Source of the DNA: an uncultured Ruminococcus sp.
GTDB taxonomy: Bacteria > Bacillota > Clostridia > Oscillospirales > Acutalibacteraceae
DNA: 50,421 bases
Assembly (NCBI GenBank): GCA_902800005.1
Contig: CADCCP010000041.1
Span: forward strand, 1 to 50,421
Direction of reading: 5' to 3'
Shown: piece by piece, positions 1 to 50,421 of the stretch
Layout of the letters: each line of letters opens with the position of its first letter
Numbering within the stretch: the first letter of the stretch is position 1
Notes under the pieces: generated by a model
Told to the model about the DNA's origin: nothing
The model's input: only the letters and a program-made list of their open reading frames with translations
Databases searched by the model: none
Program-made: the position numbers and the translations under genes

Positions 1-2135
1 CCGATACCTGCACCGTTATTTCCGCCGTTTGCCGTGACCGTACCGCCGTGGATGGTGATATTGCCGCCGTCTTGATCGTCACCGCCGCCGATACCGGAAT
101 AATACTCACAACCTGATGCCACCAGTACACCCTGATTGCTACCGTCAGACTGTGCATAGATGTTCAGGGTGTTGCCCGACTTGACATTGATGCCCTCAGT
201 AGCTTTCAGCGTTGCGCTGTCACAAAGAATGAGGTTGACCGTACCGCTTACGGTGATACGACTGGAAATGGTAACATCCTCTGTAACAGCATACCAGCCG
301 TCAGAAATGCCTCTACTATTCAGAGTAGTCATGTCCGCAGTGATCGGAAGAGCATATGCCGTTTTGTTGACAAATTTTCCTGTAGATGTGTTGTATTCAA
401 GATATGGAACAGAAACCAAAACTACCACTTCACACGTTGAGTAAACATCTGTGTCGGCGTTGCAAGTTGCCTGGATAGTTGTTGAACCTATTTTTATTGG
501 TGTAACAAGACCGTTTTCATCAACCGTTGCAACGTCCTCATCGCTTGATGTCCATGTAACACTGGTGTCAAAGGCTGTATTGGGAGCAACTGTAGCCGTA
601 AGCTGAATGGGGGTATCTACATCGGTGATTTTAATCCAGGAGGCGTCGCCATCTTTCTTGATGACTATGCTGTTAGGCTTGATTTCTGTCCATACAGCAT
701 AGAGTGTTACATTTTCGGTAGTCATTGTATATGCTGCACCGTCAGCGTATGCTACACCACCGTTGGAAGTTGTTGCCCAACCTGCAAAGGTGTAGCCTGT
801 CTTTGTGAAAGTATTAGCTGTCAGATTTGCAGTTGAACCATAGGCAATACTTTGATCTTCCATTGTGCCTGTACCGCCGTTAGCATTAAAGACAACATCA
901 TAGTTGTTTGCCGTCCACTGAGCATAGAGGGTAACAGGTTCCAGACTTGCCATTGTAAAGTATGAACCGTCATCATAAATTGCATTGCCGTCAGGGGTCT
1001 TAGACCAGCCGGCAAAGGTATAGCCAAATTTTGTGAATGCGTTTTCGTTCAGATTTACCGTAGAATCAAAGTTGACAGACTGATTATCCATTTCTCCGCT
1101 GCCGCCGTTGGCTTTAAAGATAATGTCAATGCTCCTTGACTTTAATTCGCTGTAGTAATCATAATAATCAAAAGCTGCCTGCCGGTACCAGTGAAGCACC
1201 TTGACAGCAGTTTTCAGATTTGCATCCGCTGAGCTGTTCATAAGAACACTGCGACAGTAATACGTCGGATTGTAAGTAACGCTGTAAGGGTTGTCGTTAA
1301 TTTTAAAATTAACTGTGAGATCATTTCCAAGATTCTCAGCCTTGATTCCTCTGATACGGAGAACTTTATAGCTGCCGGATTTACCAATTTCAACATTGTG
1401 ATCTCCGCATTGAGCCTCTGTCACTTCTTTCTTGCTTGTCAGATAGATAGAAAGTGAGGTCTCTGATTTCAGTGACAGTGTAGCACCTGCAAATTTAACA
1501 CCTTTCGGCAGATCATACTTAGGTGTATTGACATTTATCATAGCGGGTGTTACATCTGCGATAACCTTATCTTCATCACTCAGAGAAGCGTTTGCGTGGT
1601 TGTCGGTATCGACACCAAAATAAACCTGTGACGCTGCACCGTAGTTCAGCATTGTTTTAATGAGCTTAGAAGTTATTACATTACATTCGGGATCATTAAG
1701 TTCTTCTTCTGCACACTCCTTGAAACTGCCCGTGTATTCAGTGCCGAAATTTTCGCCGTCAACGATTTGTGCCGTTATGGGAGCGGTCATATTAGCGGCA
1801 GATACTTTACACTTAAAGACATAATAGATATTGCCGTTTACTTCCCTTATTTGTGCATCCTTAACAAGCATTTTCTGCGTTTCTGTCCCTGTTTCATCGG
1901 GGATAGTAAACTGAACATAAGCAGTGTCCTTGTGTTCAATTACACTGTCGGAAAGCTCCATGAAATAGTTGATCGCAATATCGCCGTCAAGACTGACAGA
2001 ATATTTATCAAGAGCACCTAAACCATCGGCAAAACCGCCCCTCGCACTTGCCGTGATCGTCATGATCGCAAACAGGCTGACGACCATTATGATCGACAGT
2101 ATAAGCCCAAGCGGTCTTTTTAATTTTTTTGTCAT
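1..2135 (-). CDS. Large secreted surface protein with InlB-B repeats, Big_2-like and beta-helix-like regions (C-terminus outside window)
   Basis: Reading frame open from an ATG at 2135 to the window edge, 711 codons, with GGAGG at 2144-2148 as ribosome site. Residues 1-35 are a basic start, a hydrophobic stretch (LILSIIMVVSLFAIMTI) and an ASA-type signal peptidase site. Residues 36-330 are an unrecognised extracellular region. Residues about 335-405 and 408-480 are two Listeria-Bacteroides (InlB B) repeats with FxANGG and GYTFAGW motifs. Residues about 482-573 resemble a Big_2 immunoglobulin-like domain (VTWTSSDEDVATVDENG). From about 600 on, short Gly-rich repeats such as GGNITIHGGTV suggest a right-handed beta-helix. 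Family knowledge makes this an adhesin or carbohydrate-facing protein, and no enzymatic domain is seen. The C-terminal anchor cannot be judged because the gene is cut. Confidence 0.85.
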   Translation of the reverse strand, partial: MTKKLKRPLGLILSIIMVVSLFAIMTITASARGGFADGLGALDKYSVSLDGDIAINYFMELSDSVIEHKDTAYVQFTIPDETGTETQKMLVKDAQIREVNGNIYYVFKCKVSAANMTAPITAQIVDGENFGTEYTGSFKECAEEELNDPECNVITSKLIKTMLNYGAASQVYFGVDTDNHANASLSDEDKVIADVTPAMINVNTPKYDLPKGVKFAGATLSLKSETSLSIYLTSKKEVTEAQCGDHNVEIGKSGSYKVLRIRGIKAENLGNDLTVNFKINDNPYSVTYNPTYYCRSVLMNSSADANLKTAVKVLHWYRQAAFDYYDYYSELKSRSIDIIFKANGGSGEMDNQSVNFDSTVNLNENAFTKFGYTFAGWSKTPDGNAIYDDGSYFTMASLEPVTLYAQWTANNYDVVFNANGGTGTMEDQSIAYGSTANLTANTFTKTGYTFAGWATTSNGGVAYADGAAYTMTTENVTLYAVWTEIKPNSIVIKKDGDASWIKITDVDTPIQLTATVAPNTAFDTSVTWTSSDEDVATVDENGLVTPIKIGSTTIQATCNADTDVYSTCEVVVLVSVPYLEYNTSTGKFVNKTAYALPITADMTTLNSRGISDGWYAVTEDVTISSRITVSGTVNLILCDSATLKATEGINVKSGNTLNIYAQSDGSNQGVLVASGCEYYSGIGGGDDQDGGNITIHGGTVTANGGNNGAGI

Positions 2136-2743
2136 TGTTTTTTCCTCCAATCTTTGACTGAATAAGTTTTTTGTTTATAACATTGCTTATCTGTTTTTGT
2201 CCGCTAACCACATATCATTTAAGATACCGGACACATAACAGAAATATAATGTTACTAATATTGTACTACTTATACATTGGGATTTCAAGAGGGAGTTCCA
2301 GAATGGAAACCTTTTTCATCGTTTCGCTGATTTTTTCTGTTGTTGTTTATGCATAGTGTCATAACAGAATAAGGCAGCCCCACATATATAGAATTATGGA
2401 TAAATTCGTTTATATGTCATTGACTTTTTACTAATTTAGAGCGTGTTAACATAAATATTTACAAACCCGCATGAAAGCTGTATAATAGAAACATGAAACC
2501 GACTAAAAAACAATACCGATTTTCTATCTGTCATCATGTTGGCTATGATTTTTGATGCTCTTTTTATGTGAACACGCTCTAATTTTGATATGACCTTTGT
2601 CATCAATTTTGAGCTAATCTTCATTTCGTCCACCTCAAAAACTCCTTTCATAAAATATAAATGGTTTCCCATAATACAGGTTGTATTTTTTGCGTAAAAA
2701 CACTTTTATTTTTGAAAGGAATATGATATAATGCTCATAGGAG
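2136..2743. other. Intergenic stretch without a gene, holding a MITE
   Basis: No convincing gene here. It contains the upstream region of the surface-protein gene and the 143-bp inverted-repeat element at 2438-2580. A TATAAT box lies at 2727-2732 upstream of the Rpn gene, without a good -35 partner. A 17-codon hydrophobic reading frame from 2303 (METFFIVSLIF) was seen but has no clear ribosome site. Confidence 0.5.
2438..2580. mobile_element. 143-bp MITE with 16-bp terminal inverted repeats and a 5-bp target duplication
   Basis: The left end AGAGCGTGTTAACATA (2438-2453) and the right end TATGTGAACACGCTCT (2565-2580) are inverted copies with one mismatch. AATTT flanks both sides (2433-2437 and 2581-2585) as a probable target duplication. 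The interior has no transposase, so this looks like a non-autonomous derivative of an insertion sequence. Its source family cannot be named from the sequence alone. Confidence 0.7.
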
Positions 2744-2752
2744 ATGATGCCC

Positions 2753-3673
2753 GTGAACATTCCATTCAGAGAAGATTATCCGCCGAGAAATGATATAGTA
2801 TTTTCCATAATGTTTGGTGAAATAGACTTGTTTTCGGCGTTGCTGAAATCGGTTACAGGTCATGTTTTGGATGCAGATGAGGTAATTTCTCAGGCAAGCG
2901 TAACGCCTGATAATGTCGAGCATAACTATATACGTTTTGATACTTTCGCCAAAGACAAAAACGGCACTGTATACAGCCTTGACTTACAAAATACCTACAG
3001 TGAACTTCTTATCAAAAATCGAACAATATATTATGCCTGTCGTTCAATATCAGGTCAAACCGTTGTTAAAGGAAATTACGATAAATTAAACAAGGTAGTT
3101 GTTTCTTTTATCATGACGAAAAAGAATACAGAGAATATGCCCGTTGAAACTGTACGTCTTTGTGATAATAAAGGAAATATCTATTCGGAGCTTATGACAC
3201 TGTATAATGTGTATATCCCCGCCGTCAATCATTCGGATAATACAGACAAGAATTTGAAGATTTTTTCCGCTTTTTTCTCCGTTGACAGTGAAAAAGATAT
3301 GGAAGATTTTATAAGCCTGTATTCGTCGGACGTTTTGGGTGAAAAACTGATTTCGTCTTACAGCAAATCTATTCTCAGAGGAGATTTGAAAACTATTAAA
3401 GAAAGGGAGTATTTTGACATGAAGATCACAGAACAGGATATAATTGAAGCTAAAACAGAAGCTCGTATTGAAGGACTTGCAGAAGGACTTGCAGAAGGTC
3501 GTGCAGAAGGTCGTGCAGAAGGTCGTGCAGAAGGTCGTGCAGAAGGTCGTAACGAAGAACGCATGAAGATGTTAAAGCAGGCTGTTGAAAAATTAAAAAA
3601 TATAACTGGTATTGATACTATCATCGAAACTTTTAATATTACTGAAAACGAACGCAAACTTCTTTCTATTTGA
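2753..3673 (+). CDS. Rpn family PD-(D/E)XK nuclease / putative transposase
   Basis: About 306 residues. The N-terminal motif PPRNDIVFSIMFG, then LLKSVTG, then YSLDLQNTYSELLIKNRTIYYACRSISGQ is the conserved Rpn / PD-(D/E)XK core, with the catalytic Asp in the VYSLDLQ strand. Family knowledge: recombination-promoting nucleases make DNA breaks and occur in many copies in gut Firmicutes. The C-terminal tail carries AEG[LR] repeats from six 12-bp units (3479-3550), usual for this family. AGGAG at 2739-2743 lies 9 nt before a GTG at 2753, which I prefer. ATGs at 2744 and 2747 are in frame but too close to it. The gene stands alone among decayed mobile DNA. Confidence 0.88.
   Translation: MNIPFREDYPPRNDIVFSIMFGEIDLFSALLKSVTGHVLDADEVISQASVTPDNVEHNYIRFDTFAKDKNGTVYSLDLQNTYSELLIKNRTIYYACRSISGQTVVKGNYDKLNKVVVSFIMTKKNTENMPVETVRLCDNKGNIYSELMTLYNVYIPAVNHSDNTDKNLKIFSAFFSVDSEKDMEDFISLYSSDVLGEKLISSYSKSILRGDLKTIKEREYFDMKITEQDIIEAKTEARIEGLAEGLAEGRAEGRAEGRAEGRAEGRNEERMKMLKQAVEKLKNITGIDTIIETFNITENERKLLSI
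3479..3550 (+). repeat. Six in-frame 12-bp tandem repeats in the Rpn gene
   Basis: Units of GCAGAAGGTCGT; the first carries ACTT in place of TCGT. Each encodes AEGR or AEGL in the C-terminal tail of the Rpn-type nuclease. The last four units are identical, which makes copy-number change by slippage plausible. A change of whole units would keep the frame. Confidence 0.9.
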
Positions 3674-3675
3674 TT

Positions 3676-4035
3676 TTAAACATCCCTTCTGTCAAAGACC
3701 GTTTTCCAACGTTCTTTCGGGAGGGGTTTCATTTTTAACGCCCACATGATTTGACGTATCGTCACAGTAGGATATAAACCATTCTCGCGTTCACCTGACC
3801 GTTTATCGAAATATTCCTTAAATTTCGGGTGTAAATATAATTTGTCCGTCAGCCAATCGTCTATTTCGCTCCAATATGTACTTTTATTTTCGACATTGAA
3901 CCGCTGTTGTATAACTGCTAAACCCTTGTTGCCTATCGTGAAAAGTGTACACCTGTCATATACGGGGTGACTGCAAATATAAATCTCGCCATACATTGAA
4001 GGATAGATTTTCGGCTTTTGGAAATGGTATCCCAT
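3676..4035 (-). CDS. Conserved small protein of clostridial mobile elements, function unknown
   Basis: 119 residues, starting MGYHFQKPKIYPSMYGE behind a GGGGGG ribosome site just upstream of 4035. It has recognisable blocks (YDRCTLFTIGNKGLAVIQQR, GLYPTVTIRQIMWALKMKPL, RWKTVFDRRDV) that I associate with small uncharacterised proteins encoded beside prophage or conjugative-element genes in Clostridia. No catalytic motif or membrane segment is visible. It directly follows the interrupted phage-type gene at 4080-4643 on the same strand, which supports a remnant of one integrated element. Confidence 0.7.
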   Translation of the reverse strand: MGYHFQKPKIYPSMYGEIYICSHPVYDRCTLFTIGNKGLAVIQQRFNVENKSTYWSEIDDWLTDKLYLHPKFKEYFDKRSGERENGLYPTVTIRQIMWALKMKPLPKERWKTVFDRRDV

Positions 4036-4164
4036 ATTTTACCCCCCGAGAAAAAATCAAGAGTGCAAGCTATTTTCGCTCACAGTCTTTCGTTGCTCAA
4101 CAGCCAAAAGAATTTTCTGTAAACTTCATAATACTTGTCCCTGCAACACGGAATTTCTAACTTA

Positions 4165-4341
4165 TAGTAAACGTCAACGAATATTACTCATTCAGAGTGG
4201 AGAGTTAAGAGTTGAGAGTGGAGTTATTGCGATCCAAATTCTTTATAAAATCCGAATTTAAAGCAATTTCAGACACAAACACTCTCCACACTCCACTCCT
4301 TTAACAAATCTACAATAGGTAAATAAAAATGTCGTTTACTA
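4165..4341. mobile_element. 177-bp MITE of Tc1/mariner-IS630 type with TA target duplication
   Basis: The ends TAGTAAACGTC (4165-4175) and GACGTTTACTA-like (the right end reads GTCGTTTACTA at 4331-4341) are inverted copies with one mismatch. TA flanks both sides (4163-4164 and 4342-4343). The insertion splits a gene whose halves rejoin in frame once the element and one TA are removed, so the borders are well defined. A pair of facing GAGTGGA heptamer arrays fills the interior (4195-4300). No transposase is encoded. Confidence 0.8.
4195..4300. repeat. Facing GAGTGGA heptamer arrays (inside the MITE)
   Basis: The left array at 4195-4223 has units GAGTGGA, GAGTTAA, GAGTTGA, GAGTGGA. The right array at 4279-4299 is the inverted form (ACTCTCC, ACACTCC, ACTCC). 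The junction GAGTGGAGTTATTGCGATC (4216-4234) recurs identically at 50113-50131. Confidence 0.8.
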
Positions 4342-4688
4342 TAGATTTAAAATAAGTGTATGACAAGTTCTCCGTTACGCCCTTTAAAATATAATTCTCT
4401 AAATCCGGTTCGGCATTATGGGCGGAGTTCTCGACCATTTTTATCCTCTCGTCAAGAAATATAAGTTTCTCTGCACAATCAGCTGTCGGATCACTTAACG
4501 TGCCGCTGCCCAATATTGCAGATTTGTCTGTCGGTCTTTTGGTGATACTTGACAGATATGCACGTTTTTTCTTCCATGACGGATATTGCAGACAGAAGTG
4601 TTTCAGTTCATAATATCTGTGTCTGCATCATAATATTTAGCATTCGCACCTCACTTTGAGCAGAATATCATTAAACATTCCCCTTTAA

Positions 4689-4851
4689 CTTAAAATTTAC
4701 CGTTAATATCATACATTTTAAGTCGAGAGAAATCAACCCGTCATCAACCTTGTCACACTTTGTGCGTTTCGGCGAAGCACTAAGAATCGTTACCGACAAA
4801 CTCGACAGCAAGAATTTTTATGCTTTCAATCCCGAATTTGACAAAATTTAA
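4689..4851 (+). pseudogene. Possible 3' remnant of an unrecognised gene
   Basis: An open stretch of 53 codons without ATG, GTG or TTG near its beginning, ending REINPSSTLSHFVRFGEAL and FYAFNPEFDKI before TAA at 4849-4851. A strong terminator follows directly at 4867-4904, as expected after a real gene end. I do not recognise the family. It may be the tail of a gene whose front was lost when the neighbouring mobile DNA came in. Confidence 0.3.
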
Positions 4852-4866
4852 AAATGACTTTTTTTC

Positions 4867-4904
4867 AAGCACACCGTTTTTTCTGAAAAATGGTGTGCTT
4901 TTTT
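4867..4904 (+). terminator. Rho-independent terminator
   Basis: A 9-bp perfect stem AAGCACACC / GGTGTGCTT with an AT-rich loop and a T tract. It sits just after the gene remnant and before the promoter at 4921. Confidence 0.8.
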
Positions 4905-4920
4905 AAAAATCACATTTATA

Positions 4921-4949
4921 TTGACATTTCAACATAAACATGATATAAC
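4921..4949 (+). promoter_or_regulatory. Sigma-A promoter of the DUF6270 gene pair
   Basis: -35 TTGACA (4921-4926), 17-bp spacer, -10 TATAAC (4944-4949). It leads to the ATG at 5019 through GAGG at 5003-5006. Confidence 0.8.
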
Positions 4950-5018
4950 TTAAATAAAGTTGCCTGCTCGTGTTGTAACGGGTATGCAAATAGAAATATT
5001 GTGAGGTAACAAATTTAC

Positions 5019-6170
5019 ATGAAAAAAAATATAAATATTCTTGGTAGCTGTGTTTCCCGTGATACATTCGGTATGTTTGAGAATGACGGGGGCTTTAATA
5101 TTGAAAAATGCGTGACAAATTCAGGCATTTTTTCCCTGTGTTCTCCGAAACTCTCAGAAACTCCTGTCTGCATGGAAAGCGACTTCCCCAACAGTGATAA
5201 ATACTGTCAGCAATGTGCGGTACTTGACATCAACAAAACCGTGTTTGAATATATCAAAGAGTCCGATGCCGACTATACCATAATAGACATTGCCAACCTC
5301 ACTTCCAAACAGGTAATGCAGGTAAGAATGAAAAACGATCCTGACAAGGACAGCTTCACCTACATCACGAAAACACAGGCTCTCAATGAAAATCCCCGAT
5401 TCCTTGAAAACGCTCCCTTTGACGTGATAAAGACTTTCTATGCTTTTGCGGACGAATTTGCAATGATGGCTTTCGTCTATCAGTTCGCTGAACTCCTCCA
5501 AAACAGCTTTGACCAAAGTAAACTCATTATCATTGAAGCAAAGCCTATGGAGAGATATATCGACACTGACGGCACTGTTAAACTTTTTTCCGCTTACAAC
5601 AGCATAGCAAAACAAACCCGATATATCTCGGAGGCTTATGATGTGATAGAAAATGCTCTCCCGAAAGCCCATGTCATACAATTTCCGAATGTCGAAATAC
5701 TCTGCAACGCAAATCATAAATGGGGACTGCACCTGTTTCACTATATCAATGAATTTTACGGCTATGTCATTGACTGCATAAGGGCTATCGCCTGTTCTGC
5801 CGACAGACAGTCCGAAAAAATAATGCTTAAAAGCATTAAAAAACTCTATGAACAGTTAATTCGTGAACGCTATGCCGATACAGTCAGCGGTGAATATCCT
5901 CTGGAAAACAAGTCGTTCATTTCCTCCAATGCCATACATCTCGGTCAGCCTGTCACTGTATTTCTCAATGCAAAGGGCGGCACGGGCAAATATAAATATA
6001 AAGTGTTCATAAGAAAAAAATATGAAAACAACTGGCAGGTTCTCCCGTTTGACGGCAGCAGTTCCTTTGAGTACAAGCCACAACATTATGCTTTGTACGA
6101 ACTCTGCGTAAAGGCAAGCGATGAAAACCATGTCGTTAAAAAAGAATACTTTGAATTTATCGTCCACTAA
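5019..6170 (+). CDS. DUF6270 SGNH-like protein, paralogue 1
   Basis: 383 residues. The N-terminus MKKNINILGSCVSRDTFGMF carries the GSCxSRD block of DUF6270, which resembles the nucleophile loop of SGNH/GDSL hydrolases. A second conserved block near residues 230-245 (WGLHLFHYINEFYGY) offers the His. Residues about 305-383 form a beta-rich tail (KYKYKVFIRKK, FEYKPQHYALYELCVKASD) like a Y_Y_Y or Ig-like module. No signal peptide, so it is probably cytoplasmic. The family is often found with surface polysaccharide genes, but the substrate is unknown. Paired with a paralogue 140 bp downstream, probably one transcript. Confidence 0.75.
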   Translation: MKKNINILGSCVSRDTFGMFENDGGFNIEKCVTNSGIFSLCSPKLSETPVCMESDFPNSDKYCQQCAVLDINKTVFEYIKESDADYTIIDIANLTSKQVMQVRMKNDPDKDSFTYITKTQALNENPRFLENAPFDVIKTFYAFADEFAMMAFVYQFAELLQNSFDQSKLIIIEAKPMERYIDTDGTVKLFSAYNSIAKQTRYISEAYDVIENALPKAHVIQFPNVEILCNANHKWGLHLFHYINEFYGYVIDCIRAIACSADRQSEKIMLKSIKKLYEQLIRERYADTVSGEYPLENKSFISSNAIHLGQPVTVFLNAKGGTGKYKYKVFIRKKYENNWQVLPFDGSSSFEYKPQHYALYELCVKASDENHVVKKEYFEFIVH

Positions 6171-6171
6171 A

Positions 6172-6309
6172 CAATTTGCAATGTGTAATGTGCAATGTAC
6201 AATTATTGACATCTGCTTTTTTGCACATTGCAGTTTAATTATTACCATAAATTTATGAAAGGAAAAGCAATGTAAACAACTATCAATGCACATTGCACAT
6301 TGTAAATTG
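6172..6309. repeat. Facing CAATGTG heptamer arrays between the DUF6270 paralogues
   Basis: Left array 6172-6206 (CAATTTG, CAATGTG, TAATGTG, CAATGTA, CAATTAT), a short internal copy near 6223, and an inverted right array 6285-6309 (CAATGCACATTGCACATTG). The right array ends 3 bp before the likely ATG at 6313 and contains the alternative ATG at 6286. Confidence 0.8.
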
Positions 6310-6312
6310 AAA

Positions 6313-7488
6313 ATGAAAACTACCATAAATATTTTAGGCTGTTGTGTATCAAGAGACTTGTTCGGGCTTTTCAAGGGCAACGGAGGCTTTGATATAAAGC
6401 AGTGCGTTACAAATATAAGTCCGCTGTCGGTATGCAGTCCGAAATTATCCGAAAATCCAATATGCTTTGAAAGCGATTTCCCCAACTCCAACCACTATGC
6501 ACAACGCTGTGCCTGCCTTGATCTGAACAAGACTGTATTTGACTATCTTGCACAGTTCGATGCCGATTACACTCTTGTCGATCTCGGCATACTTTTATCT
6601 ATATTTACGCTTAAAGTCAGAACTCCCGACGGCAATTTCACCTACATCACCTATAAGGACGGTCTTAAACAAAATCCCGCCTTCCTTGAAAATGCACCGT
6701 TTGATATAACAGAGAAATTCCGCTTCCCCGACAACAAAGAACTTTTCTTTGAATATATCCGCCAATATGCACAGCTTATCAGCGAACATATCGATGAAAA
6801 CAAGATGATAATACTTGAACTGCCCCTTACTCAGCGTTATATCGATGAAAACGGCATGATACAATATTTTTCCGCTGAGGAATACTCCCCCGACATACCC
6901 GAATGTGCAAGCCGTTCTTTTGATACTTCCGCTATCAGCAAGTATCTGAAAAAGGCTTACAGAATGTTTGAAGCGTATTTCCCGAAAGCACATATCATAA
7001 AGTGTCCGGATACGGAAGTACTGTGCAATCAGAATTATAAATGGGGACTCCATCCCCTTCACTATGTCATAGAGTTTTATCAGTATGCACTTAATGCCAT
7101 AAGAGTTATCTCTTTCACAGATGACAGGAAAAATGAAAAAATAATGCTTGACAGCCTGAGAGATACTTTTACAGACCTGCTTATGTCAAAATACTCCTCT
7201 GTGTTCGGTGAGTACAGCCTTGAAAATCTCTCTGTCATATCCTCCGATACCATCAGGTTCGGAAAACACATCACCCTCTGCTTTCATGGTGGGGGCGGTA
7301 CTAATTCCTATACCTTTCAAGCCCTCGTTAAAAGAAAAAATGAAGTTATCTGGAAAAATCTCGGTGAGTTTGACGGCGGTCTTGTTAAATACAAACCTGT
7401 ATTCTGCGGTGCATACGAAGCCTGCATAAAACTGAAAGACACCAACAATGTCGAGGTGAAAAAATTTTTTGACTTTACCGTAATATAA
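6313..7488 (+). CDS. DUF6270 SGNH-like protein, paralogue 2
   Basis: 391 residues from ATG 6313 (MKTTINILGCCVSRDLFG), clearly related to its upstream neighbour over its whole length. The motif here is GCC rather than GSC, while SRD is kept; the WGLHPLHYVIEFYQY block is also kept. The C-terminal beta-rich module is present (YTFQALVKRKNE, VKYKPVFCGAYEACIKL). The start is unclear: ATG 6286 is in frame but lies inside the heptamer array and would add MHIAHCKLK. A good ribosome site AAAGGA (6258-6263) instead faces an ATG at 6270 that is followed at once by TAA. The repeat seems to have displaced the original start. Confidence 0.72.
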   Translation: MKTTINILGCCVSRDLFGLFKGNGGFDIKQCVTNISPLSVCSPKLSENPICFESDFPNSNHYAQRCACLDLNKTVFDYLAQFDADYTLVDLGILLSIFTLKVRTPDGNFTYITYKDGLKQNPAFLENAPFDITEKFRFPDNKELFFEYIRQYAQLISEHIDENKMIILELPLTQRYIDENGMIQYFSAEEYSPDIPECASRSFDTSAISKYLKKAYRMFEAYFPKAHIIKCPDTEVLCNQNYKWGLHPLHYVIEFYQYALNAIRVISFTDDRKNEKIMLDSLRDTFTDLLMSKYSSVFGEYSLENLSVISSDTIRFGKHITLCFHGGGGTNSYTFQALVKRKNEVIWKNLGEFDGGLVKYKPVFCGAYEACIKLKDTNNVEVKKFFDFTVI

Positions 7489-7491
7489 ATC

Positions 7492-7530
7492 AAAAGCTGC
7501 CGTTTTATCTGAAACAGCAGCTTTTCTTTA
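7492..7530. terminator. Bidirectional terminator between DUF6270 and mtaB
   Basis: A 9-bp perfect stem AAAAGCTGC / GCAGCTTTT with T-rich sequence to the right and A-rich to the left. It lies between two convergent genes. Confidence 0.75.
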
Positions 7531-8814
7531 TTTTATCTCCCCTATGCAGCACTCGTTTTCAACGCCCGTTATGAGAACATCGACAACCCTGTTTATATAA
7601 CTCTCGTCTGCCTCGACAAATACAGGTGTATAATTCATTGTATATCCCTCATATCTGCCGTTTTTGTTTCTTGTTTCAATGAGGACTTTTTCTATACGTC
7701 CGACTTGTGAATGCAAAAATTCCCGTGAAGTCAATGTTGTTTCCCTTGCCATCTCTGCCGCACGGGATTTTTTAACATCAGGGGAAATTTGGTTTGCATA
7801 TCTGTCAGCTGCCGTGCCTTTTCTCCTTGAATACGGGAATATATGCACTTTGGCAAAACCTATGCTTTTCACGAAATCAAGTGACTTCTGAAATTCCTCG
7901 TCCGTTTCGCCTGCAAAACCCACCATTACATCTGTCGTTATCGACGGATTTTCAAACACCTGTCTGATATTGCCGACTATCTCGGCATATTCGGCACTTG
8001 TATAATGCCTGTTCATTCTCCTGAGAGTTTCATCACATCCGCTCTGCAAAGACAAATGAAATTGCGGACAGAAATTTTTATACCTTGCAAACTCTTTCAA
8101 TGTTTCCAAGTCCATGCTTTCGGGTTCAAGCGAGCCTAATCTTATCCTCACATCAGCACTTTCACAAGCCGTCCTGACTGCATCTGCAAATCTTAAACCG
8201 TTGTCACTTCCGAATGAAGATAAATTTATACCTATTATAACTATCTCTTTATAGCCGTTTTTGGCAAGTGTCTGCACCTTTTCTCTTATGTATTCCAGCG
8301 TACATGAACGCACCCTGCCCCTTGCATACGGGATTATGCAGTATGAACAAAACCTGTTGCATCCGTCCTCTATTTTCAGAAATGCCCTAGTCCTGTTCAC
8401 AAAGCTGTCTATCTCCAGATCTTCATATTCATCTTTTCTTGCATAGTCCTCTACAAAAGTGAATTTCTGTCTGTCTTTGAAATACCTGTCAAGTGTCGGC
8501 ACAAGGTCTGACCTTTTTTTGTTTCCCAAAACAATATCAACTTCCGACAGTTTTTCACCTGACTGCGGGAAAGCCTGTGCCATGCACCCCGTCAGCACTA
8601 TCACTGTATCGGGATCTTCACGGCGTATCCTGTGTATAAGCTTGACGGCTTTCTGTTCACTCGCCTGAGTGACCGCACATGAATTTATCACCGTCACGTC
8701 TGCACATTCATCTTCACCTGCTATCATATAGCCGTGTTCCGACAATGCCTTGAACATTGCCTGAGTCTCAAACTGGTTGACCTTACATCCCAGTGTTATT
8801 ATCCTTGCTTTCAT
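7528..8814 (-). CDS. mtaB: tRNA (N6-threonylcarbamoyladenosine-37-C2) methylthiotransferase MtaB
   Basis: 428 residues, the normal length. It converts t6A37 to ms2t6A in ANN-decoding tRNAs using S-adenosylmethionine and two Fe-S clusters. The N-terminal methylthiotransferase domain shows the three cluster Cys in TLGCKVNQFE, INSCAVT and TGCMAQ. The radical SAM motif CNRFCSYCIIPYARGR is near residues 152-167. A TRAM-like tail (RIEKVLIETRNKNGRYEGYTMNY) follows. The ATG at 8814 is preceded by AATGAGGAATGAGGATAT, so its Shine-Dalgarno lies within CTCATTC-type heptamer repeats. It stands as a single gene, convergent with the DUF6270 pair. Confidence 0.95.
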   Translation of the reverse strand: MKARIITLGCKVNQFETQAMFKALSEHGYMIAGEDECADVTVINSCAVTQASEQKAVKLIHRIRREDPDTVIVLTGCMAQAFPQSGEKLSEVDIVLGNKKRSDLVPTLDRYFKDRQKFTFVEDYARKDEYEDLEIDSFVNRTRAFLKIEDGCNRFCSYCIIPYARGRVRSCTLEYIREKVQTLAKNGYKEIVIIGINLSSFGSDNGLRFADAVRTACESADVRIRLGSLEPESMDLETLKEFARYKNFCPQFHLSLQSGCDETLRRMNRHYTSAEYAEIVGNIRQVFENPSITTDVMVGFAGETDEEFQKSLDFVKSIGFAKVHIFPYSRRKGTAADRYANQISPDVKKSRAAEMARETTLTSREFLHSQVGRIEKVLIETRNKNGRYEGYTMNYTPVFVEADESYINRVVDVLITGVENECCIGEIK

Positions 8815-8818
8815 ATAT

Positions 8819-8834
8819 CCTCATTCCTCATTCG
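8819..8834. repeat. CTCATTC heptamer array upstream of mtaB
   Basis: A little over two copies of CCTCATT on the plus strand, AATGAGG on the mtaB strand. The GAGGA core lies 4-5 nt before the mtaB ATG and serves as its ribosome site. Confidence 0.65.
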
Positions 8835-8913
8835 TAAATATCAATAAAAGATTTCCTTAAATCTTACAATTCATCAAACTGCCGACAAATAATATTTATT
8901 TTTAAAAATACGG

Positions 8914-8942
8914 TTGACCTGCAACATAATTGCTGATAGAAT
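8914..8942 (+). promoter_or_regulatory. Promoter of the HPr-like gene
   Basis: -35 TTGACC (8914-8919), 17-bp spacer, -10 TAGAAT (8937-8942), 36 bp before the ATG at 8979. Confidence 0.7.
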
Positions 8943-8978
8943 GTATATGGAAAATAAAAATTTCGGAGGTTGAAAAAA

Positions 8979-9221
8979 ATGTATCAGAAAAAAATTTTTT
9001 TGAAAGACCTTGACCATGTAAAGCATTTTGTGGAAATGACTGCAAAATACGACAAACTAAAAATAAATCTGATTTCCGACATCTACACCATCGATGCACA
9101 TTCCATCATCGGCATCGTCAGCCTTGACATTCGTGAACCTATCACTTTGGAAGTGCCTGATGAAGAGCCTCCGACACAGTTCCTCGAAGATATAGAAGAA
9201 TTTGCTTACACAGAAAAATGA
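8979..9221 (+). CDS. HPr-family small protein lacking the phosphorylatable histidine
   Basis: 80 residues from ATG 8979, 9 nt after CGGAGG; a TTG at 8970 is in frame but too close to it. The fold signature is the HPr second half: YDKLKINLISDIYTIDAHSIIGIVSLD matches the region around the regulatory serine (AKSIMG in HPr). The His-15 loop (GLHARPA) is absent: the equivalent stretch reads LDHVKHFVEM. It therefore cannot relay phosphate in the usual PTS way. It resembles Crh-type regulators or other degenerate HPr proteins. A terminator follows directly, so it is monocistronic. Confidence 0.75.
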   Translation: MYQKKIFLKDLDHVKHFVEMTAKYDKLKINLISDIYTIDAHSIIGIVSLDIREPITLEVPDEEPPTQFLEDIEEFAYTEK

Positions 9222-9228
9222 TCTCCTG

Positions 9229-9263
9229 TGCATACAGCCTGAAAAGCTGTATGCACTTTTTTT
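9229..9263. terminator. Bidirectional terminator between the HPr-like gene and the ABC-F gene
   Basis: A 10-bp perfect stem TGCATACAGC / GCTGTATGCA followed by CTTTTTTT. The T tract overlaps the stop codon of the convergent ABC-F gene. Confidence 0.85.
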
Positions 9264-11160
9264 AAATGCTCTCACTCAATTCTTCCCATTCACTGTAAAG
9301 ACTGTCAAGTTTCCTTTGTTCCTGCTCTATCCTGTTGGTGACTTCAAGTGCTTTTTCATAACTGCTTGATATTTCCGTATCATTCAGGCTGTCCTTCAGG
9401 GAACTTATCATATCTTCTTTTTCAGCTATCTCTGTTTCAAGTCTTGCTATTCTTGCCTTTGCCTTTCGCCTGAGTGCATCACGTTCTTTTTTATTCTTGT
9501 ATTCTATCTGCTTTTCGGTTTTCTCCTCGACAGGCTTTTCATTTTCACGGAACGGCTCGAATTTTGCAAGAAATTCATCATAGTTGCCTTCAAACTTTTC
9601 CACGCCCGTCGGTGTCAGATAGTATATCGTGTCGGCAAGGCTGTTTATAAGATACCTGTCATGCGACACTATCAGGAGAGTTCCTTCATATTCCTTCAAT
9701 GCCTCCTGCAATGCTTCACATGAGATAATATCAAGATGGTTTGTCGGCTCGTCAAGCAAAAGAAAATTTGACTGTGCCAGCATTAATTTTGTTAAAAGAA
9801 CTTTTGCTCTTTCCCCTCCGCTCAATGATGAAAGCGGCTTGAACACATCATCATTCTTGAACAGAAATCTTGCAAGTGTACTTCTTATCTCGGTATTCGT
9901 CATGGCAGGAAAGCTGTCGGCAAGCTCCTCAAATATAGTTTTATCGCTGTCCATACCCGTCTGTATCTGATCGTAATATCCTGTCTTTACTCCAACACCG
10001 AATTTTATCCTTCCGCTCTGTGCATGGTACTGCCCTAAAAGCGTCCTTAAAAGAGAGGTCTTTCCGCAGCCGTTAGGTCCGAGTATAAATATCTTTTCAC
10101 CCCTGTGTATCTCCATAGACACGTTCTCAAACAGCGGTTCACTTCCGAATCCCAACGATATTTTATCCACCGTCAAAACATCTTCACCGCTCTGATTTTT
10201 TACGCCAAGCCCGAAATTCATCGCAACCGGCAGATTTTCGGGCTTTTTCAGATTTTCACTTAATCTGTCTATAACTTTCTGCTTGCTTTCGGCAGTTTTG
10301 ATATTCTTCTCTCTGTTCCATCTTCTCTGCTGTTCTATTATCCCTTCAAGCCTGTTTATCTCTTTCACTGTATTTTCATAAACTCTCTGCTGTGCAAGCC
10401 GTCTTTCCGCTTTCTGCGGCAGATATGCCGTATAATTTCCTTTATACACCGTCATTTTTTTATTCTCAAGTTCAAACGTCTTTGAAGTGGTTTTATCCAG
10501 AAAATACCTGTCATGCGATATTACAAGATATGCACATTTCGAGTTTATCAGATACTCCTCCAGCCACTCAACAGAATTAGTATCAAGATGATTGGTCGGC
10601 TCGTCAAGCAACAGAAAATTTGCTCCGCATAAAAGCAATTTTGCAAGCTGTAATTTTGCTCTTTGACCTCCGCTCAGGGAGCTTATCGGCAAACGTATCT
10701 GCTCATCATTGAATCCCAATCCCATAAGTGCAGACCTCGCTCTTGCACGGCACGTTAATCCCCCACGTCTTGCAAACTCGTCATTGAGAAAGGTCTGTCT
10801 TTCAATGAGCCTGTCCGCATCATCACAACTGCCGCTCAGCCTTGCATTGAGAAATTCAAGTTCACTCTCCATCTCCACAAGCTCACTGAACACCGTCATG
10901 ACTTCATCATATGCAGACCTCTCCAAATTTCTGCAAACGTGCTGTTCCATGTAACCGATACTTGTATTCTTATTCAGAATTATATTACCGCCTGTTTGAT
11001 AAAGCTCACCTGTCAGCAGCTTGAAAAGAGTTGTCTTTCCGCAGCCGTTCACACCGATGAGTCCTACTCTGTCACCTTCCTGTATCTCGAAGTTCATCCC
11101 ATCAAACAATCTCTGCTCACCGAACTCCATGCATAAATCATTTACCGTAACTATTGCCAT
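9262..11160 (-). CDS. ABC-F family ATPase (YdiF/Uup-like)
   Basis: 632 residues from ATG 11160 (MAIVTVNDLCMEFGEQRLF), 9 nt after GGAGG. An ATG at 11166 is closer to the ribosome site. There are two ABC domains without membrane segments: Walker A GVNGCGKTT and GPNGCGKTS, signatures LSGGQRAK and LSGGERAK, and LLLDEPTNHLD in both. A linker near residues 250-310 and a charged C-terminal coiled coil (about 560-632) complete the ABC-F plan. These proteins act on ribosomes, as translation factors or, in some branches, antibiotic protectors. Nothing here proves resistance, and the housekeeping type is more likely. Confidence 0.93.
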   Translation of the reverse strand: MAIVTVNDLCMEFGEQRLFDGMNFEIQEGDRVGLIGVNGCGKTTLFKLLTGELYQTGGNIILNKNTSIGYMEQHVCRNLERSAYDEVMTVFSELVEMESELEFLNARLSGSCDDADRLIERQTFLNDEFARRGGLTCRARARSALMGLGFNDEQIRLPISSLSGGQRAKLQLAKLLLCGANFLLLDEPTNHLDTNSVEWLEEYLINSKCAYLVISHDRYFLDKTTSKTFELENKKMTVYKGNYTAYLPQKAERRLAQQRVYENTVKEINRLEGIIEQQRRWNREKNIKTAESKQKVIDRLSENLKKPENLPVAMNFGLGVKNQSGEDVLTVDKISLGFGSEPLFENVSMEIHRGEKIFILGPNGCGKTSLLRTLLGQYHAQSGRIKFGVGVKTGYYDQIQTGMDSDKTIFEELADSFPAMTNTEIRSTLARFLFKNDDVFKPLSSLSGGERAKVLLTKLMLAQSNFLLLDEPTNHLDIISCEALQEALKEYEGTLLIVSHDRYLINSLADTIYYLTPTGVEKFEGNYDEFLAKFEPFRENEKPVEEKTEKQIEYKNKKERDALRRKAKARIARLETEIAEKEDMISSLKDSLNDTEISSSYEKALEVTNRIEQEQRKLDSLYSEWEELSESI

Positions 11161-11223
11161 TCTCATACACCTCCCTGCTATCATATCATTTTCCGACATT
11201 ATTTTCAAGTATAAAAAAAAACA

Positions 11224-11252
11224 TTGACACTTCACTAATGAAGTTTTATAAT
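11224..11252 (+). promoter_or_regulatory. Consensus sigma-A promoter
   Basis: -35 TTGACA (11224-11229), 17-bp spacer, -10 TATAAT (11247-11252): a perfect consensus for the small gene at 11289. Confidence 0.85.
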
Positions 11253-11288
11253 ATATTTGCAAATAAATTTTTAAAGGAGGCTTTTTAA

Positions 11289-11498
11289 ATGGGATTTGAT
11301 ATTGATCTTAATGCAGTAAAATCAACTGTATCGGGTGCGGCTGTAGGTGCAGTCGAAAAAGTTGCCGGCGATAAAGTCGATAAAAAAATGGTCAAAGATA
11401 CCGTTGATACAGTCGTAGATCAGGCTGCTGACTTCGTAGGCAAGAAGATCGCCGAAAAAACCGCTGACACCAATGCCAAAAAAGACGATAAAAAATAA
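11289..11498 (+). CDS. Small amphipathic protein, function unknown
   Basis: 69 residues, MGFDIDLNAVKSTVSGAAVG onward, with AAAGGAGG 9 nt before the ATG and a perfect consensus promoter, so expression is probably strong. The sequence is Ala, Val, Lys and Asp rich, without Cys or aromatic clusters. It reads as amphipathic helices with a Lys/Asp tail (AKKDDKK). No family is recognised. There is no signal peptide. It lies between the divergent ABC-F gene and the B12-type locus. Confidence 0.75.
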   Translation: MGFDIDLNAVKSTVSGAAVGAVEKVAGDKVDKKMVKDTVDTVVDQAADFVGKKIAEKTADTNAKKDDKK

Positions 11499-11929
11499 TT
11501 CTTTTCACAGGCACTTTAAAAAACGTGAGTTCTATGGAAGTTTCCCGAAATGATTTTCTGATATTTTCAAATTTATTTCCGACCTCACCCCCTCCTCTTT
11601 CAGATGAGGTGCCGAAAGCATCAAGGCGGAGAGGTCATGAGATCGGAAACAAAGCTGAAAATATACAAAATACATTGCGAGAAAATCCCATCGAACTCAC
11701 GTTAAACACATTCTCGGACAGAAAGAAGTGCAGCCAAATCTCTCTGTATCGTTTTTTACGGTACGGTCAGTTTAGTTGTGCTTTCTTTGTGACAAAGAGA
11801 GCAGTATTTGTTTTAACGATGTAAAGATGAAAAAACACAATATGCCGTCAGGCTTTTGCGGGACAAGTCCAATAAACTTGGCAGACTGCCGAAAAAGTCT
11901 GATCTTGACAGCGAAACGGAGGAAGATAA
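11499..11929 (+). other. 431-bp untranslated leader of the DUF4430/ECF locus, possibly structured
   Basis: No convincing gene. A hairpin with outer arms GACCTC / GAGGTC spans about 11580-11636 and encloses GAGGTGCCGAAAGCATCAAG, which looks like the 5' part of a cobalamin riboswitch. Just before the gene, 11843-11900 contains TGCCGTCAGG, GCGGGACAAG and GGCAGACTGCC, which faintly resemble the 3' half and B12 box of that riboswitch. The full consensus is not met, so this is only a suggestion. The remainder holds nothing I can name. Confidence 0.25.
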
Positions 11930-13876
11930 ATGAAAAAGTCGATAAAAATTTTATCAGTGGCAGGTGCAATAGCGGTCTTGACGGCAAGTATGCCGATCTG
12001 TTCAAGTGCCGTTGAAGGTCAGAAAGTCAGAGTTATCGTTGAAAACGGAACCCTCTCAAAAGACAGCGGTGCAAACTGGGACGGAATTTTGTTTGACAGC
12101 ACGGTTGAAGTCGGTGAAGGCGACAGTGCTTTGAGTGCATTTTCAAAAGCCGTTGAAGAAAACGGCTTTACACAGCAGGGTGCCGAAACGGGATTTGTCA
12201 GCGGTATCAACGGACTTGGCGGAGAACAGGGCGGTGCATGGATGGCAACGCTCAATGACTGGTTCACGGACGAGGGGCTGACAGCTTATACAGTTGAAAA
12301 CGGCAAGCTCTCAGACGGTGATGAAGTTCATTTCATGTACACTATGAACTGGGGTGCAGACTTGGGCTATGACTGGATGTCAACCGATACAACTCTTGCA
12401 GATATACAGTTCAGTTCGGGCAAACTGATACCTGAATTTTCACCCGAAGTTACTGAATATACTCTTGAACTTTCGGAAGATAAAATAACTGTCATTCCGA
12501 CAGCTTCAAGTAAGTCGTTTCCCGTGAAGATGTATTATAATGAATACACGACAGATGAAATGGGTACGGACTTCAAGAAAAATACGGAAATAGCCGTTGC
12601 AGACGGAGATGTAATTATCATAGGCGTTGCAAACAGCGGTTGGATGAGTTATGTACCCGACGGCGTGACGGAAACCGTCTATAAGATCGGCATTAACTGC
12701 AAGTCAGAGGAAATTTCTAACGAGCCTTCACAAGAACCGAGTTCGGAGCCTGTTGAGGATAAAATAACGATAGAGGCATTGAGAGAAAAATATCCCGTAC
12801 AGCAGGCGATTTACGGAAATGAGTGGGGCATGATAACGCTTGCAAAATTCGATTTGTTGACGGACGAAATAAAAGACAGCTATACAAAAAGCGTGAAAGA
12901 GTATCTTGACAGTATCGGCACGGCAAAAATCAGCGGTACACGTTCAACATCTGTATCCGGAGTGGCAATAGCCGTTTCCGGCATGGAAAAAAATATCTAT
13001 GATTTCTACGGATATAATTTGTTAGAGCCTTTGTCAGATATGGATTATGTCACAAATCAAGGCATAAACGGTGCAATATATGCACTCATGGCATTTGATA
13101 CCAATGCAGAATACTACATACCGAAAGCAAAAGACGGCATTACTCAGACTACAAGAGAAAAACTTATCAGCGAGATTTTGAAAGCACAAGGTGAAGACGG
13201 CGGTTGGACGTTTGACGTTGGAAATAAGTCTGATGCAGACATGACGGGCATGGCATTACAGGCACTTGCATCTTATAAAGATAAAGATGAAGTAAAGCCG
13301 TGTATTGAGAAGGCACTTGCATTTTTGAGTGAAAGTCAGAAAGATAATGGCGGATATGTTTCATACGGAGCAGAGGACAGCGAAAGCTGTTCACAGGTCA
13401 TAGCAGGTTTGACAATGCTTGATATAGATGTGCTGACGGACAGCAGATTTATCAAAAACGGCAATACAGTTTATGATGCACTCATGAGATATTACAAAGA
13501 GGACGGCACATTTGCCCATGCCGTAAACGGTGACGGAAATGCTATTTCGACATCACAGGCATATTATGCGGTTGCAGTAATGTATGAGCATGAATATAAA
13601 AACGACATGGCAAATAAAGTTGTTTTTGAAGAACCCGAAGTAAGTACATCAAGTGAGCCATCAAAGGAAAGTTCTATTGAGCCTTCAAAGGAAAGTTCTG
13701 TTGAGCCTTCAAAGGAAAGTTCTGTTGAGCCGTCAAAGACAGTTTCACAGACTTCATCAAATGTTGATTCAACTGACAATATCCCGACAGGTGACAGCGA
13801 AAACATCATATTGATATTCGGTTTAATGCTTGTATCTGTAAGCGTGATATTTGCGGTTTCAAAAAAGAGAGTATAA
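11930..13876 (+). CDS. Cell-wall anchored transcobalamin/intrinsic-factor-like protein (DUF4430 plus alpha/alpha toroid)
   Basis: 648 residues, with CGGAGG 8 nt before the ATG. Signal peptide residues 1-26 (ending SSA). DUF4430 at about 32-150, the fold of the C-terminal domain of eukaryotic B12 carriers (GGAWMATLNDWF, DEVHFMYTMNWG). Cadherin-like beta sandwich at about 155-250 (FSPEVTEYTLEL). Alpha/alpha toroid of prenyltransferase-like repeats at about 280-560 (GEDGGWTFD, KDNGGYVSYG), the fold of the B12-carrier N-terminal domain. Then a Ser/Glu/Pro linker with four SKESS-type repeats and the tail IPTGD, hydrophobic span, KKRV: a sortase-type sorting signal. First gene of the locus. B12 as ligand is inferred from the two folds and from the ECF genes that follow. 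Confidence 0.82.
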   Translation: MKKSIKILSVAGAIAVLTASMPICSSAVEGQKVRVIVENGTLSKDSGANWDGILFDSTVEVGEGDSALSAFSKAVEENGFTQQGAETGFVSGINGLGGEQGGAWMATLNDWFTDEGLTAYTVENGKLSDGDEVHFMYTMNWGADLGYDWMSTDTTLADIQFSSGKLIPEFSPEVTEYTLELSEDKITVIPTASSKSFPVKMYYNEYTTDEMGTDFKKNTEIAVADGDVIIIGVANSGWMSYVPDGVTETVYKIGINCKSEEISNEPSQEPSSEPVEDKITIEALREKYPVQQAIYGNEWGMITLAKFDLLTDEIKDSYTKSVKEYLDSIGTAKISGTRSTSVSGVAIAVSGMEKNIYDFYGYNLLEPLSDMDYVTNQGINGAIYALMAFDTNAEYYIPKAKDGITQTTREKLISEILKAQGEDGGWTFDVGNKSDADMTGMALQALASYKDKDEVKPCIEKALAFLSESQKDNGGYVSYGAEDSESCSQVIAGLTMLDIDVLTDSRFIKNGNTVYDALMRYYKEDGTFAHAVNGDGNAISTSQAYYAVAVMYEHEYKNDMANKVVFEEPEVSTSSEPSKESSIEPSKESSVEPSKESSVEPSKTVSQTSSNVDSTDNIPTGDSENIILIFGLMLVSVSVIFAVSKKRV

Positions 13877-13883
13877 TAAAAAG

Positions 13884-13911
13884 AAAGGCTGTTCTTTTGG
13901 GGACAGCCTTT
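13884..13911 (+). terminator. Weak intercistronic hairpin
   Basis: A 9-bp stem AAAGGCTGT / ACAGCCTTT with a short T tail, between the two DUF4430 genes. It may lower expression downstream or stabilise the upstream message. Confidence 0.5.
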
Positions 13912-13927
13912 TGAAGTATAAGGGGAA

Positions 13928-14701
13928 ATGTCATTGAAAAAGAAAATAATAATAGCAGTTGTAATAATTCTTGCATTGGGCGGAGCATTTTTCTTTTCGG
14001 AAAAGCCACCCGAAAAAGTGACAGAAATATCCGTTGAAGAAAGCATTGTCAGCGAAGTTTCCGAAATATCCGTTGAAGAAAGTATTGTCAGCGAAATTTC
14101 CGAAATATCCGTTGAAGAAAGTATTATCAACGAAGTTTCCGAAATATCCGTTGAAGAAAGTGTTGTCAACGAAGTTTCTGAAATATCCGTTGAAGAAAGC
14201 GTTGTCAGTGAAATTTCCGAAATATACGTTGAAGAAAGTATTATCAACGAAGTTTCCGAAATATCCGTTGAAGAAAGTGTTGTCAACGAAGTTTCTGAAA
14301 TATCCACAATTTCTATATCATGCAGTACTTTATTGAATAATCTTGACAGGGTAAAGAAAAATAAATTAGCTGTGATACCGTCAAATGCCGTGATATTGTC
14401 GGCGGTCAGAGAGGAATTTACAGAAGGTGAAAGTGTTTTTGACGTAACAAAGAGAGTTTGCATAGATAGAAAGATACCCTTTGAATTTACGCTTGCACCG
14501 ATATATAATACGGCTTATATCGAGGGTATCGGGAATATTTATGAATTTGACTGCGGAAGTACATCAGGTTGGCTTTACAAGGTGAACGGGGAGTTCAAAA
14601 GTTACGGCTGTTCGGATTGTAAATTGAGTGACGGTGACATTATCGAATGGGTATACACTTGCGACTTGGGAAAGGACGTTGGAAATGAGTATAAAGAGTG
14701 A
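13928..14701 (+). CDS. Membrane-tethered DUF4430 protein with a 13-residue repeat stalk
   Basis: 257 residues. A lysine-rich start and one membrane helix (IIIAVVIILALGGAFFF, residues 7-23) anchor it. Residues about 33-123 are seven copies of a 13-residue acidic repeat EISVEESxVxEVS. Residues about 130-255 are DUF4430 (ESVFDVTKRVCIDRKIPF, CGSTSGWLYKVNGEF, DGDIIEWVYTCDLG). It would hold a small ligand-binding domain off the membrane, plausibly passing ligand from the wall-anchored protein upstream to the ECF permease downstream. The ribosome site AGGGG is 3 nt before the ATG. The 3' end overlaps the next gene. Confidence 0.8.
   Translation: MSLKKKIIIAVVIILALGGAFFFSEKPPEKVTEISVEESIVSEVSEISVEESIVSEISEISVEESIINEVSEISVEESVVNEVSEISVEESVVSEISEIYVEESIINEVSEISVEESVVNEVSEISTISISCSTLLNNLDRVKKNKLAVIPSNAVILSAVREEFTEGESVFDVTKRVCIDRKIPFEFTLAPIYNTAYIEGIGNIYEFDCGSTSGWLYKVNGEFKSYGCSDCKLSDGDIIEWVYTCDLGKDVGNEYKE
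14024..14296 (+). repeat. Seven 39-bp in-frame tandem repeats
   Basis: Units begin GAAATATCCGTTGAAGAAAG at 14024, 14063, 14102, 14141, 14180, 14219 and 14258, with a partial eighth. They encode the acidic stalk of the DUF4430 protein. Units differ in a few codons (IVSEVS, IINEVS, VVNEVS), and an alternating order hints at duplication of multi-unit blocks. Confidence 0.92.
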
Positions 14702-15572
14702 ATTCGGCAGATTTCACCCTGTCGTGCAATTTGTATATTTCACATCTGTAATATTTTTTGCCATGTTCATAAGAGAACCTGTATTTGTGGGAATATCGCT
14801 TGTATTTTCATTGGCATATTCCGTTTATCTCGGTAAAAAAAAGGCTTTAAAAGCGGTTTTTTGGTTTATCGTGCCGATGTTTGTTTTGATAGCCGTGATA
14901 AATCCGTTGTTCAATCATGCAGGCGTGACGATATGGTTTTACTTGCCTGACGGAAACCCCTTTACAATGGAATCTCTTGTATACGGGATCGTATCGGGGG
15001 GATTGTTTTCATGTACAATGCTTTGGTGCATTTGCCTGAGATACATAATGACATCTGATAAAGTGATATATCTTTTCGGCAGAGTTGCACCGAAATTAAG
15101 TTTGTTAATATCAATGATATTGAGATTTGTACCGAAATTATCTGCACATTTCAGAGAAGTCCGTCATGCAAGGAAGAACATTGGCAGAGATATGACAGAC
15201 GGAAATTTTAAAGAAAGAATATCAAATTGTGTAAGGATAATTTCGGCTATGCTTCAATGGGTGATGGAAAATTCCGTTGACACTGCAAACTCCCTTGAAA
15301 GCAGAGGTTACGGCTTGGGAAAAAGAACATCATTTTCACTGTTCAGATTTGAAAAGAGAGATTTTCTTGTATTTGCGGTAATATGTTTATGTGATATTTG
15401 CATGATATGGGGATATTTCGCCGAAGAGTTGGAATTTGATTATTTTCCTATGATAAGTGAAGTTGGATTTAATTTACCGTTGATATTGATGTATGTTATG
15501 TTGGGTGTAATGCCGTTGACATTGGATTTGACAGAGGAAAGAAAATGGAGATATACAGAGTTGAAAATTTAA
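14685..15572 (+). CDS. ECF transporter T component (CbiQ/EcfT family)
   Basis: 295 residues from ATG 14685 (MSIKSEFGRFHPVVQF); earlier in-frame starts fall inside the preceding gene, and an AAAGGA lies about 8 nt upstream. It has five to six hydrophobic segments. The coupling region after RFVPKLSAHFREVRHARKNIG and the SLESRGYGLGKRT motif correspond to the ARG-type coupling helices that contact the ATPases. It overlaps the upstream gene by 17 nt and the downstream gene by 28 nt, so translation is probably coupled. It acts as the scaffold that joins the ATPases to the substrate-binding S unit. Confidence 0.88.
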   Translation: MSIKSEFGRFHPVVQFVYFTSVIFFAMFIREPVFVGISLVFSLAYSVYLGKKKALKAVFWFIVPMFVLIAVINPLFNHAGVTIWFYLPDGNPFTMESLVYGIVSGGLFSCTMLWCICLRYIMTSDKVIYLFGRVAPKLSLLISMILRFVPKLSAHFREVRHARKNIGRDMTDGNFKERISNCVRIISAMLQWVMENSVDTANSLESRGYGLGKRTSFSLFRFEKRDFLVFAVICLCDICMIWGYFAEELEFDYFPMISEVGFNLPLILMYVMLGVMPLTLDLTEERKWRYTELKI

Positions 15573-18103
15573 CATTCCGTTATCCGACAGCGGAGAAAAA
15601 TGCCCTTAAAGAAGTATCGTTTCGGGTGAATGAGGGTGAATTTATCACGATATGCGGATTATCGGGTTGCGGAAAGAGTACGCTTTTAAGGCAGTTAAAG
15701 ACAGTTTTACAGCCTTACGGCGACAGAACAGGAAAGATATATTTCAATGAAAAAAATCTGAATGAAGTTGATTTAAGGACACAGGCAGAGAAAATAGGTT
15801 TTGTCATGCAGTCGATTGACGATCAGTCGGTGACGGATAAAGTATGGCATGAATTGGCGTTCGGGCTGGAAAGCCTTGGAATGAGTAATGATGTCATAAA
15901 GAGAAGAACCGCCGAAACAGCGGAATTTTTCGGTATAGCAAAGTGGTTTGAGAAAAGCATAGATGAATTGTCGGGCGGTCAGAAACAGATTTTAAATTTA
16001 GCGTCGGTAATGGTCATGCAGCCTGATGTATTGATATTAGACGAACCGACAGCACAGCTTGATCCGATAGCCGCCGAAAATTTCATATCACTTTTAGTCA
16101 AGATAAATCACGAATTGGGAACGACAATTATATTGAGTGAACACAGTTTAAACGGCATTTACGGGATAAGTGACAGGATAATTGTCATGTCACAGGGGGA
16201 AATCGTTTCAGACACGTCACCCGAAAAAACGGCTGAAAAGCTGTATAAGATGAAGAATGAAGTATTTGCAAGTTTGCCGTCAGAGGTGAAAGTTTATGAA
16301 TATGCTGACGGTATGGGCAAATGTCCGTTGAGTGTCGGTGAGGGCAGAAAATGGCTTGAAAGATTTGTTTTTAACAGGGATTTGCAGAAAGTTAAAGCAG
16401 ACGTATATAAAAAGCCGAATGAAAAACCTGTTGCGGAGTTAAAGAATGTGTGGTACAGGTACGGTAAAAATGAAGATGACGTTTTAAAGGGCGTTGATTT
16501 AAAGATATATTCGGGAGAGATATTGGCGGTCATAGGCGGAAACGGTGTCGGCAAAAGTACAATGCTTTCGGTGATGTCGGGGATATTTTCGGCAAACAGG
16601 GGAAAAGTTTTAAAACACGGTAAAATATCGGTATTACCGCAAGATCCGCAGGCATTGTTTGTAAGATCGACTGTTGAAGAAGATTTGAAAGAGATAAAAG
16701 AAGATATTGAAGAAGTCGTTGAAATGTGCGTTTTGGGGGGATTTTTAAGTCAACATCCTTATGACTTGTCGGGCGGTGAACAGCAGAAATCTGCATTGGC
16801 AAAAGTGCTTTTGACAGAGCCGGATATATTGCTTTTGGACGAGCCGACAAAGAATCTTGACAGTGCATATAAAAGTCAGTTGGCGGAGATATTAAGAGAG
16901 CTTGCACAAAGCGGAAAAGCCGTTGTATTAGTCAGTCACGATATAGAATTTTGTGCAGAGTATGCTGACAGATGTGCCATGCTTTTTAACGGACAAATAG
17001 TGAGTGAGGGCGGTGCAAAGGAATTTTTCAATTCCAACGGCATTTACACGACACCCATTAACAGAATGTCAAGGGGCATTGTTGATAATACAGTGACGGT
17101 CGGAGATATGCTTCATACACTGGGGGTAAAGCGTGAAACAGTGCCGAAACCGCCTAAAAAGCAAAAGCCTTTCAAAGATATTAAAGAGAAGCCGAAGCCG
17201 AAAACAAGTTTTTTTCGGAAGATGTTTTCAGTATTGTTATTTCTGACAGCGGTATTTTTCATGTTGGTGACGGCAAATATTATTAAAATCAACGTCGATA
17301 AAATTTTAGCATACGGGATAATGTTTGTAACGGCGATCTTGTTTATGATAGTGTCAGGCGATAAGTCCGAAAAAATACCCATCATACGAAAAGACAGGAA
17401 TATAAAAAAACTGCTTTTAACATTGGGAATAGTGTTTATAATAGTGCCGTTCACGATATATTGCGGAATACATTTTTTTGACGACAGAAAATATTTGTTC
17501 ATATCACTTTTGATAATGCTTGAAAGTGTCGTGCCGTTTTATGTGATGTTTGAGCGTAGGGCGGTTCAGGCAAGGGAACTTGTCTTAATATCAACGATAT
17601 GTGCATTGTGTGTATCAGGCAGGGCGTTTTTTTATATGATACCCGAATTTAAGCCCGTGACGGCATTGGTGATAATATCCGGAGCGGATTTGGGAAGTGA
17701 AACGGGATTTCTGATAGGTGCAACGACAATGCTTGTATCGAATATATTTTTCGGACAGGGGGCATGGACACCTTTTCAGATGTTCACAATGGGAGCGATA
17801 GGCTTTATATCGGGCTTTGTGTATCAAAGGGGGATATTTCCGCAGAATAAAATATCTCTTGCGGTGTTCGGATTTACGGCGGCAATAGTTATATACGGCG
17901 GTATCATGAACCCTGCAACGATATTATTATCGGGAACATCTCTTAATGCAGGCACGATATTTTCTGCATATATGTTCGGGTTGCCCGTTGACACGATACA
18001 CGCTGTATCAACAGCATTGTTTTTATATATAGGTGCAGAACCTATTATTTCTAAAATAGAAAGAATAAAATCGAAGTATGGATTAATTCGTGCAGAAAGT
18101 TGA
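15545..18103 (+). CDS. Fused ECF transporter: two EcfA ATPase domains plus S-component-like membrane domain
   Basis: 852 residues. ABC domain 1 (about 1-240): Walker A GLSGCGKST, signature LSGGQKQ, Walker B VLILDEPTAQLD. ABC domain 2 (about 290-520): GGNGVGKST, LSGGEQQK, LLLDEPTKNLD. A basic linker (KPPKKQKPFKDIKEKPKPK) leads to a membrane region of eight to ten helices (about 560-845), including ALVIISGADLGSETGFLIGATTMLVSNIFFGQGAWTP-type S-component features. A, A' and S units are normally separate proteins. With EcfT just upstream this supplies a complete transporter. Substrate not shown by sequence; cobalamin or a related corrinoid is inferred from the DUF4430 genes. No frameshift seen. 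Confidence 0.87.
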   Translation: MEIYRVENLTFRYPTAEKNALKEVSFRVNEGEFITICGLSGCGKSTLLRQLKTVLQPYGDRTGKIYFNEKNLNEVDLRTQAEKIGFVMQSIDDQSVTDKVWHELAFGLESLGMSNDVIKRRTAETAEFFGIAKWFEKSIDELSGGQKQILNLASVMVMQPDVLILDEPTAQLDPIAAENFISLLVKINHELGTTIILSEHSLNGIYGISDRIIVMSQGEIVSDTSPEKTAEKLYKMKNEVFASLPSEVKVYEYADGMGKCPLSVGEGRKWLERFVFNRDLQKVKADVYKKPNEKPVAELKNVWYRYGKNEDDVLKGVDLKIYSGEILAVIGGNGVGKSTMLSVMSGIFSANRGKVLKHGKISVLPQDPQALFVRSTVEEDLKEIKEDIEEVVEMCVLGGFLSQHPYDLSGGEQQKSALAKVLLTEPDILLLDEPTKNLDSAYKSQLAEILRELAQSGKAVVLVSHDIEFCAEYADRCAMLFNGQIVSEGGAKEFFNSNGIYTTPINRMSRGIVDNTVTVGDMLHTLGVKRETVPKPPKKQKPFKDIKEKPKPKTSFFRKMFSVLLFLTAVFFMLVTANIIKINVDKILAYGIMFVTAILFMIVSGDKSEKIPIIRKDRNIKKLLLTLGIVFIIVPFTIYCGIHFFDDRKYLFISLLIMLESVVPFYVMFERRAVQARELVLISTICALCVSGRAFFYMIPEFKPVTALVIISGADLGSETGFLIGATTMLVSNIFFGQGAWTPFQMFTMGAIGFISGFVYQRGIFPQNKISLAVFGFTAAIVIYGGIMNPATILLSGTSLNAGTIFSAYMFGLPVDTIHAVSTALFLYIGAEPIISKIERIKSKYGLIRAES

Positions 18104-18201
18104 AACGGATTGATTTTTTAACGAAAAAAGTCGAAAAATCCATATGATTTTGTATAAAATATATGTTATAATAGATGTAATGAATTTTGAGGTGATGAAA
18201 A

Positions 18202-18555
18202 ATGTTGTTTGTATGTTATCCGAAATGCACGACTTGCCTGAAAGCGAAAAAATGGCTTGATGAAAACGGAATAGAGTATGTGCAGAGAGATATTAAAATT
18301 GACAATCCGAGTTATGATGAACTGAAAGAATGGCTTGAAAAAAGCGGTCTGGAAATAAAGAGATTTTTCAATACAAGCGGACTTTTATATAAATCAATGG
18401 GATTAAAAGATAAATTGTCAGAGATGAGTGAGGAAGAAAAATTACAGCTTTTATCAACTGATGGAATGTTGGTGAAAAGACCGCTGCTTGTATGCGAAGA
18501 TAAAGTATTGGTAGGATTTAAACAGCCCGAATGGGAGATGATTTTGAATGAATGA
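18202..18555 (+). CDS. ArsC/Spx-family thioredoxin-fold protein
   Basis: 117 residues with the N-terminal CTTC motif in [14 protein letters not shown] and a conserved KRPLLV block with the Arg used by arsenate reductase-like proteins. GAGGTG precedes the ATG. Members act as arsenate reductases (glutathione type), Spx-type RNA polymerase regulators, or uncharacterised reductases. No other arsenic gene is nearby, so a general redox role is as likely. It overlaps the next gene by 8 nt. Confidence 0.88.
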
Positions 18556-20479
18556 TTTTTTGCCCGTATCAAGAGAGGATATGATAAAGCGAGGGTGGGA
18601 TTACGTTGATTTTACTTTCGTTATAGGAGATGCCTATGTCGATCACCCGTCATTCGGACCGGCTATTATAAGCAGAGTTCTTGAAAGTGCAGGCTACAAA
18701 GTTGGAATAATACCTCAGCCCGATTGGAAAGATCCTGAAAGTATCAATGTATTCGGTGAGCCGAGATTGGCATTTCTCATATCAGCCGGAAACATGGATT
18801 CAATGGTAAATCATTATTCGGTGTCAAAGAAAAGACGTGCAAAAGATTTTTTTACACCGGGGGGTGTCATGGGAAAACGCCCCGATCATGCAACGGTCGT
18901 TTACGGAAATCTTATCCGACAGACTTATAAAAACAAGCCTGTTATTGTAGGCGGTATTGAAGCAAGTCTGCGAAGAATGGCACATTATGATTATTGGGAC
19001 GATTGTTTGAAAAGGTCTGTTTTGCTTGATTCTCAGGCGGATATAGTATCATTCGGTATGGGTGAACATTCCATTGTCGAGATAGCTGACGCACTTAATA
19101 ACAACATACCCGTTGACGAGATAACCTTTATCAAAGGAACGGTGTATAAAACAAAGAGTCTTGACAATATATATGACTATATCGAATTACCGTCATATAA
19201 AGAGTTAAAGGCGGATAAGCTGAATTATGCAAGGAGTTTTTATATTCAATATACGAATACAGACCCGTTTTCGGGGAAGATATTGGTTGAACCCTATGAC
19301 AATGTATATGTCGTGCAGAATCCCATGTCAAAGCCCTTGACACAAGAGGAAATGGACAAAGTGTATGCTTTGCCGTATATGAGAACGTATCACCCCATGT
19401 ATGAAAAAGACGGCGGTATTGATGCCATTAAGGAAGTCAAATTCAGTCTTGTAAGTAACAGAGGTTGTTTTGGGGGGTGCAGTTTTTGTGCATTGACGTT
19501 CCATCAGGGCAGAATTATTCAAACAAGAAGTCATCAATCCATCATAGACGAGGCTGAAATTATCATTAAAGACCCCGAATTTAAGGGATATATACATGAT
19601 GTAGGCGGACCTACAGCGAATTTCAGACATACCTCATGCGAAAAACAGTTGACAAAAGGCGTATGTCCGAATAAACAATGTTTATTCCCGAAACCGTGTA
19701 AAAATCTTATAGTTGACCATACGGATTATCTTGAATTGCTGAGAAAATTACGTTCCCTTGAGGGTGTGAAAAAAGTATTTATCCGTTCGGGAATAAGATT
19801 TGATTATATCATGGCAGACCCCGATGACACTTTTTTCAAAGAGATGTGTCAATATCACATCAGCGGACAATTAAAAGTTGCCCCCGAACATATTGCAGAC
19901 GCTGTTTTGCAGAAATTGGGAAAACCCGAAAACAGTGTATATAAAAGTTTCTGTAAAAAATATGCAGAGATAAATAAAAAATTGGGTAAGCCACAGTATT
20001 TAGTGCCGTATTTGATGTCATCACATCCCGGTTCCACGCTGAAAGAAGCTATTGCATTGGCGGAGTATTTAAGGGACTTGGGATATATGCCCGAACAGGT
20101 ACAAGACTTTTATCCGACACCCTCAACTATATCAACTTGTATGTATTATACAGGCGTTGACCCGAGAACTATGGAAAAAGTATATGTTGCGAATGACCCG
20201 CATGAAAAGGCTATGCAAAGGGCATTGATACAATACAAAGACCCCAAAAATTACGATTTGGTGCATGAAGCACTTGTAAAGGCACATAGGACTGATTTGA
20301 TAGGCTTTGACAAAAAATGCCTTATCAAGCCAAGAAACACAAAAGATCTCAATTCAAAAAAGAAGTCTGCAAAGCCGTTGACGGAAGAAGAAAAAAAATA
20401 TGGCATTTCATTTGAGAAATATGACATGATACAAAATGCAAATAAGAATAACGGCAAGCCTAAAAAGAAACGGAGATGA
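18548..20479 (+). CDS. YgiQ family radical SAM protein
   Basis: 643 residues, the usual length. N-terminal DUF3559-like/UPF0313 region ([23 protein letters not shown]), then the radical SAM cluster motif [16 protein letters not shown] near residue 310, and further Cys in the middle ([15 protein letters not shown]). The C-terminal part has [17 protein letters not shown] and a Lys-rich tail. The biochemical reaction is unknown for this family. It starts inside the end of the ArsC-like gene and is followed after 6 nt by a methyltransferase gene, so all three are probably co-transcribed. Confidence 0.93.
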
Positions 20480-20485
20480 AAAGCT

Positions 20486-21157
20486 ATGGATAAAAAACTT
20501 TTTGCAAGTGCGATAGTAAAATTTTTATCGGGAGTGATATTGATAGCATTACCGTTGTTTCTGTCGGCAGGAAGTTTCGGTTATTGGAACACATGGCTTT
20601 TCATGGGAATTTTATTTATACCTATGTTCATAGGCGGATTGATATTGATGAAGAAAAATCCCGAGCTTTTAAGAAAAAGGCTTGACGTTAAGGAAAAGCA
20701 GTCACAGCAAAAAACGGTAGTTGCATTGAGTGGGATAATGTTTTTGTCAGGGTTCATAGTGGCAGGACTTGATAACAGGTTTCAATGGACGAAAATTCCC
20801 GAATGGCTTGTGATAACGGGTGCAGTGATATTTTTGGTATCTTATGGCTTGTATGCGGAAGTGCTGAGAGAAAACACCTATTTATCAAGGACGATAGAGG
20901 TGCAGGAAAATCAGAAAGTCATAGATACGGGCTTGTATGGCATAGTTCGACACCCGATGTATGCAGTAACGATATTGATGTTTTTGTCAATGCCGATAGT
21001 GCTTGGTTCATGGATAGCTTTCATAATTTTCTTGACATATCCGTTTATCATAGCAGGAAGAATAATAAACGAAGAAAAGGTACTTGAAGAAAGTCTTGAC
21101 GGCTACAAAGATTACAAGGAGAAAGTAAAATACAGGATATTGCCGTTTATATGGTGA
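20486..21157 (+). CDS. Isoprenylcysteine carboxyl methyltransferase-family membrane protein
   Basis: 223 residues with about five membrane helices. The C-terminal block GLYGIVRHPMYAV and EEKVLEESLDGYKDYKEKVKYRILPFIW is the S-adenosylmethionine-binding signature of the ICMT/PEMT family (RHPxY and the E-E-x9-Y-x2-Y pattern). Bacterial members methylate unknown, probably lipid-like, substrates. It lies 6 nt behind ygiQ. Confidence 0.88.
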   Translation: MDKKLFASAIVKFLSGVILIALPLFLSAGSFGYWNTWLFMGILFIPMFIGGLILMKKNPELLRKRLDVKEKQSQQKTVVALSGIMFLSGFIVAGLDNRFQWTKIPEWLVITGAVIFLVSYGLYAEVLRENTYLSRTIEVQENQKVIDTGLYGIVRHPMYAVTILMFLSMPIVLGSWIAFIIFLTYPFIIAGRIINEEKVLEESLDGYKDYKEKVKYRILPFIW

Positions 21158-21170
21158 GGAGGACAAAGAG

Positions 21171-21365
21171 ATGTTGTTGACAGAGAAAAGAAATAACCCG
21201 AGTGACAGATTTGAATATATCTATGAACAGGGCGGAACGGACAAGTTGACGATAATAGTCGATAAAATGACGGGGGTGAATTATCTTCTGACGAATACAG
21301 GAATCACACCGCTGTTAAATGCAGACGGAAGTATTGTTACAACGCAGTTGGAGGGAACGTGGTAA
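21171..21365 (+). CDS. DUF6440 family small protein
   Basis: 64 residues. The block LTIIVDKMTGVNYLLTNTGITPLLNADG matches the short DUF6440 pattern (VDKxTGVNYL, GxTPLLxxDG). Function unknown. GAGGAGG lies 7-8 nt before the ATG and the preceding gene ends 13 nt upstream, so it is part of the same transcript. Confidence 0.8.
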   Translation: MLLTEKRNNPSDRFEYIYEQGGTDKLTIIVDKMTGVNYLLTNTGITPLLNADGSIVTTQLEGTW

Positions 21366-21407
21366 AATAATTCACCGTTCCCGAACAGCGTGACGGGAGG
21401 GAACAAA

Positions 21408-22148
21408 ATGGAATGGAAAGTTTTGGGAAAAGAGCAGTTCGGATTGTGGAAAAAATGGTATTTCAATTTACACGAACCAAAAAGAATCAAATGGTGGGAA
21501 TGGCTTTTGTCAGGACTGATGTTGGCAGTTTTGGGTACATTCATTATAAACGTTGACAATATATCTATTCATGCAAAAATTCTGATGCTTGTTTTTGAAA
21601 TTTTGATGGTACCTCTTTTCATCAAGGCTGTAGATTACAATGAAACCAGAGAATCACTTTGGAAAGGCAGAGTGGTTGTGTTTTTAACTTTTTTGTCAGT
21701 GATATGTGAAGCAAGAAATCATCCTTTGCCCGATTGGGGCGAAGTTATACCGTGGATTGTTGGCATTGCGTCTTTGGTAGTAATATGGTGGATATATCCT
21801 TTTATTATTTATATGAAAGCAGGTTTACCTGTTACATATCTGAAAACAGGTATATGGAATATATCGGGCTTGGCGAATGTAGATGACTACTCAAAAATCA
21901 AATCTGCAATCGAATCGGGACAGATACGTTATTGTGATTTGGACGGTGGTGTTGATGAAGCGTTTTTGGAATGGTTTTCAGTGAGCAATACGGAGGACTT
22001 TGAAAGACTATATGATTTTTTTGTAGAGGACACTGTTTATCATGTGCCGAAAAAGTGCCTTAATAAAGGCGGCAGGATATGCTGTATTGATTACAGGTAT
22101 TCATGGGACAGGGAAGAAACTTATGACATTTTATTCCTCCATTATTAA
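21408..22148 (+). CDS. Uncharacterised membrane protein
   Basis: 246 residues from ATG 21408, 6 nt after GGGAGGG; an earlier in-frame GTG at 21390 precedes that site and is rejected. Hydrophobic segments near residues 38-58, 62-78, 87-100 and 118-138 suggest three to four membrane helices. A soluble C-terminal half follows (DDYSKIKSAIESGQIRYCDLDGGVDEAF), which may be an enzyme-like or binding domain. No family recognised. Confidence 0.75.
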   Translation: MEWKVLGKEQFGLWKKWYFNLHEPKRIKWWEWLLSGLMLAVLGTFIINVDNISIHAKILMLVFEILMVPLFIKAVDYNETRESLWKGRVVVFLTFLSVICEARNHPLPDWGEVIPWIVGIASLVVIWWIYPFIIYMKAGLPVTYLKTGIWNISGLANVDDYSKIKSAIESGQIRYCDLDGGVDEAFLEWFSVSNTEDFERLYDFFVEDTVYHVPKKCLNKGGRICCIDYRYSWDREETYDILFLHY

Positions 22149-22159
22149 AAAATTGTAAA

Positions 22160-22188
22160 TTGACAAACGGCTTGTATTGGGATAAAAT
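22160..22188 (+). promoter_or_regulatory. Sigma-A promoter of the EndoU-domain gene
   Basis: -35 TTGACA (22160-22165), 17-bp spacer, -10 TAAAAT (22183-22188). It marks a new transcription unit starting with the EndoU gene. Confidence 0.8.
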
Positions 22189-22220
22189 ATTTGTAGTATA
22201 TTTGACAGAGGTGTTGAAAA

Positions 22221-22880
22221 ATGGCAGATAATAAAAATCCCATGCAGAATGATATTTTAAGTAAAGCATTGGTTTTGGTGATAGCGGTAGCCGTATCGCT
22301 GGGAGTGCCGATAGCCGTAACGAGATTCGGCGGAAATGCCGATAATCAGACAAGTACACAGGTATCCGAAAAAATATCTGAAGTGTCGGAACAATCAGAA
22401 ATTTCAGACGTTTCCGAAACGGAAAGCAAAACGGAAATTTCCGAGAGTTCGGGCTATTACATGGCGGATATTTCCAATTTGGAAAACGTGGATTATTTCG
22501 CAAAGGGCACACTTGAACATATCTTTGACGGCACTATCAACAAAAAGGGTAATGCAACAGGTTATCATTATACAATGGTGCTTGACAGCAAGGGAAAAAT
22601 AATTGACGGTACACGTTCAGAGGAAGATGAAAACGGCGTATTCACGGGAAATGTTGAAGTTGACGGCGTGAAGAAGAACGGATTCAGTTCATTCTATCCG
22701 GAAGCGTGGACACCTCAGCAAGTAGTTGATGCGATAAATACAGCGTATGATGAAGCGGTCGAAAATCCGGATAATCCGAAAAAATCTCTTTGGATAGGTC
22801 ACTATGGTGACATTGAGATAGATATGTATTTGGACAGCAACAAGAAGATAACAACAGCATATCCTGTATATCAAAAGTGA
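22221..22880 (+). CDS. Membrane-anchored or secreted EndoU-domain nuclease
   Basis: 219 residues. An N-terminal membrane helix (ALVLVIAVAVSLGVPIAV, about 15-33) is followed by a Ser/Glu linker (about 45-78). Residues about 90-219 match the bacterial EndoU domain: GTLEHIFDG and GYHYTM supply the two catalytic His, GVKKNG the Lys region, then FYPEAWTPQQVVDAINTAYDEA and ITTAYPV. The family consists of metal-independent RNases, common as toxin tips in polymorphic toxins. Here it is a small stand-alone protein fixed outside the cell. A lipoprotein gene follows after 13 nt. Confidence 0.8.
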   Translation: MADNKNPMQNDILSKALVLVIAVAVSLGVPIAVTRFGGNADNQTSTQVSEKISEVSEQSEISDVSETESKTEISESSGYYMADISNLENVDYFAKGTLEHIFDGTINKKGNATGYHYTMVLDSKGKIIDGTRSEEDENGVFTGNVEVDGVKKNGFSSFYPEAWTPQQVVDAINTAYDEAVENPDNPKKSLWIGHYGDIEIDMYLDSNKKITTAYPVYQK

Positions 22881-22893
22881 GGAGTGAGCGAAT

Positions 22894-23634
22894 TTGAATA
22901 AAAAGAAAATATCTGCTTTGCTGATAACGTCGATGCTTGCATTGAGCATGGCTGGATGTCAGCCTGAAACACCGCCCGAATCGTCTGTTGAAACGCCGTC
23001 GGTAATTGTTGATGAAGATACGGGAATAGTTGTAAAGAGTGCGGAAAAGCCGTATTTTGAGAAATTGGAGGATTTCGAGAAAAAAGCTAAACCGTCAGCG
23101 GAAAGTTCTGAAAGCAGGCTTAAAAAAGCGACAGCGGCGTTGACGGCAGACACGGCACATTATGAATTAACAGAGTATAATATAGCTGAAAATATGCTCG
23201 GTTCGGAAGTTGACGTTATAACGGTGGAAGTTGAGAGAAAAGACAAGGCTGTTTATACAAAGACCACAAAGAGAATCGTTGATGACATAACGCAGGACGA
23301 GTTTATCACGATAGACGGTCAGAGTTACAGGCTGACGGACAAACGTACAAAGAGTATCAAGGAGAATATGGCAGATGATGTGATACTTGTAACGAGCAGT
23401 ATGGACACCATAACAAGCAGTCTGACACAAGCAGGATATGTCGAAGTCGGTGGTGAAGGTGTTTATTATGAGTTTTACGAGTTCGGTAATGCTCAGATAA
23501 TAGCTTACTTCAACGGAGAAAAATTCATTCGTGCAGACGTTTATCTGAAAGGTGACGAGGTTTTTGCATACAAGGGCTATTTTGAAGGTGATTTTAATAT
23601 AGCATTTGATGAAAGCCTGCTTGTGAAGCCGTGA
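22894..23634 (+). CDS. Lipoprotein of unknown function, partner of the EndoU gene
   Basis: 246 residues. Start codon TTG at 22894, about 9 nt after GAGGAG; no ATG fits. Lipobox LSMAGC puts the lipidated Cys near residue 22, so it is anchored on the outer face of the membrane. The mature part starts with a Pro/Ser-rich linker. The rest looks like a LolA/LppX-type beta-rich fold with alternating hydrophobic strands (VITVEVERKDKAVYTKTTKR, ITQDEFITIDGQSYRL), but I cannot assign a family. Being downstream of a nuclease, it might bind or neutralise it; that is only inference from position. Confidence 0.72.
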   Translation: MNKKKISALLITSMLALSMAGCQPETPPESSVETPSVIVDEDTGIVVKSAEKPYFEKLEDFEKKAKPSAESSESRLKKATAALTADTAHYELTEYNIAENMLGSEVDVITVEVERKDKAVYTKTTKRIVDDITQDEFITIDGQSYRLTDKRTKSIKENMADDVILVTSSMDTITSSLTQAGYVEVGGEGVYYEFYEFGNAQIIAYFNGEKFIRADVYLKGDEVFAYKGYFEGDFNIAFDESLLVKP

Positions 23635-23664
23635 TTTTGATATTGTGGAAAGGTGGTGAGATTT

Positions 23665-24111
23665 ATGCTTTGGGTATGGATAACAGTGATAGTTGTAGCG
23701 TGTATCATGGAATGGGCAACGCAGGTGCAGTTGATCTCGATATGGGCGGCACTCGGCGGTGTAGTTGCATTGATACTTGAGCTTGCGGGTGTCGGCAAGG
23801 AAGTACAGGTAGTTGTATTTTTTGCGGTGACCATATTTGCAATAGTTCTGACAAGACCGCTTGCAAAGAAGATGACAGGCTTCAAAAAGACAGCAACAAA
23901 TGCCGATATGAATATAGAGAAAGTCGGCAAGGTCACAAGGATCGTTGATGAAGAACTTGGCGTTATGCGTGTAAAGGTAGAAAATAACGACTGGTCGGCA
24001 ACGACCGAAAACAAATCAGTATTGCCTGTGGGAACAGAGGTAGTTGTACAGGCAATAGAGGGTGTGAAGCTGATAGTAAAGCCCTCAAGTGAAACTGTTG
24101 TGCAGATATGA
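23665..24111 (+). CDS. NfeD family membrane protein
   Basis: 148 residues from ATG 23665, after AAAGGTGG. Three N-terminal membrane helices (about 3-60) and a C-terminal OB-fold domain (GKVTRIVDEELGVMRVKVENNDWSATTENKSVLPVGTEVVVQAIEG) are the short NfeD plan. These proteins pair with SPFH/stomatin-like proteins in membrane microdomains. The SPFH gene follows after 31 nt, which supports the call. Confidence 0.88.
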   Translation: MLWVWITVIVVACIMEWATQVQLISIWAALGGVVALILELAGVGKEVQVVVFFAVTIFAIVLTRPLAKKMTGFKKTATNADMNIEKVGKVTRIVDEELGVMRVKVENNDWSATTENKSVLPVGTEVVVQAIEGVKLIVKPSSETVVQI

Positions 24112-24142
24112 AAAAAATTTTTATTGAAAAGAGGTAATTGTT

Positions 24143-25211
24143 ATGCCAGAATGGCTGATAGGATTTGTAATTGTTGTAGCGATAATCGTAGCGATAATCG
24201 TAGCGAACATCAAGGTAGTACCGCAGGCTAATGCGTATGTCATCGAAAGATTCGGTGTTTATTTCAAGACTTGGAATACGGGACTTCATGTAAAAGTTCC
24301 CTTTATCGACAGAATATCAAGAAAGGTGTCACTCAAGGAACAGGTCGTTGACTTTGAACCGCAGTCGGTAATTACAAAGGATAACGTATCCATGCAGATA
24401 GATACAGTCGTATATTTCCAGATAACAGACCCGAAATTGTATACTTACGGTGTTGAACGTCCGATAATGGCTATTGAAAATCTTTGTGCGACGACTCTGA
24501 GAAATATCATAGGTGAGTTGGAACTTGATAATACACTTACTTCCCGTGATAACATCAATGACAGGATAAGAGAAAAACTCGATGAAGCAACAGACCCCTG
24601 GGGTATCAAGGTAAAGAGAGTTGAATTGAAGAACATATTGCCGCCCAGAGAGATACAGGTAGCAATGGAGAAGCAGATGAAGGCAGAACGTGAAAGACGT
24701 GCAAAGACTTGATGCAGAGGGTGCAAAGACAAGTCAGATACTCGTTGCAGAAGGCGAAAAGGAAGCTGCTATCCTTCGTGCAGAAGCCGTTAAGGAAACA
24801 AAGATCCGTGAAGCACAGGGTGAAGCTGAAGCTATCTTTGTAGTACAGCAGGCTTATGCAGACAGCTTGAAAATGTTGAATGCAGCCGCACCGACCGACA
24901 GAGTTATCGCCCTCAAGAGCCTTGAGGCATTCCAGAAAGTTGCAGACGGCAGGGCTACAAAGATAATCATACCGTCGGATATACAGAATATGGCAGGACT
25001 TGCTGCAACTCTGAAAGAAATGGTAACAGACGGGAATATCGACAAAACACCGAAACAGCCCGTCAATAATACACGCAGACCGCATATAGACAATACAAGC
25101 AGTGTGAATAATGCACCGCCTGTAAATGTCACAAGACCTGCAGAGGCACAGAACGATCTGAGATACAGGGCACAGCAGATGCTCAATCAGAACGCTCCGA
25201 GAAATAACTGA
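24143..25211 (+). pseudogene. SPFH/stomatin-like protein, split by a +1 frameshift
   Basis: The first part (24143-24712) has an N-terminal membrane helix and a full SPFH domain (NAYVIERFGVYFKTWNTGLHVKVPF, GELELDNTLTSRDNIN), ending AERERRAKT then TGA. The second part, in the next frame, continues RLDAEGAKTSQILVAEGEKEAAILRAEAVKE and the usual coiled coil and C-terminus to 25211. Dropping one A in GCAAAGACT (24703-24705) gives an unbroken family sequence ERERRARLDAEGAKT. Either a recent one-base insertion, an assembly error in an A run, or a frameshift site; the ACT TGA context does not resemble known programmed +1 sites. Partner of NfeD. Confidence 0.85.
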
Positions 25212-25218
25212 TATTACA

Positions 25219-25254
25219 AAGCAGACAAGACAGAAATATCTTGTCTGCTTTTTT
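25219..25254 (+). terminator. Terminator of the NfeD-SPFH unit
   Basis: A 12-bp perfect stem AAGCAGACAAGA / TCTTGTCTGCTT followed by TTTT. Confidence 0.88.
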
Positions 25255-25317
25255 GCATGAAAAAATGCGGGAGTATTCTGACTTTTACGGTAATGACGAT
25301 TTCCACAATGTCAAGTT

Positions 25318-25569
25318 TTATAAGATCATTTGTATAATAAGCATTGCAGTCACTCCCGATATTCCCAAAAATGCCGATACCCCCAGTGAAAGCATACTGA
25401 CAGGGATAAATACATTTGTAAAGCCCGAACATAAATTTACAGCTATCAATGCAATTATCCCCGAAAGCATGGATATTAAAGATGCTCGTACAGGCGTTTT
25501 CGCACCCGATATTTTATGAATTATGCTCATTATAAAAATCGCTCCTGCACATATACCTAAAATTTTCAT
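25318..25569 (-). CDS. BofA-like small membrane protein
   Basis: 83 residues from ATG 25569 (MKILGICAGAIFIMSIIHKI). Two hydrophobic segments, the second ending in the pattern of the BofA family (SGIIALIAVNLCSGF then PVSMLSLGVSAFLGISGVTAMLIIQMIL; compare N-L-hairpin-P-x-N and LGIPG in BofA). BofA inhibits pro-sigma-K processing in sporulating Firmicutes. Assignment is by pattern only. The GGAG ribosome site 11 nt upstream lies in a GAGTGGA heptamer array. Longer in-frame starts would translate that array and are rejected. Confidence 0.6.
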   Translation of the reverse strand: MKILGICAGAIFIMSIIHKISGAKTPVRASLISMLSGIIALIAVNLCSGFTNVFIPVSMLSLGVSAFLGISGVTAMLIIQMIL

Positions 25570-25578
25570 AAACTTCAC

Positions 25579-25605
25579 TCTCCACTCTCCAAACTCCACT
25601 CTACA
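25579..25605. repeat. GAGTGGA heptamer array upstream of the BofA-like gene
   Basis: Plus-strand units ACTCTCC, ACTCTCC, AAACTCC, ACTCTAC; read on the gene's strand these are GAGTGGA-type. It ends 10 bp before the ATG and carries the apparent ribosome site. Confidence 0.75.
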
Positions 25606-25628
25606 ATTATATCCTGTCACAAACCAAA

Positions 25629-25655
25629 AAAGACCTGACAAAATGTCAGGTCTTT
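25629..25655 (-). terminator. Terminator of the ectB/ATP-grasp unit
   Basis: A 12-bp perfect stem AAAGACCTGACA / TGTCAGGTCTTT with a T tract on the minus strand, 7 bp after the ATP-grasp stop. Also A/T-flanked on the other side. Confidence 0.85.
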
Positions 25656-25662
25656 CAAAAAA

Positions 25663-26682
25663 TCACTTTTTAACTTTCATACCCGTTTTTTCAATAGTCG
25701 GGATAAGTCCTATTTTAGGCTTATCGGGGTCGGGCAGTTGCGGAAAATCGTATGCAGGAAAGTCATTTCCCTCTACAATTATAGGTCCATTTGGAGTTAT
25801 ACAAACGTCCCAACCGACATATCCGAAATCATCTACGACCATAGCAGCCTTTTTTACAAGTTCTTTCACTTCGTCCATATAGGGCAATTTATAACCTATG
25901 AATTTTATGCCTGTTGCAGGGTGTGCATCATAGTTTATCAATGCAGATGTATGTCCCTGTCCGACAATCTCGCCCTTATCCAAGTCAAAGTGACAAGCCA
26001 AACCGCCGTTTTCCAGATTATCAACGAACTTTCCGCCATTTCCCATTTTGAATACAGCGTATAATATATTTGGCTTGCCGTCATACACAAGCGTAACTAT
26101 TCTCAGACAGTTTATAGAGTTGGGGTAAATTTTCGCTGCATCGGGGTGTTGTGTAATGACTTCCTCTATCACTCCGAAATTCTTTTCGGGCTGTCTGACA
26201 TATTCGTATAATTTCTTTGTATCCTCGAAATCAGATACTTTTATCTTTTCAATACCTTTTCCACTCTCGCCAATGTTTGGCTTTGCAAAGAAATATTCCT
26301 TGCCTTCAACGAATTTCTCAAATTCCTCATAACCTATATCAGCCAGATCAATAACTTCTCTGCCGAGAAAATCCTTGAATCTCTTGTCAAATACGTTCTT
26401 TTCATTGAAAATATATCTCAGATCTCTCCTGTTGAGCTTGGAAATGAGATATTTATTTTTCATTCTCGTTAAATAGGTTTTTCTTTCCTCAGCGTTCATG
26501 TTGTAAAATTCAAAGATGATATAGTCATAGTAGCCTGCACCGTATTTAATGCCGCAGCCTATCATGTCAAAAAAAGTCTTGACCTTGCCTTGTCCCGACT
26601 TTTCGTAAACGGTATCTATCGCCTTTTTCATCTTACTGAAACGAACACCCGTTAATATCCTCGCAAAATATCCTATATTCAT
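25663..26682 (-). CDS. ATP-grasp protein of the sugar-transfer-associated type
   Basis: 339 residues. Central and C-terminal ATP-grasp features: FFAKPNIGESGKGIEKI (phosphate-binding loop), SINCLRIVTLVYDGKPNILYAVFKMG, and GYVGWDVCITPNGPIIVEGND with the metal-binding Glu/Asn near residue 310. This matches the ATPgrasp_ST family, whose members sit in surface-polymer and natural-product clusters and are thought to form amide or ester bonds with ATP. It is transcribed with the diaminobutyrate aminotransferase 18 bp upstream, so an amino acid such as diaminobutyrate is a reasonable candidate substrate; inference only. Confidence 0.8.
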   Translation of the reverse strand: MNIGYFARILTGVRFSKMKKAIDTVYEKSGQGKVKTFFDMIGCGIKYGAGYYDYIIFEFYNMNAEERKTYLTRMKNKYLISKLNRRDLRYIFNEKNVFDKRFKDFLGREVIDLADIGYEEFEKFVEGKEYFFAKPNIGESGKGIEKIKVSDFEDTKKLYEYVRQPEKNFGVIEEVITQHPDAAKIYPNSINCLRIVTLVYDGKPNILYAVFKMGNGGKFVDNLENGGLACHFDLDKGEIVGQGHTSALINYDAHPATGIKFIGYKLPYMDEVKELVKKAAMVVDDFGYVGWDVCITPNGPIIVEGNDFPAYDFPQLPDPDKPKIGLIPTIEKTGMKVKK

Positions 26683-26700
26683 TTTATCCCCACTTTGATA

Positions 26701-27951
26701 TTACATTACTTCTTTTACGGACTTCTTGATTATCTCCATGCCCTTTACGAGAGTTTCATCATCTATCACAAGCGGCGGCATGAGTTTTACAACAGAGTTC
26801 TTTCTGCCTGCACCCTCGATTATCAAGCCGTTTTCAAAGCACTTTTCAATGACTTTATCCGCCAAGCCGACATTGATATTCTCAAATTCAATACCCCATA
26901 TCAAGCCCATTCCACGAAGTTCAAGTCTTTCATCAAGCGGCAGTATCTCTTTTGTGATGAACTCTTTGACGATCTCGCCTTTTCTCTTTACTTCACTTTC
27001 AATATTGTTGGCAAGCATATATTCAAGACCGCCCTTTGCGGCTACAAATGCAAGCTGATTTCCTCTGAAAGTGCCGTTGTGTTCGCCGGGTGTCCACACA
27101 TCAAGTTCAGGCTTGAAAAGAGTTATCGCCAACGGCAAGCCGTAACCGCCTATTGACTTTGACATTGTTACTATATCAGGCTGTATACCTGCTCTCTCAA
27201 ATGAGAAGAATGTACCGCTGCGGCAGCAGCCTACCTGTACATCATCAACGACCATCAATATATCATTGTCATCACAGAATTTTCTCACTCTCTGCAGCCA
27301 TTCAATTTCAAATACCCTGATACCGCCCTCTGCCTGTATCGTTTCAAGGAATACGGCAGCAGGCTTTTCAACGCCGCTGTGATCGTCTTTGAGAAGTGTT
27401 TCCATATATTTTATAGTGTCAAGTTCGGGGAACATATACGGTGCAGGAATGAAAGTCACGTTCTCCAGCGGTACGCCTGCACCTCCACGAGATGATTTAT
27501 CCGTTGTAAGTGCAAGTGAACCCAATGTCATTCCGTGAAAAGCTCCCATGAATGCAAATACATTTCTTCTGCCCTTAACTTTTCTTGCAAGTTTGAGGGC
27601 AGCTTCATTTGCATTTGTGCCTGTCGGTCCGGGGAACTGTATTTTATAATTCAATCCTCTGGGTTTCAAGACCTTTTCTTCAAATGTTTCAATGAACTCT
27701 CTTTTCGGTACTGTATACATATCAAGAGCGTGCATAACGCCGTCATTTTCAAGATATTCTATCAATTTCGCCTTTATTTCGGGATTGTTGTGTCCGTAAT
27801 TGACGGCACCCGCTCCGCAGAAAAAGTCTATATATTTATTACCGTCCTCGTCATAGAAATATGCACCCTTTGCCTTTGTGAAAACCGTCGGGAAATGCCT
27901 GCAATAAGAACGGACTTCCGATTCATATTCTTCAAAAACCTTTGTATCCAT
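26701..27951 (-). CDS. ectB: Diaminobutyrate-2-oxoglutarate aminotransferase (EctB-like)
   Basis: 416 residues, class III PLP aminotransferase. Typical EctB blocks: FFCGAGAVNYGHNNP, FPGPTGTNANEAALKLARK, FMGAFHGMTLGSLALT, VDDVQVGCCRSGTFFSFE and the PLP lysine in MSKSIGGYGLPLA. It would make L-2,4-diaminobutyrate from aspartate semialdehyde and glutamate. No ectA or ectC is near, so ectoine synthesis is unlikely. Its only partner is an ATP-grasp gene, so the product may be built into a peptide or polymer. It has its own promoter (27991-28019) and is separated from the arginine operon by a terminator. Confidence 0.87.
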   Translation of the reverse strand: MDTKVFEEYESEVRSYCRHFPTVFTKAKGAYFYDEDGNKYIDFFCGAGAVNYGHNNPEIKAKLIEYLENDGVMHALDMYTVPKREFIETFEEKVLKPRGLNYKIQFPGPTGTNANEAALKLARKVKGRRNVFAFMGAFHGMTLGSLALTTDKSSRGGAGVPLENVTFIPAPYMFPELDTIKYMETLLKDDHSGVEKPAAVFLETIQAEGGIRVFEIEWLQRVRKFCDDNDILMVVDDVQVGCCRSGTFFSFERAGIQPDIVTMSKSIGGYGLPLAITLFKPELDVWTPGEHNGTFRGNQLAFVAAKGGLEYMLANNIESEVKRKGEIVKEFITKEILPLDERLELRGMGLIWGIEFENINVGLADKVIEKCFENGLIIEGAGRKNSVVKLMPPLVIDDETLVKGMEIIKKSVKEVM

Positions 27952-27990
27952 AAAAGATTACATCTCCATTTCATAATTATTTCAATGTTT

Positions 27991-28019
27991 ATTTTAAACC
28001 CTTTTTAACAAAACGTCAA
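27991..28019 (-). promoter_or_regulatory. Promoter of ectB / ATP-grasp
   Basis: On the minus strand: -35 TTGACG (28014-28019), 17-bp spacer, -10 TAAAAT (27991-27996). Ribosome site GGAG 12 nt before the ectB ATG. Confidence 0.75.
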
Positions 28020-28087
28020 GACAATCAATAATTTTTATCATTCCTTACATTTACATTTCAACTTATTTTCAATATATAGCACTTTGC

Positions 28088-28128
28088 ACAAAAACAGGAC
28101 AGACATTTTATATGCTTGTCTGCCCTGT
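28088..28128 (-). terminator. Terminator of the arginine operon
   Basis: On the minus strand an 11-bp stem with one mismatch (ACAGGGCAGAC / GTCTGTCCTGT) followed by TTTTTG, 27 bp after the argF stop. Confidence 0.8.
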
Positions 28129-28130
28129 CA

Positions 28131-28155
28131 AAATTATGCAATTATGAATTGTGAA
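28131..28155. repeat. ATTATGA-type heptamer array abutting the argF stop codon
   Basis: Degenerate units (AATTATG, CAATTATGAATTGTGAATTATT) between the terminator and the argF TAA at 28156-28158. Same family as the pair at 36334-36450. Confidence 0.55.
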
Positions 28156-29067
28156 TTATTCATTACCAACGCATTTTACCATGACAGCTTTCTGTGCATG
28201 AAGTCTGTTTTCGGCTTCCTCGAATATCTCATCAGCGTGGGCTTCAAAGACTTCTTCGGTTATCTCCTCTCCCCTGTGTGCAGGCAGACAATGCTGTATC
28301 ATTGCATCGGGTTTTGCAAGTTTCATCAATTCTTCATTCACCTGATAACCGTCAAAGGCTTTTCTTCTCTTTTCAGCCTCACCTTCCTGTCCCATAGATG
28401 CCCATACGTCTGTAATAACAACGTCTGCATCAATGACAGCTTCCTTGGGAGTGCGGAACATCTGGAATTTATCTCCGTATTCTTTCGCAAATGCCAATAC
28501 ATCTTCATGCGGTTCATAGCCTTCCGGACAAGCTACTGCTATCGACATACCCGTTTTCAATGCACCGACTATCAATGAATTCATCATGTTATTTCCGTCA
28601 CCGATAAAGCACATTTTCAAGCCGTCCAATTTGCCCTTGAACTCTCTTATAGTCATCAAGTCGGCAAGTATCTGACAAGGGTGACAGAAATCCGTCAAGC
28701 CGTTTATTATCGGAATACTGCCGTATTTAGCCAGATCTTCAACTTCACTCTGCTCAAAAGTACGGATCATTATACAATCAAGATACCTTGAAAGAACTCT
28801 TGCTGTATCCTGTACAGGTTCGCCCCTGCCTATCTGCATATCCTTTGAAGAAAGGAATATCGGCTGTCCGCCAAGCTGATATGTGCCTACTTCAAAAGAT
28901 ACTCTCGTTCTTGTTGAAGCCTTTTCAAATATCAATCCTACGGATTTTCCTGCAAGAAGTTTGTGTTCAATTCCGTGTTTCTGCTCATATTTAAGTTGAT
29001 CGGCTAAATTCAGTATTTCAAAAATTTCTTCCGAACTTAAATCAAGCATTTTCAATAAATGTTTCAT
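28156..29067 (-). CDS. argF: Ornithine carbamoyltransferase
   Basis: 303 residues. Makes citrulline from ornithine and carbamoyl phosphate. Carbamoyl phosphate motif STRTRVSFEVG near residues 53-63, HPCQILADL near 127-135, and ornithine-binding HCLPAHRGEEI near 258-268. Normal length. Last gene of the arginine operon: 1 nt after argD, so certainly co-transcribed. The stop codon touches a heptamer repeat. Confidence 0.96.
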   Translation of the reverse strand: MKHLLKMLDLSSEEIFEILNLADQLKYEQKHGIEHKLLAGKSVGLIFEKASTRTRVSFEVGTYQLGGQPIFLSSKDMQIGRGEPVQDTARVLSRYLDCIMIRTFEQSEVEDLAKYGSIPIINGLTDFCHPCQILADLMTIREFKGKLDGLKMCFIGDGNNMMNSLIVGALKTGMSIAVACPEGYEPHEDVLAFAKEYGDKFQMFRTPKEAVIDADVVITDVWASMGQEGEAEKRRKAFDGYQVNEELMKLAKPDAMIQHCLPAHRGEEITEEVFEAHADEIFEEAENRLHAQKAVMVKCVGNE

Positions 29068-29068
29068 T

Positions 29069-30247
29069 TCAATCGTCCTCCATGACTTTCTTTAATACAG
29101 ACAATCCCCTGTCTATTTCTTCATAAGTGATATTAAGCGGCGGTAACATTCTTAACAAATTCTTTGCTGTCAGGATAAGCAAGCCGTTTTCAACACATTT
29201 CTTTGCAATTTCCTTTGCGTTATCCTTTTCGGTGACTATGCCTATCATCAAGCCCATTCCACGAACTTCTTTTACATTTGCCATGCCCTGCAATTTCTCT
29301 CTGATATACTCGCCTTTTGCATTGACTTCTTTCAAAAAGTCCTCTGTCGTAACCCTTGAAAGAACTTCTTTCGCCGCCGCACAAGCGATAGGATTACCGC
29401 CGAAAGTTGTTCCGTGAGTACCTGCACTCAGAACATCTGCCAATTTCTCAACGCAAAGACAAGCTCCCATCGGCAAACCGCCGCCCAAGCCTTTTGCAGA
29501 TGTGATCACATCAGGCTGTATGCCGTAATTCTGATAGCAGTAAAATGCACCTGTCCTTGATACACCCGTTTGCACTTCATCTACCATGAAAAGAATGTCT
29601 TTCTCTTTGCATATCTTTTCAATTTCACCGACAAACTCTTTATCAAGCGGCATAACACCGCCCTCACCCTGTATCAGTTCGATAAACACCGCACAAACTT
29701 CATCATTTATACAGCTTTTCAGACTTTCAATATTATTAGCCTCTGCATATTCAAATCCCTCTGTGAACGGAAAGAAAAAGTTATGAAATACATCTTGTCC
29801 CGTTGCCGCAAGAGTCGTTACAGTTCTTCCATGAAAAGAGTTTACAAGAGTAACTATTTTCTGTCTGCCCTTGCCGTACTTGTCAAAGCTGTATTTTCTC
29901 GCTATCTTTATTGCACATTCATTTGCTTCCGCTCCCGAATTGCACAAAAATACTTTATTAAATCCCGTTAATTCACAAAGTTTCTTTGATACTTCCGTCT
30001 GTAACGGTGAGTAATACAAGTTTGAAATATGCTGTAAAGTTGCGGCTTGTTCGGAAACGGCTTTCACCCAGCCGTCATCACAATATCCCAAACTATTTAC
30101 GCCTATACCGCTTGTGAAATCTACATATTCTTTTCCGTCAACGTCCTTTGCAACAGCACCTTTTCCGCTTACAAGTGCAGTTTGAAATCTGCCGTAAGTG
30201 TGCATCATATACTGTTGTTCATCATTCCTTATCTCCTCAAAGGTCAT
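29069..30247 (-). CDS. argD: Acetylornithine aminotransferase
   Basis: 392 residues from ATG 30247, which overlaps the HAD gene stop as ATGA and lies 8 nt after AAGGGG; a GTG at 30256 is less good. Class III PLP enzyme: DFTSGIGVNSLGY, FLCNSGAEANECAIKIARK, NSFHGRTVTTLAATGQ, VDEVQTGVSRTG, PLP lysine in TSAKGLGGGLPMGA. Converts N-acetylglutamate semialdehyde to N-acetylornithine. A paralogue of ectB nearby but in a different subfamily. Confidence 0.95.
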   Translation of the reverse strand: MTFEEIRNDEQQYMMHTYGRFQTALVSGKGAVAKDVDGKEYVDFTSGIGVNSLGYCDDGWVKAVSEQAATLQHISNLYYSPLQTEVSKKLCELTGFNKVFLCNSGAEANECAIKIARKYSFDKYGKGRQKIVTLVNSFHGRTVTTLAATGQDVFHNFFFPFTEGFEYAEANNIESLKSCINDEVCAVFIELIQGEGGVMPLDKEFVGEIEKICKEKDILFMVDEVQTGVSRTGAFYCYQNYGIQPDVITSAKGLGGGLPMGACLCVEKLADVLSAGTHGTTFGGNPIACAAAKEVLSRVTTEDFLKEVNAKGEYIREKLQGMANVKEVRGMGLMIGIVTEKDNAKEIAKKCVENGLLILTAKNLLRMLPPLNITYEEIDRGLSVLKKVMEDD

Positions 30248-30987
30248 TCCCGACACCCCTTTATTATCTCTTTCAATTCCAACCAGTCATTTATCTCAAT
30301 ATATCCGCCATTCAAATTCATCTTCAAATCAGGCTTTTCTCTGAAATTCTTTCTATACCATACAGGCTGTAGACCTGCATTCAAAGCACCCTCTATATCG
30401 CATATCGGATTATCTCCGCAAAACCATACTTCACTTGCTTTCAGTCCCGATTTTATCAGAGCCATTTCAAATATCTCGCTTTCGGGTTTTCTGAAAATAT
30501 ACTCGCTTGACGCTATCACAAATTCAAAGTGATTTTCCGGCAAGATCTCTTGTATTCTTCTTTTCAGGGAATTTCCCGTCAACATGATATTGCTGACAAC
30601 GCCTGTTTTTATACCGCTTTCATACAGATATTCCAACAGACTTTCTATATGTTCGGACGGTCTTGCAGATGTCGCATTGTTCCAGTATATCCATTCCAAT
30701 TCTTCATAGCTTTTATCAAACTCTATTCCGAAATATTCATAGATATATCTGTTAATGCTTGTCCAGCTTATCTCATACGGCTGATAAAACCTGTTTTGAC
30801 AGCCCATTCTCTTTGAAATGCCTTTAATGACTTCATCAGCCTTTGCCTGTAAAATATCTATCGTGATATTCAGCGGATTTTTTACGGCTAACTTTAACAA
30901 TGCACTGTTGCCTTTATCAAAGCCGTGTATCGTTTCGGTAATTATCGTATTGCCGTAATCGAACAATACCATTTCAGGCTTTTTCAT
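30244..30987 (-). CDS. HAD family hydrolase inside the arginine operon
   Basis: 247 residues from ATG 30987 (MKKPEMVLFDYGNTI), 5-6 nt after GAGGTG; TTG at 30999 overlaps the ribosome site. HAD motif I reads DYGNT, with Gly where the second Asp normally stands. Motif II is near VVSNIML; motif III/IV near FRKPESEIFEMALIKSG and WFCGDNPICDIEGALNAG, so Lys and Asp are kept. Substrate unknown. Between argB (8 nt) and argD (4-nt overlap), so translation is coupled to argD. It may clear a phosphorylated by-product or act unrelatedly. Confidence 0.85.
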   Translation of the reverse strand: MKKPEMVLFDYGNTIITETIHGFDKGNSALLKLAVKNPLNITIDILQAKADEVIKGISKRMGCQNRFYQPYEISWTSINRYIYEYFGIEFDKSYEELEWIYWNNATSARPSEHIESLLEYLYESGIKTGVVSNIMLTGNSLKRRIQEILPENHFEFVIASSEYIFRKPESEIFEMALIKSGLKASEVWFCGDNPICDIEGALNAGLQPVWYRKNFREKPDLKMNLNGGYIEINDWLELKEIIKGCRE

Positions 30988-30995
30988 ACCGCACC

Positions 30996-31859
30996 TCAAT
31001 AGAACATTGTGCCAACGCCTTCATCTGAGAACATCTCTATAAGTATTGAATGAGGTATTCTTCCGTCAATGATATGTGCCCTCTTTACACCACGCCTTAC
31101 GGCTTCAACACAACACTCTATTTTCGGTATCATACCGCCCGATATAATGCCCTCTTTTTTGAGTGACGGAACTTCGCTGACGTTTACAACAGGTATCAAT
31201 GTATTTTCATCATCTTTATCTTTGAGAAGTCCTTTTATATCCGTCATAAGAATAAGTTTTGCCGCTTTGAGTTCAGCCGCAATTCTTGCCGCCGCCAAGT
31301 CTGCATTGATATTATAGACTGCACCGTTATAACCGCCTGCAACCGTTGATATTATCGGTACATAGCCGTTTTTAGTCGCATCTTCGATTATCTGTGTATT
31401 GACTTCGGTTATCTCTCCGACAAATCCCAAGTCATAAGCCGTTGACTTCTTTTCAGCCATTATCATTCTGCCGTCAAGTCCGCACAAACCGATAGCTTTA
31501 CCGCTGTGCTGTTCCAATCTCTGCACAAGACTTTTATTTACTTTACCTGCAAGAACCATCTGTACTATATCAATGGTTTCACTGTCGGTAACTCTCAAAC
31601 CATTGATGAATTTACTTTCCTTGCCGATTTTTTTAAGCATATCGCTTATTTCGGGACCGCCCCCATGCACCAGCACAACATTTATTCCTACCAACTGCAA
31701 AAGCACTATATCACTCATTACGGCACTTTTGAGGTCTTCATTTATCATAGCATTTCCGCCGTATTTTACTACGATAGTCTTTCCCGACCACTTCTGTATA
31801 TACGGCAACGCTTTAATAAGGACATTCGCCCTATCCTGATTTGAAATATTACTCTGCAT
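30996..31859 (-). CDS. argB: Acetylglutamate kinase
   Basis: 287 residues from ATG 31859 (MQSNISNQDRANVLIKAL); TTG 31865 is an alternative. The ribosome site GGAG lies 11 nt before the ATG, and the start overlaps the hepT 3' end. Amino acid kinase fold: KYGGNAM, LVHGGGPEIS, NINADLAAARIAAELKAAKLILMTDI, GMIPKIECCVEAVRRGVKRAHIIDGR. Phosphorylates N-acetylglutamate. In such cyclic pathways this step is often feedback-inhibited by arginine; not assessed here. Confidence 0.95.
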   Translation of the reverse strand: MQSNISNQDRANVLIKALPYIQKWSGKTIVVKYGGNAMINEDLKSAVMSDIVLLQLVGINVVLVHGGGPEISDMLKKIGKESKFINGLRVTDSETIDIVQMVLAGKVNKSLVQRLEQHSGKAIGLCGLDGRMIMAEKKSTAYDLGFVGEITEVNTQIIEDATKNGYVPIISTVAGGYNGAVYNINADLAAARIAAELKAAKLILMTDIKGLLKDKDDENTLIPVVNVSEVPSLKKEGIISGGMIPKIECCVEAVRRGVKRAHIIDGRIPHSILIEMFSDEGVGTMFY

Positions 31860-32208
31860 TTCCAAACCTACTCCTTAAAACATTTTCCAATTCATTTTTC
31901 AATGGCTTTAAGTCATCATATATCGTGTCCCAAACGATACGCATATCCACTCCCGAATATCCGTGTACTATCCTGTTACGCATACCATAAAGCTGTTTCC
32001 ATGGTATAGAAGTTATCGTCATTTTCAATTCGTCCGATAAAGATGATTTTGCAAGTTCGCCTATCTGCATCAAATTGAAAACACACGCTTCCACTCGCAT
32101 ATTATCTGACTGAAATTCTTCCAAAGTCGAACAATCCCTACAATAAATTTCAATAGAATTTATGTGTTCACAAATTTTCAGCAAAACTCTTTTATCTCTA
32201 AGTTCCAT
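31849..32208 (-). CDS. hepT: HepT-like ribonuclease toxin (DUF86)
   Basis: 119 residues. The HEPN motif R-x4-H is seen as RNRIVHGY near residues 81-88, giving the R-x4-H-x-Y arrangement whose Tyr is AMPylated by MntA antitoxins. It is an RNase of the HepT/MntA toxin-antitoxin type. Starts 11 nt inside mntA and ends 11 nt inside argB, so it is translationally embedded in the arginine operon. Active motif intact. Confidence 0.9.
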   Translation of the reverse strand: MELRDKRVLLKICEHINSIEIYCRDCSTLEEFQSDNMRVEACVFNLMQIGELAKSSLSDELKMTITSIPWKQLYGMRNRIVHGYSGVDMRIVWDTIYDDLKPLKNELENVLRSRFGNAE

Positions 32209-32503
32209 AAATAAGCACTCCGCTTTTGTTGATTTCCCTTTCCACTGCCGAATCGGGAATTATTTGTGTAACGTCAAGCATATCAACCTCTTTATTAAGT
32301 GCAGTAACAACATCTTCAAGCAATCCGAAAAATGCCAGACCTTTCAAACCGCTGTCTACCAATATATCAATGTCACTGTTCTGTACTGCACTATCCTTTG
32401 CATACGAACCGAACAAAACGGCTTTCTTAACGTGATATTCATCAAAAACAGGCTTTAACAATGACTTTATCTGATTTATTGTATATACAATATCACTTTG
32501 CAT
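32198..32503 (-). CDS. mntA: MntA-like nucleotidyltransferase antitoxin
   Basis: 101 residues from ATG 32503, 9 nt after GGAG; ATG 32512 is possible. Minimal nucleotidyltransferase motif GSYAKDSAVQNSDIDILVD (GSxAx-DxD) near residues 33-52. It neutralises HepT by adding AMP to its active-site Tyr. Forms a pair with hepT. Upstream lies a CTCATTC heptamer repeat. Confidence 0.9.
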   Translation of the reverse strand: MQSDIVYTINQIKSLLKPVFDEYHVKKAVLFGSYAKDSAVQNSDIDILVDSGLKGLAFFGLLEDVVTALNKEVDMLDVTQIIPDSAVEREINKSGVLIYGT

Positions 32504-32520
32504 TGTTTTCATCTCCGTTC

Positions 32521-32565
32521 GGAATGAGTGATATATTCCTCACTCCTCATTCCTCATTCATCATT
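32521..32565. repeat. CTCATTC heptamer arrays between argJ and mntA
   Basis: GGAATGAGTG at the left faces TTCCTCACTCCTCATTCCTCATTCATCAT at the right, so inverted units with a 5-bp gap. Located within the arginine operon just behind the argJ stop. Confidence 0.75.
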
Positions 32566-32569
32566 TAAA

Positions 32570-33796
32570 TCAAGTTCTGTAATCGCCGTTTATCTTGACA
32601 TATTCGTATGTCAGATCACAGCCGTATGCTTCGGCATTGAAATCCCCGTCATTCAGTTCAACGAGAATATCAATTTCATCTTCAACGAGAATTTTCTTTG
32701 CCGTTTCCTCTGAAAACTCTATGCCTGCACCGCCCTGACATACACATATTTTGCCTGCTCTCGACTGAAAAGCAACGTCAACTTTATTTACATCAACGTC
32801 ACAACCCGAATAGCCTATCGCACACAATACACGTCCCCAATTGGCATCTGCACCGAACATTGCCGCTTTCAGCAGACTTGAACATATAACAGATTTTGCA
32901 ACGCCCTTTGCATCTTTTTCGGTCTTTGCACCGCTTACTTTACATACAAGCAATTTCGTTGCACCTTCACCGTCTTTTGCCATCATCTTTGACAAGCCTT
33001 TACATACCGCTGTCAATGCCTCAACGAATTTATCGTAATCTTCACCTTCACAGGTAATTTCCGTATTTCCTGCCAAACCCGAAGCCATTACCGCAAGTGT
33101 ATCATTTGTAGATGTATCTCCGTCAATGCTCACCATGTTGAATGTACAGTCTGCCGCTGTCTTGACAGCTTTCTTTATCATTTCGGCAGAAATTGCAGCG
33201 TCCGTTGTCACAAAACAAAGCATTGTTGCCATATTCGGATGTATCATACCGCTTCCCTTTGAAATACCGCCGATTTTAACAATTTTACCGTCAATTTCGG
33301 TTTCAACGGCAACCTCTTTTTTAACTGTATCAGTTGTCATTATAGCCTCAGCCGCATTTGAACTGCTTTCAAGAGTGTTATCCAATTCGCTGACAAGCTG
33401 TTCCATGCCCTCTGCAATAGGCTCTATCGGCAATATCTGACCGATAACTCCCGTTGAACCGACTATAACATCTTCTGCACTTATATCCAGTTTATCGGCA
33501 ACAAGTTCACACATCATTTCAGCTTTTTGAATACCGTCTGCATTGCAGGTATTTGCATTTCCGCTGTTGACGATGACTGCCTGTGCATAGCCGTCAGCAA
33601 GATTTTTCTTTGTCACGGTGATAGGCGAACTCTGTACTAAATTAGTCGTATAAACTGCCGCCGCCGTACACTTGACCTCACTGTATATCAAAGCAATATC
33701 CCTTTTGGACTTATTTTTTCTGATACCGCAGTGAATACCCGATGCTTTAAAACCCTTTGCCGCCGTAACCGAACCCTCTATAAACTTATATGCCAT
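32570..33796 (-). CDS. argJ: Ornithine acetyltransferase / glutamate N-acetyltransferase
   Basis: 408 residues from ATG 33796 (MAYKFIEGSVTAAKGF), 8 nt after GGAGG. Autocleavage site in DGDTSTNDTLAVMASG, with the nucleophile Thr exposed on cleavage. Recycles the acetyl group from N-acetylornithine to glutamate; whether it also uses acetyl-CoA cannot be read. No argA or argE is seen, fitting a cyclic pathway. Gap of 18 nt to argC upstream. Confidence 0.95.
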   Translation of the reverse strand: MAYKFIEGSVTAAKGFKASGIHCGIRKNKSKRDIALIYSEVKCTAAAVYTTNLVQSSPITVTKKNLADGYAQAVIVNSGNANTCNADGIQKAEMMCELVADKLDISAEDVIVGSTGVIGQILPIEPIAEGMEQLVSELDNTLESSSNAAEAIMTTDTVKKEVAVETEIDGKIVKIGGISKGSGMIHPNMATMLCFVTTDAAISAEMIKKAVKTAADCTFNMVSIDGDTSTNDTLAVMASGLAGNTEITCEGEDYDKFVEALTAVCKGLSKMMAKDGEGATKLLVCKVSGAKTEKDAKGVAKSVICSSLLKAAMFGADANWGRVLCAIGYSGCDVDVNKVDVAFQSRAGKICVCQGGAGIEFSEETAKKILVEDEIDILVELNDGDFNAEAYGCDLTYEYVKINGDYRT

Positions 33797-33814
33797 TTCT
33801 TTTCCTCCGTTCAA

Positions 33815-34852
33815 TCAAAATGCGGGTGGAACTATCACTAACCCCGTCTTTTCATCAAGTCCGAAAATGATATTCATATTTTGAATAGCCTGACCTGCCG
33901 CACCTTTGACCATATTATCAATAGCTGAAATTGCTATAAAAGTACCTGTTCTCTCGTCAACGTGAAGTGATATGTCGCAGAAATTGGAATATTTTATATT
34001 GTGTATATCAGCGTTTGCACCGTCGGGGAGAAGTCTTACAAAAAATTCATCTTTATAGAAATCTTCATAAGCCTTTCTCAACTGCTCTTTCGTCACGCCC
34101 TCATTCAACTTTGCATAGCACGTTGAAATGATACCACGATTCACGGGCAACAAATGCGGTACAAATGTAATTTTGACATTCTTTCCCGATAACTTGGAAA
34201 GTGTCTGTTCAATTTCGGGTGTATGTCTGTGATTTGCCACTTTATAAGCGTGAAAACCCTCGTTCAATTCGGGATAGTGATTGCTTTGATTTGGCTTTCT
34301 GCCTGCACCCGTTACGCCTGATTTTGAATCTACTATAATTCCGTCAGTGCTTACAAGACCGTTCACAACTGCCGGTGCAAGTGCCAAAGGTGCTCCCGTT
34401 GTATAACAACCCGGGTTTGCAATAACTTTCTTTCCCTTGATGTTCTCTCTGAAAAGTTCGGGCAAACCGTAAACCGCTTTTTTATGCAAGTCATGGTCGA
34501 GAAATTCACAGCCATACCATTCTTTATATTCATCTTCACTTTCAAGACGGAAATCTGCTCCCAAATCGATAAATGCCTTACCCTGCTTGTCGCACTCGGC
34601 GGCTAATTCCTGTGAAAGTCCGTGAGGAAGTGCCGCAAATATAACATCACTCTTTGCAACGACTTCATCTTGCGTTCCGCACTCCATATCACAAAGTCCT
34701 TTATATGACGGGTAAACTTCACTCAATTTCTTTCCCTCAAAGCTTACTGAACTTATAGCCGCAATTTCAGCGTTGGGGTGTGTCAGTAATATTCTTACCA
34801 ACTCTGCACCCGCATAACCTGTTGCACCGATTATTCCTGCTTTTATTTTCAT
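33815..34852 (-). CDS. argC: N-acetyl-gamma-glutamyl-phosphate reductase
   Basis: 345 residues. NADP-binding GATGYAGAELVRIL at the N-terminus, active-site Cys in IANPGCYTTGAPLALAP near residue 149, and GVTGAGRKPN. Normal length and intact. Separated from argH by a 90-bp gap holding a perfect 36-bp palindrome. Confidence 0.96.
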   Translation of the reverse strand: MKIKAGIIGATGYAGAELVRILLTHPNAEIAAISSVSFEGKKLSEVYPSYKGLCDMECGTQDEVVAKSDVIFAALPHGLSQELAAECDKQGKAFIDLGADFRLESEDEYKEWYGCEFLDHDLHKKAVYGLPELFRENIKGKKVIANPGCYTTGAPLALAPAVVNGLVSTDGIIVDSKSGVTGAGRKPNQSNHYPELNEGFHAYKVANHRHTPEIEQTLSKLSGKNVKITFVPHLLPVNRGIISTCYAKLNEGVTKEQLRKAYEDFYKDEFFVRLLPDGANADIHNIKYSNFCDISLHVDERTGTFIAISAIDNMVKGAAGQAIQNMNIIFGLDEKTGLVIVPPAF

Positions 34853-34881
34853 CTTCTTTTACTCCTGTTATTTTATTTTTC

Positions 34882-34917
34882 TTGGGGAAAACTTTTTTGC
34901 AAAAAAGTTTTCCCCAA
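34882..34917. repeat. Perfect 36-bp palindrome between argH and argC
   Basis: TTGGGGAAAACTTTTTTG is followed at once by its exact reverse complement, so 18-bp arms with no spacer. In RNA the centre would open to a small loop. T and A tracts lie in the arms rather than after them, so it is not a standard terminator in the minus direction. A trailing ACCCC (34917-34922) gives a further partial match. Confidence 0.9.
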
Positions 34918-34942
34918 ACCCCTTTCAAAAAAACCTGAATTT

Positions 34943-36316
34943 TTAATTTTCAATTAAAGCCCTGACTCTTTTGACCTGTGCTTTGACATTTTCACTTGCG
35001 GGACCGCCTATTACTTTTCTGCCGTTCACGCAGTTTTCAAGCGATATTGCTTCATAAACTCCCTCGTCAAATACTTCACATATTTTCTTGTATTCCTCTA
35101 TCGGCAATTCTTCGAGAGTAGTCTTTTTCTCTATGCAGATCGCTACAAGAGTTCCCGTTGCTTTATAAGCATCACGGAAAGGCAAGCCTTTTTTAACAAG
35201 ATAGTCTGCACAATCTGTTGCATTGATAAAGCCGTTTGCAGCAGCTTTTCTCATGTTATCCGTGAGAACTTTCATGGTATCTATCATGGGAGTGAACGCC
35301 GTCAAACACATTTTGACAGTATCGACTGCATCAAATATAGCCTCTTTATCTTCCTGCATATCCTTGTTGTATGCAAGGGCTATTCCTTTCATCACCGTTA
35401 AAAGTGTCATTAAATCTCCGAAAACTCTGCCAGACTTTCCTCTGACAAGTTCCGCTATATCGGGATTTTTCTTTTGAGGCATGATACTCGAACCTGTTGA
35501 AAATGCGTCATCAAGCTCGACAAACTTAAATTCCCATGAACACCACATGATTATTTCTTCCGAAAATCTTGAAAGATGTACCATGATGATAGAAAGAACG
35601 CTTGCCAATTCCATACAGAAATCCCTGTCGGAAACACCGTCAAGACTGTTCTGTGAAACTCTGTCAAAGTTGAGTAATTTAGCTGTTATGTTTCTGTCAA
35701 TGGGATATGTCGTTGTAGCCAATGCACCGCTTCCCAAAGGCATTTCGTCCATGTGTCTGTAAGCACATTCAAGCCTGTCAACGTCACGCAAAAGCATTTC
35801 CGCATAAGCCATAAGATGATGACCGAATGTAATGGGCTGTGCTCTCTGCAAATGGGTATAACCCGGCATGACTGCACCTGCATATTCTTCCGCTTTATTG
35901 CAGATAACTCCGATAAGTTCTTTGACTTGCGACTTGATATTCTGAACTTCTTTTTTCAGATAAAGACGTATATCAACGGCTACTTGGTCATTACGGCTTC
36001 TTGCCGTATGCAAACGCTTTCCGGTCTGTCCTAAACGCTGTGTAAGTTCGCCCTCTATGAATGTATGTATATCTTCGGCATTGGGGTCTATCTGCAATTT
36101 GCCTTCATCAATGTCTGCAAGAATACCTTTCAAGCCCTCTATGATAGCCTGTGATTCACTTTTCTCTATTATACCGCATTCACCTATCATTTCGGCATGA
36201 GCCATACTGCCCTCTATATCTTCACGATACATTCTGCTATCGAATGATATTGACGAATTGAAGTCATTTGTTTTTTTATCTATCTCCTTTGAGAAACGTC
36301 CTGCCCAAAGTTTCAC
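34943..36316 (-). CDS. argH: Argininosuccinate lyase
   Basis: 457 residues, normal length. MKLWAGRFSKEIDKKTNDFNSS start, RSRNDQVAVDIRLYLK, the TGYTHLQRAQP-like GYTHLQRAQPITFGHH, and the fumarase-superfamily signature GSSIMPQKKNPDIAE near residues 280-294. Cleaves argininosuccinate to arginine and fumarate. Intact although the preceding argG is broken. Confidence 0.96.
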   Translation of the reverse strand: MKLWAGRFSKEIDKKTNDFNSSISFDSRMYREDIEGSMAHAEMIGECGIIEKSESQAIIEGLKGILADIDEGKLQIDPNAEDIHTFIEGELTQRLGQTGKRLHTARSRNDQVAVDIRLYLKKEVQNIKSQVKELIGVICNKAEEYAGAVMPGYTHLQRAQPITFGHHLMAYAEMLLRDVDRLECAYRHMDEMPLGSGALATTTYPIDRNITAKLLNFDRVSQNSLDGVSDRDFCMELASVLSIIMVHLSRFSEEIIMWCSWEFKFVELDDAFSTGSSIMPQKKNPDIAELVRGKSGRVFGDLMTLLTVMKGIALAYNKDMQEDKEAIFDAVDTVKMCLTAFTPMIDTMKVLTDNMRKAAANGFINATDCADYLVKKGLPFRDAYKATGTLVAICIEKKTTLEELPIEEYKKICEVFDEGVYEAISLENCVNGRKVIGGPASENVKAQVKRVRALIEN

Positions 36317-36333
36317 AAGATCAACTCCTTTTC

Positions 36334-36450
36334 AATTCATAATTCATAATGCACAATTCATAATTGTTTTCAAATCCCAAATTTATCTTTAAAACAAGAA
36401 AACTGCCGAACACAATCCATTATGCATTATGCATTATGAATTATGCATTA
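36334..36450. repeat. Facing ATTATGA/C heptamer arrays between argG and argH
   Basis: Left array 36334-36366 (AATTCAT, AATTCAT, AATGCAC, AATTCAT, AATTG) and right array 36418-36450 (ATTATGC, ATTATGC, ATTATGA, ATTATGC, ATTA) are mutually inverted, about 51 bp apart. The right array contains the last codons and the stop of argG. Confidence 0.85.
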
Positions 36451-37715
36451 CAAAAGCTATTGGGCGGACAATGATTTTTCCCATTGTTCGCCCTGAATGA
36501 TCTCTGTTTTTATCAGTCACGAAGTATTCTTTGATAAGATTCTTCTTTGCCTGAACTTTTATCGGAAGTCCGAACAGCTTTATAAATCCTGCTGAATCCT
36601 TCTGGTTGTAAACTTCATCTTCATCAAAGGTTGCAATGTCCATGTCATAGAGTGAATACGGTGAAGTCACACCTGCATCTATGATATTGCCCTTGTAGAG
36701 TTTGAGTTTTACATCACCTGTAACAGTTTCCTGAGTGGAGTCAACGAAAGCGGAAATTGCTTTTCTGAGAGGTGTATACCACTGACCGAAATAAACGAGT
36801 TCGGCAAAACGCAAGCCTACCTGCTGTTTAAAGTGGTATGTATCTCTGTCGAGAGTAATTTCTTCCAGCTTGTTGTGTGCATGATAGAGGATAGTTCCGC
36901 CGGGAGTTTCATAAACACCCCTTGACTTCATGCCGACAAGTCTGTTTTCAACGAGGTCAACGATACCGATACCGTTTTCACCGCCAAGCTGATTGAGTTT
37001 TTTAACTATCTCAACAGAGCCGAGTTTTTCGCCGTCAACTGCCACAGGGATACCTTTTTCAAATGAAATTGTAACATAAGTGGGTTTGTCGGGAGCCTGT
37101 TCGGGTGATACACCCAACTCCAAAAAGCCCTCTTTATTGTACATAGGTTCATTTGCAGGATCTTCAAGGTCAAGTCCCTCATGGGATATATGCCATATAT
37201 TCTTGTCTTTGGAATAATTTGTTTCTCTTGTTATTTTAAGAGGAATGTTATGTGCTTCTGCATAGTCTATTTCTTCGTCACGGGATTTGATAGTCCACTC
37301 TCTCCAAGGAGCGATGATCTTCATATCGGGAGCGAATGCCTTTATAGCAAGTTCAAAACGCACCTGATCGTTGCCTTTGCCGGTACAGCCGTGACAGATA
37401 GCATCTGCACCCTCAGCGAGTGCGATCTCAACGATACGCTTTGCAATAACAGGTCTTGCGAAAGATGTTCCCAAAAGATACTTGCTTTCATAAACATTCT
37501 TCAATAAATTCCTTGTTCAAGTCCTCTATATAAAGTTTGGACGCACCTGTTTTGAGAGCCTTTTCTTCCAAGCCGTCAAGTTCCGTACCCTGACCGACAT
37601 CACCTGAAACTGCAATAACTTCACAGTTGTCATAATTTTCTTTCAGCCACGGAATGATGATAGATGTATCAAGACCGCCCGAATATGCCAAAACTACTTT
37701 TTTTATATCTCCCAT
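36434..37715 (-). pseudogene. argG: Argininosuccinate synthase, disrupted by an internal deletion and frameshift
   Basis: The N-terminal piece from ATG 37715 (GGAGG 9 nt upstream) reads [24 protein letters not shown] with the ATP loop SGGLDTS, through [12 protein letters not shown], then TGA at 37488-37490. The C-terminal piece in another frame starts [26 protein letters not shown] and includes the [14 protein letters not shown] block, ending at 36434. About ten residues that normally join these parts (with the conserved P-T-L-K-A) are missing. Both parts are otherwise intact. The last residues MHNS and stop lie in a heptamer array. A TTG at 37504 with AAGGA five nt ahead could restart the second part; loss of function is more likely. 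Confidence 0.87.
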
Positions 37716-37754
37716 TGTAAAAACCTCCGTAATCATTTTTTAACTGCAATATAT

Positions 37755-37782
37755 ATTATACACGTTTTTTGCATAAAATCAA
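37755..37782 (-). promoter_or_regulatory. Promoter of the arginine operon
   Basis: On the minus strand: -35 TTGATT (37777-37782), 16-bp spacer, -10 TATAAT (37755-37760), 39 bp before the argG ATG. Confidence 0.75.
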
Positions 37783-37790
37783 GTACTTTA

Positions 37791-37804
37791 TGAATATTTA
37801 TTCA
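37791..37804. promoter_or_regulatory. ARG box (ArgR/AhrC operator)
   Basis: TGAATATTTATTCA, a palindrome with 6-bp arms matching the TGAATwwwwATTCA operator, 8 bp upstream of the -35 box of argG. Further TATTCA half sites lie at about 37953-37980. This suggests arginine-dependent control by an ArgR-type regulator encoded elsewhere. Confidence 0.75.
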
Positions 37805-38084
37805 AGCAAGCCGTTTTTTGTACATTTCAAAACAAAAAACACTTGACTTACTTTGATTTTTTATATATAAAGCAATAAATTTATAACATAAATCACTGTA
37901 TTTTAACCTGTAAATCAATAAATTCACTGTCATCTTTTCAAATAATTATACATTTATTCATAATTCAATGTATATTATTCATCATAAATTTATTTTCGGG
38001 TTGTCGGTCTGTCAAAAAAATTGTTTCTATTCTGCACCGATATGTGATATAATAGATTGAAATAAATTTTTTGGAGGTTTTTCT
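37805..38084. other. AT-rich divergent intergenic region
   Basis: Lies between the arginine operon and the flavin reductase gene. Apart from ARG-box half sites and a TATAAT at 38048-38053 with only a weak -35, I see no gene or repeat here. Confidence 0.5.
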
Positions 38085-38588
38085 ATGTTCAAAAAAATTG
38101 ATGTCACTGAACTCAATGACAACTTCTTCACAAAGTTCAACAAAGAGTGGTCACTTGTTACGGCGGGCTGTGAAACAAATTTCAATACCATGACGGCAAG
38201 CTGGGGCGGTATCGGTATCCTCTGGAATAAAAACGTAGCTTTCACGTTTATCCGTGATTCCAGATATACCCTTGAATTTGTAGACAAAAACGACTGCTAC
38301 ACTCTTTCATTCTTCGGCGGAAACTGCATGAAAGAACTTGTTTTCTGCGGCAAAAATTCCGGCAGAGATGTAGACAAGATAAAAGAAACAGGTCTTACTC
38401 CCGTACATGACGGAAATGTCACCTATTTTGAAGAAGCAGAACTTGTGCTTGTCTGCAAGAAACTCTTTAAACAGCAGATGTCACTTGAAGGTTTTATCGA
38501 TAAGTCATTTATTGAAAAGTTTTATGCCGACAATGATCTGCATGAATTATATGTAGGCGAGATCGTCGAGGCTCTCATAAAAGCATGA
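38085..38588 (+). CDS. Flavin reductase-like FMN-binding protein
   Basis: 167 residues with TTGGAGG before the ATG. The split-barrel flavin-binding pattern shows as VTAGCETNFNTMTASWGGIGILWNKNVAFTFIRDSRYT and LSFFGG. Members use NAD(P)H to reduce flavin or simply bind FMN. The stop overlaps the next ATG (ATGA), so the two genes are translated together. Confidence 0.87.
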   Translation: MFKKIDVTELNDNFFTKFNKEWSLVTAGCETNFNTMTASWGGIGILWNKNVAFTFIRDSRYTLEFVDKNDCYTLSFFGGNCMKELVFCGKNSGRDVDKIKETGLTPVHDGNVTYFEEAELVLVCKKLFKQQMSLEGFIDKSFIEKFYADNDLHELYVGEIVEALIKA

Positions 38589-39298
38589 GAAATGTATTGA
38601 TAACCGGCTCATCAAGGGGCATAGGTGCGGAAACTGCAAGGCTTTTTGCAAAAAAAGGCTATAATGTCTATATCAATTACAACAAATCTGAAAATGCCGC
38701 CCTTGCACTCCTTGATGAATTAAAAAACTATTCCGTACAGGCTGTAAAGGCTGATGTTTCAAAGCCTGATGAAGTCAAAAAGATGTTCGGCGAAATTTCG
38801 GGCATTGACATTCTCGTCAACAATGCAGGTATTGCACAAACCAAACTTTTCACCGACATAACAAATGATGATTGGAATAACATGATAGCCTCAAATCTGA
38901 GTAGTGCATTTTACTGCTGTCGGGCAGCCCTGCCTTACATGATACGTCAGCATTTCGGCAGAATTATCAATATTTCTTCCATGTGGGGACAGGTCGGCGG
39001 TTCATGTGAAGTCCACTATTCCGCTGCCAAAGCAGGCATCATAGGCTTGACAAAGGCACTTGCTATGGAAGAGGGTTTAAGCGGTATCACCGTCAACTGC
39101 ATAGCCCCCGGTGTCATCAAAACCGATATGACTTCAAATTTATCGGAAGATGACTTCACCGCCCTAAAAGACGAGACTCCGACAAATTCCATTGGCACTC
39201 CCTTCGACGTTGCACGAACAGTTGTATTCCTTGCAAGCGACAATTCCTCTTTCATCACCGGACAAGTCTTAGGTATAAACGGCGGATTTGTCGTTTAA
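38585..39298 (+). CDS. SDR family oxidoreductase (FabG-like)
   Basis: 237 residues. Rossmann motif TGSSRGIG at 7-14, NNAGIA near 78-83, catalytic Ser in ISSMWGQ and Y-x3-K as YSAAKAG, then NCIAPGVIKTDM. Similar to 3-oxoacyl-ACP reductases. A stand-alone copy outside a fatty acid cluster may instead be the EF-P 5-aminopentanone reductase (YmfI type); sequence alone does not decide. Coupled to the flavin reductase gene. Confidence 0.88.
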   Translation: MRNVLITGSSRGIGAETARLFAKKGYNVYINYNKSENAALALLDELKNYSVQAVKADVSKPDEVKKMFGEISGIDILVNNAGIAQTKLFTDITNDDWNNMIASNLSSAFYCCRAALPYMIRQHFGRIINISSMWGQVGGSCEVHYSAAKAGIIGLTKALAMEEGLSGITVNCIAPGVIKTDMTSNLSEDDFTALKDETPTNSIGTPFDVARTVVFLASDNSSFITGQVLGINGGFVV

Positions 39299-39300
39299 CA

Positions 39301-39339
39301 AAAAACTGCACTTCATTGAAAAAGGAGTGCAGTTTTTTT
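39301..39339 (+). terminator. Terminator after the SDR gene
   Basis: A 12-bp stem AAAAACTGCACT / AGTGCAGTTTTT with extra T residues. Confidence 0.88.
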
Positions 39340-39343
39340 GTGC

Positions 39344-39372
39344 TTGAATTTGGTTTGTATATGTGATATAAT
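39344..39372 (+). promoter_or_regulatory. metA promoter
   Basis: -35 TTGAAT (39344-39349), 17-bp spacer, -10 TATAAT (39367-39372), 37 bp before the start. No SAM riboswitch or T-box lies in between. Confidence 0.75.
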
Positions 39373-39409
39373 CTCTTAGGAAATCTGCGAAAAAAGGAAG
39401 ATGAATATT

Positions 39410-40339
39410 ATGCCTATCAAAATTCAGGACGGCTTGCCTGCACTCAAAACACTTGAATCAGAAAATATCTTTGTCATGACAAATCAGAGGGCTACCACTC
39501 AGGATATAAGACCTCTCAAAATAGTTATAGTCAACCTCATGCCGACCAAGATAGAAACCGAAACTCAGCTTTTACGCCTGCTCGGAAACTCCCCTTTGCA
39601 AGTTGATATTGAACTGCTCCAGATGGCTACCCATGTTTCAAAAAACGTGTCCTCAGAACATCTCACAGCCTTTTACAAGACCTTTGACGAGATAAAAGAC
39701 CAGTATTATGACGGTATGATAATAACAGGTGCTCCCGTTGAACTTCTCGAATATGAAGATGTCGATTATTGGGACGAGCTTTGTCAGGTCATGGACTGGT
39801 CAAAAAAAAATGTTTACAGTACCATGCATATATGCTGGGGGGCACAAGCCGCTATGTATCATCATTACGGCATACAAAAATATAAACTCCCCGAAAAACT
39901 CTCAGGTGTTTACACGCACCGTATCAGTAATATCTATCACCCGTTAATGCGTGGCTTTGACGATAAAATTTTAATGCCACATTCACGCTACACGGGTATA
40001 CACCGCTCTGACATTCAAAAATTCGATGAACTGGAAATTCTCGCTTACTCCAATATTGCAGGCGTTTCCATCGTTGCCAACAAGAACGGCAGACAGTTTT
40101 TTGTATTCGGTCATGCAGAGTATGACAGAAATACCCTCTATAATGAATATTACCGTGATGTCAATAAGGGACTTCACCCTCAAATTCCATACAATTACTT
40201 TACAGGAAATGATCCCCGTTCAATGCCTGCACTTACATGGAGAAGCTATGCCACTATCCTTTATTCAAACTGGCTCAACTACTACGTCTACCAGCAAACT
40301 CCATATGATCTTGCAGACCTTGAAAATATGCAGAAATAA
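39410..40339 (+). CDS. metA: Homoserine O-acetyltransferase (MetA family)
   Basis: 309 residues from ATG 39410 (MPIKIQDGLPAL), the family's usual start; ATG 39401 is in frame and closer to the ribosome site. Catalytic Cys in MHICWGAQAA, His in HSRYTGIHR and the Glu in GHAEYDR. The substrate-selecting position reads GAPVE; family work links Glu here to acetyl-CoA and Gly (as GAPLG) to succinyl-CoA, so acetylation is predicted. First step of methionine synthesis from homoserine. Single-gene unit. Confidence 0.94.
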   Translation: MPIKIQDGLPALKTLESENIFVMTNQRATTQDIRPLKIVIVNLMPTKIETETQLLRLLGNSPLQVDIELLQMATHVSKNVSSEHLTAFYKTFDEIKDQYYDGMIITGAPVELLEYEDVDYWDELCQVMDWSKKNVYSTMHICWGAQAAMYHHYGIQKYKLPEKLSGVYTHRISNIYHPLMRGFDDKILMPHSRYTGIHRSDIQKFDELEILAYSNIAGVSIVANKNGRQFFVFGHAEYDRNTLYNEYYRDVNKGLHPQIPYNYFTGNDPRSMPALTWRSYATILYSNWLNYYVYQQTPYDLADLENMQK

Positions 40340-40353
40340 TTCGGGCAAAATAA

Positions 40354-40521
40354 CAATGTACAATGTGCAATGTACAATGTGCAATGTACAATGTGCAATG
40401 TACAATGTACAATGTGCAATGTGCAATGTGCAATGTGCAATGTGCAATGTGCAATGTGCAATGTGCAATGTACAATGTACAATGTGCAATGTACAATGTA
40501 CAATGTGCAATGTGCAATATA
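40354..40521. repeat. Long CAATGT(A/G) heptamer array, 23 perfect units
   Basis: Units start every 7 bp from 40354 to 40508, all CAATGTA or CAATGTG, then a degenerate CAATATA. Only the last base of the unit varies. The order from left is A G A G A G A A G G G G G G G G A A G A A G G. The array lies between the metA stop and a bidirectional terminator. The unit has no stop codon in any of the six frames, which creates long spurious reading frames. Confidence 0.97.
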
Positions 40522-40556
40522 AAAAAATTCGGCAGATGATCTCTGCCGATTTTTTT
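40521..40556. terminator. Bidirectional terminator between metA and the deacetylase gene
   Basis: Stem AAAATTCGGCAGA / TCTGCCGATTTTTT with T tracts on both strands between convergent genes. Confidence 0.88.
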
Positions 40557-41367
40557 ATTGTCCGACAAGTTCCGTTATCGGTGAAAGGATATAACCCATG
40601 TCTTCCCACTTTGTCAAAAGTTCATCAAGAATTTCGCTGTTCGTCTTTGAGGTGCTGTGCAGAAGCACAACTGCACCGTTATGGATACGAGGCAATAATT
40701 TATCAAACGCCTGTTCCTTTGTCGGCTGATTATCGTTATACCAGTCCACATATGCCAGACTCCAAAATATCGTCTTGTATCCCATTTCCTGTGCCATCTT
40801 TAAGTTATCTTCACTGTACTTGCCTTGAGGCGGTCTGTAGACTTTCACAATTTCCTTTCCCGTGACCTCTTTGTACAGTTCTTCAAGTCCACAAAGCTCT
40901 TTTTTAAAACTCTCCATATCCGATATTGCCGACATATCGGGATGTGTCATAGTATGGTTGCCAACGGTATGCCCCTCATTCACCATTCGCTTGACAAGTT
41001 CGGGAGCAGTCTGCAAAAAATTTCCTACAAGAAAAAACGTTGCTTTCACACCATGCTTTTTCAGAACGTCAAGTATATTTTCGGTATAACCGTTTTCATA
41101 GCCTGCATCAAACGTCAGATAGATCTTTTTCTGTGATGTGTCACCTACATAATAGGCATCATAGGTTTTCAATTTCTCTGCACCTGCATTTCCCGTAGGT
41201 ATGCCGTCGGGAGAATTGAAGCTCAATCCCCAATTTACATCTGCACTGGTCATGATCGCCCTATTTGCCGTCATGCCCGAAATTATCACCCCTGCCATTA
41301 TCACCGCCATCAGCCCAGACAATGCACATATTATAGTCTTTCTCCTGAAGATCACATACAAGCTCAC
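40555..41367 (-). CDS. pdaA: Polysaccharide deacetylase, PdaA-like (delta-lactam de-N-acetylase)
   Basis: 270 residues. N-terminal membrane helix or signal (about 10-32). NodB domain from about 80: motif 1 LTFDAGYENGYT, which is the PdaA form of TFDDG, motif 2 HTVGNHTMTHPDM (H-x3-H metal site), motif 3 VYRPPQGKYSEDNL, late motif VLLHS. In sporeformers PdaA helps make muramic delta-lactam in the spore cortex. Start is GTG 41367 by reading frame, with GGAG 3 nt ahead; TTG 41361 fits the spacing better. Confidence 0.85.
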   Translation of the reverse strand: MSLYVIFRRKTIICALSGLMAVIMAGVIISGMTANRAIMTSADVNWGLSFNSPDGIPTGNAGAEKLKTYDAYYVGDTSQKKIYLTFDAGYENGYTENILDVLKKHGVKATFFLVGNFLQTAPELVKRMVNEGHTVGNHTMTHPDMSAISDMESFKKELCGLEELYKEVTGKEIVKVYRPPQGKYSEDNLKMAQEMGYKTIFWSLAYVDWYNDNQPTKEQAFDKLLPRIHNGAVVLLHSTSKTNSEILDELLTKWEDMGYILSPITELVGQ

Positions 41368-41376
41368 TCACTCCGT

Positions 41377-41850
41377 TTATCCATACAGATTTTTGTCCAT
41401 TATTTTATATGCCTGCATTTTTTCGGTTATGCATTTTATCTTTGAATAATATTCCTCTGCATTTTCCGCTGCCTCTGAAAGCATATACTCAAATATTGAC
41501 TCGTTCATGAATGAATCATAAAAGCTGGCAGTTATCTTGAAATACACTCCCATGCTTTTCCTGTCAAGACAAAAATGACCGTCCGACAAACTGTCGTTTA
41601 TCATGCACAGGGCAAATGACAGGTCTGATATGCTGATATTCGATACGTCCACATCTATCGGTGCATACAGCGTGATAAGCATTTTGGACGGCTCTATCAC
41701 AAATGCAAATCTGAAATCCGTTTCACGCCCGCTGAAAATGCACCTTACACAAAAATTCTTTTCATCACATTCATGTACTATATCGTTCCTTTCAAGCACT
41801 CTGCACAATGCCCTGTACGCCCCTACAGACTTTACCGCCGTCAATGCCAT
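41377..41850 (-). CDS. YbjN-like domain protein
   Basis: 157 residues from ATG 41850 (MALTAVKSVGAYRAL), 7 nt after GGGAGG; ATG 41856 is too close. The pattern of the YbjN / type III chaperone-like fold is seen: FRFAFVIEPSKMLITLYAPI, then LSFALCMINDSLSDGHFCLDRKSMGVYFKI, then a C-terminal helix AENAEEYYSKI. Function unknown in Firmicutes. The deacetylase gene follows after 9 nt, so they form one unit. Confidence 0.65.
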   Translation of the reverse strand: MALTAVKSVGAYRALCRVLERNDIVHECDEKNFCVRCIFSGRETDFRFAFVIEPSKMLITLYAPIDVDVSNISISDLSFALCMINDSLSDGHFCLDRKSMGVYFKITASFYDSFMNESIFEYMLSEAAENAEEYYSKIKCITEKMQAYKIMDKNLYG

Positions 41851-42073
41851 ATCCATTCCTCCCAAAAAAAATTGTCTTTTTTATATTTATATCACTTCCA
41901 TTATAATAAAAATAACGAATTTTGTCCCTCTACAACATTTTTTATGATTGTCGAATATTGAGATTTTTTGTGTTTTTACAGGTTTTCATCCGCCTTTTGC
42001 CACATCTTTTATATCTCATACGTCAAAACTTTTGGTGTATTTTAACCAAGATTACAAATTTGTAACAAAACCC

Positions 42074-42102
42074 TTGACAAATATTTCAAAATCGTTTAAT
42101 AT
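42074..42102 (+). promoter_or_regulatory. Promoter of the SH3/3D-like protein gene
   Basis: -35 TTGACA (42074-42079), 17-bp spacer, -10 TAATAT (42097-42102). The 300-bp gap on its left also holds TATAAT on the minus strand (41900-41905), probably for the YbjN-like gene; nothing else is seen there. Confidence 0.65.
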
Positions 42103-42168
42103 ATAACACGTTGGAAATAACAATCACTCAGATTTGTATATTACGCCTAATTCAAGGAGGGCTTTTTT

Positions 42169-42855
42169 ATGAAAAATATTAGTAAGGTTTTGGGTATCGT
42201 TGCAGCAGGTGCTATTGCAAGTTCTATTTCGGTATGTTCGGCTGCTGCTTACAGCACTACTACCGTATATACGACCGACTATCTCAGAGTAAGAGAAGCT
42301 CCCGGTTTGGAAGCAGCTATCATTGATGTTGTTGCTCCCGATATGCCTATACAGAGGATATGCAAGCTCGACAACGGCTGGAGTCAGGTCGTTTACAATG
42401 ATGGAGTTTATTATATGCACTCCGACTATCTCGTTGAATATGAGTATGCAGAGATAGAAGACAATTACTATGCAGAAGCAGAAGATGACGAAGAAAAAGT
42501 TGAAGAGGTCTATAAAGAGGACGTTGAAGAAGTCGTAAATTACGACTATGATACAGACAGTTATTATGATGAGATCATCGCTGCAAGTGACTTCCGTTTT
42601 GACGGCGTGGAGTTCTGGGGCGACTACAGATGGACATACTACAGTGAGCAGGTACTGCCCGGCGGCGGTCTTGACATCCCCGGCAGACACACCGACTACA
42701 ATGGTTATGTATGTGATGAAAATGACTACATCTGCCTTGCAAGCGACTTCCTCCCCAAAGGTACTGTTGTTTCAACTCCTTTCGGCAAAGCAGGTAAAGT
42801 CTATGATTGCGGCTGCGGCAACAATATTACTCTTGATGTATATGTAAATTGGTAA
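42169..42855 (+). CDS. Secreted SH3b plus 3D/RlpA-like barrel protein
   Basis: 228 residues, AAGGAGG ahead of the ATG. Signal peptide 1-27 (ending CSAAA). Bacterial SH3 domain about 32-90 (TDYLRVREAPGLEAAI, VYYMHSDYL). Acidic linker about 93-132. The C-terminal domain about 155-228 resembles the double-psi barrel of 3D and RlpA proteins: ICLASDFLPKGTVVSTPFGKAGKVYDCGCGNNITLDVYVNW with the D-x-G and DVY elements. Such proteins cut or bind peptidoglycan. A single-gene unit with its own promoter and terminator. Confidence 0.82.
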   Translation: MKNISKVLGIVAAGAIASSISVCSAAAYSTTTVYTTDYLRVREAPGLEAAIIDVVAPDMPIQRICKLDNGWSQVVYNDGVYYMHSDYLVEYEYAEIEDNYYAEAEDDEEKVEEVYKEDVEEVVNYDYDTDSYYDEIIAASDFRFDGVEFWGDYRWTYYSEQVLPGGGLDIPGRHTDYNGYVCDENDYICLASDFLPKGTVVSTPFGKAGKVYDCGCGNNITLDVYVNW

Positions 42856-42874
42856 TGTATATGAAGTAAACTTG

Positions 42875-42906
42875 AAAACGGACTGTCAATTGACAGCCCG
42901 TTTTTT
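42875..42906 (+). terminator. Terminator of the SH3/3D-like gene
   Basis: Stem AAACGG-CTGTCA / TGACAG-CCGTTT with one mismatch, followed by T residues. Confidence 0.8.
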
Positions 42907-42933
42907 GTTATGGCAGGAAACACTATTGATATT

Positions 42934-44025
42934 TTAATCAAGTATTTCGGATATGATATAGTTTGATATTAAAAAGCCTTTCGGTGTAAGTCTTATGCTG
43001 TTTTTGTCGATCTCAAGAAATGCGTGTTTTGAAAATTTTTCCGCATTACGCCTGTATCTGTCGGGTACGCACTTGCCGAAACGTGCATAAAATCTGTCCT
43101 CCGTCAAACCCTCCGTCAATCTCAGGGCAAGCATTATAAATTCCTCTTCACTTCCGCCATCCCCATCGGAAACGGTCTTTAATGCATAGAAATCTTCAAA
43201 TGATCTTGAAAAATAAAATCTCTTTCCATTGACAAAAGAGTGTGCAGATGAGCCTATACCTATGTATTCCTCGTCATGCCAATATTTTAAATTGTGCCTG
43301 CTCTCAAAGCCCTCTTTGCAGAAATTCGATATTTCATACTGACCGTAGCCGTATTCTTTCAGCTTATCAACTGCAAATAAATACATTTCCGCCTGTTCGT
43401 CGTCACTGCATATATCCAGCTTTTCACGCATATCATGATAGGGTGTTCCGTGTTCTATTTTTAAAATATATGCAGATATATGCTGTACTTTCCTCTCTGC
43501 ACAAAACTCTATCGACTTTTCAAGACTGTCCTTTGTCTGCATGGGAGTAGCTATCATCAGATCAAGCGATATATTTGCAAATCCCGCATTTTTGGCTTTT
43601 TCGATACATCTTTCAGCCTGCTTCACATCATGAAGTCTTCCAAGTATTTGCAGTTCCCTGTCACTTGCCGACTGCAAGCCTATCGAAAGCCTGTTGATGC
43701 CGCATTTTCTCATCAATTCAAAATCAATGTCCTGCTTTTCGGGATTCACTTCAACAGTAATTTCAGCTTCATCTGCAAAACCGAATTTTTCACGCACTTC
43801 ACCGACTATCCTGCACAATCTCTCTGCACCAATGATACTCGGTGTACCGCCCCCGAAATAAAGTGTATCTGCTTTTTGCCCGATACGCTCACTGAAATGA
43901 CCGACAGCCCTGCATACATTTTCTGTATATGTATCTGCTTTTTCTTTGGAATAGCCGACAGAGTAGAAATCACAGTACGGACATTTTCGCCTGCAAAAAG
44001 GTATGTGTATATATACACCTGTCAT
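42934..44025 (-). CDS. hemW: Radical SAM heme chaperone HemW
   Basis: 363 residues. Starts MTGVYIHIPFCRRKCPYCDFYS with the C-x3-C-x2-C cluster and the DF that separates HemW from HemN oxidase. Then TLYFGGGTPS, INRLSIGLQSASDRELQILGR, and a C-terminal winged helix-like part (LRLTEGLTEDRFYARFG). Inserts heme into target proteins. Its ATG overlaps the stop of the upstream small membrane protein gene (ATGA). Confidence 0.93.
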   Translation of the reverse strand: MTGVYIHIPFCRRKCPYCDFYSVGYSKEKADTYTENVCRAVGHFSERIGQKADTLYFGGGTPSIIGAERLCRIVGEVREKFGFADEAEITVEVNPEKQDIDFELMRKCGINRLSIGLQSASDRELQILGRLHDVKQAERCIEKAKNAGFANISLDLMIATPMQTKDSLEKSIEFCAERKVQHISAYILKIEHGTPYHDMREKLDICSDDEQAEMYLFAVDKLKEYGYGQYEISNFCKEGFESRHNLKYWHDEEYIGIGSSAHSFVNGKRFYFSRSFEDFYALKTVSDGDGGSEEEFIMLALRLTEGLTEDRFYARFGKCVPDRYRRNAEKFSKHAFLEIDKNSIRLTPKGFLISNYIISEILD

Positions 44026-44372
44026 CTTTTGGATTCCTTTCTGAATATCAGCATGATCTCACCGAACATAGATACCAATGCAGTTATCACAAGCGTTATA
44101 TCAAGTGTCATAAATGTTTTGAATGACTCTGCCAATTCGTCATAGCTTGGCGTGTCGTTCATGACGATGAAACCTACCACTCTGTAAAGCTGTTCATTTC
44201 CGCCCATGCCTGTAATTGCACTATCTATTACGAACGTCACAGAAAGGTAGAATATAAGCAATAATATCATCGTTGCTGTCATCAACGGTTTTCTCGGCTT
44301 GTTTATCACGCACACCACTATCATTGATAATATCACCGATACCGTTATTATTATCACTATCGGATTTATCAT
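44022..44372 (-). CDS. Small membrane protein, function unknown
   Basis: 116 residues with hydrophobic segments near 4-24, 33-52 and 90-110, a basic loop after the first (NKPRKPL) and a basic tail (FRKESKR). It overlaps the NUDIX gene upstream and hemW downstream by 4 nt each, so it is a firm member of a three-gene operon. No family recognised. Confidence 0.8.
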   Translation of the reverse strand: MINPIVIIITVSVILSMIVVCVINKPRKPLMTATMILLLIFYLSVTFVIDSAITGMGGNEQLYRVVGFIVMNDTPSYDELAESFKTFMTLDITLVITALVSMFGEIMLIFRKESKR

Positions 44373-44932
44373 ATCATGTCACCGTCTTTGCCTGTCAGCT
44401 TTTTATAAAGCATGGCTGTCTTTAAAACTGCCGTCTGAGTTTTGGCATCAACTATCTCGTTATTCAAAACCATCTCAACTGCCTTTTTCAGCGGTATCTT
44501 CTCGCATGACAAAAATTCATCTTCATCAAGCTGTTGTCTTTCAAATCTTTCGACTTTGCAGAAATACAAGTGTATTATCTCTCCGCAGTAGCCCGGACTC
44601 GGATAGAGTTTTCCCAAAGTTATATATTCCCTTCCTATTGCACCCGTTTCTTCAAGAAGTTCTCTTTTACCGTTTTCAAGGGGTGTCTGACCTTTTTCGA
44701 GCTTGCCCGCAGGCAGCTCCAAAAGTACCTCTTTATACGGATACCTGAACTGCCTCACAAACAGAAGTTCATCATTTTCAGTGAGTGCCGCTATACATAC
44801 ACCTCCCGGATGTCCGACAACTTCCCTTAATGCCTTTGAGCCGTCCTCAAGTTCTGCAATTTCCTCTGTCACATGAATGACCTTTCCGTTGAATATTTCT
44901 TTTTTCTCCAATGTTTTTTCATAAAGTTTCAT
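44369..44932 (-). CDS. NUDIX hydrolase, ADP-ribose pyrophosphatase type
   Basis: 187 residues, GGGAGG 8-9 nt before the ATG. NUDIX box G-x5-E-x7-REUxEExG in GKLEKGQTPLENGKRELLEETGAIG near residues 76-100. The flanking pattern (REVVGHPGGVCIAAL, FVRQFRYPYKEVLLELPAG, SPGYCGEIIHLYFC) is that of ADP-ribose and nucleotide-sugar pyrophosphatases (NudF/YqkG). First gene of the operon with hemW. Confidence 0.9.
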   Translation of the reverse strand: MKLYEKTLEKKEIFNGKVIHVTEEIAELEDGSKALREVVGHPGGVCIAALTENDELLFVRQFRYPYKEVLLELPAGKLEKGQTPLENGKRELLEETGAIGREYITLGKLYPSPGYCGEIIHLYFCKVERFERQQLDEDEFLSCEKIPLKKAVEMVLNNEIVDAKTQTAVLKTAMLYKKLTGKDGDMI

Positions 44933-44957
44933 AAAACATTCCTCCCTTTGCGATTCT

Positions 44958-44986
44958 ATTATATATTATCCTTTTACAAAAATCAA
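44958..44986 (-). promoter_or_regulatory. Promoter of the NUDIX-hemW operon
   Basis: Minus strand: -35 TTGATT (44981-44986), 17-bp spacer, -10 TATAAT (44958-44963). Back to back with the ribU promoter 14 bp away. Confidence 0.78.
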
Positions 44987-44999
44987 CCAGAAATAATAC

Positions 45000-45028
45000 T
45001 TGACATATCATATTACGAGTGCTATAAT
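45000..45028 (+). promoter_or_regulatory. ribU: Promoter of the FMN riboswitch / ribU transcript
   Basis: -35 TTGACA (45000-45005), 17-bp spacer, -10 TATAAT (45023-45028): full consensus. Transcription would start about 15 bp before the riboswitch. Confidence 0.88.
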
Positions 45029-45050
45029 GCACTTGAAAATATATTATGCT

Positions 45051-45160
45051 GTCTTCAGGGCGAGGTGCAAGTCCTCACCGGTGGTCAAAGCCCACGAGCA
45101 ATTTTTTGCTGAATCGGTGCAATTCCGATGCCGACGGTAACAGTCCGGATGAAAGAAGAT
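45051..45160 (+). promoter_or_regulatory. FMN riboswitch (RFN element)
   Basis: Contains the conserved blocks CTTCAGGGC, GAGGTGCAAGTCCTCACCGG, GGTCAAAGCCCACGAGC, TCGGTGCAATTCCGATGCCG, ACGGTAACAGTCCGGATG and AAGAAG. Closing arms CTTC / GAAG-type are complete. It precedes a riboflavin transporter gene. A terminator follows at 45181-45208, so FMN probably stops transcription. Confidence 0.97.
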
Positions 45161-45180
45161 ATTTTACCCGTATCGATTAC

Positions 45181-45208
45181 GCCCTTGCTTTATGCATGGG
45201 CTTTTTTT
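45181..45208 (+). terminator. Riboswitch-controlled terminator
   Basis: Stem GCCC-TGC / GCA-GGGC with one internal mismatch, then seven T. Lies 20 bp after the RFN element and 32 bp before the ribU ATG. Confidence 0.8.
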
Positions 45209-45240
45209 GTGGACAGCACAAAAAACAGGAGGTCTTTCCC

Positions 45241-45879
45241 ATGACAAATCAATCTTCAAGAAACAAGAGCAACATCACCAAAATCGCAATTACTGCAATG
45301 CTTACAGCCGTAGCTGTTGTCTTGCAGTACATTGAAATGCCCGTACCCTTAGTCCCCTCTTTCCTCAAACTCGACTTCTCAGACATTCCCGAATTGATAG
45401 GTGCTTTTGTCATCTCTCCCATTTACGGTGTCATCATCTGCCTTATCAAAAACATTATTCATTTGCCTTTCGGTTCTTCCGTAGGAGTGGGAGAGTTTGC
45501 CAACTTCCTGATGGGGGCTGTATTTGCCTTTACTGCCGGCATCATCTACAAATACAAAAAAACAAAAAAGGTCGCTTTCATAGCCTGCATTTCGGGTGCT
45601 TTGGCAATGTCCGTCCTCAGTGTCGTTATCAACTATTTTATCGTTTACCCTGCTTATGCACAGCTCTGGGCAGGCGGTGATATGAACGTGATAATCGGTA
45701 TGTACAAGGCTATCCTCCCCGCTTCCGATGATCTCATCAAATCCCTTATCATCTTCAATCTTCCCTTCACTTTCGTAAAGGGCATGATAGATGCAATAAT
45801 CACAATGCTTATATATAAACCTCTTTCAAATATGTTCGTGAAGATGAACAACTCCATCAATGCAAAATCAAAAAAATAA
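45241..45879 (+). CDS. ribU: Riboflavin ECF transporter S component RibU
   Basis: 212 residues from ATG 45241 with AGGAGG 8 nt upstream; an in-frame extension through the riboswitch is not real. About six membrane helices. RibU-like features: IAITAMLTAVAVVLQYIEMPVPLVPSFLKLDFSDIPELIGAF near the N-terminus and IKNIIHLPFGSSVGVGEFANFLMG. It needs a shared EcfA/A'/T module, which is not the fused one at 14685-18103 as far as can be judged. Control by FMN is shown by the riboswitch. Confidence 0.94.
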   Translation: MTNQSSRNKSNITKIAITAMLTAVAVVLQYIEMPVPLVPSFLKLDFSDIPELIGAFVISPIYGVIICLIKNIIHLPFGSSVGVGEFANFLMGAVFAFTAGIIYKYKKTKKVAFIACISGALAMSVLSVVINYFIVYPAYAQLWAGGDMNVIIGMYKAILPASDDLIKSLIIFNLPFTFVKGMIDAIITMLIYKPLSNMFVKMNNSINAKSKK

Positions 45880-45880
45880 G

Positions 45881-45909
45881 TTGACATATTGCATGATTTA
45901 TAATACAAT
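45881..45909 (+). promoter_or_regulatory. Promoter of the DUF1292 gene
   Basis: -35 TTGACA (45881-45886), 17-bp spacer, -10 TACAAT (45904-45909), directly behind the ribU stop codon. Confidence 0.7.
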
Positions 45910-45945
45910 AAAATTGTAATTTTTATTTAAAGGAGATGTTCCGCT

Positions 45946-46266
45946 ATGAGCAAAAAGGAACTTGACAATGAAATGTATGATGCAAACCTTATTTCACTTC
46001 TTGACGACGAGGGTAATGAATATGAGTTTGAGATAATTGAGGAACTTGACTACAAAGACGGACATTATTATGCACTCATGCCTTTGTTTGAGATGCCCGA
46101 CGAAGAGGACAGTGAAAACGTCTATATGATATTCGAGGATATTATCGACGAGAACGGTGAAGCCCAGCTTGCCGAGATCGATGATGAAGCACTTCTTGAT
46201 ACACTTGCAGAACTCTTTGAAGAGAAGTTTGACGAGGCTATGTATGAAGATGACGAGGAAGAATAA
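45946..46266 (+). CDS. DUF1292 family acidic protein
   Basis: 106 residues, AAAGGAGATG ahead of the ATG. The DUF1292 core is LLDDEGNEYEFEIIEELDYKDGHYYALMPL followed by an acidic tail (MYEDDEEE). Strongly acidic, no membrane segment. In Firmicutes it is often near mltG, yrrK or peptidases; function unknown. Here it is alone. Confidence 0.88.
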   Translation: MSKKELDNEMYDANLISLLDDEGNEYEFEIIEELDYKDGHYYALMPLFEMPDEEDSENVYMIFEDIIDENGEAQLAEIDDEALLDTLAELFEEKFDEAMYEDDEEE

Positions 46267-46293
46267 TTTTTCTTCAAATCACAAAATTTCCTC

Positions 46294-46322
46294 TTGATTT
46301 TTCCGACAGAATGTTATATAAT
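46294..46322 (+). promoter_or_regulatory. Promoter of the structured RNA
   Basis: -35 TTGATT (46294-46299), 17-bp spacer, -10 TATAAT (46317-46322). No coding region follows before the terminator at 46558, which supports a non-coding transcript. Confidence 0.7.
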
Positions 46323-46349
46323 ATATTCATACAAAAAAACTTCTGTTTG

Positions 46350-46545
46350 TTTACAAATTCTGCCCAATTCGTGTAATTGTCTATTTAACCCTACAAATTG
46401 TATTTCGGGAGCTTGGCTTCGGCGGCGGACTTCAGACCTCCCACTTATGTGGACGAAGGGAGTATGAAACCGTTGAGCAGGCACCCACCTGCTTATCTCG
46501 TAGGCAGGTTATTTATGACATGAACGGTTGGGCGGATCTCTTTTT
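46350..46545 (+). ncRNA. ssrS: Probable 6S RNA
   Basis: No reading frame. A closing helix pairs CTGCCCAATT (46360-46369) with GGTTGGGCGG (46526-46535), enclosing about 155 nt. Inside are further stems, such as CGGGAG with CTCCC-type arms and AGCAGGCACCCACCTGCT. Length near 180 nt, its own promoter, a downstream terminator, and an AACCCTACAAATTG / GGCGGACTTCAGACCTCCCAC / GAGCAGGCACCCACCTGC pattern fit what I recall of clostridial 6S RNA, which binds the sigma-A polymerase. The structure is visible; the family name is from memory. Confidence 0.6.
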
Positions 46546-46557
46546 CACTTCAAATCA

Positions 46558-46591
46558 AAAAACAGCCGCTGCAAAAGCGGCTGCTTTTTTT
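46558..46591. terminator. Terminator after the 6S-like RNA
   Basis: Stem CAGCCGCT / AGCGGCTG followed by seven T; A-rich on the other side, so it may also serve the convergent DUF3592 gene. Confidence 0.85.
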
Positions 46592-47039
46592 ACGCAAACA
46601 TAAACACCAAAATCCCGACAATCAAACCTATAACTGCCAATCCGAGACCTACCAAAAAAAATACCGTTTTCACGATATTCAGTGTGTTGTCTCCGTCTAT
46701 GTAGAATTTCTTCGGCTCATTCGGATCGTATCTGATATGTACGCTATCTCCCACATGATATTTCGGCGGATTTCTGTGAACAGCCGATGTCACCGTTATA
46801 GTTTCACCCGTTGCAGTCGTGTAACGCACCACAGGATGAAATCCTCTGACAGAATATTCCCTGTCCGAATCATATGTGCTTCTCACCATATCCGTGACTG
46901 TTCCAACTGCCTTTGACGTACAGTTCTTTTTCCTGTCTGCCATGACAGATGACAGTATCCACGATACCATCAGGAATATCAGCCCCATACCGCAGAATAT
47001 ACCGGAAAATATCGCTATGAATATCATTTTATCTTCCAT
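46590..47039 (-). CDS. DUF3592 family membrane protein
   Basis: 149 residues from ATG 47039, 10 nt after AAAGGAG. N-terminal helix (about 6-30), a beta-rich extracytoplasmic domain with the DUF3592 pattern (AVGTVTDM, FHPVVRYTTATGETITV, YHVGDSVHIRYDPNEPKKFYI), and a C-terminal helix (about 122-148). Function unknown. Confidence 0.87.
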   Translation of the reverse strand: MEDKMIFIAIFSGIFCGMGLIFLMVSWILSSVMADRKKNCTSKAVGTVTDMVRSTYDSDREYSVRGFHPVVRYTTATGETITVTSAVHRNPPKYHVGDSVHIRYDPNEPKKFYIDGDNTLNIVKTVFFLVGLGLAVIGLIVGILVFMFA

Positions 47040-47116
47040 CAAAAAGCATCTCCTTTCCGCATCATTTTACAATATTTGTACTCATTTTGTCAAGACAAAT
47101 TGTTACAATATTGTAG

Positions 47117-47145
47117 TTGAAATGTACTGAAAAAAATTATATAAT
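47117..47145 (+). promoter_or_regulatory. Promoter of the DUF4358 gene
   Basis: -35 TTGAAA (47117-47122), 17-bp spacer, -10 TATAAT (47140-47145). Confidence 0.72.
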
Positions 47146-47183
47146 TAGCTTACAGAATATGTCATTTTTTGAGAGGTGAACTT

Positions 47184-47684
47184 ATGGACAAAAAAAGAAA
47201 CATCTTTCTTACAGTTATCCTGCTTTCAATTATCGCTGCTGTTACGGCTGTCATCGTGCTCGCCGTTCTTGCCGAACAGAATACTCAGAAAAATGCCAGA
47301 TCATATCTTGCCACTAATACCATCGTATCTCAGGTCATCAAAAAAATGAATTATCAAAACCTTTCCAAGATCTCTGATGAAAATATATCCAAATATTATA
47401 ATATCCCCAACGGTATCATTACCGACTCCTCTGTTTACATATCCAACCGCACTGATTCCGGTATGGAGCTTGCCTGTTTCCGCCTGAGCAGCGAGGACTG
47501 TGCTCCCATACTCTCCGATTCAATATCCGAACACATCTCTTCAAAAAACAACGAAAATAAAGAAGGCAGCGGTCAGCTTGCAAAATTCAAGACAGATACC
47601 GTTTACCCTTATGTATTCGTTGCCGTCGCTTCCGACAGCGAGGCTGCCGCAAACGCTTTCCGAGAGACCGTTAATGAAAAATAA
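47184..47684 (+). CDS. DUF4358 family membrane-anchored protein
   Basis: 166 residues from ATG 47184, after GAGGTG. N-terminal membrane helix (about 6-30). The outer domain has the DUF4358 pattern: YYNIPNGIITDSSVYISNRTDSGMELACFRL and the late PYVFVAVASDSEAAANAF. Function unknown; single-gene unit with promoter and terminator. Confidence 0.82.
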   Translation: MDKKRNIFLTVILLSIIAAVTAVIVLAVLAEQNTQKNARSYLATNTIVSQVIKKMNYQNLSKISDENISKYYNIPNGIITDSSVYISNRTDSGMELACFRLSSEDCAPILSDSISEHISSKNNENKEGSGQLAKFKTDTVYPYVFVAVASDSEAAANAFRETVNEK

Positions 47685-47686
47685 AA

Positions 47687-47726
47687 AATGACTTACAGTC
47701 AATATGCTGTAAGTCATTCTTTTATT
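47687..47726. terminator. Bidirectional terminator between DUF4358 and gpmI
   Basis: A 12-bp perfect stem AATGACTTACAG / CTGTAAGTCATT flanked by T and A tracts. Confidence 0.85.
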
Positions 47727-47746
47727 TGCACTCAGAGCGAAAAATA

Positions 47747-47777
47747 TTCCTCATTCCTCACTCATAATTCCTCATTT
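47747..47777. repeat. CTCATTC heptamer array overlapping the gpmI stop codon
   Basis: TTCCTCA, TTCCTCA, CTCATAA, TTCCTCA, TTTCAT. The gpmI stop (TGA at 47774-47772) lies in this array. Confidence 0.75.
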
Positions 47778-49283
47778 CATAAGGCTTGTACCGTCCATTT
47801 CTTCGGGCTTTGACAAGCCTAAAAGCTGTAACATTGTCGGAGCTATATCTGCAAGTCTGCCGCCGTCTCTGAGAATACACGGATGATTCACTACACAGAA
47901 CGGTACAAGATTCGTTGTATGAGCCGTGAACGGTGAACCGTCTTCTTCTATCATCTTATCGGCATTTCCGTGATCGGCTGTAATAAGTGCCACACCGTCC
48001 ATCTTCACAACTGCATTAACTACCTGTCCTACACAATCATCTACAGCTTCAACTGCCTTTACAGCAGCATCAAACACACCTGTATGTCCGACCATATCGC
48101 AGTTTGCAAAGTTCAGTATAACTACATCATACTTGCCGCTCTCTATCCTCTCAACAGCATTCTTTGCAACTTCATATGCACTCATTTCAGGCTGCAGATC
48201 GTATGTTGCAACTTTCGGTGACGGTATCAAACACCTGTCCTCACCTTCCGAGACCTTCTCTACACCGCCGTTAAAGAAAAATGTTACATGAGCATATTTC
48301 TCCGTTTCGGCAATTCTGAGCTGTGTCATGCCCTTTGAAGAAATGTAATCACCAAACATATTTACAAGTGACTGCGGCTTGAATGCAACTTCAACATTCG
48401 GCATAGTTGCATCATACTGCGTCATGCAAACGTAATTCAACGGGAAAAATCCCTTTCTTCTCTCAAACTTATCGAAACTTTCATCTACAAGAGTTCTTGT
48501 GATCTCCCTTGCCCTGTCAGGTCTGAAATTGCAGAAAATAACACTGTCACCCGCATTGATAGTCGCATTTTCCTCGCATACAAAAGGAATGACAAATTCA
48601 TCTGTAACACCGTTTGCATATGAATTGGCGATACCCTCAACGGGATCATTTTCTTTCACGCCCTCACCGTATACAAGAGCGGCATAGGCTTTTTCTACTC
48701 TGTCCCAGTTGTTATCCCTGTCCATAGCATAATAACGTCCTGCAACGGTCGCAATTTTGCCAAGACCTATTTCTTCGAGCTTTTCTTTACACTCGGCTAC
48801 ATAGTCCTTTGCACTTGATGGGGGAACATCTCTGCCGTCAAGGAAAGCATGGAGCCATACCTTCTCCACACCCATTTTTTTAGCCATCTCAACGATACCG
48901 TAAATGTGTGTTATATGGCTGTGAACGCCGCCCGGCGACATCAAGCCCATCAAATGCAGAGCCTTTCCCTCACCTTTGGCATTTTCCATAGCCTTTACAA
49001 GCACTTCATTCTTCAATACACTGCCGTCTTGGATAGCCTTTGAAATTCTCGTCAATTCCTGATAAACAACTCTGCCTGCACCCATGTTTGTATGACCGAC
49101 TTCACTGTTACCCATTTGTCCATCGGGCAAGCCTACATCCATACCGGAAGCTGCTATGAGTGTTACGGGATTTGTCGAAAATATCTTTTCCATATTTGGC
49201 TTGTTAGCCGTTCTTATGGCATTACCGTAATTCGTGCCTATTCCAAAGCCGTCAAGTATCATCAATACTACAGGTTTTTTCAT
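47772..49283 (-). CDS. gpmI: 2,3-bisphosphoglycerate-independent phosphoglycerate mutase
   Basis: 503 residues, normal for the family. Metal and phosphoserine site: LMILDGFGIG at the N-terminus, QMGNSEVGHTNMGAGR with the catalytic Ser near 61, DGRDVPPSSA, FRPDRAREI, and the late metal ligands in ADHGNADKM and FTAHTTNLVPF. Glycolysis and gluconeogenesis. 18 nt behind tpiA. The last two codons and stop touch a heptamer array. Confidence 0.97.
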   Translation of the reverse strand: MKKPVVLMILDGFGIGTNYGNAIRTANKPNMEKIFSTNPVTLIAASGMDVGLPDGQMGNSEVGHTNMGAGRVVYQELTRISKAIQDGSVLKNEVLVKAMENAKGEGKALHLMGLMSPGGVHSHITHIYGIVEMAKKMGVEKVWLHAFLDGRDVPPSSAKDYVAECKEKLEEIGLGKIATVAGRYYAMDRDNNWDRVEKAYAALVYGEGVKENDPVEGIANSYANGVTDEFVIPFVCEENATINAGDSVIFCNFRPDRAREITRTLVDESFDKFERRKGFFPLNYVCMTQYDATMPNVEVAFKPQSLVNMFGDYISSKGMTQLRIAETEKYAHVTFFFNGGVEKVSEGEDRCLIPSPKVATYDLQPEMSAYEVAKNAVERIESGKYDVVILNFANCDMVGHTGVFDAAVKAVEAVDDCVGQVVNAVVKMDGVALITADHGNADKMIEEDGSPFTAHTTNLVPFCVVNHPCILRDGGRLADIAPTMLQLLGLSKPEEMDGTSLMK

Positions 49284-49301
49284 ATTTTAGCCACCTTTTT
49301 A

Positions 49302-50069
49302 TTATTTGCTTGCTGCTGCGATGAGTACGCCGAACTGATCTGCTTTCAGAGATGCACCGCCTATCAAACCGCCGTCAACGTCATACTGTGCAAGGAGTTC
49401 TTCACAATTTGCAGGATTCATTGAACCGCCGTACTGAATCGTTACAGCATTTGCAACATCCTGTGAATAGAGTTTTGCAAGAGTGTCACGAATGAGTTTG
49501 CAAACTTCTTCAGCCTGTTCGGAAGTTGCAACTTTACCTGTACCGATAGCCCATACGGGTTCATAAGCGATAACCGTCTTTTTAACGTCCTCTGCACTTA
49601 CGCCGAACAAATCAAGTTTTATCTGTCTTGCAACGACTTCTTCTGTAATGCCGCACTCTCTTTCCCAAAGCAGTTCACCAACGCATACAATAGGTTTCAA
49701 GCCTGCTGCAAGAGCTGCCTTTGTTCTCTTGTTTACGGTTTCATCTGTTTCTCCGAAATACTGTCTTCTCTCGCTGTGACCGATGATAACATATTCTACA
49801 CCGAGTTCTGTCAGCATATCAGCGGAAATTTCACCTGTGAAAGCACCGCTCTTTTCAAAATGTACATTTTCTGCACCGACTTTTATATTTGTACCCTCTG
49901 TCATGGCAATAGCTGTTTCAAGGTTCGTGAAAGGTACGCATATTACAACTTCACAATCTGCATTTTCAGCCAACGGCTTAATGCCCTCTATCAAAGCCTT
50001 TGCTTCGGGACGAGTTTTATTCATCTTCCAGTTACCTGCAATTATAGTTTTTCTCAATGACTTGTCCAT
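49302..50069 (-). CDS. tpiA: Triosephosphate isomerase
   Basis: 255 residues, GGGAG 9 nt before the ATG. Substrate Lys and Asn in AGNWKMNKT, the catalytic His in IIGHSERRQYFGE, the Glu in AYEPVWAIGTG, and phosphate loop GGSMNPANCEELL. Interconverts glyceraldehyde 3-phosphate and dihydroxyacetone phosphate. Forms a two-gene glycolytic unit with gpmI; gap and pgk may lie beyond the window. Confidence 0.97.
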   Translation of the reverse strand: MDKSLRKTIIAGNWKMNKTRPEAKALIEGIKPLAENADCEVVICVPFTNLETAIAMTEGTNIKVGAENVHFEKSGAFTGEISADMLTELGVEYVIIGHSERRQYFGETDETVNKRTKAALAAGLKPIVCVGELLWERECGITEEVVARQIKLDLFGVSAEDVKKTVIAYEPVWAIGTGKVATSEQAEEVCKLIRDTLAKLYSQDVANAVTIQYGGSMNPANCEELLAQYDVDGGLIGGASLKADQFGVLIAAASK

Positions 50070-50091
50070 TTTAAAATCTCCCTTTCTATCA

Positions 50092-50234
50092 GAGTGGAGT
50101 GTTGAGAGTGGAGAGTGGAGTTATTGCGATCTCCACTTCATTCTCAAAATCCACTGTTTTTTAATTTAAAATTTTCGTGTTTCGGAAAAGTTCAAGTTTA
50201 CTCAACTGCTTCACTCTCAACTCTCCACACTCTC
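50092..50234. repeat. Facing GAGTGGA heptamer arrays upstream of tpiA
   Basis: Left 50092-50120 (GAGTGGA, GTGTTGA, GAGTGGA, GAGTGGA, G) and right 50212-50234 (CACTCTCAACTCTCCACACTC), inverted, about 90 bp apart. The left junction GAGTGGAGTTATTGCGATC equals that at 4216-4234. No MITE ends like those at 4165/4341 are seen here. Confidence 0.82.
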
Positions 50235-50283
50235 TAAAAGACGGGACAAGGCATTTTCCGCCCTGCCCCGACAATTCAATTAG

Positions 50284-50421
50284 CAATGTGCAATGTACAG
50301 TTTACAATGTGTAATTATCATTACCACTGTACATAAGCAACACGCTAACTTTTCATTCAACCAACTATTTTTATTAACAATGTATCCGCAAACATAATTG
50401 TACATTGCACATTGCACATTG
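50284..50421. repeat. Facing CAATGTG heptamer arrays at the window end
   Basis: Left 50284-50317 (CAATGTG, CAATGTA, CAGTTTA, CAATGTG, TAATTAT) and right from 50396 (TTGTACATTGCACATTGCACATTG), inverted, running off the window. No gene lies between 50070 and 50421. Confidence 0.82.

Follow-up and report, generated by a model that had tools for sequence, protein, structure and literature searches.

Heptameric repeat arrays of a Ruminococcus genome as probable inverted arms of small insertion elements associated with PF05635 genes

Heptameric short tandem repeats (STRR) with the units GGGGA(C/T)T and GGGAATC are described in cyanobacteria and Xanthomonas, where they are intergenic, present in many copies and built on several units; the cited part of that source ties no gene or element to them, and a polymerase footprint is offered there as a hypothesis for a preference for 7-bp slippage (PMC4692102). 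The intervening sequences of 23S rRNA in Coxiella and Leptospira, one of them a 428-nt selfish element, have inverted, stem-forming ends and carry an S23p/IVP gene of the family PF05635; in Coxiella, tandem heptamers (GACAGAT) precede this gene in numbers that vary between strains (PMC4990558). Beyond that remark on Coxiella, no paper linking heptamer arrays to PF05635 was found in the open-access literature. The present analysis joins these two orphan facts, an over-representation of heptamers that lacks an accepted cause and a cross-phylum protein family that lacks a known function.

The window analysed here is a 50,421-bp stretch of DNA from an uncultured Ruminococcus sp. (genome G000, 89% complete), which was surveyed together with twenty 20-kb stretches of the same genome, 450 kb in total. 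This survey recovered 45 arrays of period 7 vs 0-2 at each of periods 5, 6, 8-11, and 13, and none of period 7 in a second-order Markov control; at a looser threshold the counts were 58 vs 0-7, so that the dominance of period 7 in the original prediction is borne out. As in STRR, the arrays consist of tandem 7-bp units, lie between genes, and occur in many copies. All eleven arrays predicted in the window are present, ten of them no more than a few bases from the predicted start; what had been placed at 32521 proved to be one inverted unit at 32522, facing an array at 32535. The window contains the following features:

4195-4223, plus strand: GAGTGGA left arm of a gene-less element, four heptamers, then TTATTGCGATC, as at 50121
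4280-4298, minus strand: GAGTGGA right arm, inverted; core 4224-4279
6172-6199, plus strand: CAATGTR left arm, 1 bp beyond a stop codon (frame end at 6170)
6289-6309, minus strand: CAATGTR right arm, inverted and just ahead of the next gene's predicted start; core 6200-6288 (89 bp)
8818-8833, minus strand: GAATGAG (CTCATTC) solo array
25576-25606, minus strand: GAGTGGA solo arm, TAGAGTGGAGTTTGGAGAGTGGAGAG
28131-28159, plus strand: HATTATG solo array; it runs into the 3' end of the frame 28156-29067 on the minus strand
32522-32528, plus strand: one GAATGAG unit, inverted relative to the array at 32535, which it faces
32535-32565, minus strand: GAATGAG (CTCATTC) array
36334-36365, minus strand: HATTATG left arm, directly upstream of the apparent Shine-Dalgarno region of the minus-strand gene 34943-36316
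36418-36450, plus strand: HATTATG right arm, inverted; core 36366-36417
40354-40518, plus strand: CAATGTR solo array, 23.6 units, 13 bp past a stop codon
47746-47776, minus strand: GAATGAG (CTCATTC) solo array
50092-50120, plus strand: GAGTGGA left arm, GAGTGGA GTGTTGA GAGTGGA GAGTGGA G
50121-50208, plus strand: core of the GAGTGGA element, common by eye to the elements of relatives, CTCAAAATCCACTGTTTTTTA ... TTTCGTGTTTCGG
50209-50232, minus strand: GAGTGGA right arm, inverted
50284-50297, plus strand: CAATGTR left arm, with degenerate units on to about 50315
50401-50421, minus strand: CAATGTR right arm, inverted, cut by the contig end

The window therefore holds only gene-less derivatives, with paired arms and a short core, and solo arms. 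Searching the cores for a gene remnant (tblastn, E<=5) gave, among the matches listed, only array-driven or chance-level hits. Clear inverted pairs occur at five of the eleven sites (4195, 6172, 36334, 50092, and 50284), to which the single unit at 32522 may be added, and the description of most arrays as paired needs correction to that extent. The cores had been taken as non-repeated, which is wrong for the GAGTGGA family: by eye, its members have a common core, and 34 inward-pair rows (orthologous loci included) show conserved inverted ends and core. This MITE-like combination of conserved ends and core in many copies was found for the GAGTGGA family only. As a whole, the predicted observation is partly confirmed.

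Of the 54 arrays in the 450 kb, 20 face inward towards a same-family array no more than 250 bp away, a limit that misses arm pairs around genes. The outer array end is the one closer to a gene in 37 of the 48 usable arrays among these 54; for GAGTGGA alone, orientation is not significant (7/12). The outer end is also the closer one for 47 of 61 usable arrays in a cross-phylum set of 87, the rest of which lie inside a called frame or have no neighbouring gene. The signal is weak in the subset not titled as Clostridia (outer end closer in 19/26, p 0.029; stop codon within 15 bp, 11 vs 3, p 0.057). At least 111 stretches, drawn from many taxa, contain an identical 21-base CAATGTR array, where about one would be expected by our own estimate under equal base frequencies; 80 of these stretches became loci.

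Two PF05635 genes were found in the Ruminococcus genome; both lie between inward heptamer arrays (CAATGTR at locus L019, HATTATG at locus L024), and both sit between other genes, not inside a 23S rRNA helix. All six proteins compared with the Pfam profile PF05635 (23S_rRNA_IVP) exceeded the cut-off of 33.8, with scores of 55-113 bits, and a profile search matched the solved four-helix bundles 2rld (E 7.6e-50) and 2gsc (XCC0516; E 0.0057). Parents that carry the gene exist within the clade for all four window units: CAATGTR in G000, G021, and G027; HATTATG in G000; GAATGAG in G009 and G010; and GAGTGGA in G010, G016, and G021.

From 60 PF05635 loci, 53 matched an open frame and gave 50 distinct genes; the seven without a frame are uncounted. 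Within the genus, a period-7 array lies within 300 bp of 19 of 21 distinct PF05635 genes and on both sides of 8, counts that are not independent because some of these genes are orthologues at one site. Control genes have an array on either side in 87/393 cases and on both sides in 5/393 in G000, and in 59/554 and 7/554, respectively, in stretches from the genus. Among diverse genomes, reached via CAATGTR arrays, 15 of 29 PF05635 genes have an array on either side vs 47 of 265 controls (Fisher 1.1e-4), and 8 of 29 on both sides vs 3 of 265 (Fisher 4.6e-7); the controls come from 20 of these genomes, mostly from PF05635-bearing contigs but away from that gene. The plasmid set, mostly cyanobacterial, was not reached via arrays: 19 of 22 PF05635 genes have an array within 350 bp on either side and 16 on both, the other 11 of 33 matches being near-copies, partial or low-ranked. 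Neither of two phage records with PF05635 had a period-7 array within this distance; in the same 24 plasmid and phage records, periods 5, 6, 8, 9, and 10 gave 1, 0, 0, 0, and 0. At the threshold used, no array accompanied 14 of the 29 diverse-genome genes or 3 of the 22 plasmid genes. Where both sides bear an array (n = 32), the two share a unit with at most one mismatch in 26 cases, vs 6.5% of cross-pairs, and are nearer to inverted in 25, to direct in 6, and tied in 1. The gene-plus-array layout and its tie to PF05635 extend across several phyla: cores that contain the gene occur among Clostridia, Cyanobacteria, Bacteroidota, Spirochaetota, and Chloroflexota. Within the genus, for which 22 genomes were surveyed for arrays, the occurrence of the gene is not matched to array abundance: PF05635 occurs in six of eight sampled genomes with arrays, was not found in the array-bearing G014 and G031 (76% and 83% complete), and occurs also in 7 of 15 in which the 12-40 kb sampled showed no arrays.

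Elements are present in some genomes and absent from others at orthologous sites. The L024 unit, arms and gene included (481 bp between flanks), is absent in all seven relatives compared (eight searched); the site measures 38-54 bp in six and holds 307 bp of other DNA in one, and none has arrays. At the window pair 36334, none of nine relatives' loci scanned has an array, and five have only 30 bp between the flanks. Array-free sites in relatives, which the original prediction had called for, thus exist at both places. At the window site 32535, 3 of 11 relatives' loci (L041, L046, L047) have a period-7 array and eight have none; at 40354, the orthologous stretch of G021 contains a small reading frame and no array. 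An element at L009:11988 is absent in G024, G027, and G030, and in the first two of these a single base pair separates the stop codon from an apparent ribosome-binding site. The gap between smpB and tmRNA measures 63, 46, and 29 bp in G021, G024, and G027, which lack an array there, while in G010 the arms at this site enclose a different reading frame with no Pfam match. Inspection by eye of filled and empty sites gave no consistent target-site duplication, the flanks of relatives being only about 70-90% identical, and native bases seem to be missing at some sites (smpB-tmRNA; window 40354). Recently gained solo arrays, such as L024:9743, would have had to lose one arm afterwards or to arise by another process.

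The four units had been called unrelated. Written inward, however, CAATGTR, GAATGAG, GAGTGGA, and TAATKCA all conform to xARTKxx in one register, and hybrid arrays connect them (CAATTAG, CAATTTA, CAATGTA, and CAATGTG in series at L008:12222; AAATTAG to GAATGAG at L010:14749). A cross-family pair occurs in which CAATGTR at L023:13843 faces GAGTGGA at L023:13991, and unit type differs between species at orthologous sites. Because of the common register and interconversion, the units are not unrelated; together with cross-family pairing and a PF05635-carrying version of each, this supports the predicted single system behind them. The unit turns over at one site: at smpB-tmRNA, the G000 and G016 genes share 90% identity, yet the arms differ, being short and of CAATTAG type in G016 and G030 and long CAATGTR arrays in G000. 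In G010, one element is present in tandem (L045), and its copies differ by two units. Of 44 non-coding unit types, counted with four forms of CAATGTR and HATTATG type excluded, 39 contain an A-N-T trinucleotide, vs 28.7 (sd 2.9) by permutation; this is an enrichment and not a universal rule, because five types and the PF05635-flanking units AAAGCTC, AACAGGC, and AACCTTG lack it.

These data suggest that the arrays are probably terminal arms, in inverted orientation, of small insertion elements that in full carry one PF05635 gene. A complete element would consist of an inward heptamer array, one PF05635 four-helix-bundle gene of about 120 codons, and an inverted heptamer array. The two arms fold on each other in silico as a long RNA stem. 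The solved PF05635 protein of Xanthomonas is a ring of five bundles (PMC4990558), and a ring of this kind would probably recognise the structure that the arms form when they fold back on each other, whether in single-stranded DNA or in a transcript. It may then promote copying or insertion of the DNA between the arms into intergenic gaps, acting in trans on gene-less copies. We know of no catalytic site in PF05635, and the protein could be a mere passenger. Surviving insertions would be those at the least harmful sites, between stop codon and ribosome-binding site, and arm ends would abut genes for that reason. Arms would lengthen or shorten by slippage and one variant unit would take over an array, which would yield seemingly different units from one stock.

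It is unlikely that the arrays are ordinary slippage repeats, in which 7-bp units are favoured, selection keeps them intergenic, and PF05635 is irrelevant. Slippage does fit the expansion and homogenisation of arrays (short arms in G016 and G030, long and uniform ones in G000), the two-unit difference at L045, and the heptamer excess reported in many bacteria (PMC4692102). However, it gives no account of same-unit inverted pairing around one gene family or of arms and gene gained as a unit at L024, and it leaves the common GAGTGGA cores and the widespread 21-base array unexplained; given the cores, the unit gain, and the pairing, independent slippage is insufficient as the whole cause. The 7-bp slippage unit named in the original prediction is a probable cause of array growth and unit turnover, but it leaves the inward pairs, the insertions, and the tie to PF05635 without an explanation. 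A general fold-back element moved by some host or IS transposase, with the four-helix-bundle gene as one of several cargoes, also seems rather unlikely: the other reading frame within the same arms in G010 agrees with it, as do most copies in the 450 kb, which have no PF05635 gene, but one gene family recurs in the core in Clostridia and the four other lineages listed with it above.

Spread through an RNA template is a variant of the movement step compatible with the preferred insertion-element reading, in which a transcript excised at the stem would be reverse transcribed with Avd-like help and inserted; we consider it quite improbable. PF05635 resembles Avd of diversity-generating retroelements (PMC10053308), the arms give a long RNA stem, and RNase III excises the Coxiella 23S element (PMC4990558). 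Avd was not among the PDB sequence matches of PF05635 proteins at E<=1. Reverse transcriptase (PF00078; one match in G000) went undetected in 16 of the 33 genomes searched, which bear arrays or a PF05635 gene or are close relatives; one of the 16 has 16 PF05635 matches, though several are incomplete, which leaves room for missed genes. The idea that a reverse transcriptase is generally required is thereby weakened. The reverse-transcribing agent of the original prediction is not supported, nor does any result here support its terminal-transferase-like one, leaving that interpretation as a whole partly supported. Array loci led to 28 genomes, among them G089, which gives the same matches as G006 of the genus and looks identical to it. 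REP/RAYT-like elements moved by a Y1 (HUH) transposase would likewise be short, intergenic, and inverted, with many gene-less copies, and Y1 genes are present in G016, which has a few arrays. This reading is nevertheless largely refuted and very improbable: PF01797 had no matches in G000, G010, or G021, the three array-richest genomes (89%, 91%, and 82% complete), and was found in genomes without arrays in their sampled stretches, such as G002, G003, and G020.

Extending the insertion-element reading, we tentatively propose that most bacterial heptameric arrays, cyanobacterial STRR included, may be ends or relics of one new class of mobile element, whose sole gene would encode the PF05635 ring protein and which would move without a transposase or a reverse transcriptase of its own, the protein acting on the arm fold-back; 23S rRNA intervening sequences would be members that landed in rRNA. 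If so, heptamer repeats would be tracks of mobile elements instead of a slippage curiosity, PF05635 would gain a testable role in arm binding and the promotion of insertion, and the 23S intervening sequences would gain a source. That repeats and gene also occur together in other phyla, cyanobacteria among them, may account for a class of bacterial repeats that has been puzzling. It also advises caution in annotation: where a PF05635 gene separates cas1 from cas2 or hsdS from hsdR, it is probably inserted and no component of the system around it.

Several known systems share parts of this layout. Drosophila fold-back (FB) transposons have inverted ends of short tandem repeats and a variable core, but they are eukaryotic and much longer, and we know of no protein common to them and the present elements. 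REP/REPIN elements with RAYT transposases are small intergenic inverted pairs with many gene-less copies; to our knowledge tandem heptamers are not a feature of them, and a Y1 transposase was not found in the three array-richest genomes here. The TAACTGA direct repeats of Beggiatoaceae, Cyanobacteria, and Bacteroidetes are likewise intergenic heptamers near gene ends, patchy across phyla and mostly in one orientation before start codons, but they have only one unit and almost no inverted pairs, and are read as possible sites of a translational regulator (PMC4679880). Avd of the diversity-generating retroelements is a homologous four-helix bundle (PMC10053308), though the present element encodes no reverse transcriptase. 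The 23S intervening sequences lie inside 23S rRNA and are cut out, whereas the present elements lie between protein genes or beside tmRNA, are mostly gene-less, and have heptamer arrays at both ends. The likeness to cyanobacterial heptamers in the original prediction is borne out by the same gene-plus-array layout on cyanobacterial plasmids; on that of Planktothrix, the array unit beside a PF05635 gene is AATCCCC, which is complementary to GGGGATT.

All eleven arrays of 7-bp period claimed for the window by the original prediction are present, as established with Tandem Repeats Finder and direct reading, and the constancy of the period holds well beyond them. A lag-match scan for tandem periods over 450 kb of this genome (G000; the window plus twenty 20-kb stretches) recovered 45 period-7 arrays, as compared with 0–2 at periods 5, 6, 8–11, and 13, and the same scan of a Markov-2 control returned no period-7 arrays; at a looser threshold, the counts were 58 and 0–7, respectively, leaving other periods far rarer. 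The heptamer excess is clade-limited: 40 stretches from 22 other genomes of the genus held 44 period-7 arrays, confined to G009, G010, G014, G016, G021, G030, and G031, and an order-level survey of 20 genomes yielded two. Several contig ends in G000 fall in or at CAATGTR arrays (window position 50421 and the starts of contigs C4, C14, and C47), so these arrays disrupt assembly, and longer examples may be absent from it. Other tandem repeats, of 12-, 24-, and 39-bp period, at window positions 3456–3550, 13654–13751, and 14024–14305 lie within long reading frames and are unrelated to the heptamers.

The description of the four units as unrelated does not hold. With paired arrays oriented to face each other, those of the window are built from CAATGTR, GAATGAG (the CTCATTC type), GAGTGGA, and TAATKCA (the complement of HATTATG), and all four share one register, xARTKxx; units of different types are mixed inside single arrays, and arrays of different families form a pair at one locus (L023:13843 with L023:13991). 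A single site following a stop codon carries CAATGTR in G000, CAATTAG in G010 and G021, GAATTAG in G031, and no array in G024. At locus L045 (G010:C238), a HATTATG element and its flank are duplicated in tandem, and in one arm the two copies have heptamer counts that differ by two; this is apparently a recent slippage event.

Array-free orthologous sites, as sought by the original prediction, exist among relatives. None of the nine relatives' loci scanned has the HATTATG pair of window 36334–36450 at the orthologous site; in five of them (G009, G010, G016, G021, and G030) the flanks are 30 bp apart. At L024:16637, a HATTATG pair occurs in G000 and G010, a GAGTGGA element in G009, G016, and G021, and neither in G030; G021 and G031 lack the solo CAATGTR array of L024:9743, and at that position G010 carries a short HATTATG array. 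GAGTGGA elements of G000 and its relatives have ends and core in common (34 rows compared by eye, orthologous loci included), which makes this family MITE-like. Filled and empty sites compared by eye revealed no consistent target duplication.

Other differences between relatives were observed beside the arrays. A small reading frame (~55 codons) in the G021 stretch orthologous to window 40339–40556 is missing in G000, where a long CAATGTR array occupies its place. On the minus strand at window 31849–32512, genes for a HepT-like ribonuclease and a nucleotidyltransferase, together a HEPN-MNT type pair (PF01934, PF18765/PF01909), adjoin a CTCATTC array; judged by length and by eye, 10 of the 11 loci compared from relatives lack the pair here, with a partial pair in G024. 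A second dispersed repeat, with inverted ends, lies beside heptamer arrays in relatives:

TGTCATT...GAATGACA repeat: window 32521 site, in L041 (G016); window 47747 site, in L032 and L051.

At locus L019, between smpB and the tmRNA gene (both identified by eye), two long inward CAATGTR arrays enclose a single gene whose product belongs to PF05635 (23S_rRNA_IVP, the S23p four-helix-bundle protein). The G000 gene, with long arms of CAATGTR only, is 90% identical to its G016 orthologue; in G016 and G030 the gene is flanked by short CAATTAG-type arms, and the G030 copy has an internal stop. The same site in G010 holds a different reading frame next to a CAATTAG array, and that in G009 an 82-bp stretch of degenerate inverted heptamers below threshold; the smpB-tmRNA gap without an array measures 63 bp in G021, 46 bp in G024, and 29 bp in G027. 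These variants demonstrate that the element was gained or lost, that its cargo changed, and that one unit took over from another. Outside the right array lies a 24-bp inverted copy of the putative tmRNA 5′ end (L019 11500–11523 and 12121–12144), an arrangement that resembles copying of the flank in the course of insertion or repair.

A profile run over all frames fetched by then identified six PF05635 genes, five beside heptamer arrays (three of these five loci had been fetched for their array) and a sixth (L204) with no array alongside. Both PF05635 genes found in G000 (89% complete) lie between arrays; the second (L024:1614–1967) is enclosed by HATTATG arms, and gene and arms are missing in all seven relatives compared. 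For every one of the four window units, the clade contains a parent that carries PF05635.

Scanning GTDB genomes for three CAATGTR units returned at least 111 stretches, against approximately one expected by our own estimate; titles among the matches listed include Clostridia, Bacteroidales, Phycisphaeraceae, Gammaproteobacteria, Anaerolineae, Ignavibacteria, Akkermansia, and others. A PF05635 match above the cut-off occurs in 23 of 28 genomes reached via the listed matches and in none of 14 control genomes, a weak contrast because the controls are mostly unrelated organisms. The strong test of the tie between arrays and PF05635 is that of gene flanks. Within the genus, a period-7 array lies within 300 bp of 19 of 21 distinct PF05635 genes, on both sides in eight, as compared with 87 (both sides, 5) of 393 control genes in G000 and 59 (both sides, 7) of 554 from stretches of the genus. 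Across diverse genomes, such an array lies within the same distance of 15 of 29 PF05635 genes, on both sides in eight, versus 47 and 3, respectively, of 265 control genes from 20 of these genomes. In a separate PF05635 set (22 plasmids and two phage records), arrays were present within 350 bp in 19 of 24 and on both sides in 16, all plasmid-borne; other periods reached at most one of 24. Gene pairs bracketing the plasmid copies include hsdS/hsdR, cas2/cas1 (twice), csx2/cas1, and similar neighbors. Among 32 both-sided cases, 25 are nearer inverted, six nearer direct, and one tied, and the two arrays have a common unit in 26, versus 6.5% of cross-pairs.

In the 450 kb of G000, 20 of 54 arrays have a same-family inward partner within 250 bp. 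In 37 of 48 usable arrays it is the outer end, not the inner, that lies closer to a gene, and a stop codon falls within 15 bp of 27 outer ends versus only four inner ends; for HATTATG, direction was fixed from its own pairs ahead of this count, and GAGTGGA taken alone (7 of 12) is not significant. In two of the relatives without the L009:11988 element, the stop codon and a putative ribosome-binding site are 1 bp apart. Insertion that leaves genes intact thus accounts for much of the positional bias.

The window arrays look like relics, lacking the gene, of a widespread class of elements whose full-length form would consist of an inward array, a PF05635 gene, and an inverted array. The observation behind the original prediction was mostly right, and its interpretation is supported in part. 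Alongside the layout, PF05635 association, presence and absence among relatives, and unit turnover observed here, the arms pair with each other in silico, with the outer ~80 bases of each end paired at L019. The PF05635 protein may recognize this fold-back, gene-less copies would be mobilized in trans, and slippage could cause the takeover of an array by one unit. No Y1 transposase (PF01797) turned up in the genomes richest in arrays, and the reverse transcriptase RVT_1 (PF00078) was not found in 16 of 33 genomes.

No published link between heptamer arrays and the PF05635 family was found in the open-access literature. PF05635 has been described as similar to Avd, a protein of diversity-generating retroelements (PMC10053308). 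The closest known counterpart is the intervening sequence of 23S rRNA that carries an S23p gene; in Coxiella, tandem GACAGAT heptamers ahead of the gene are described as varying among strains, and the same account mentions an old proposal that the intervening-sequence gene had a role in mobility (PMC4990558). The element class may be genuinely new, or these intervening sequences in a broader form.
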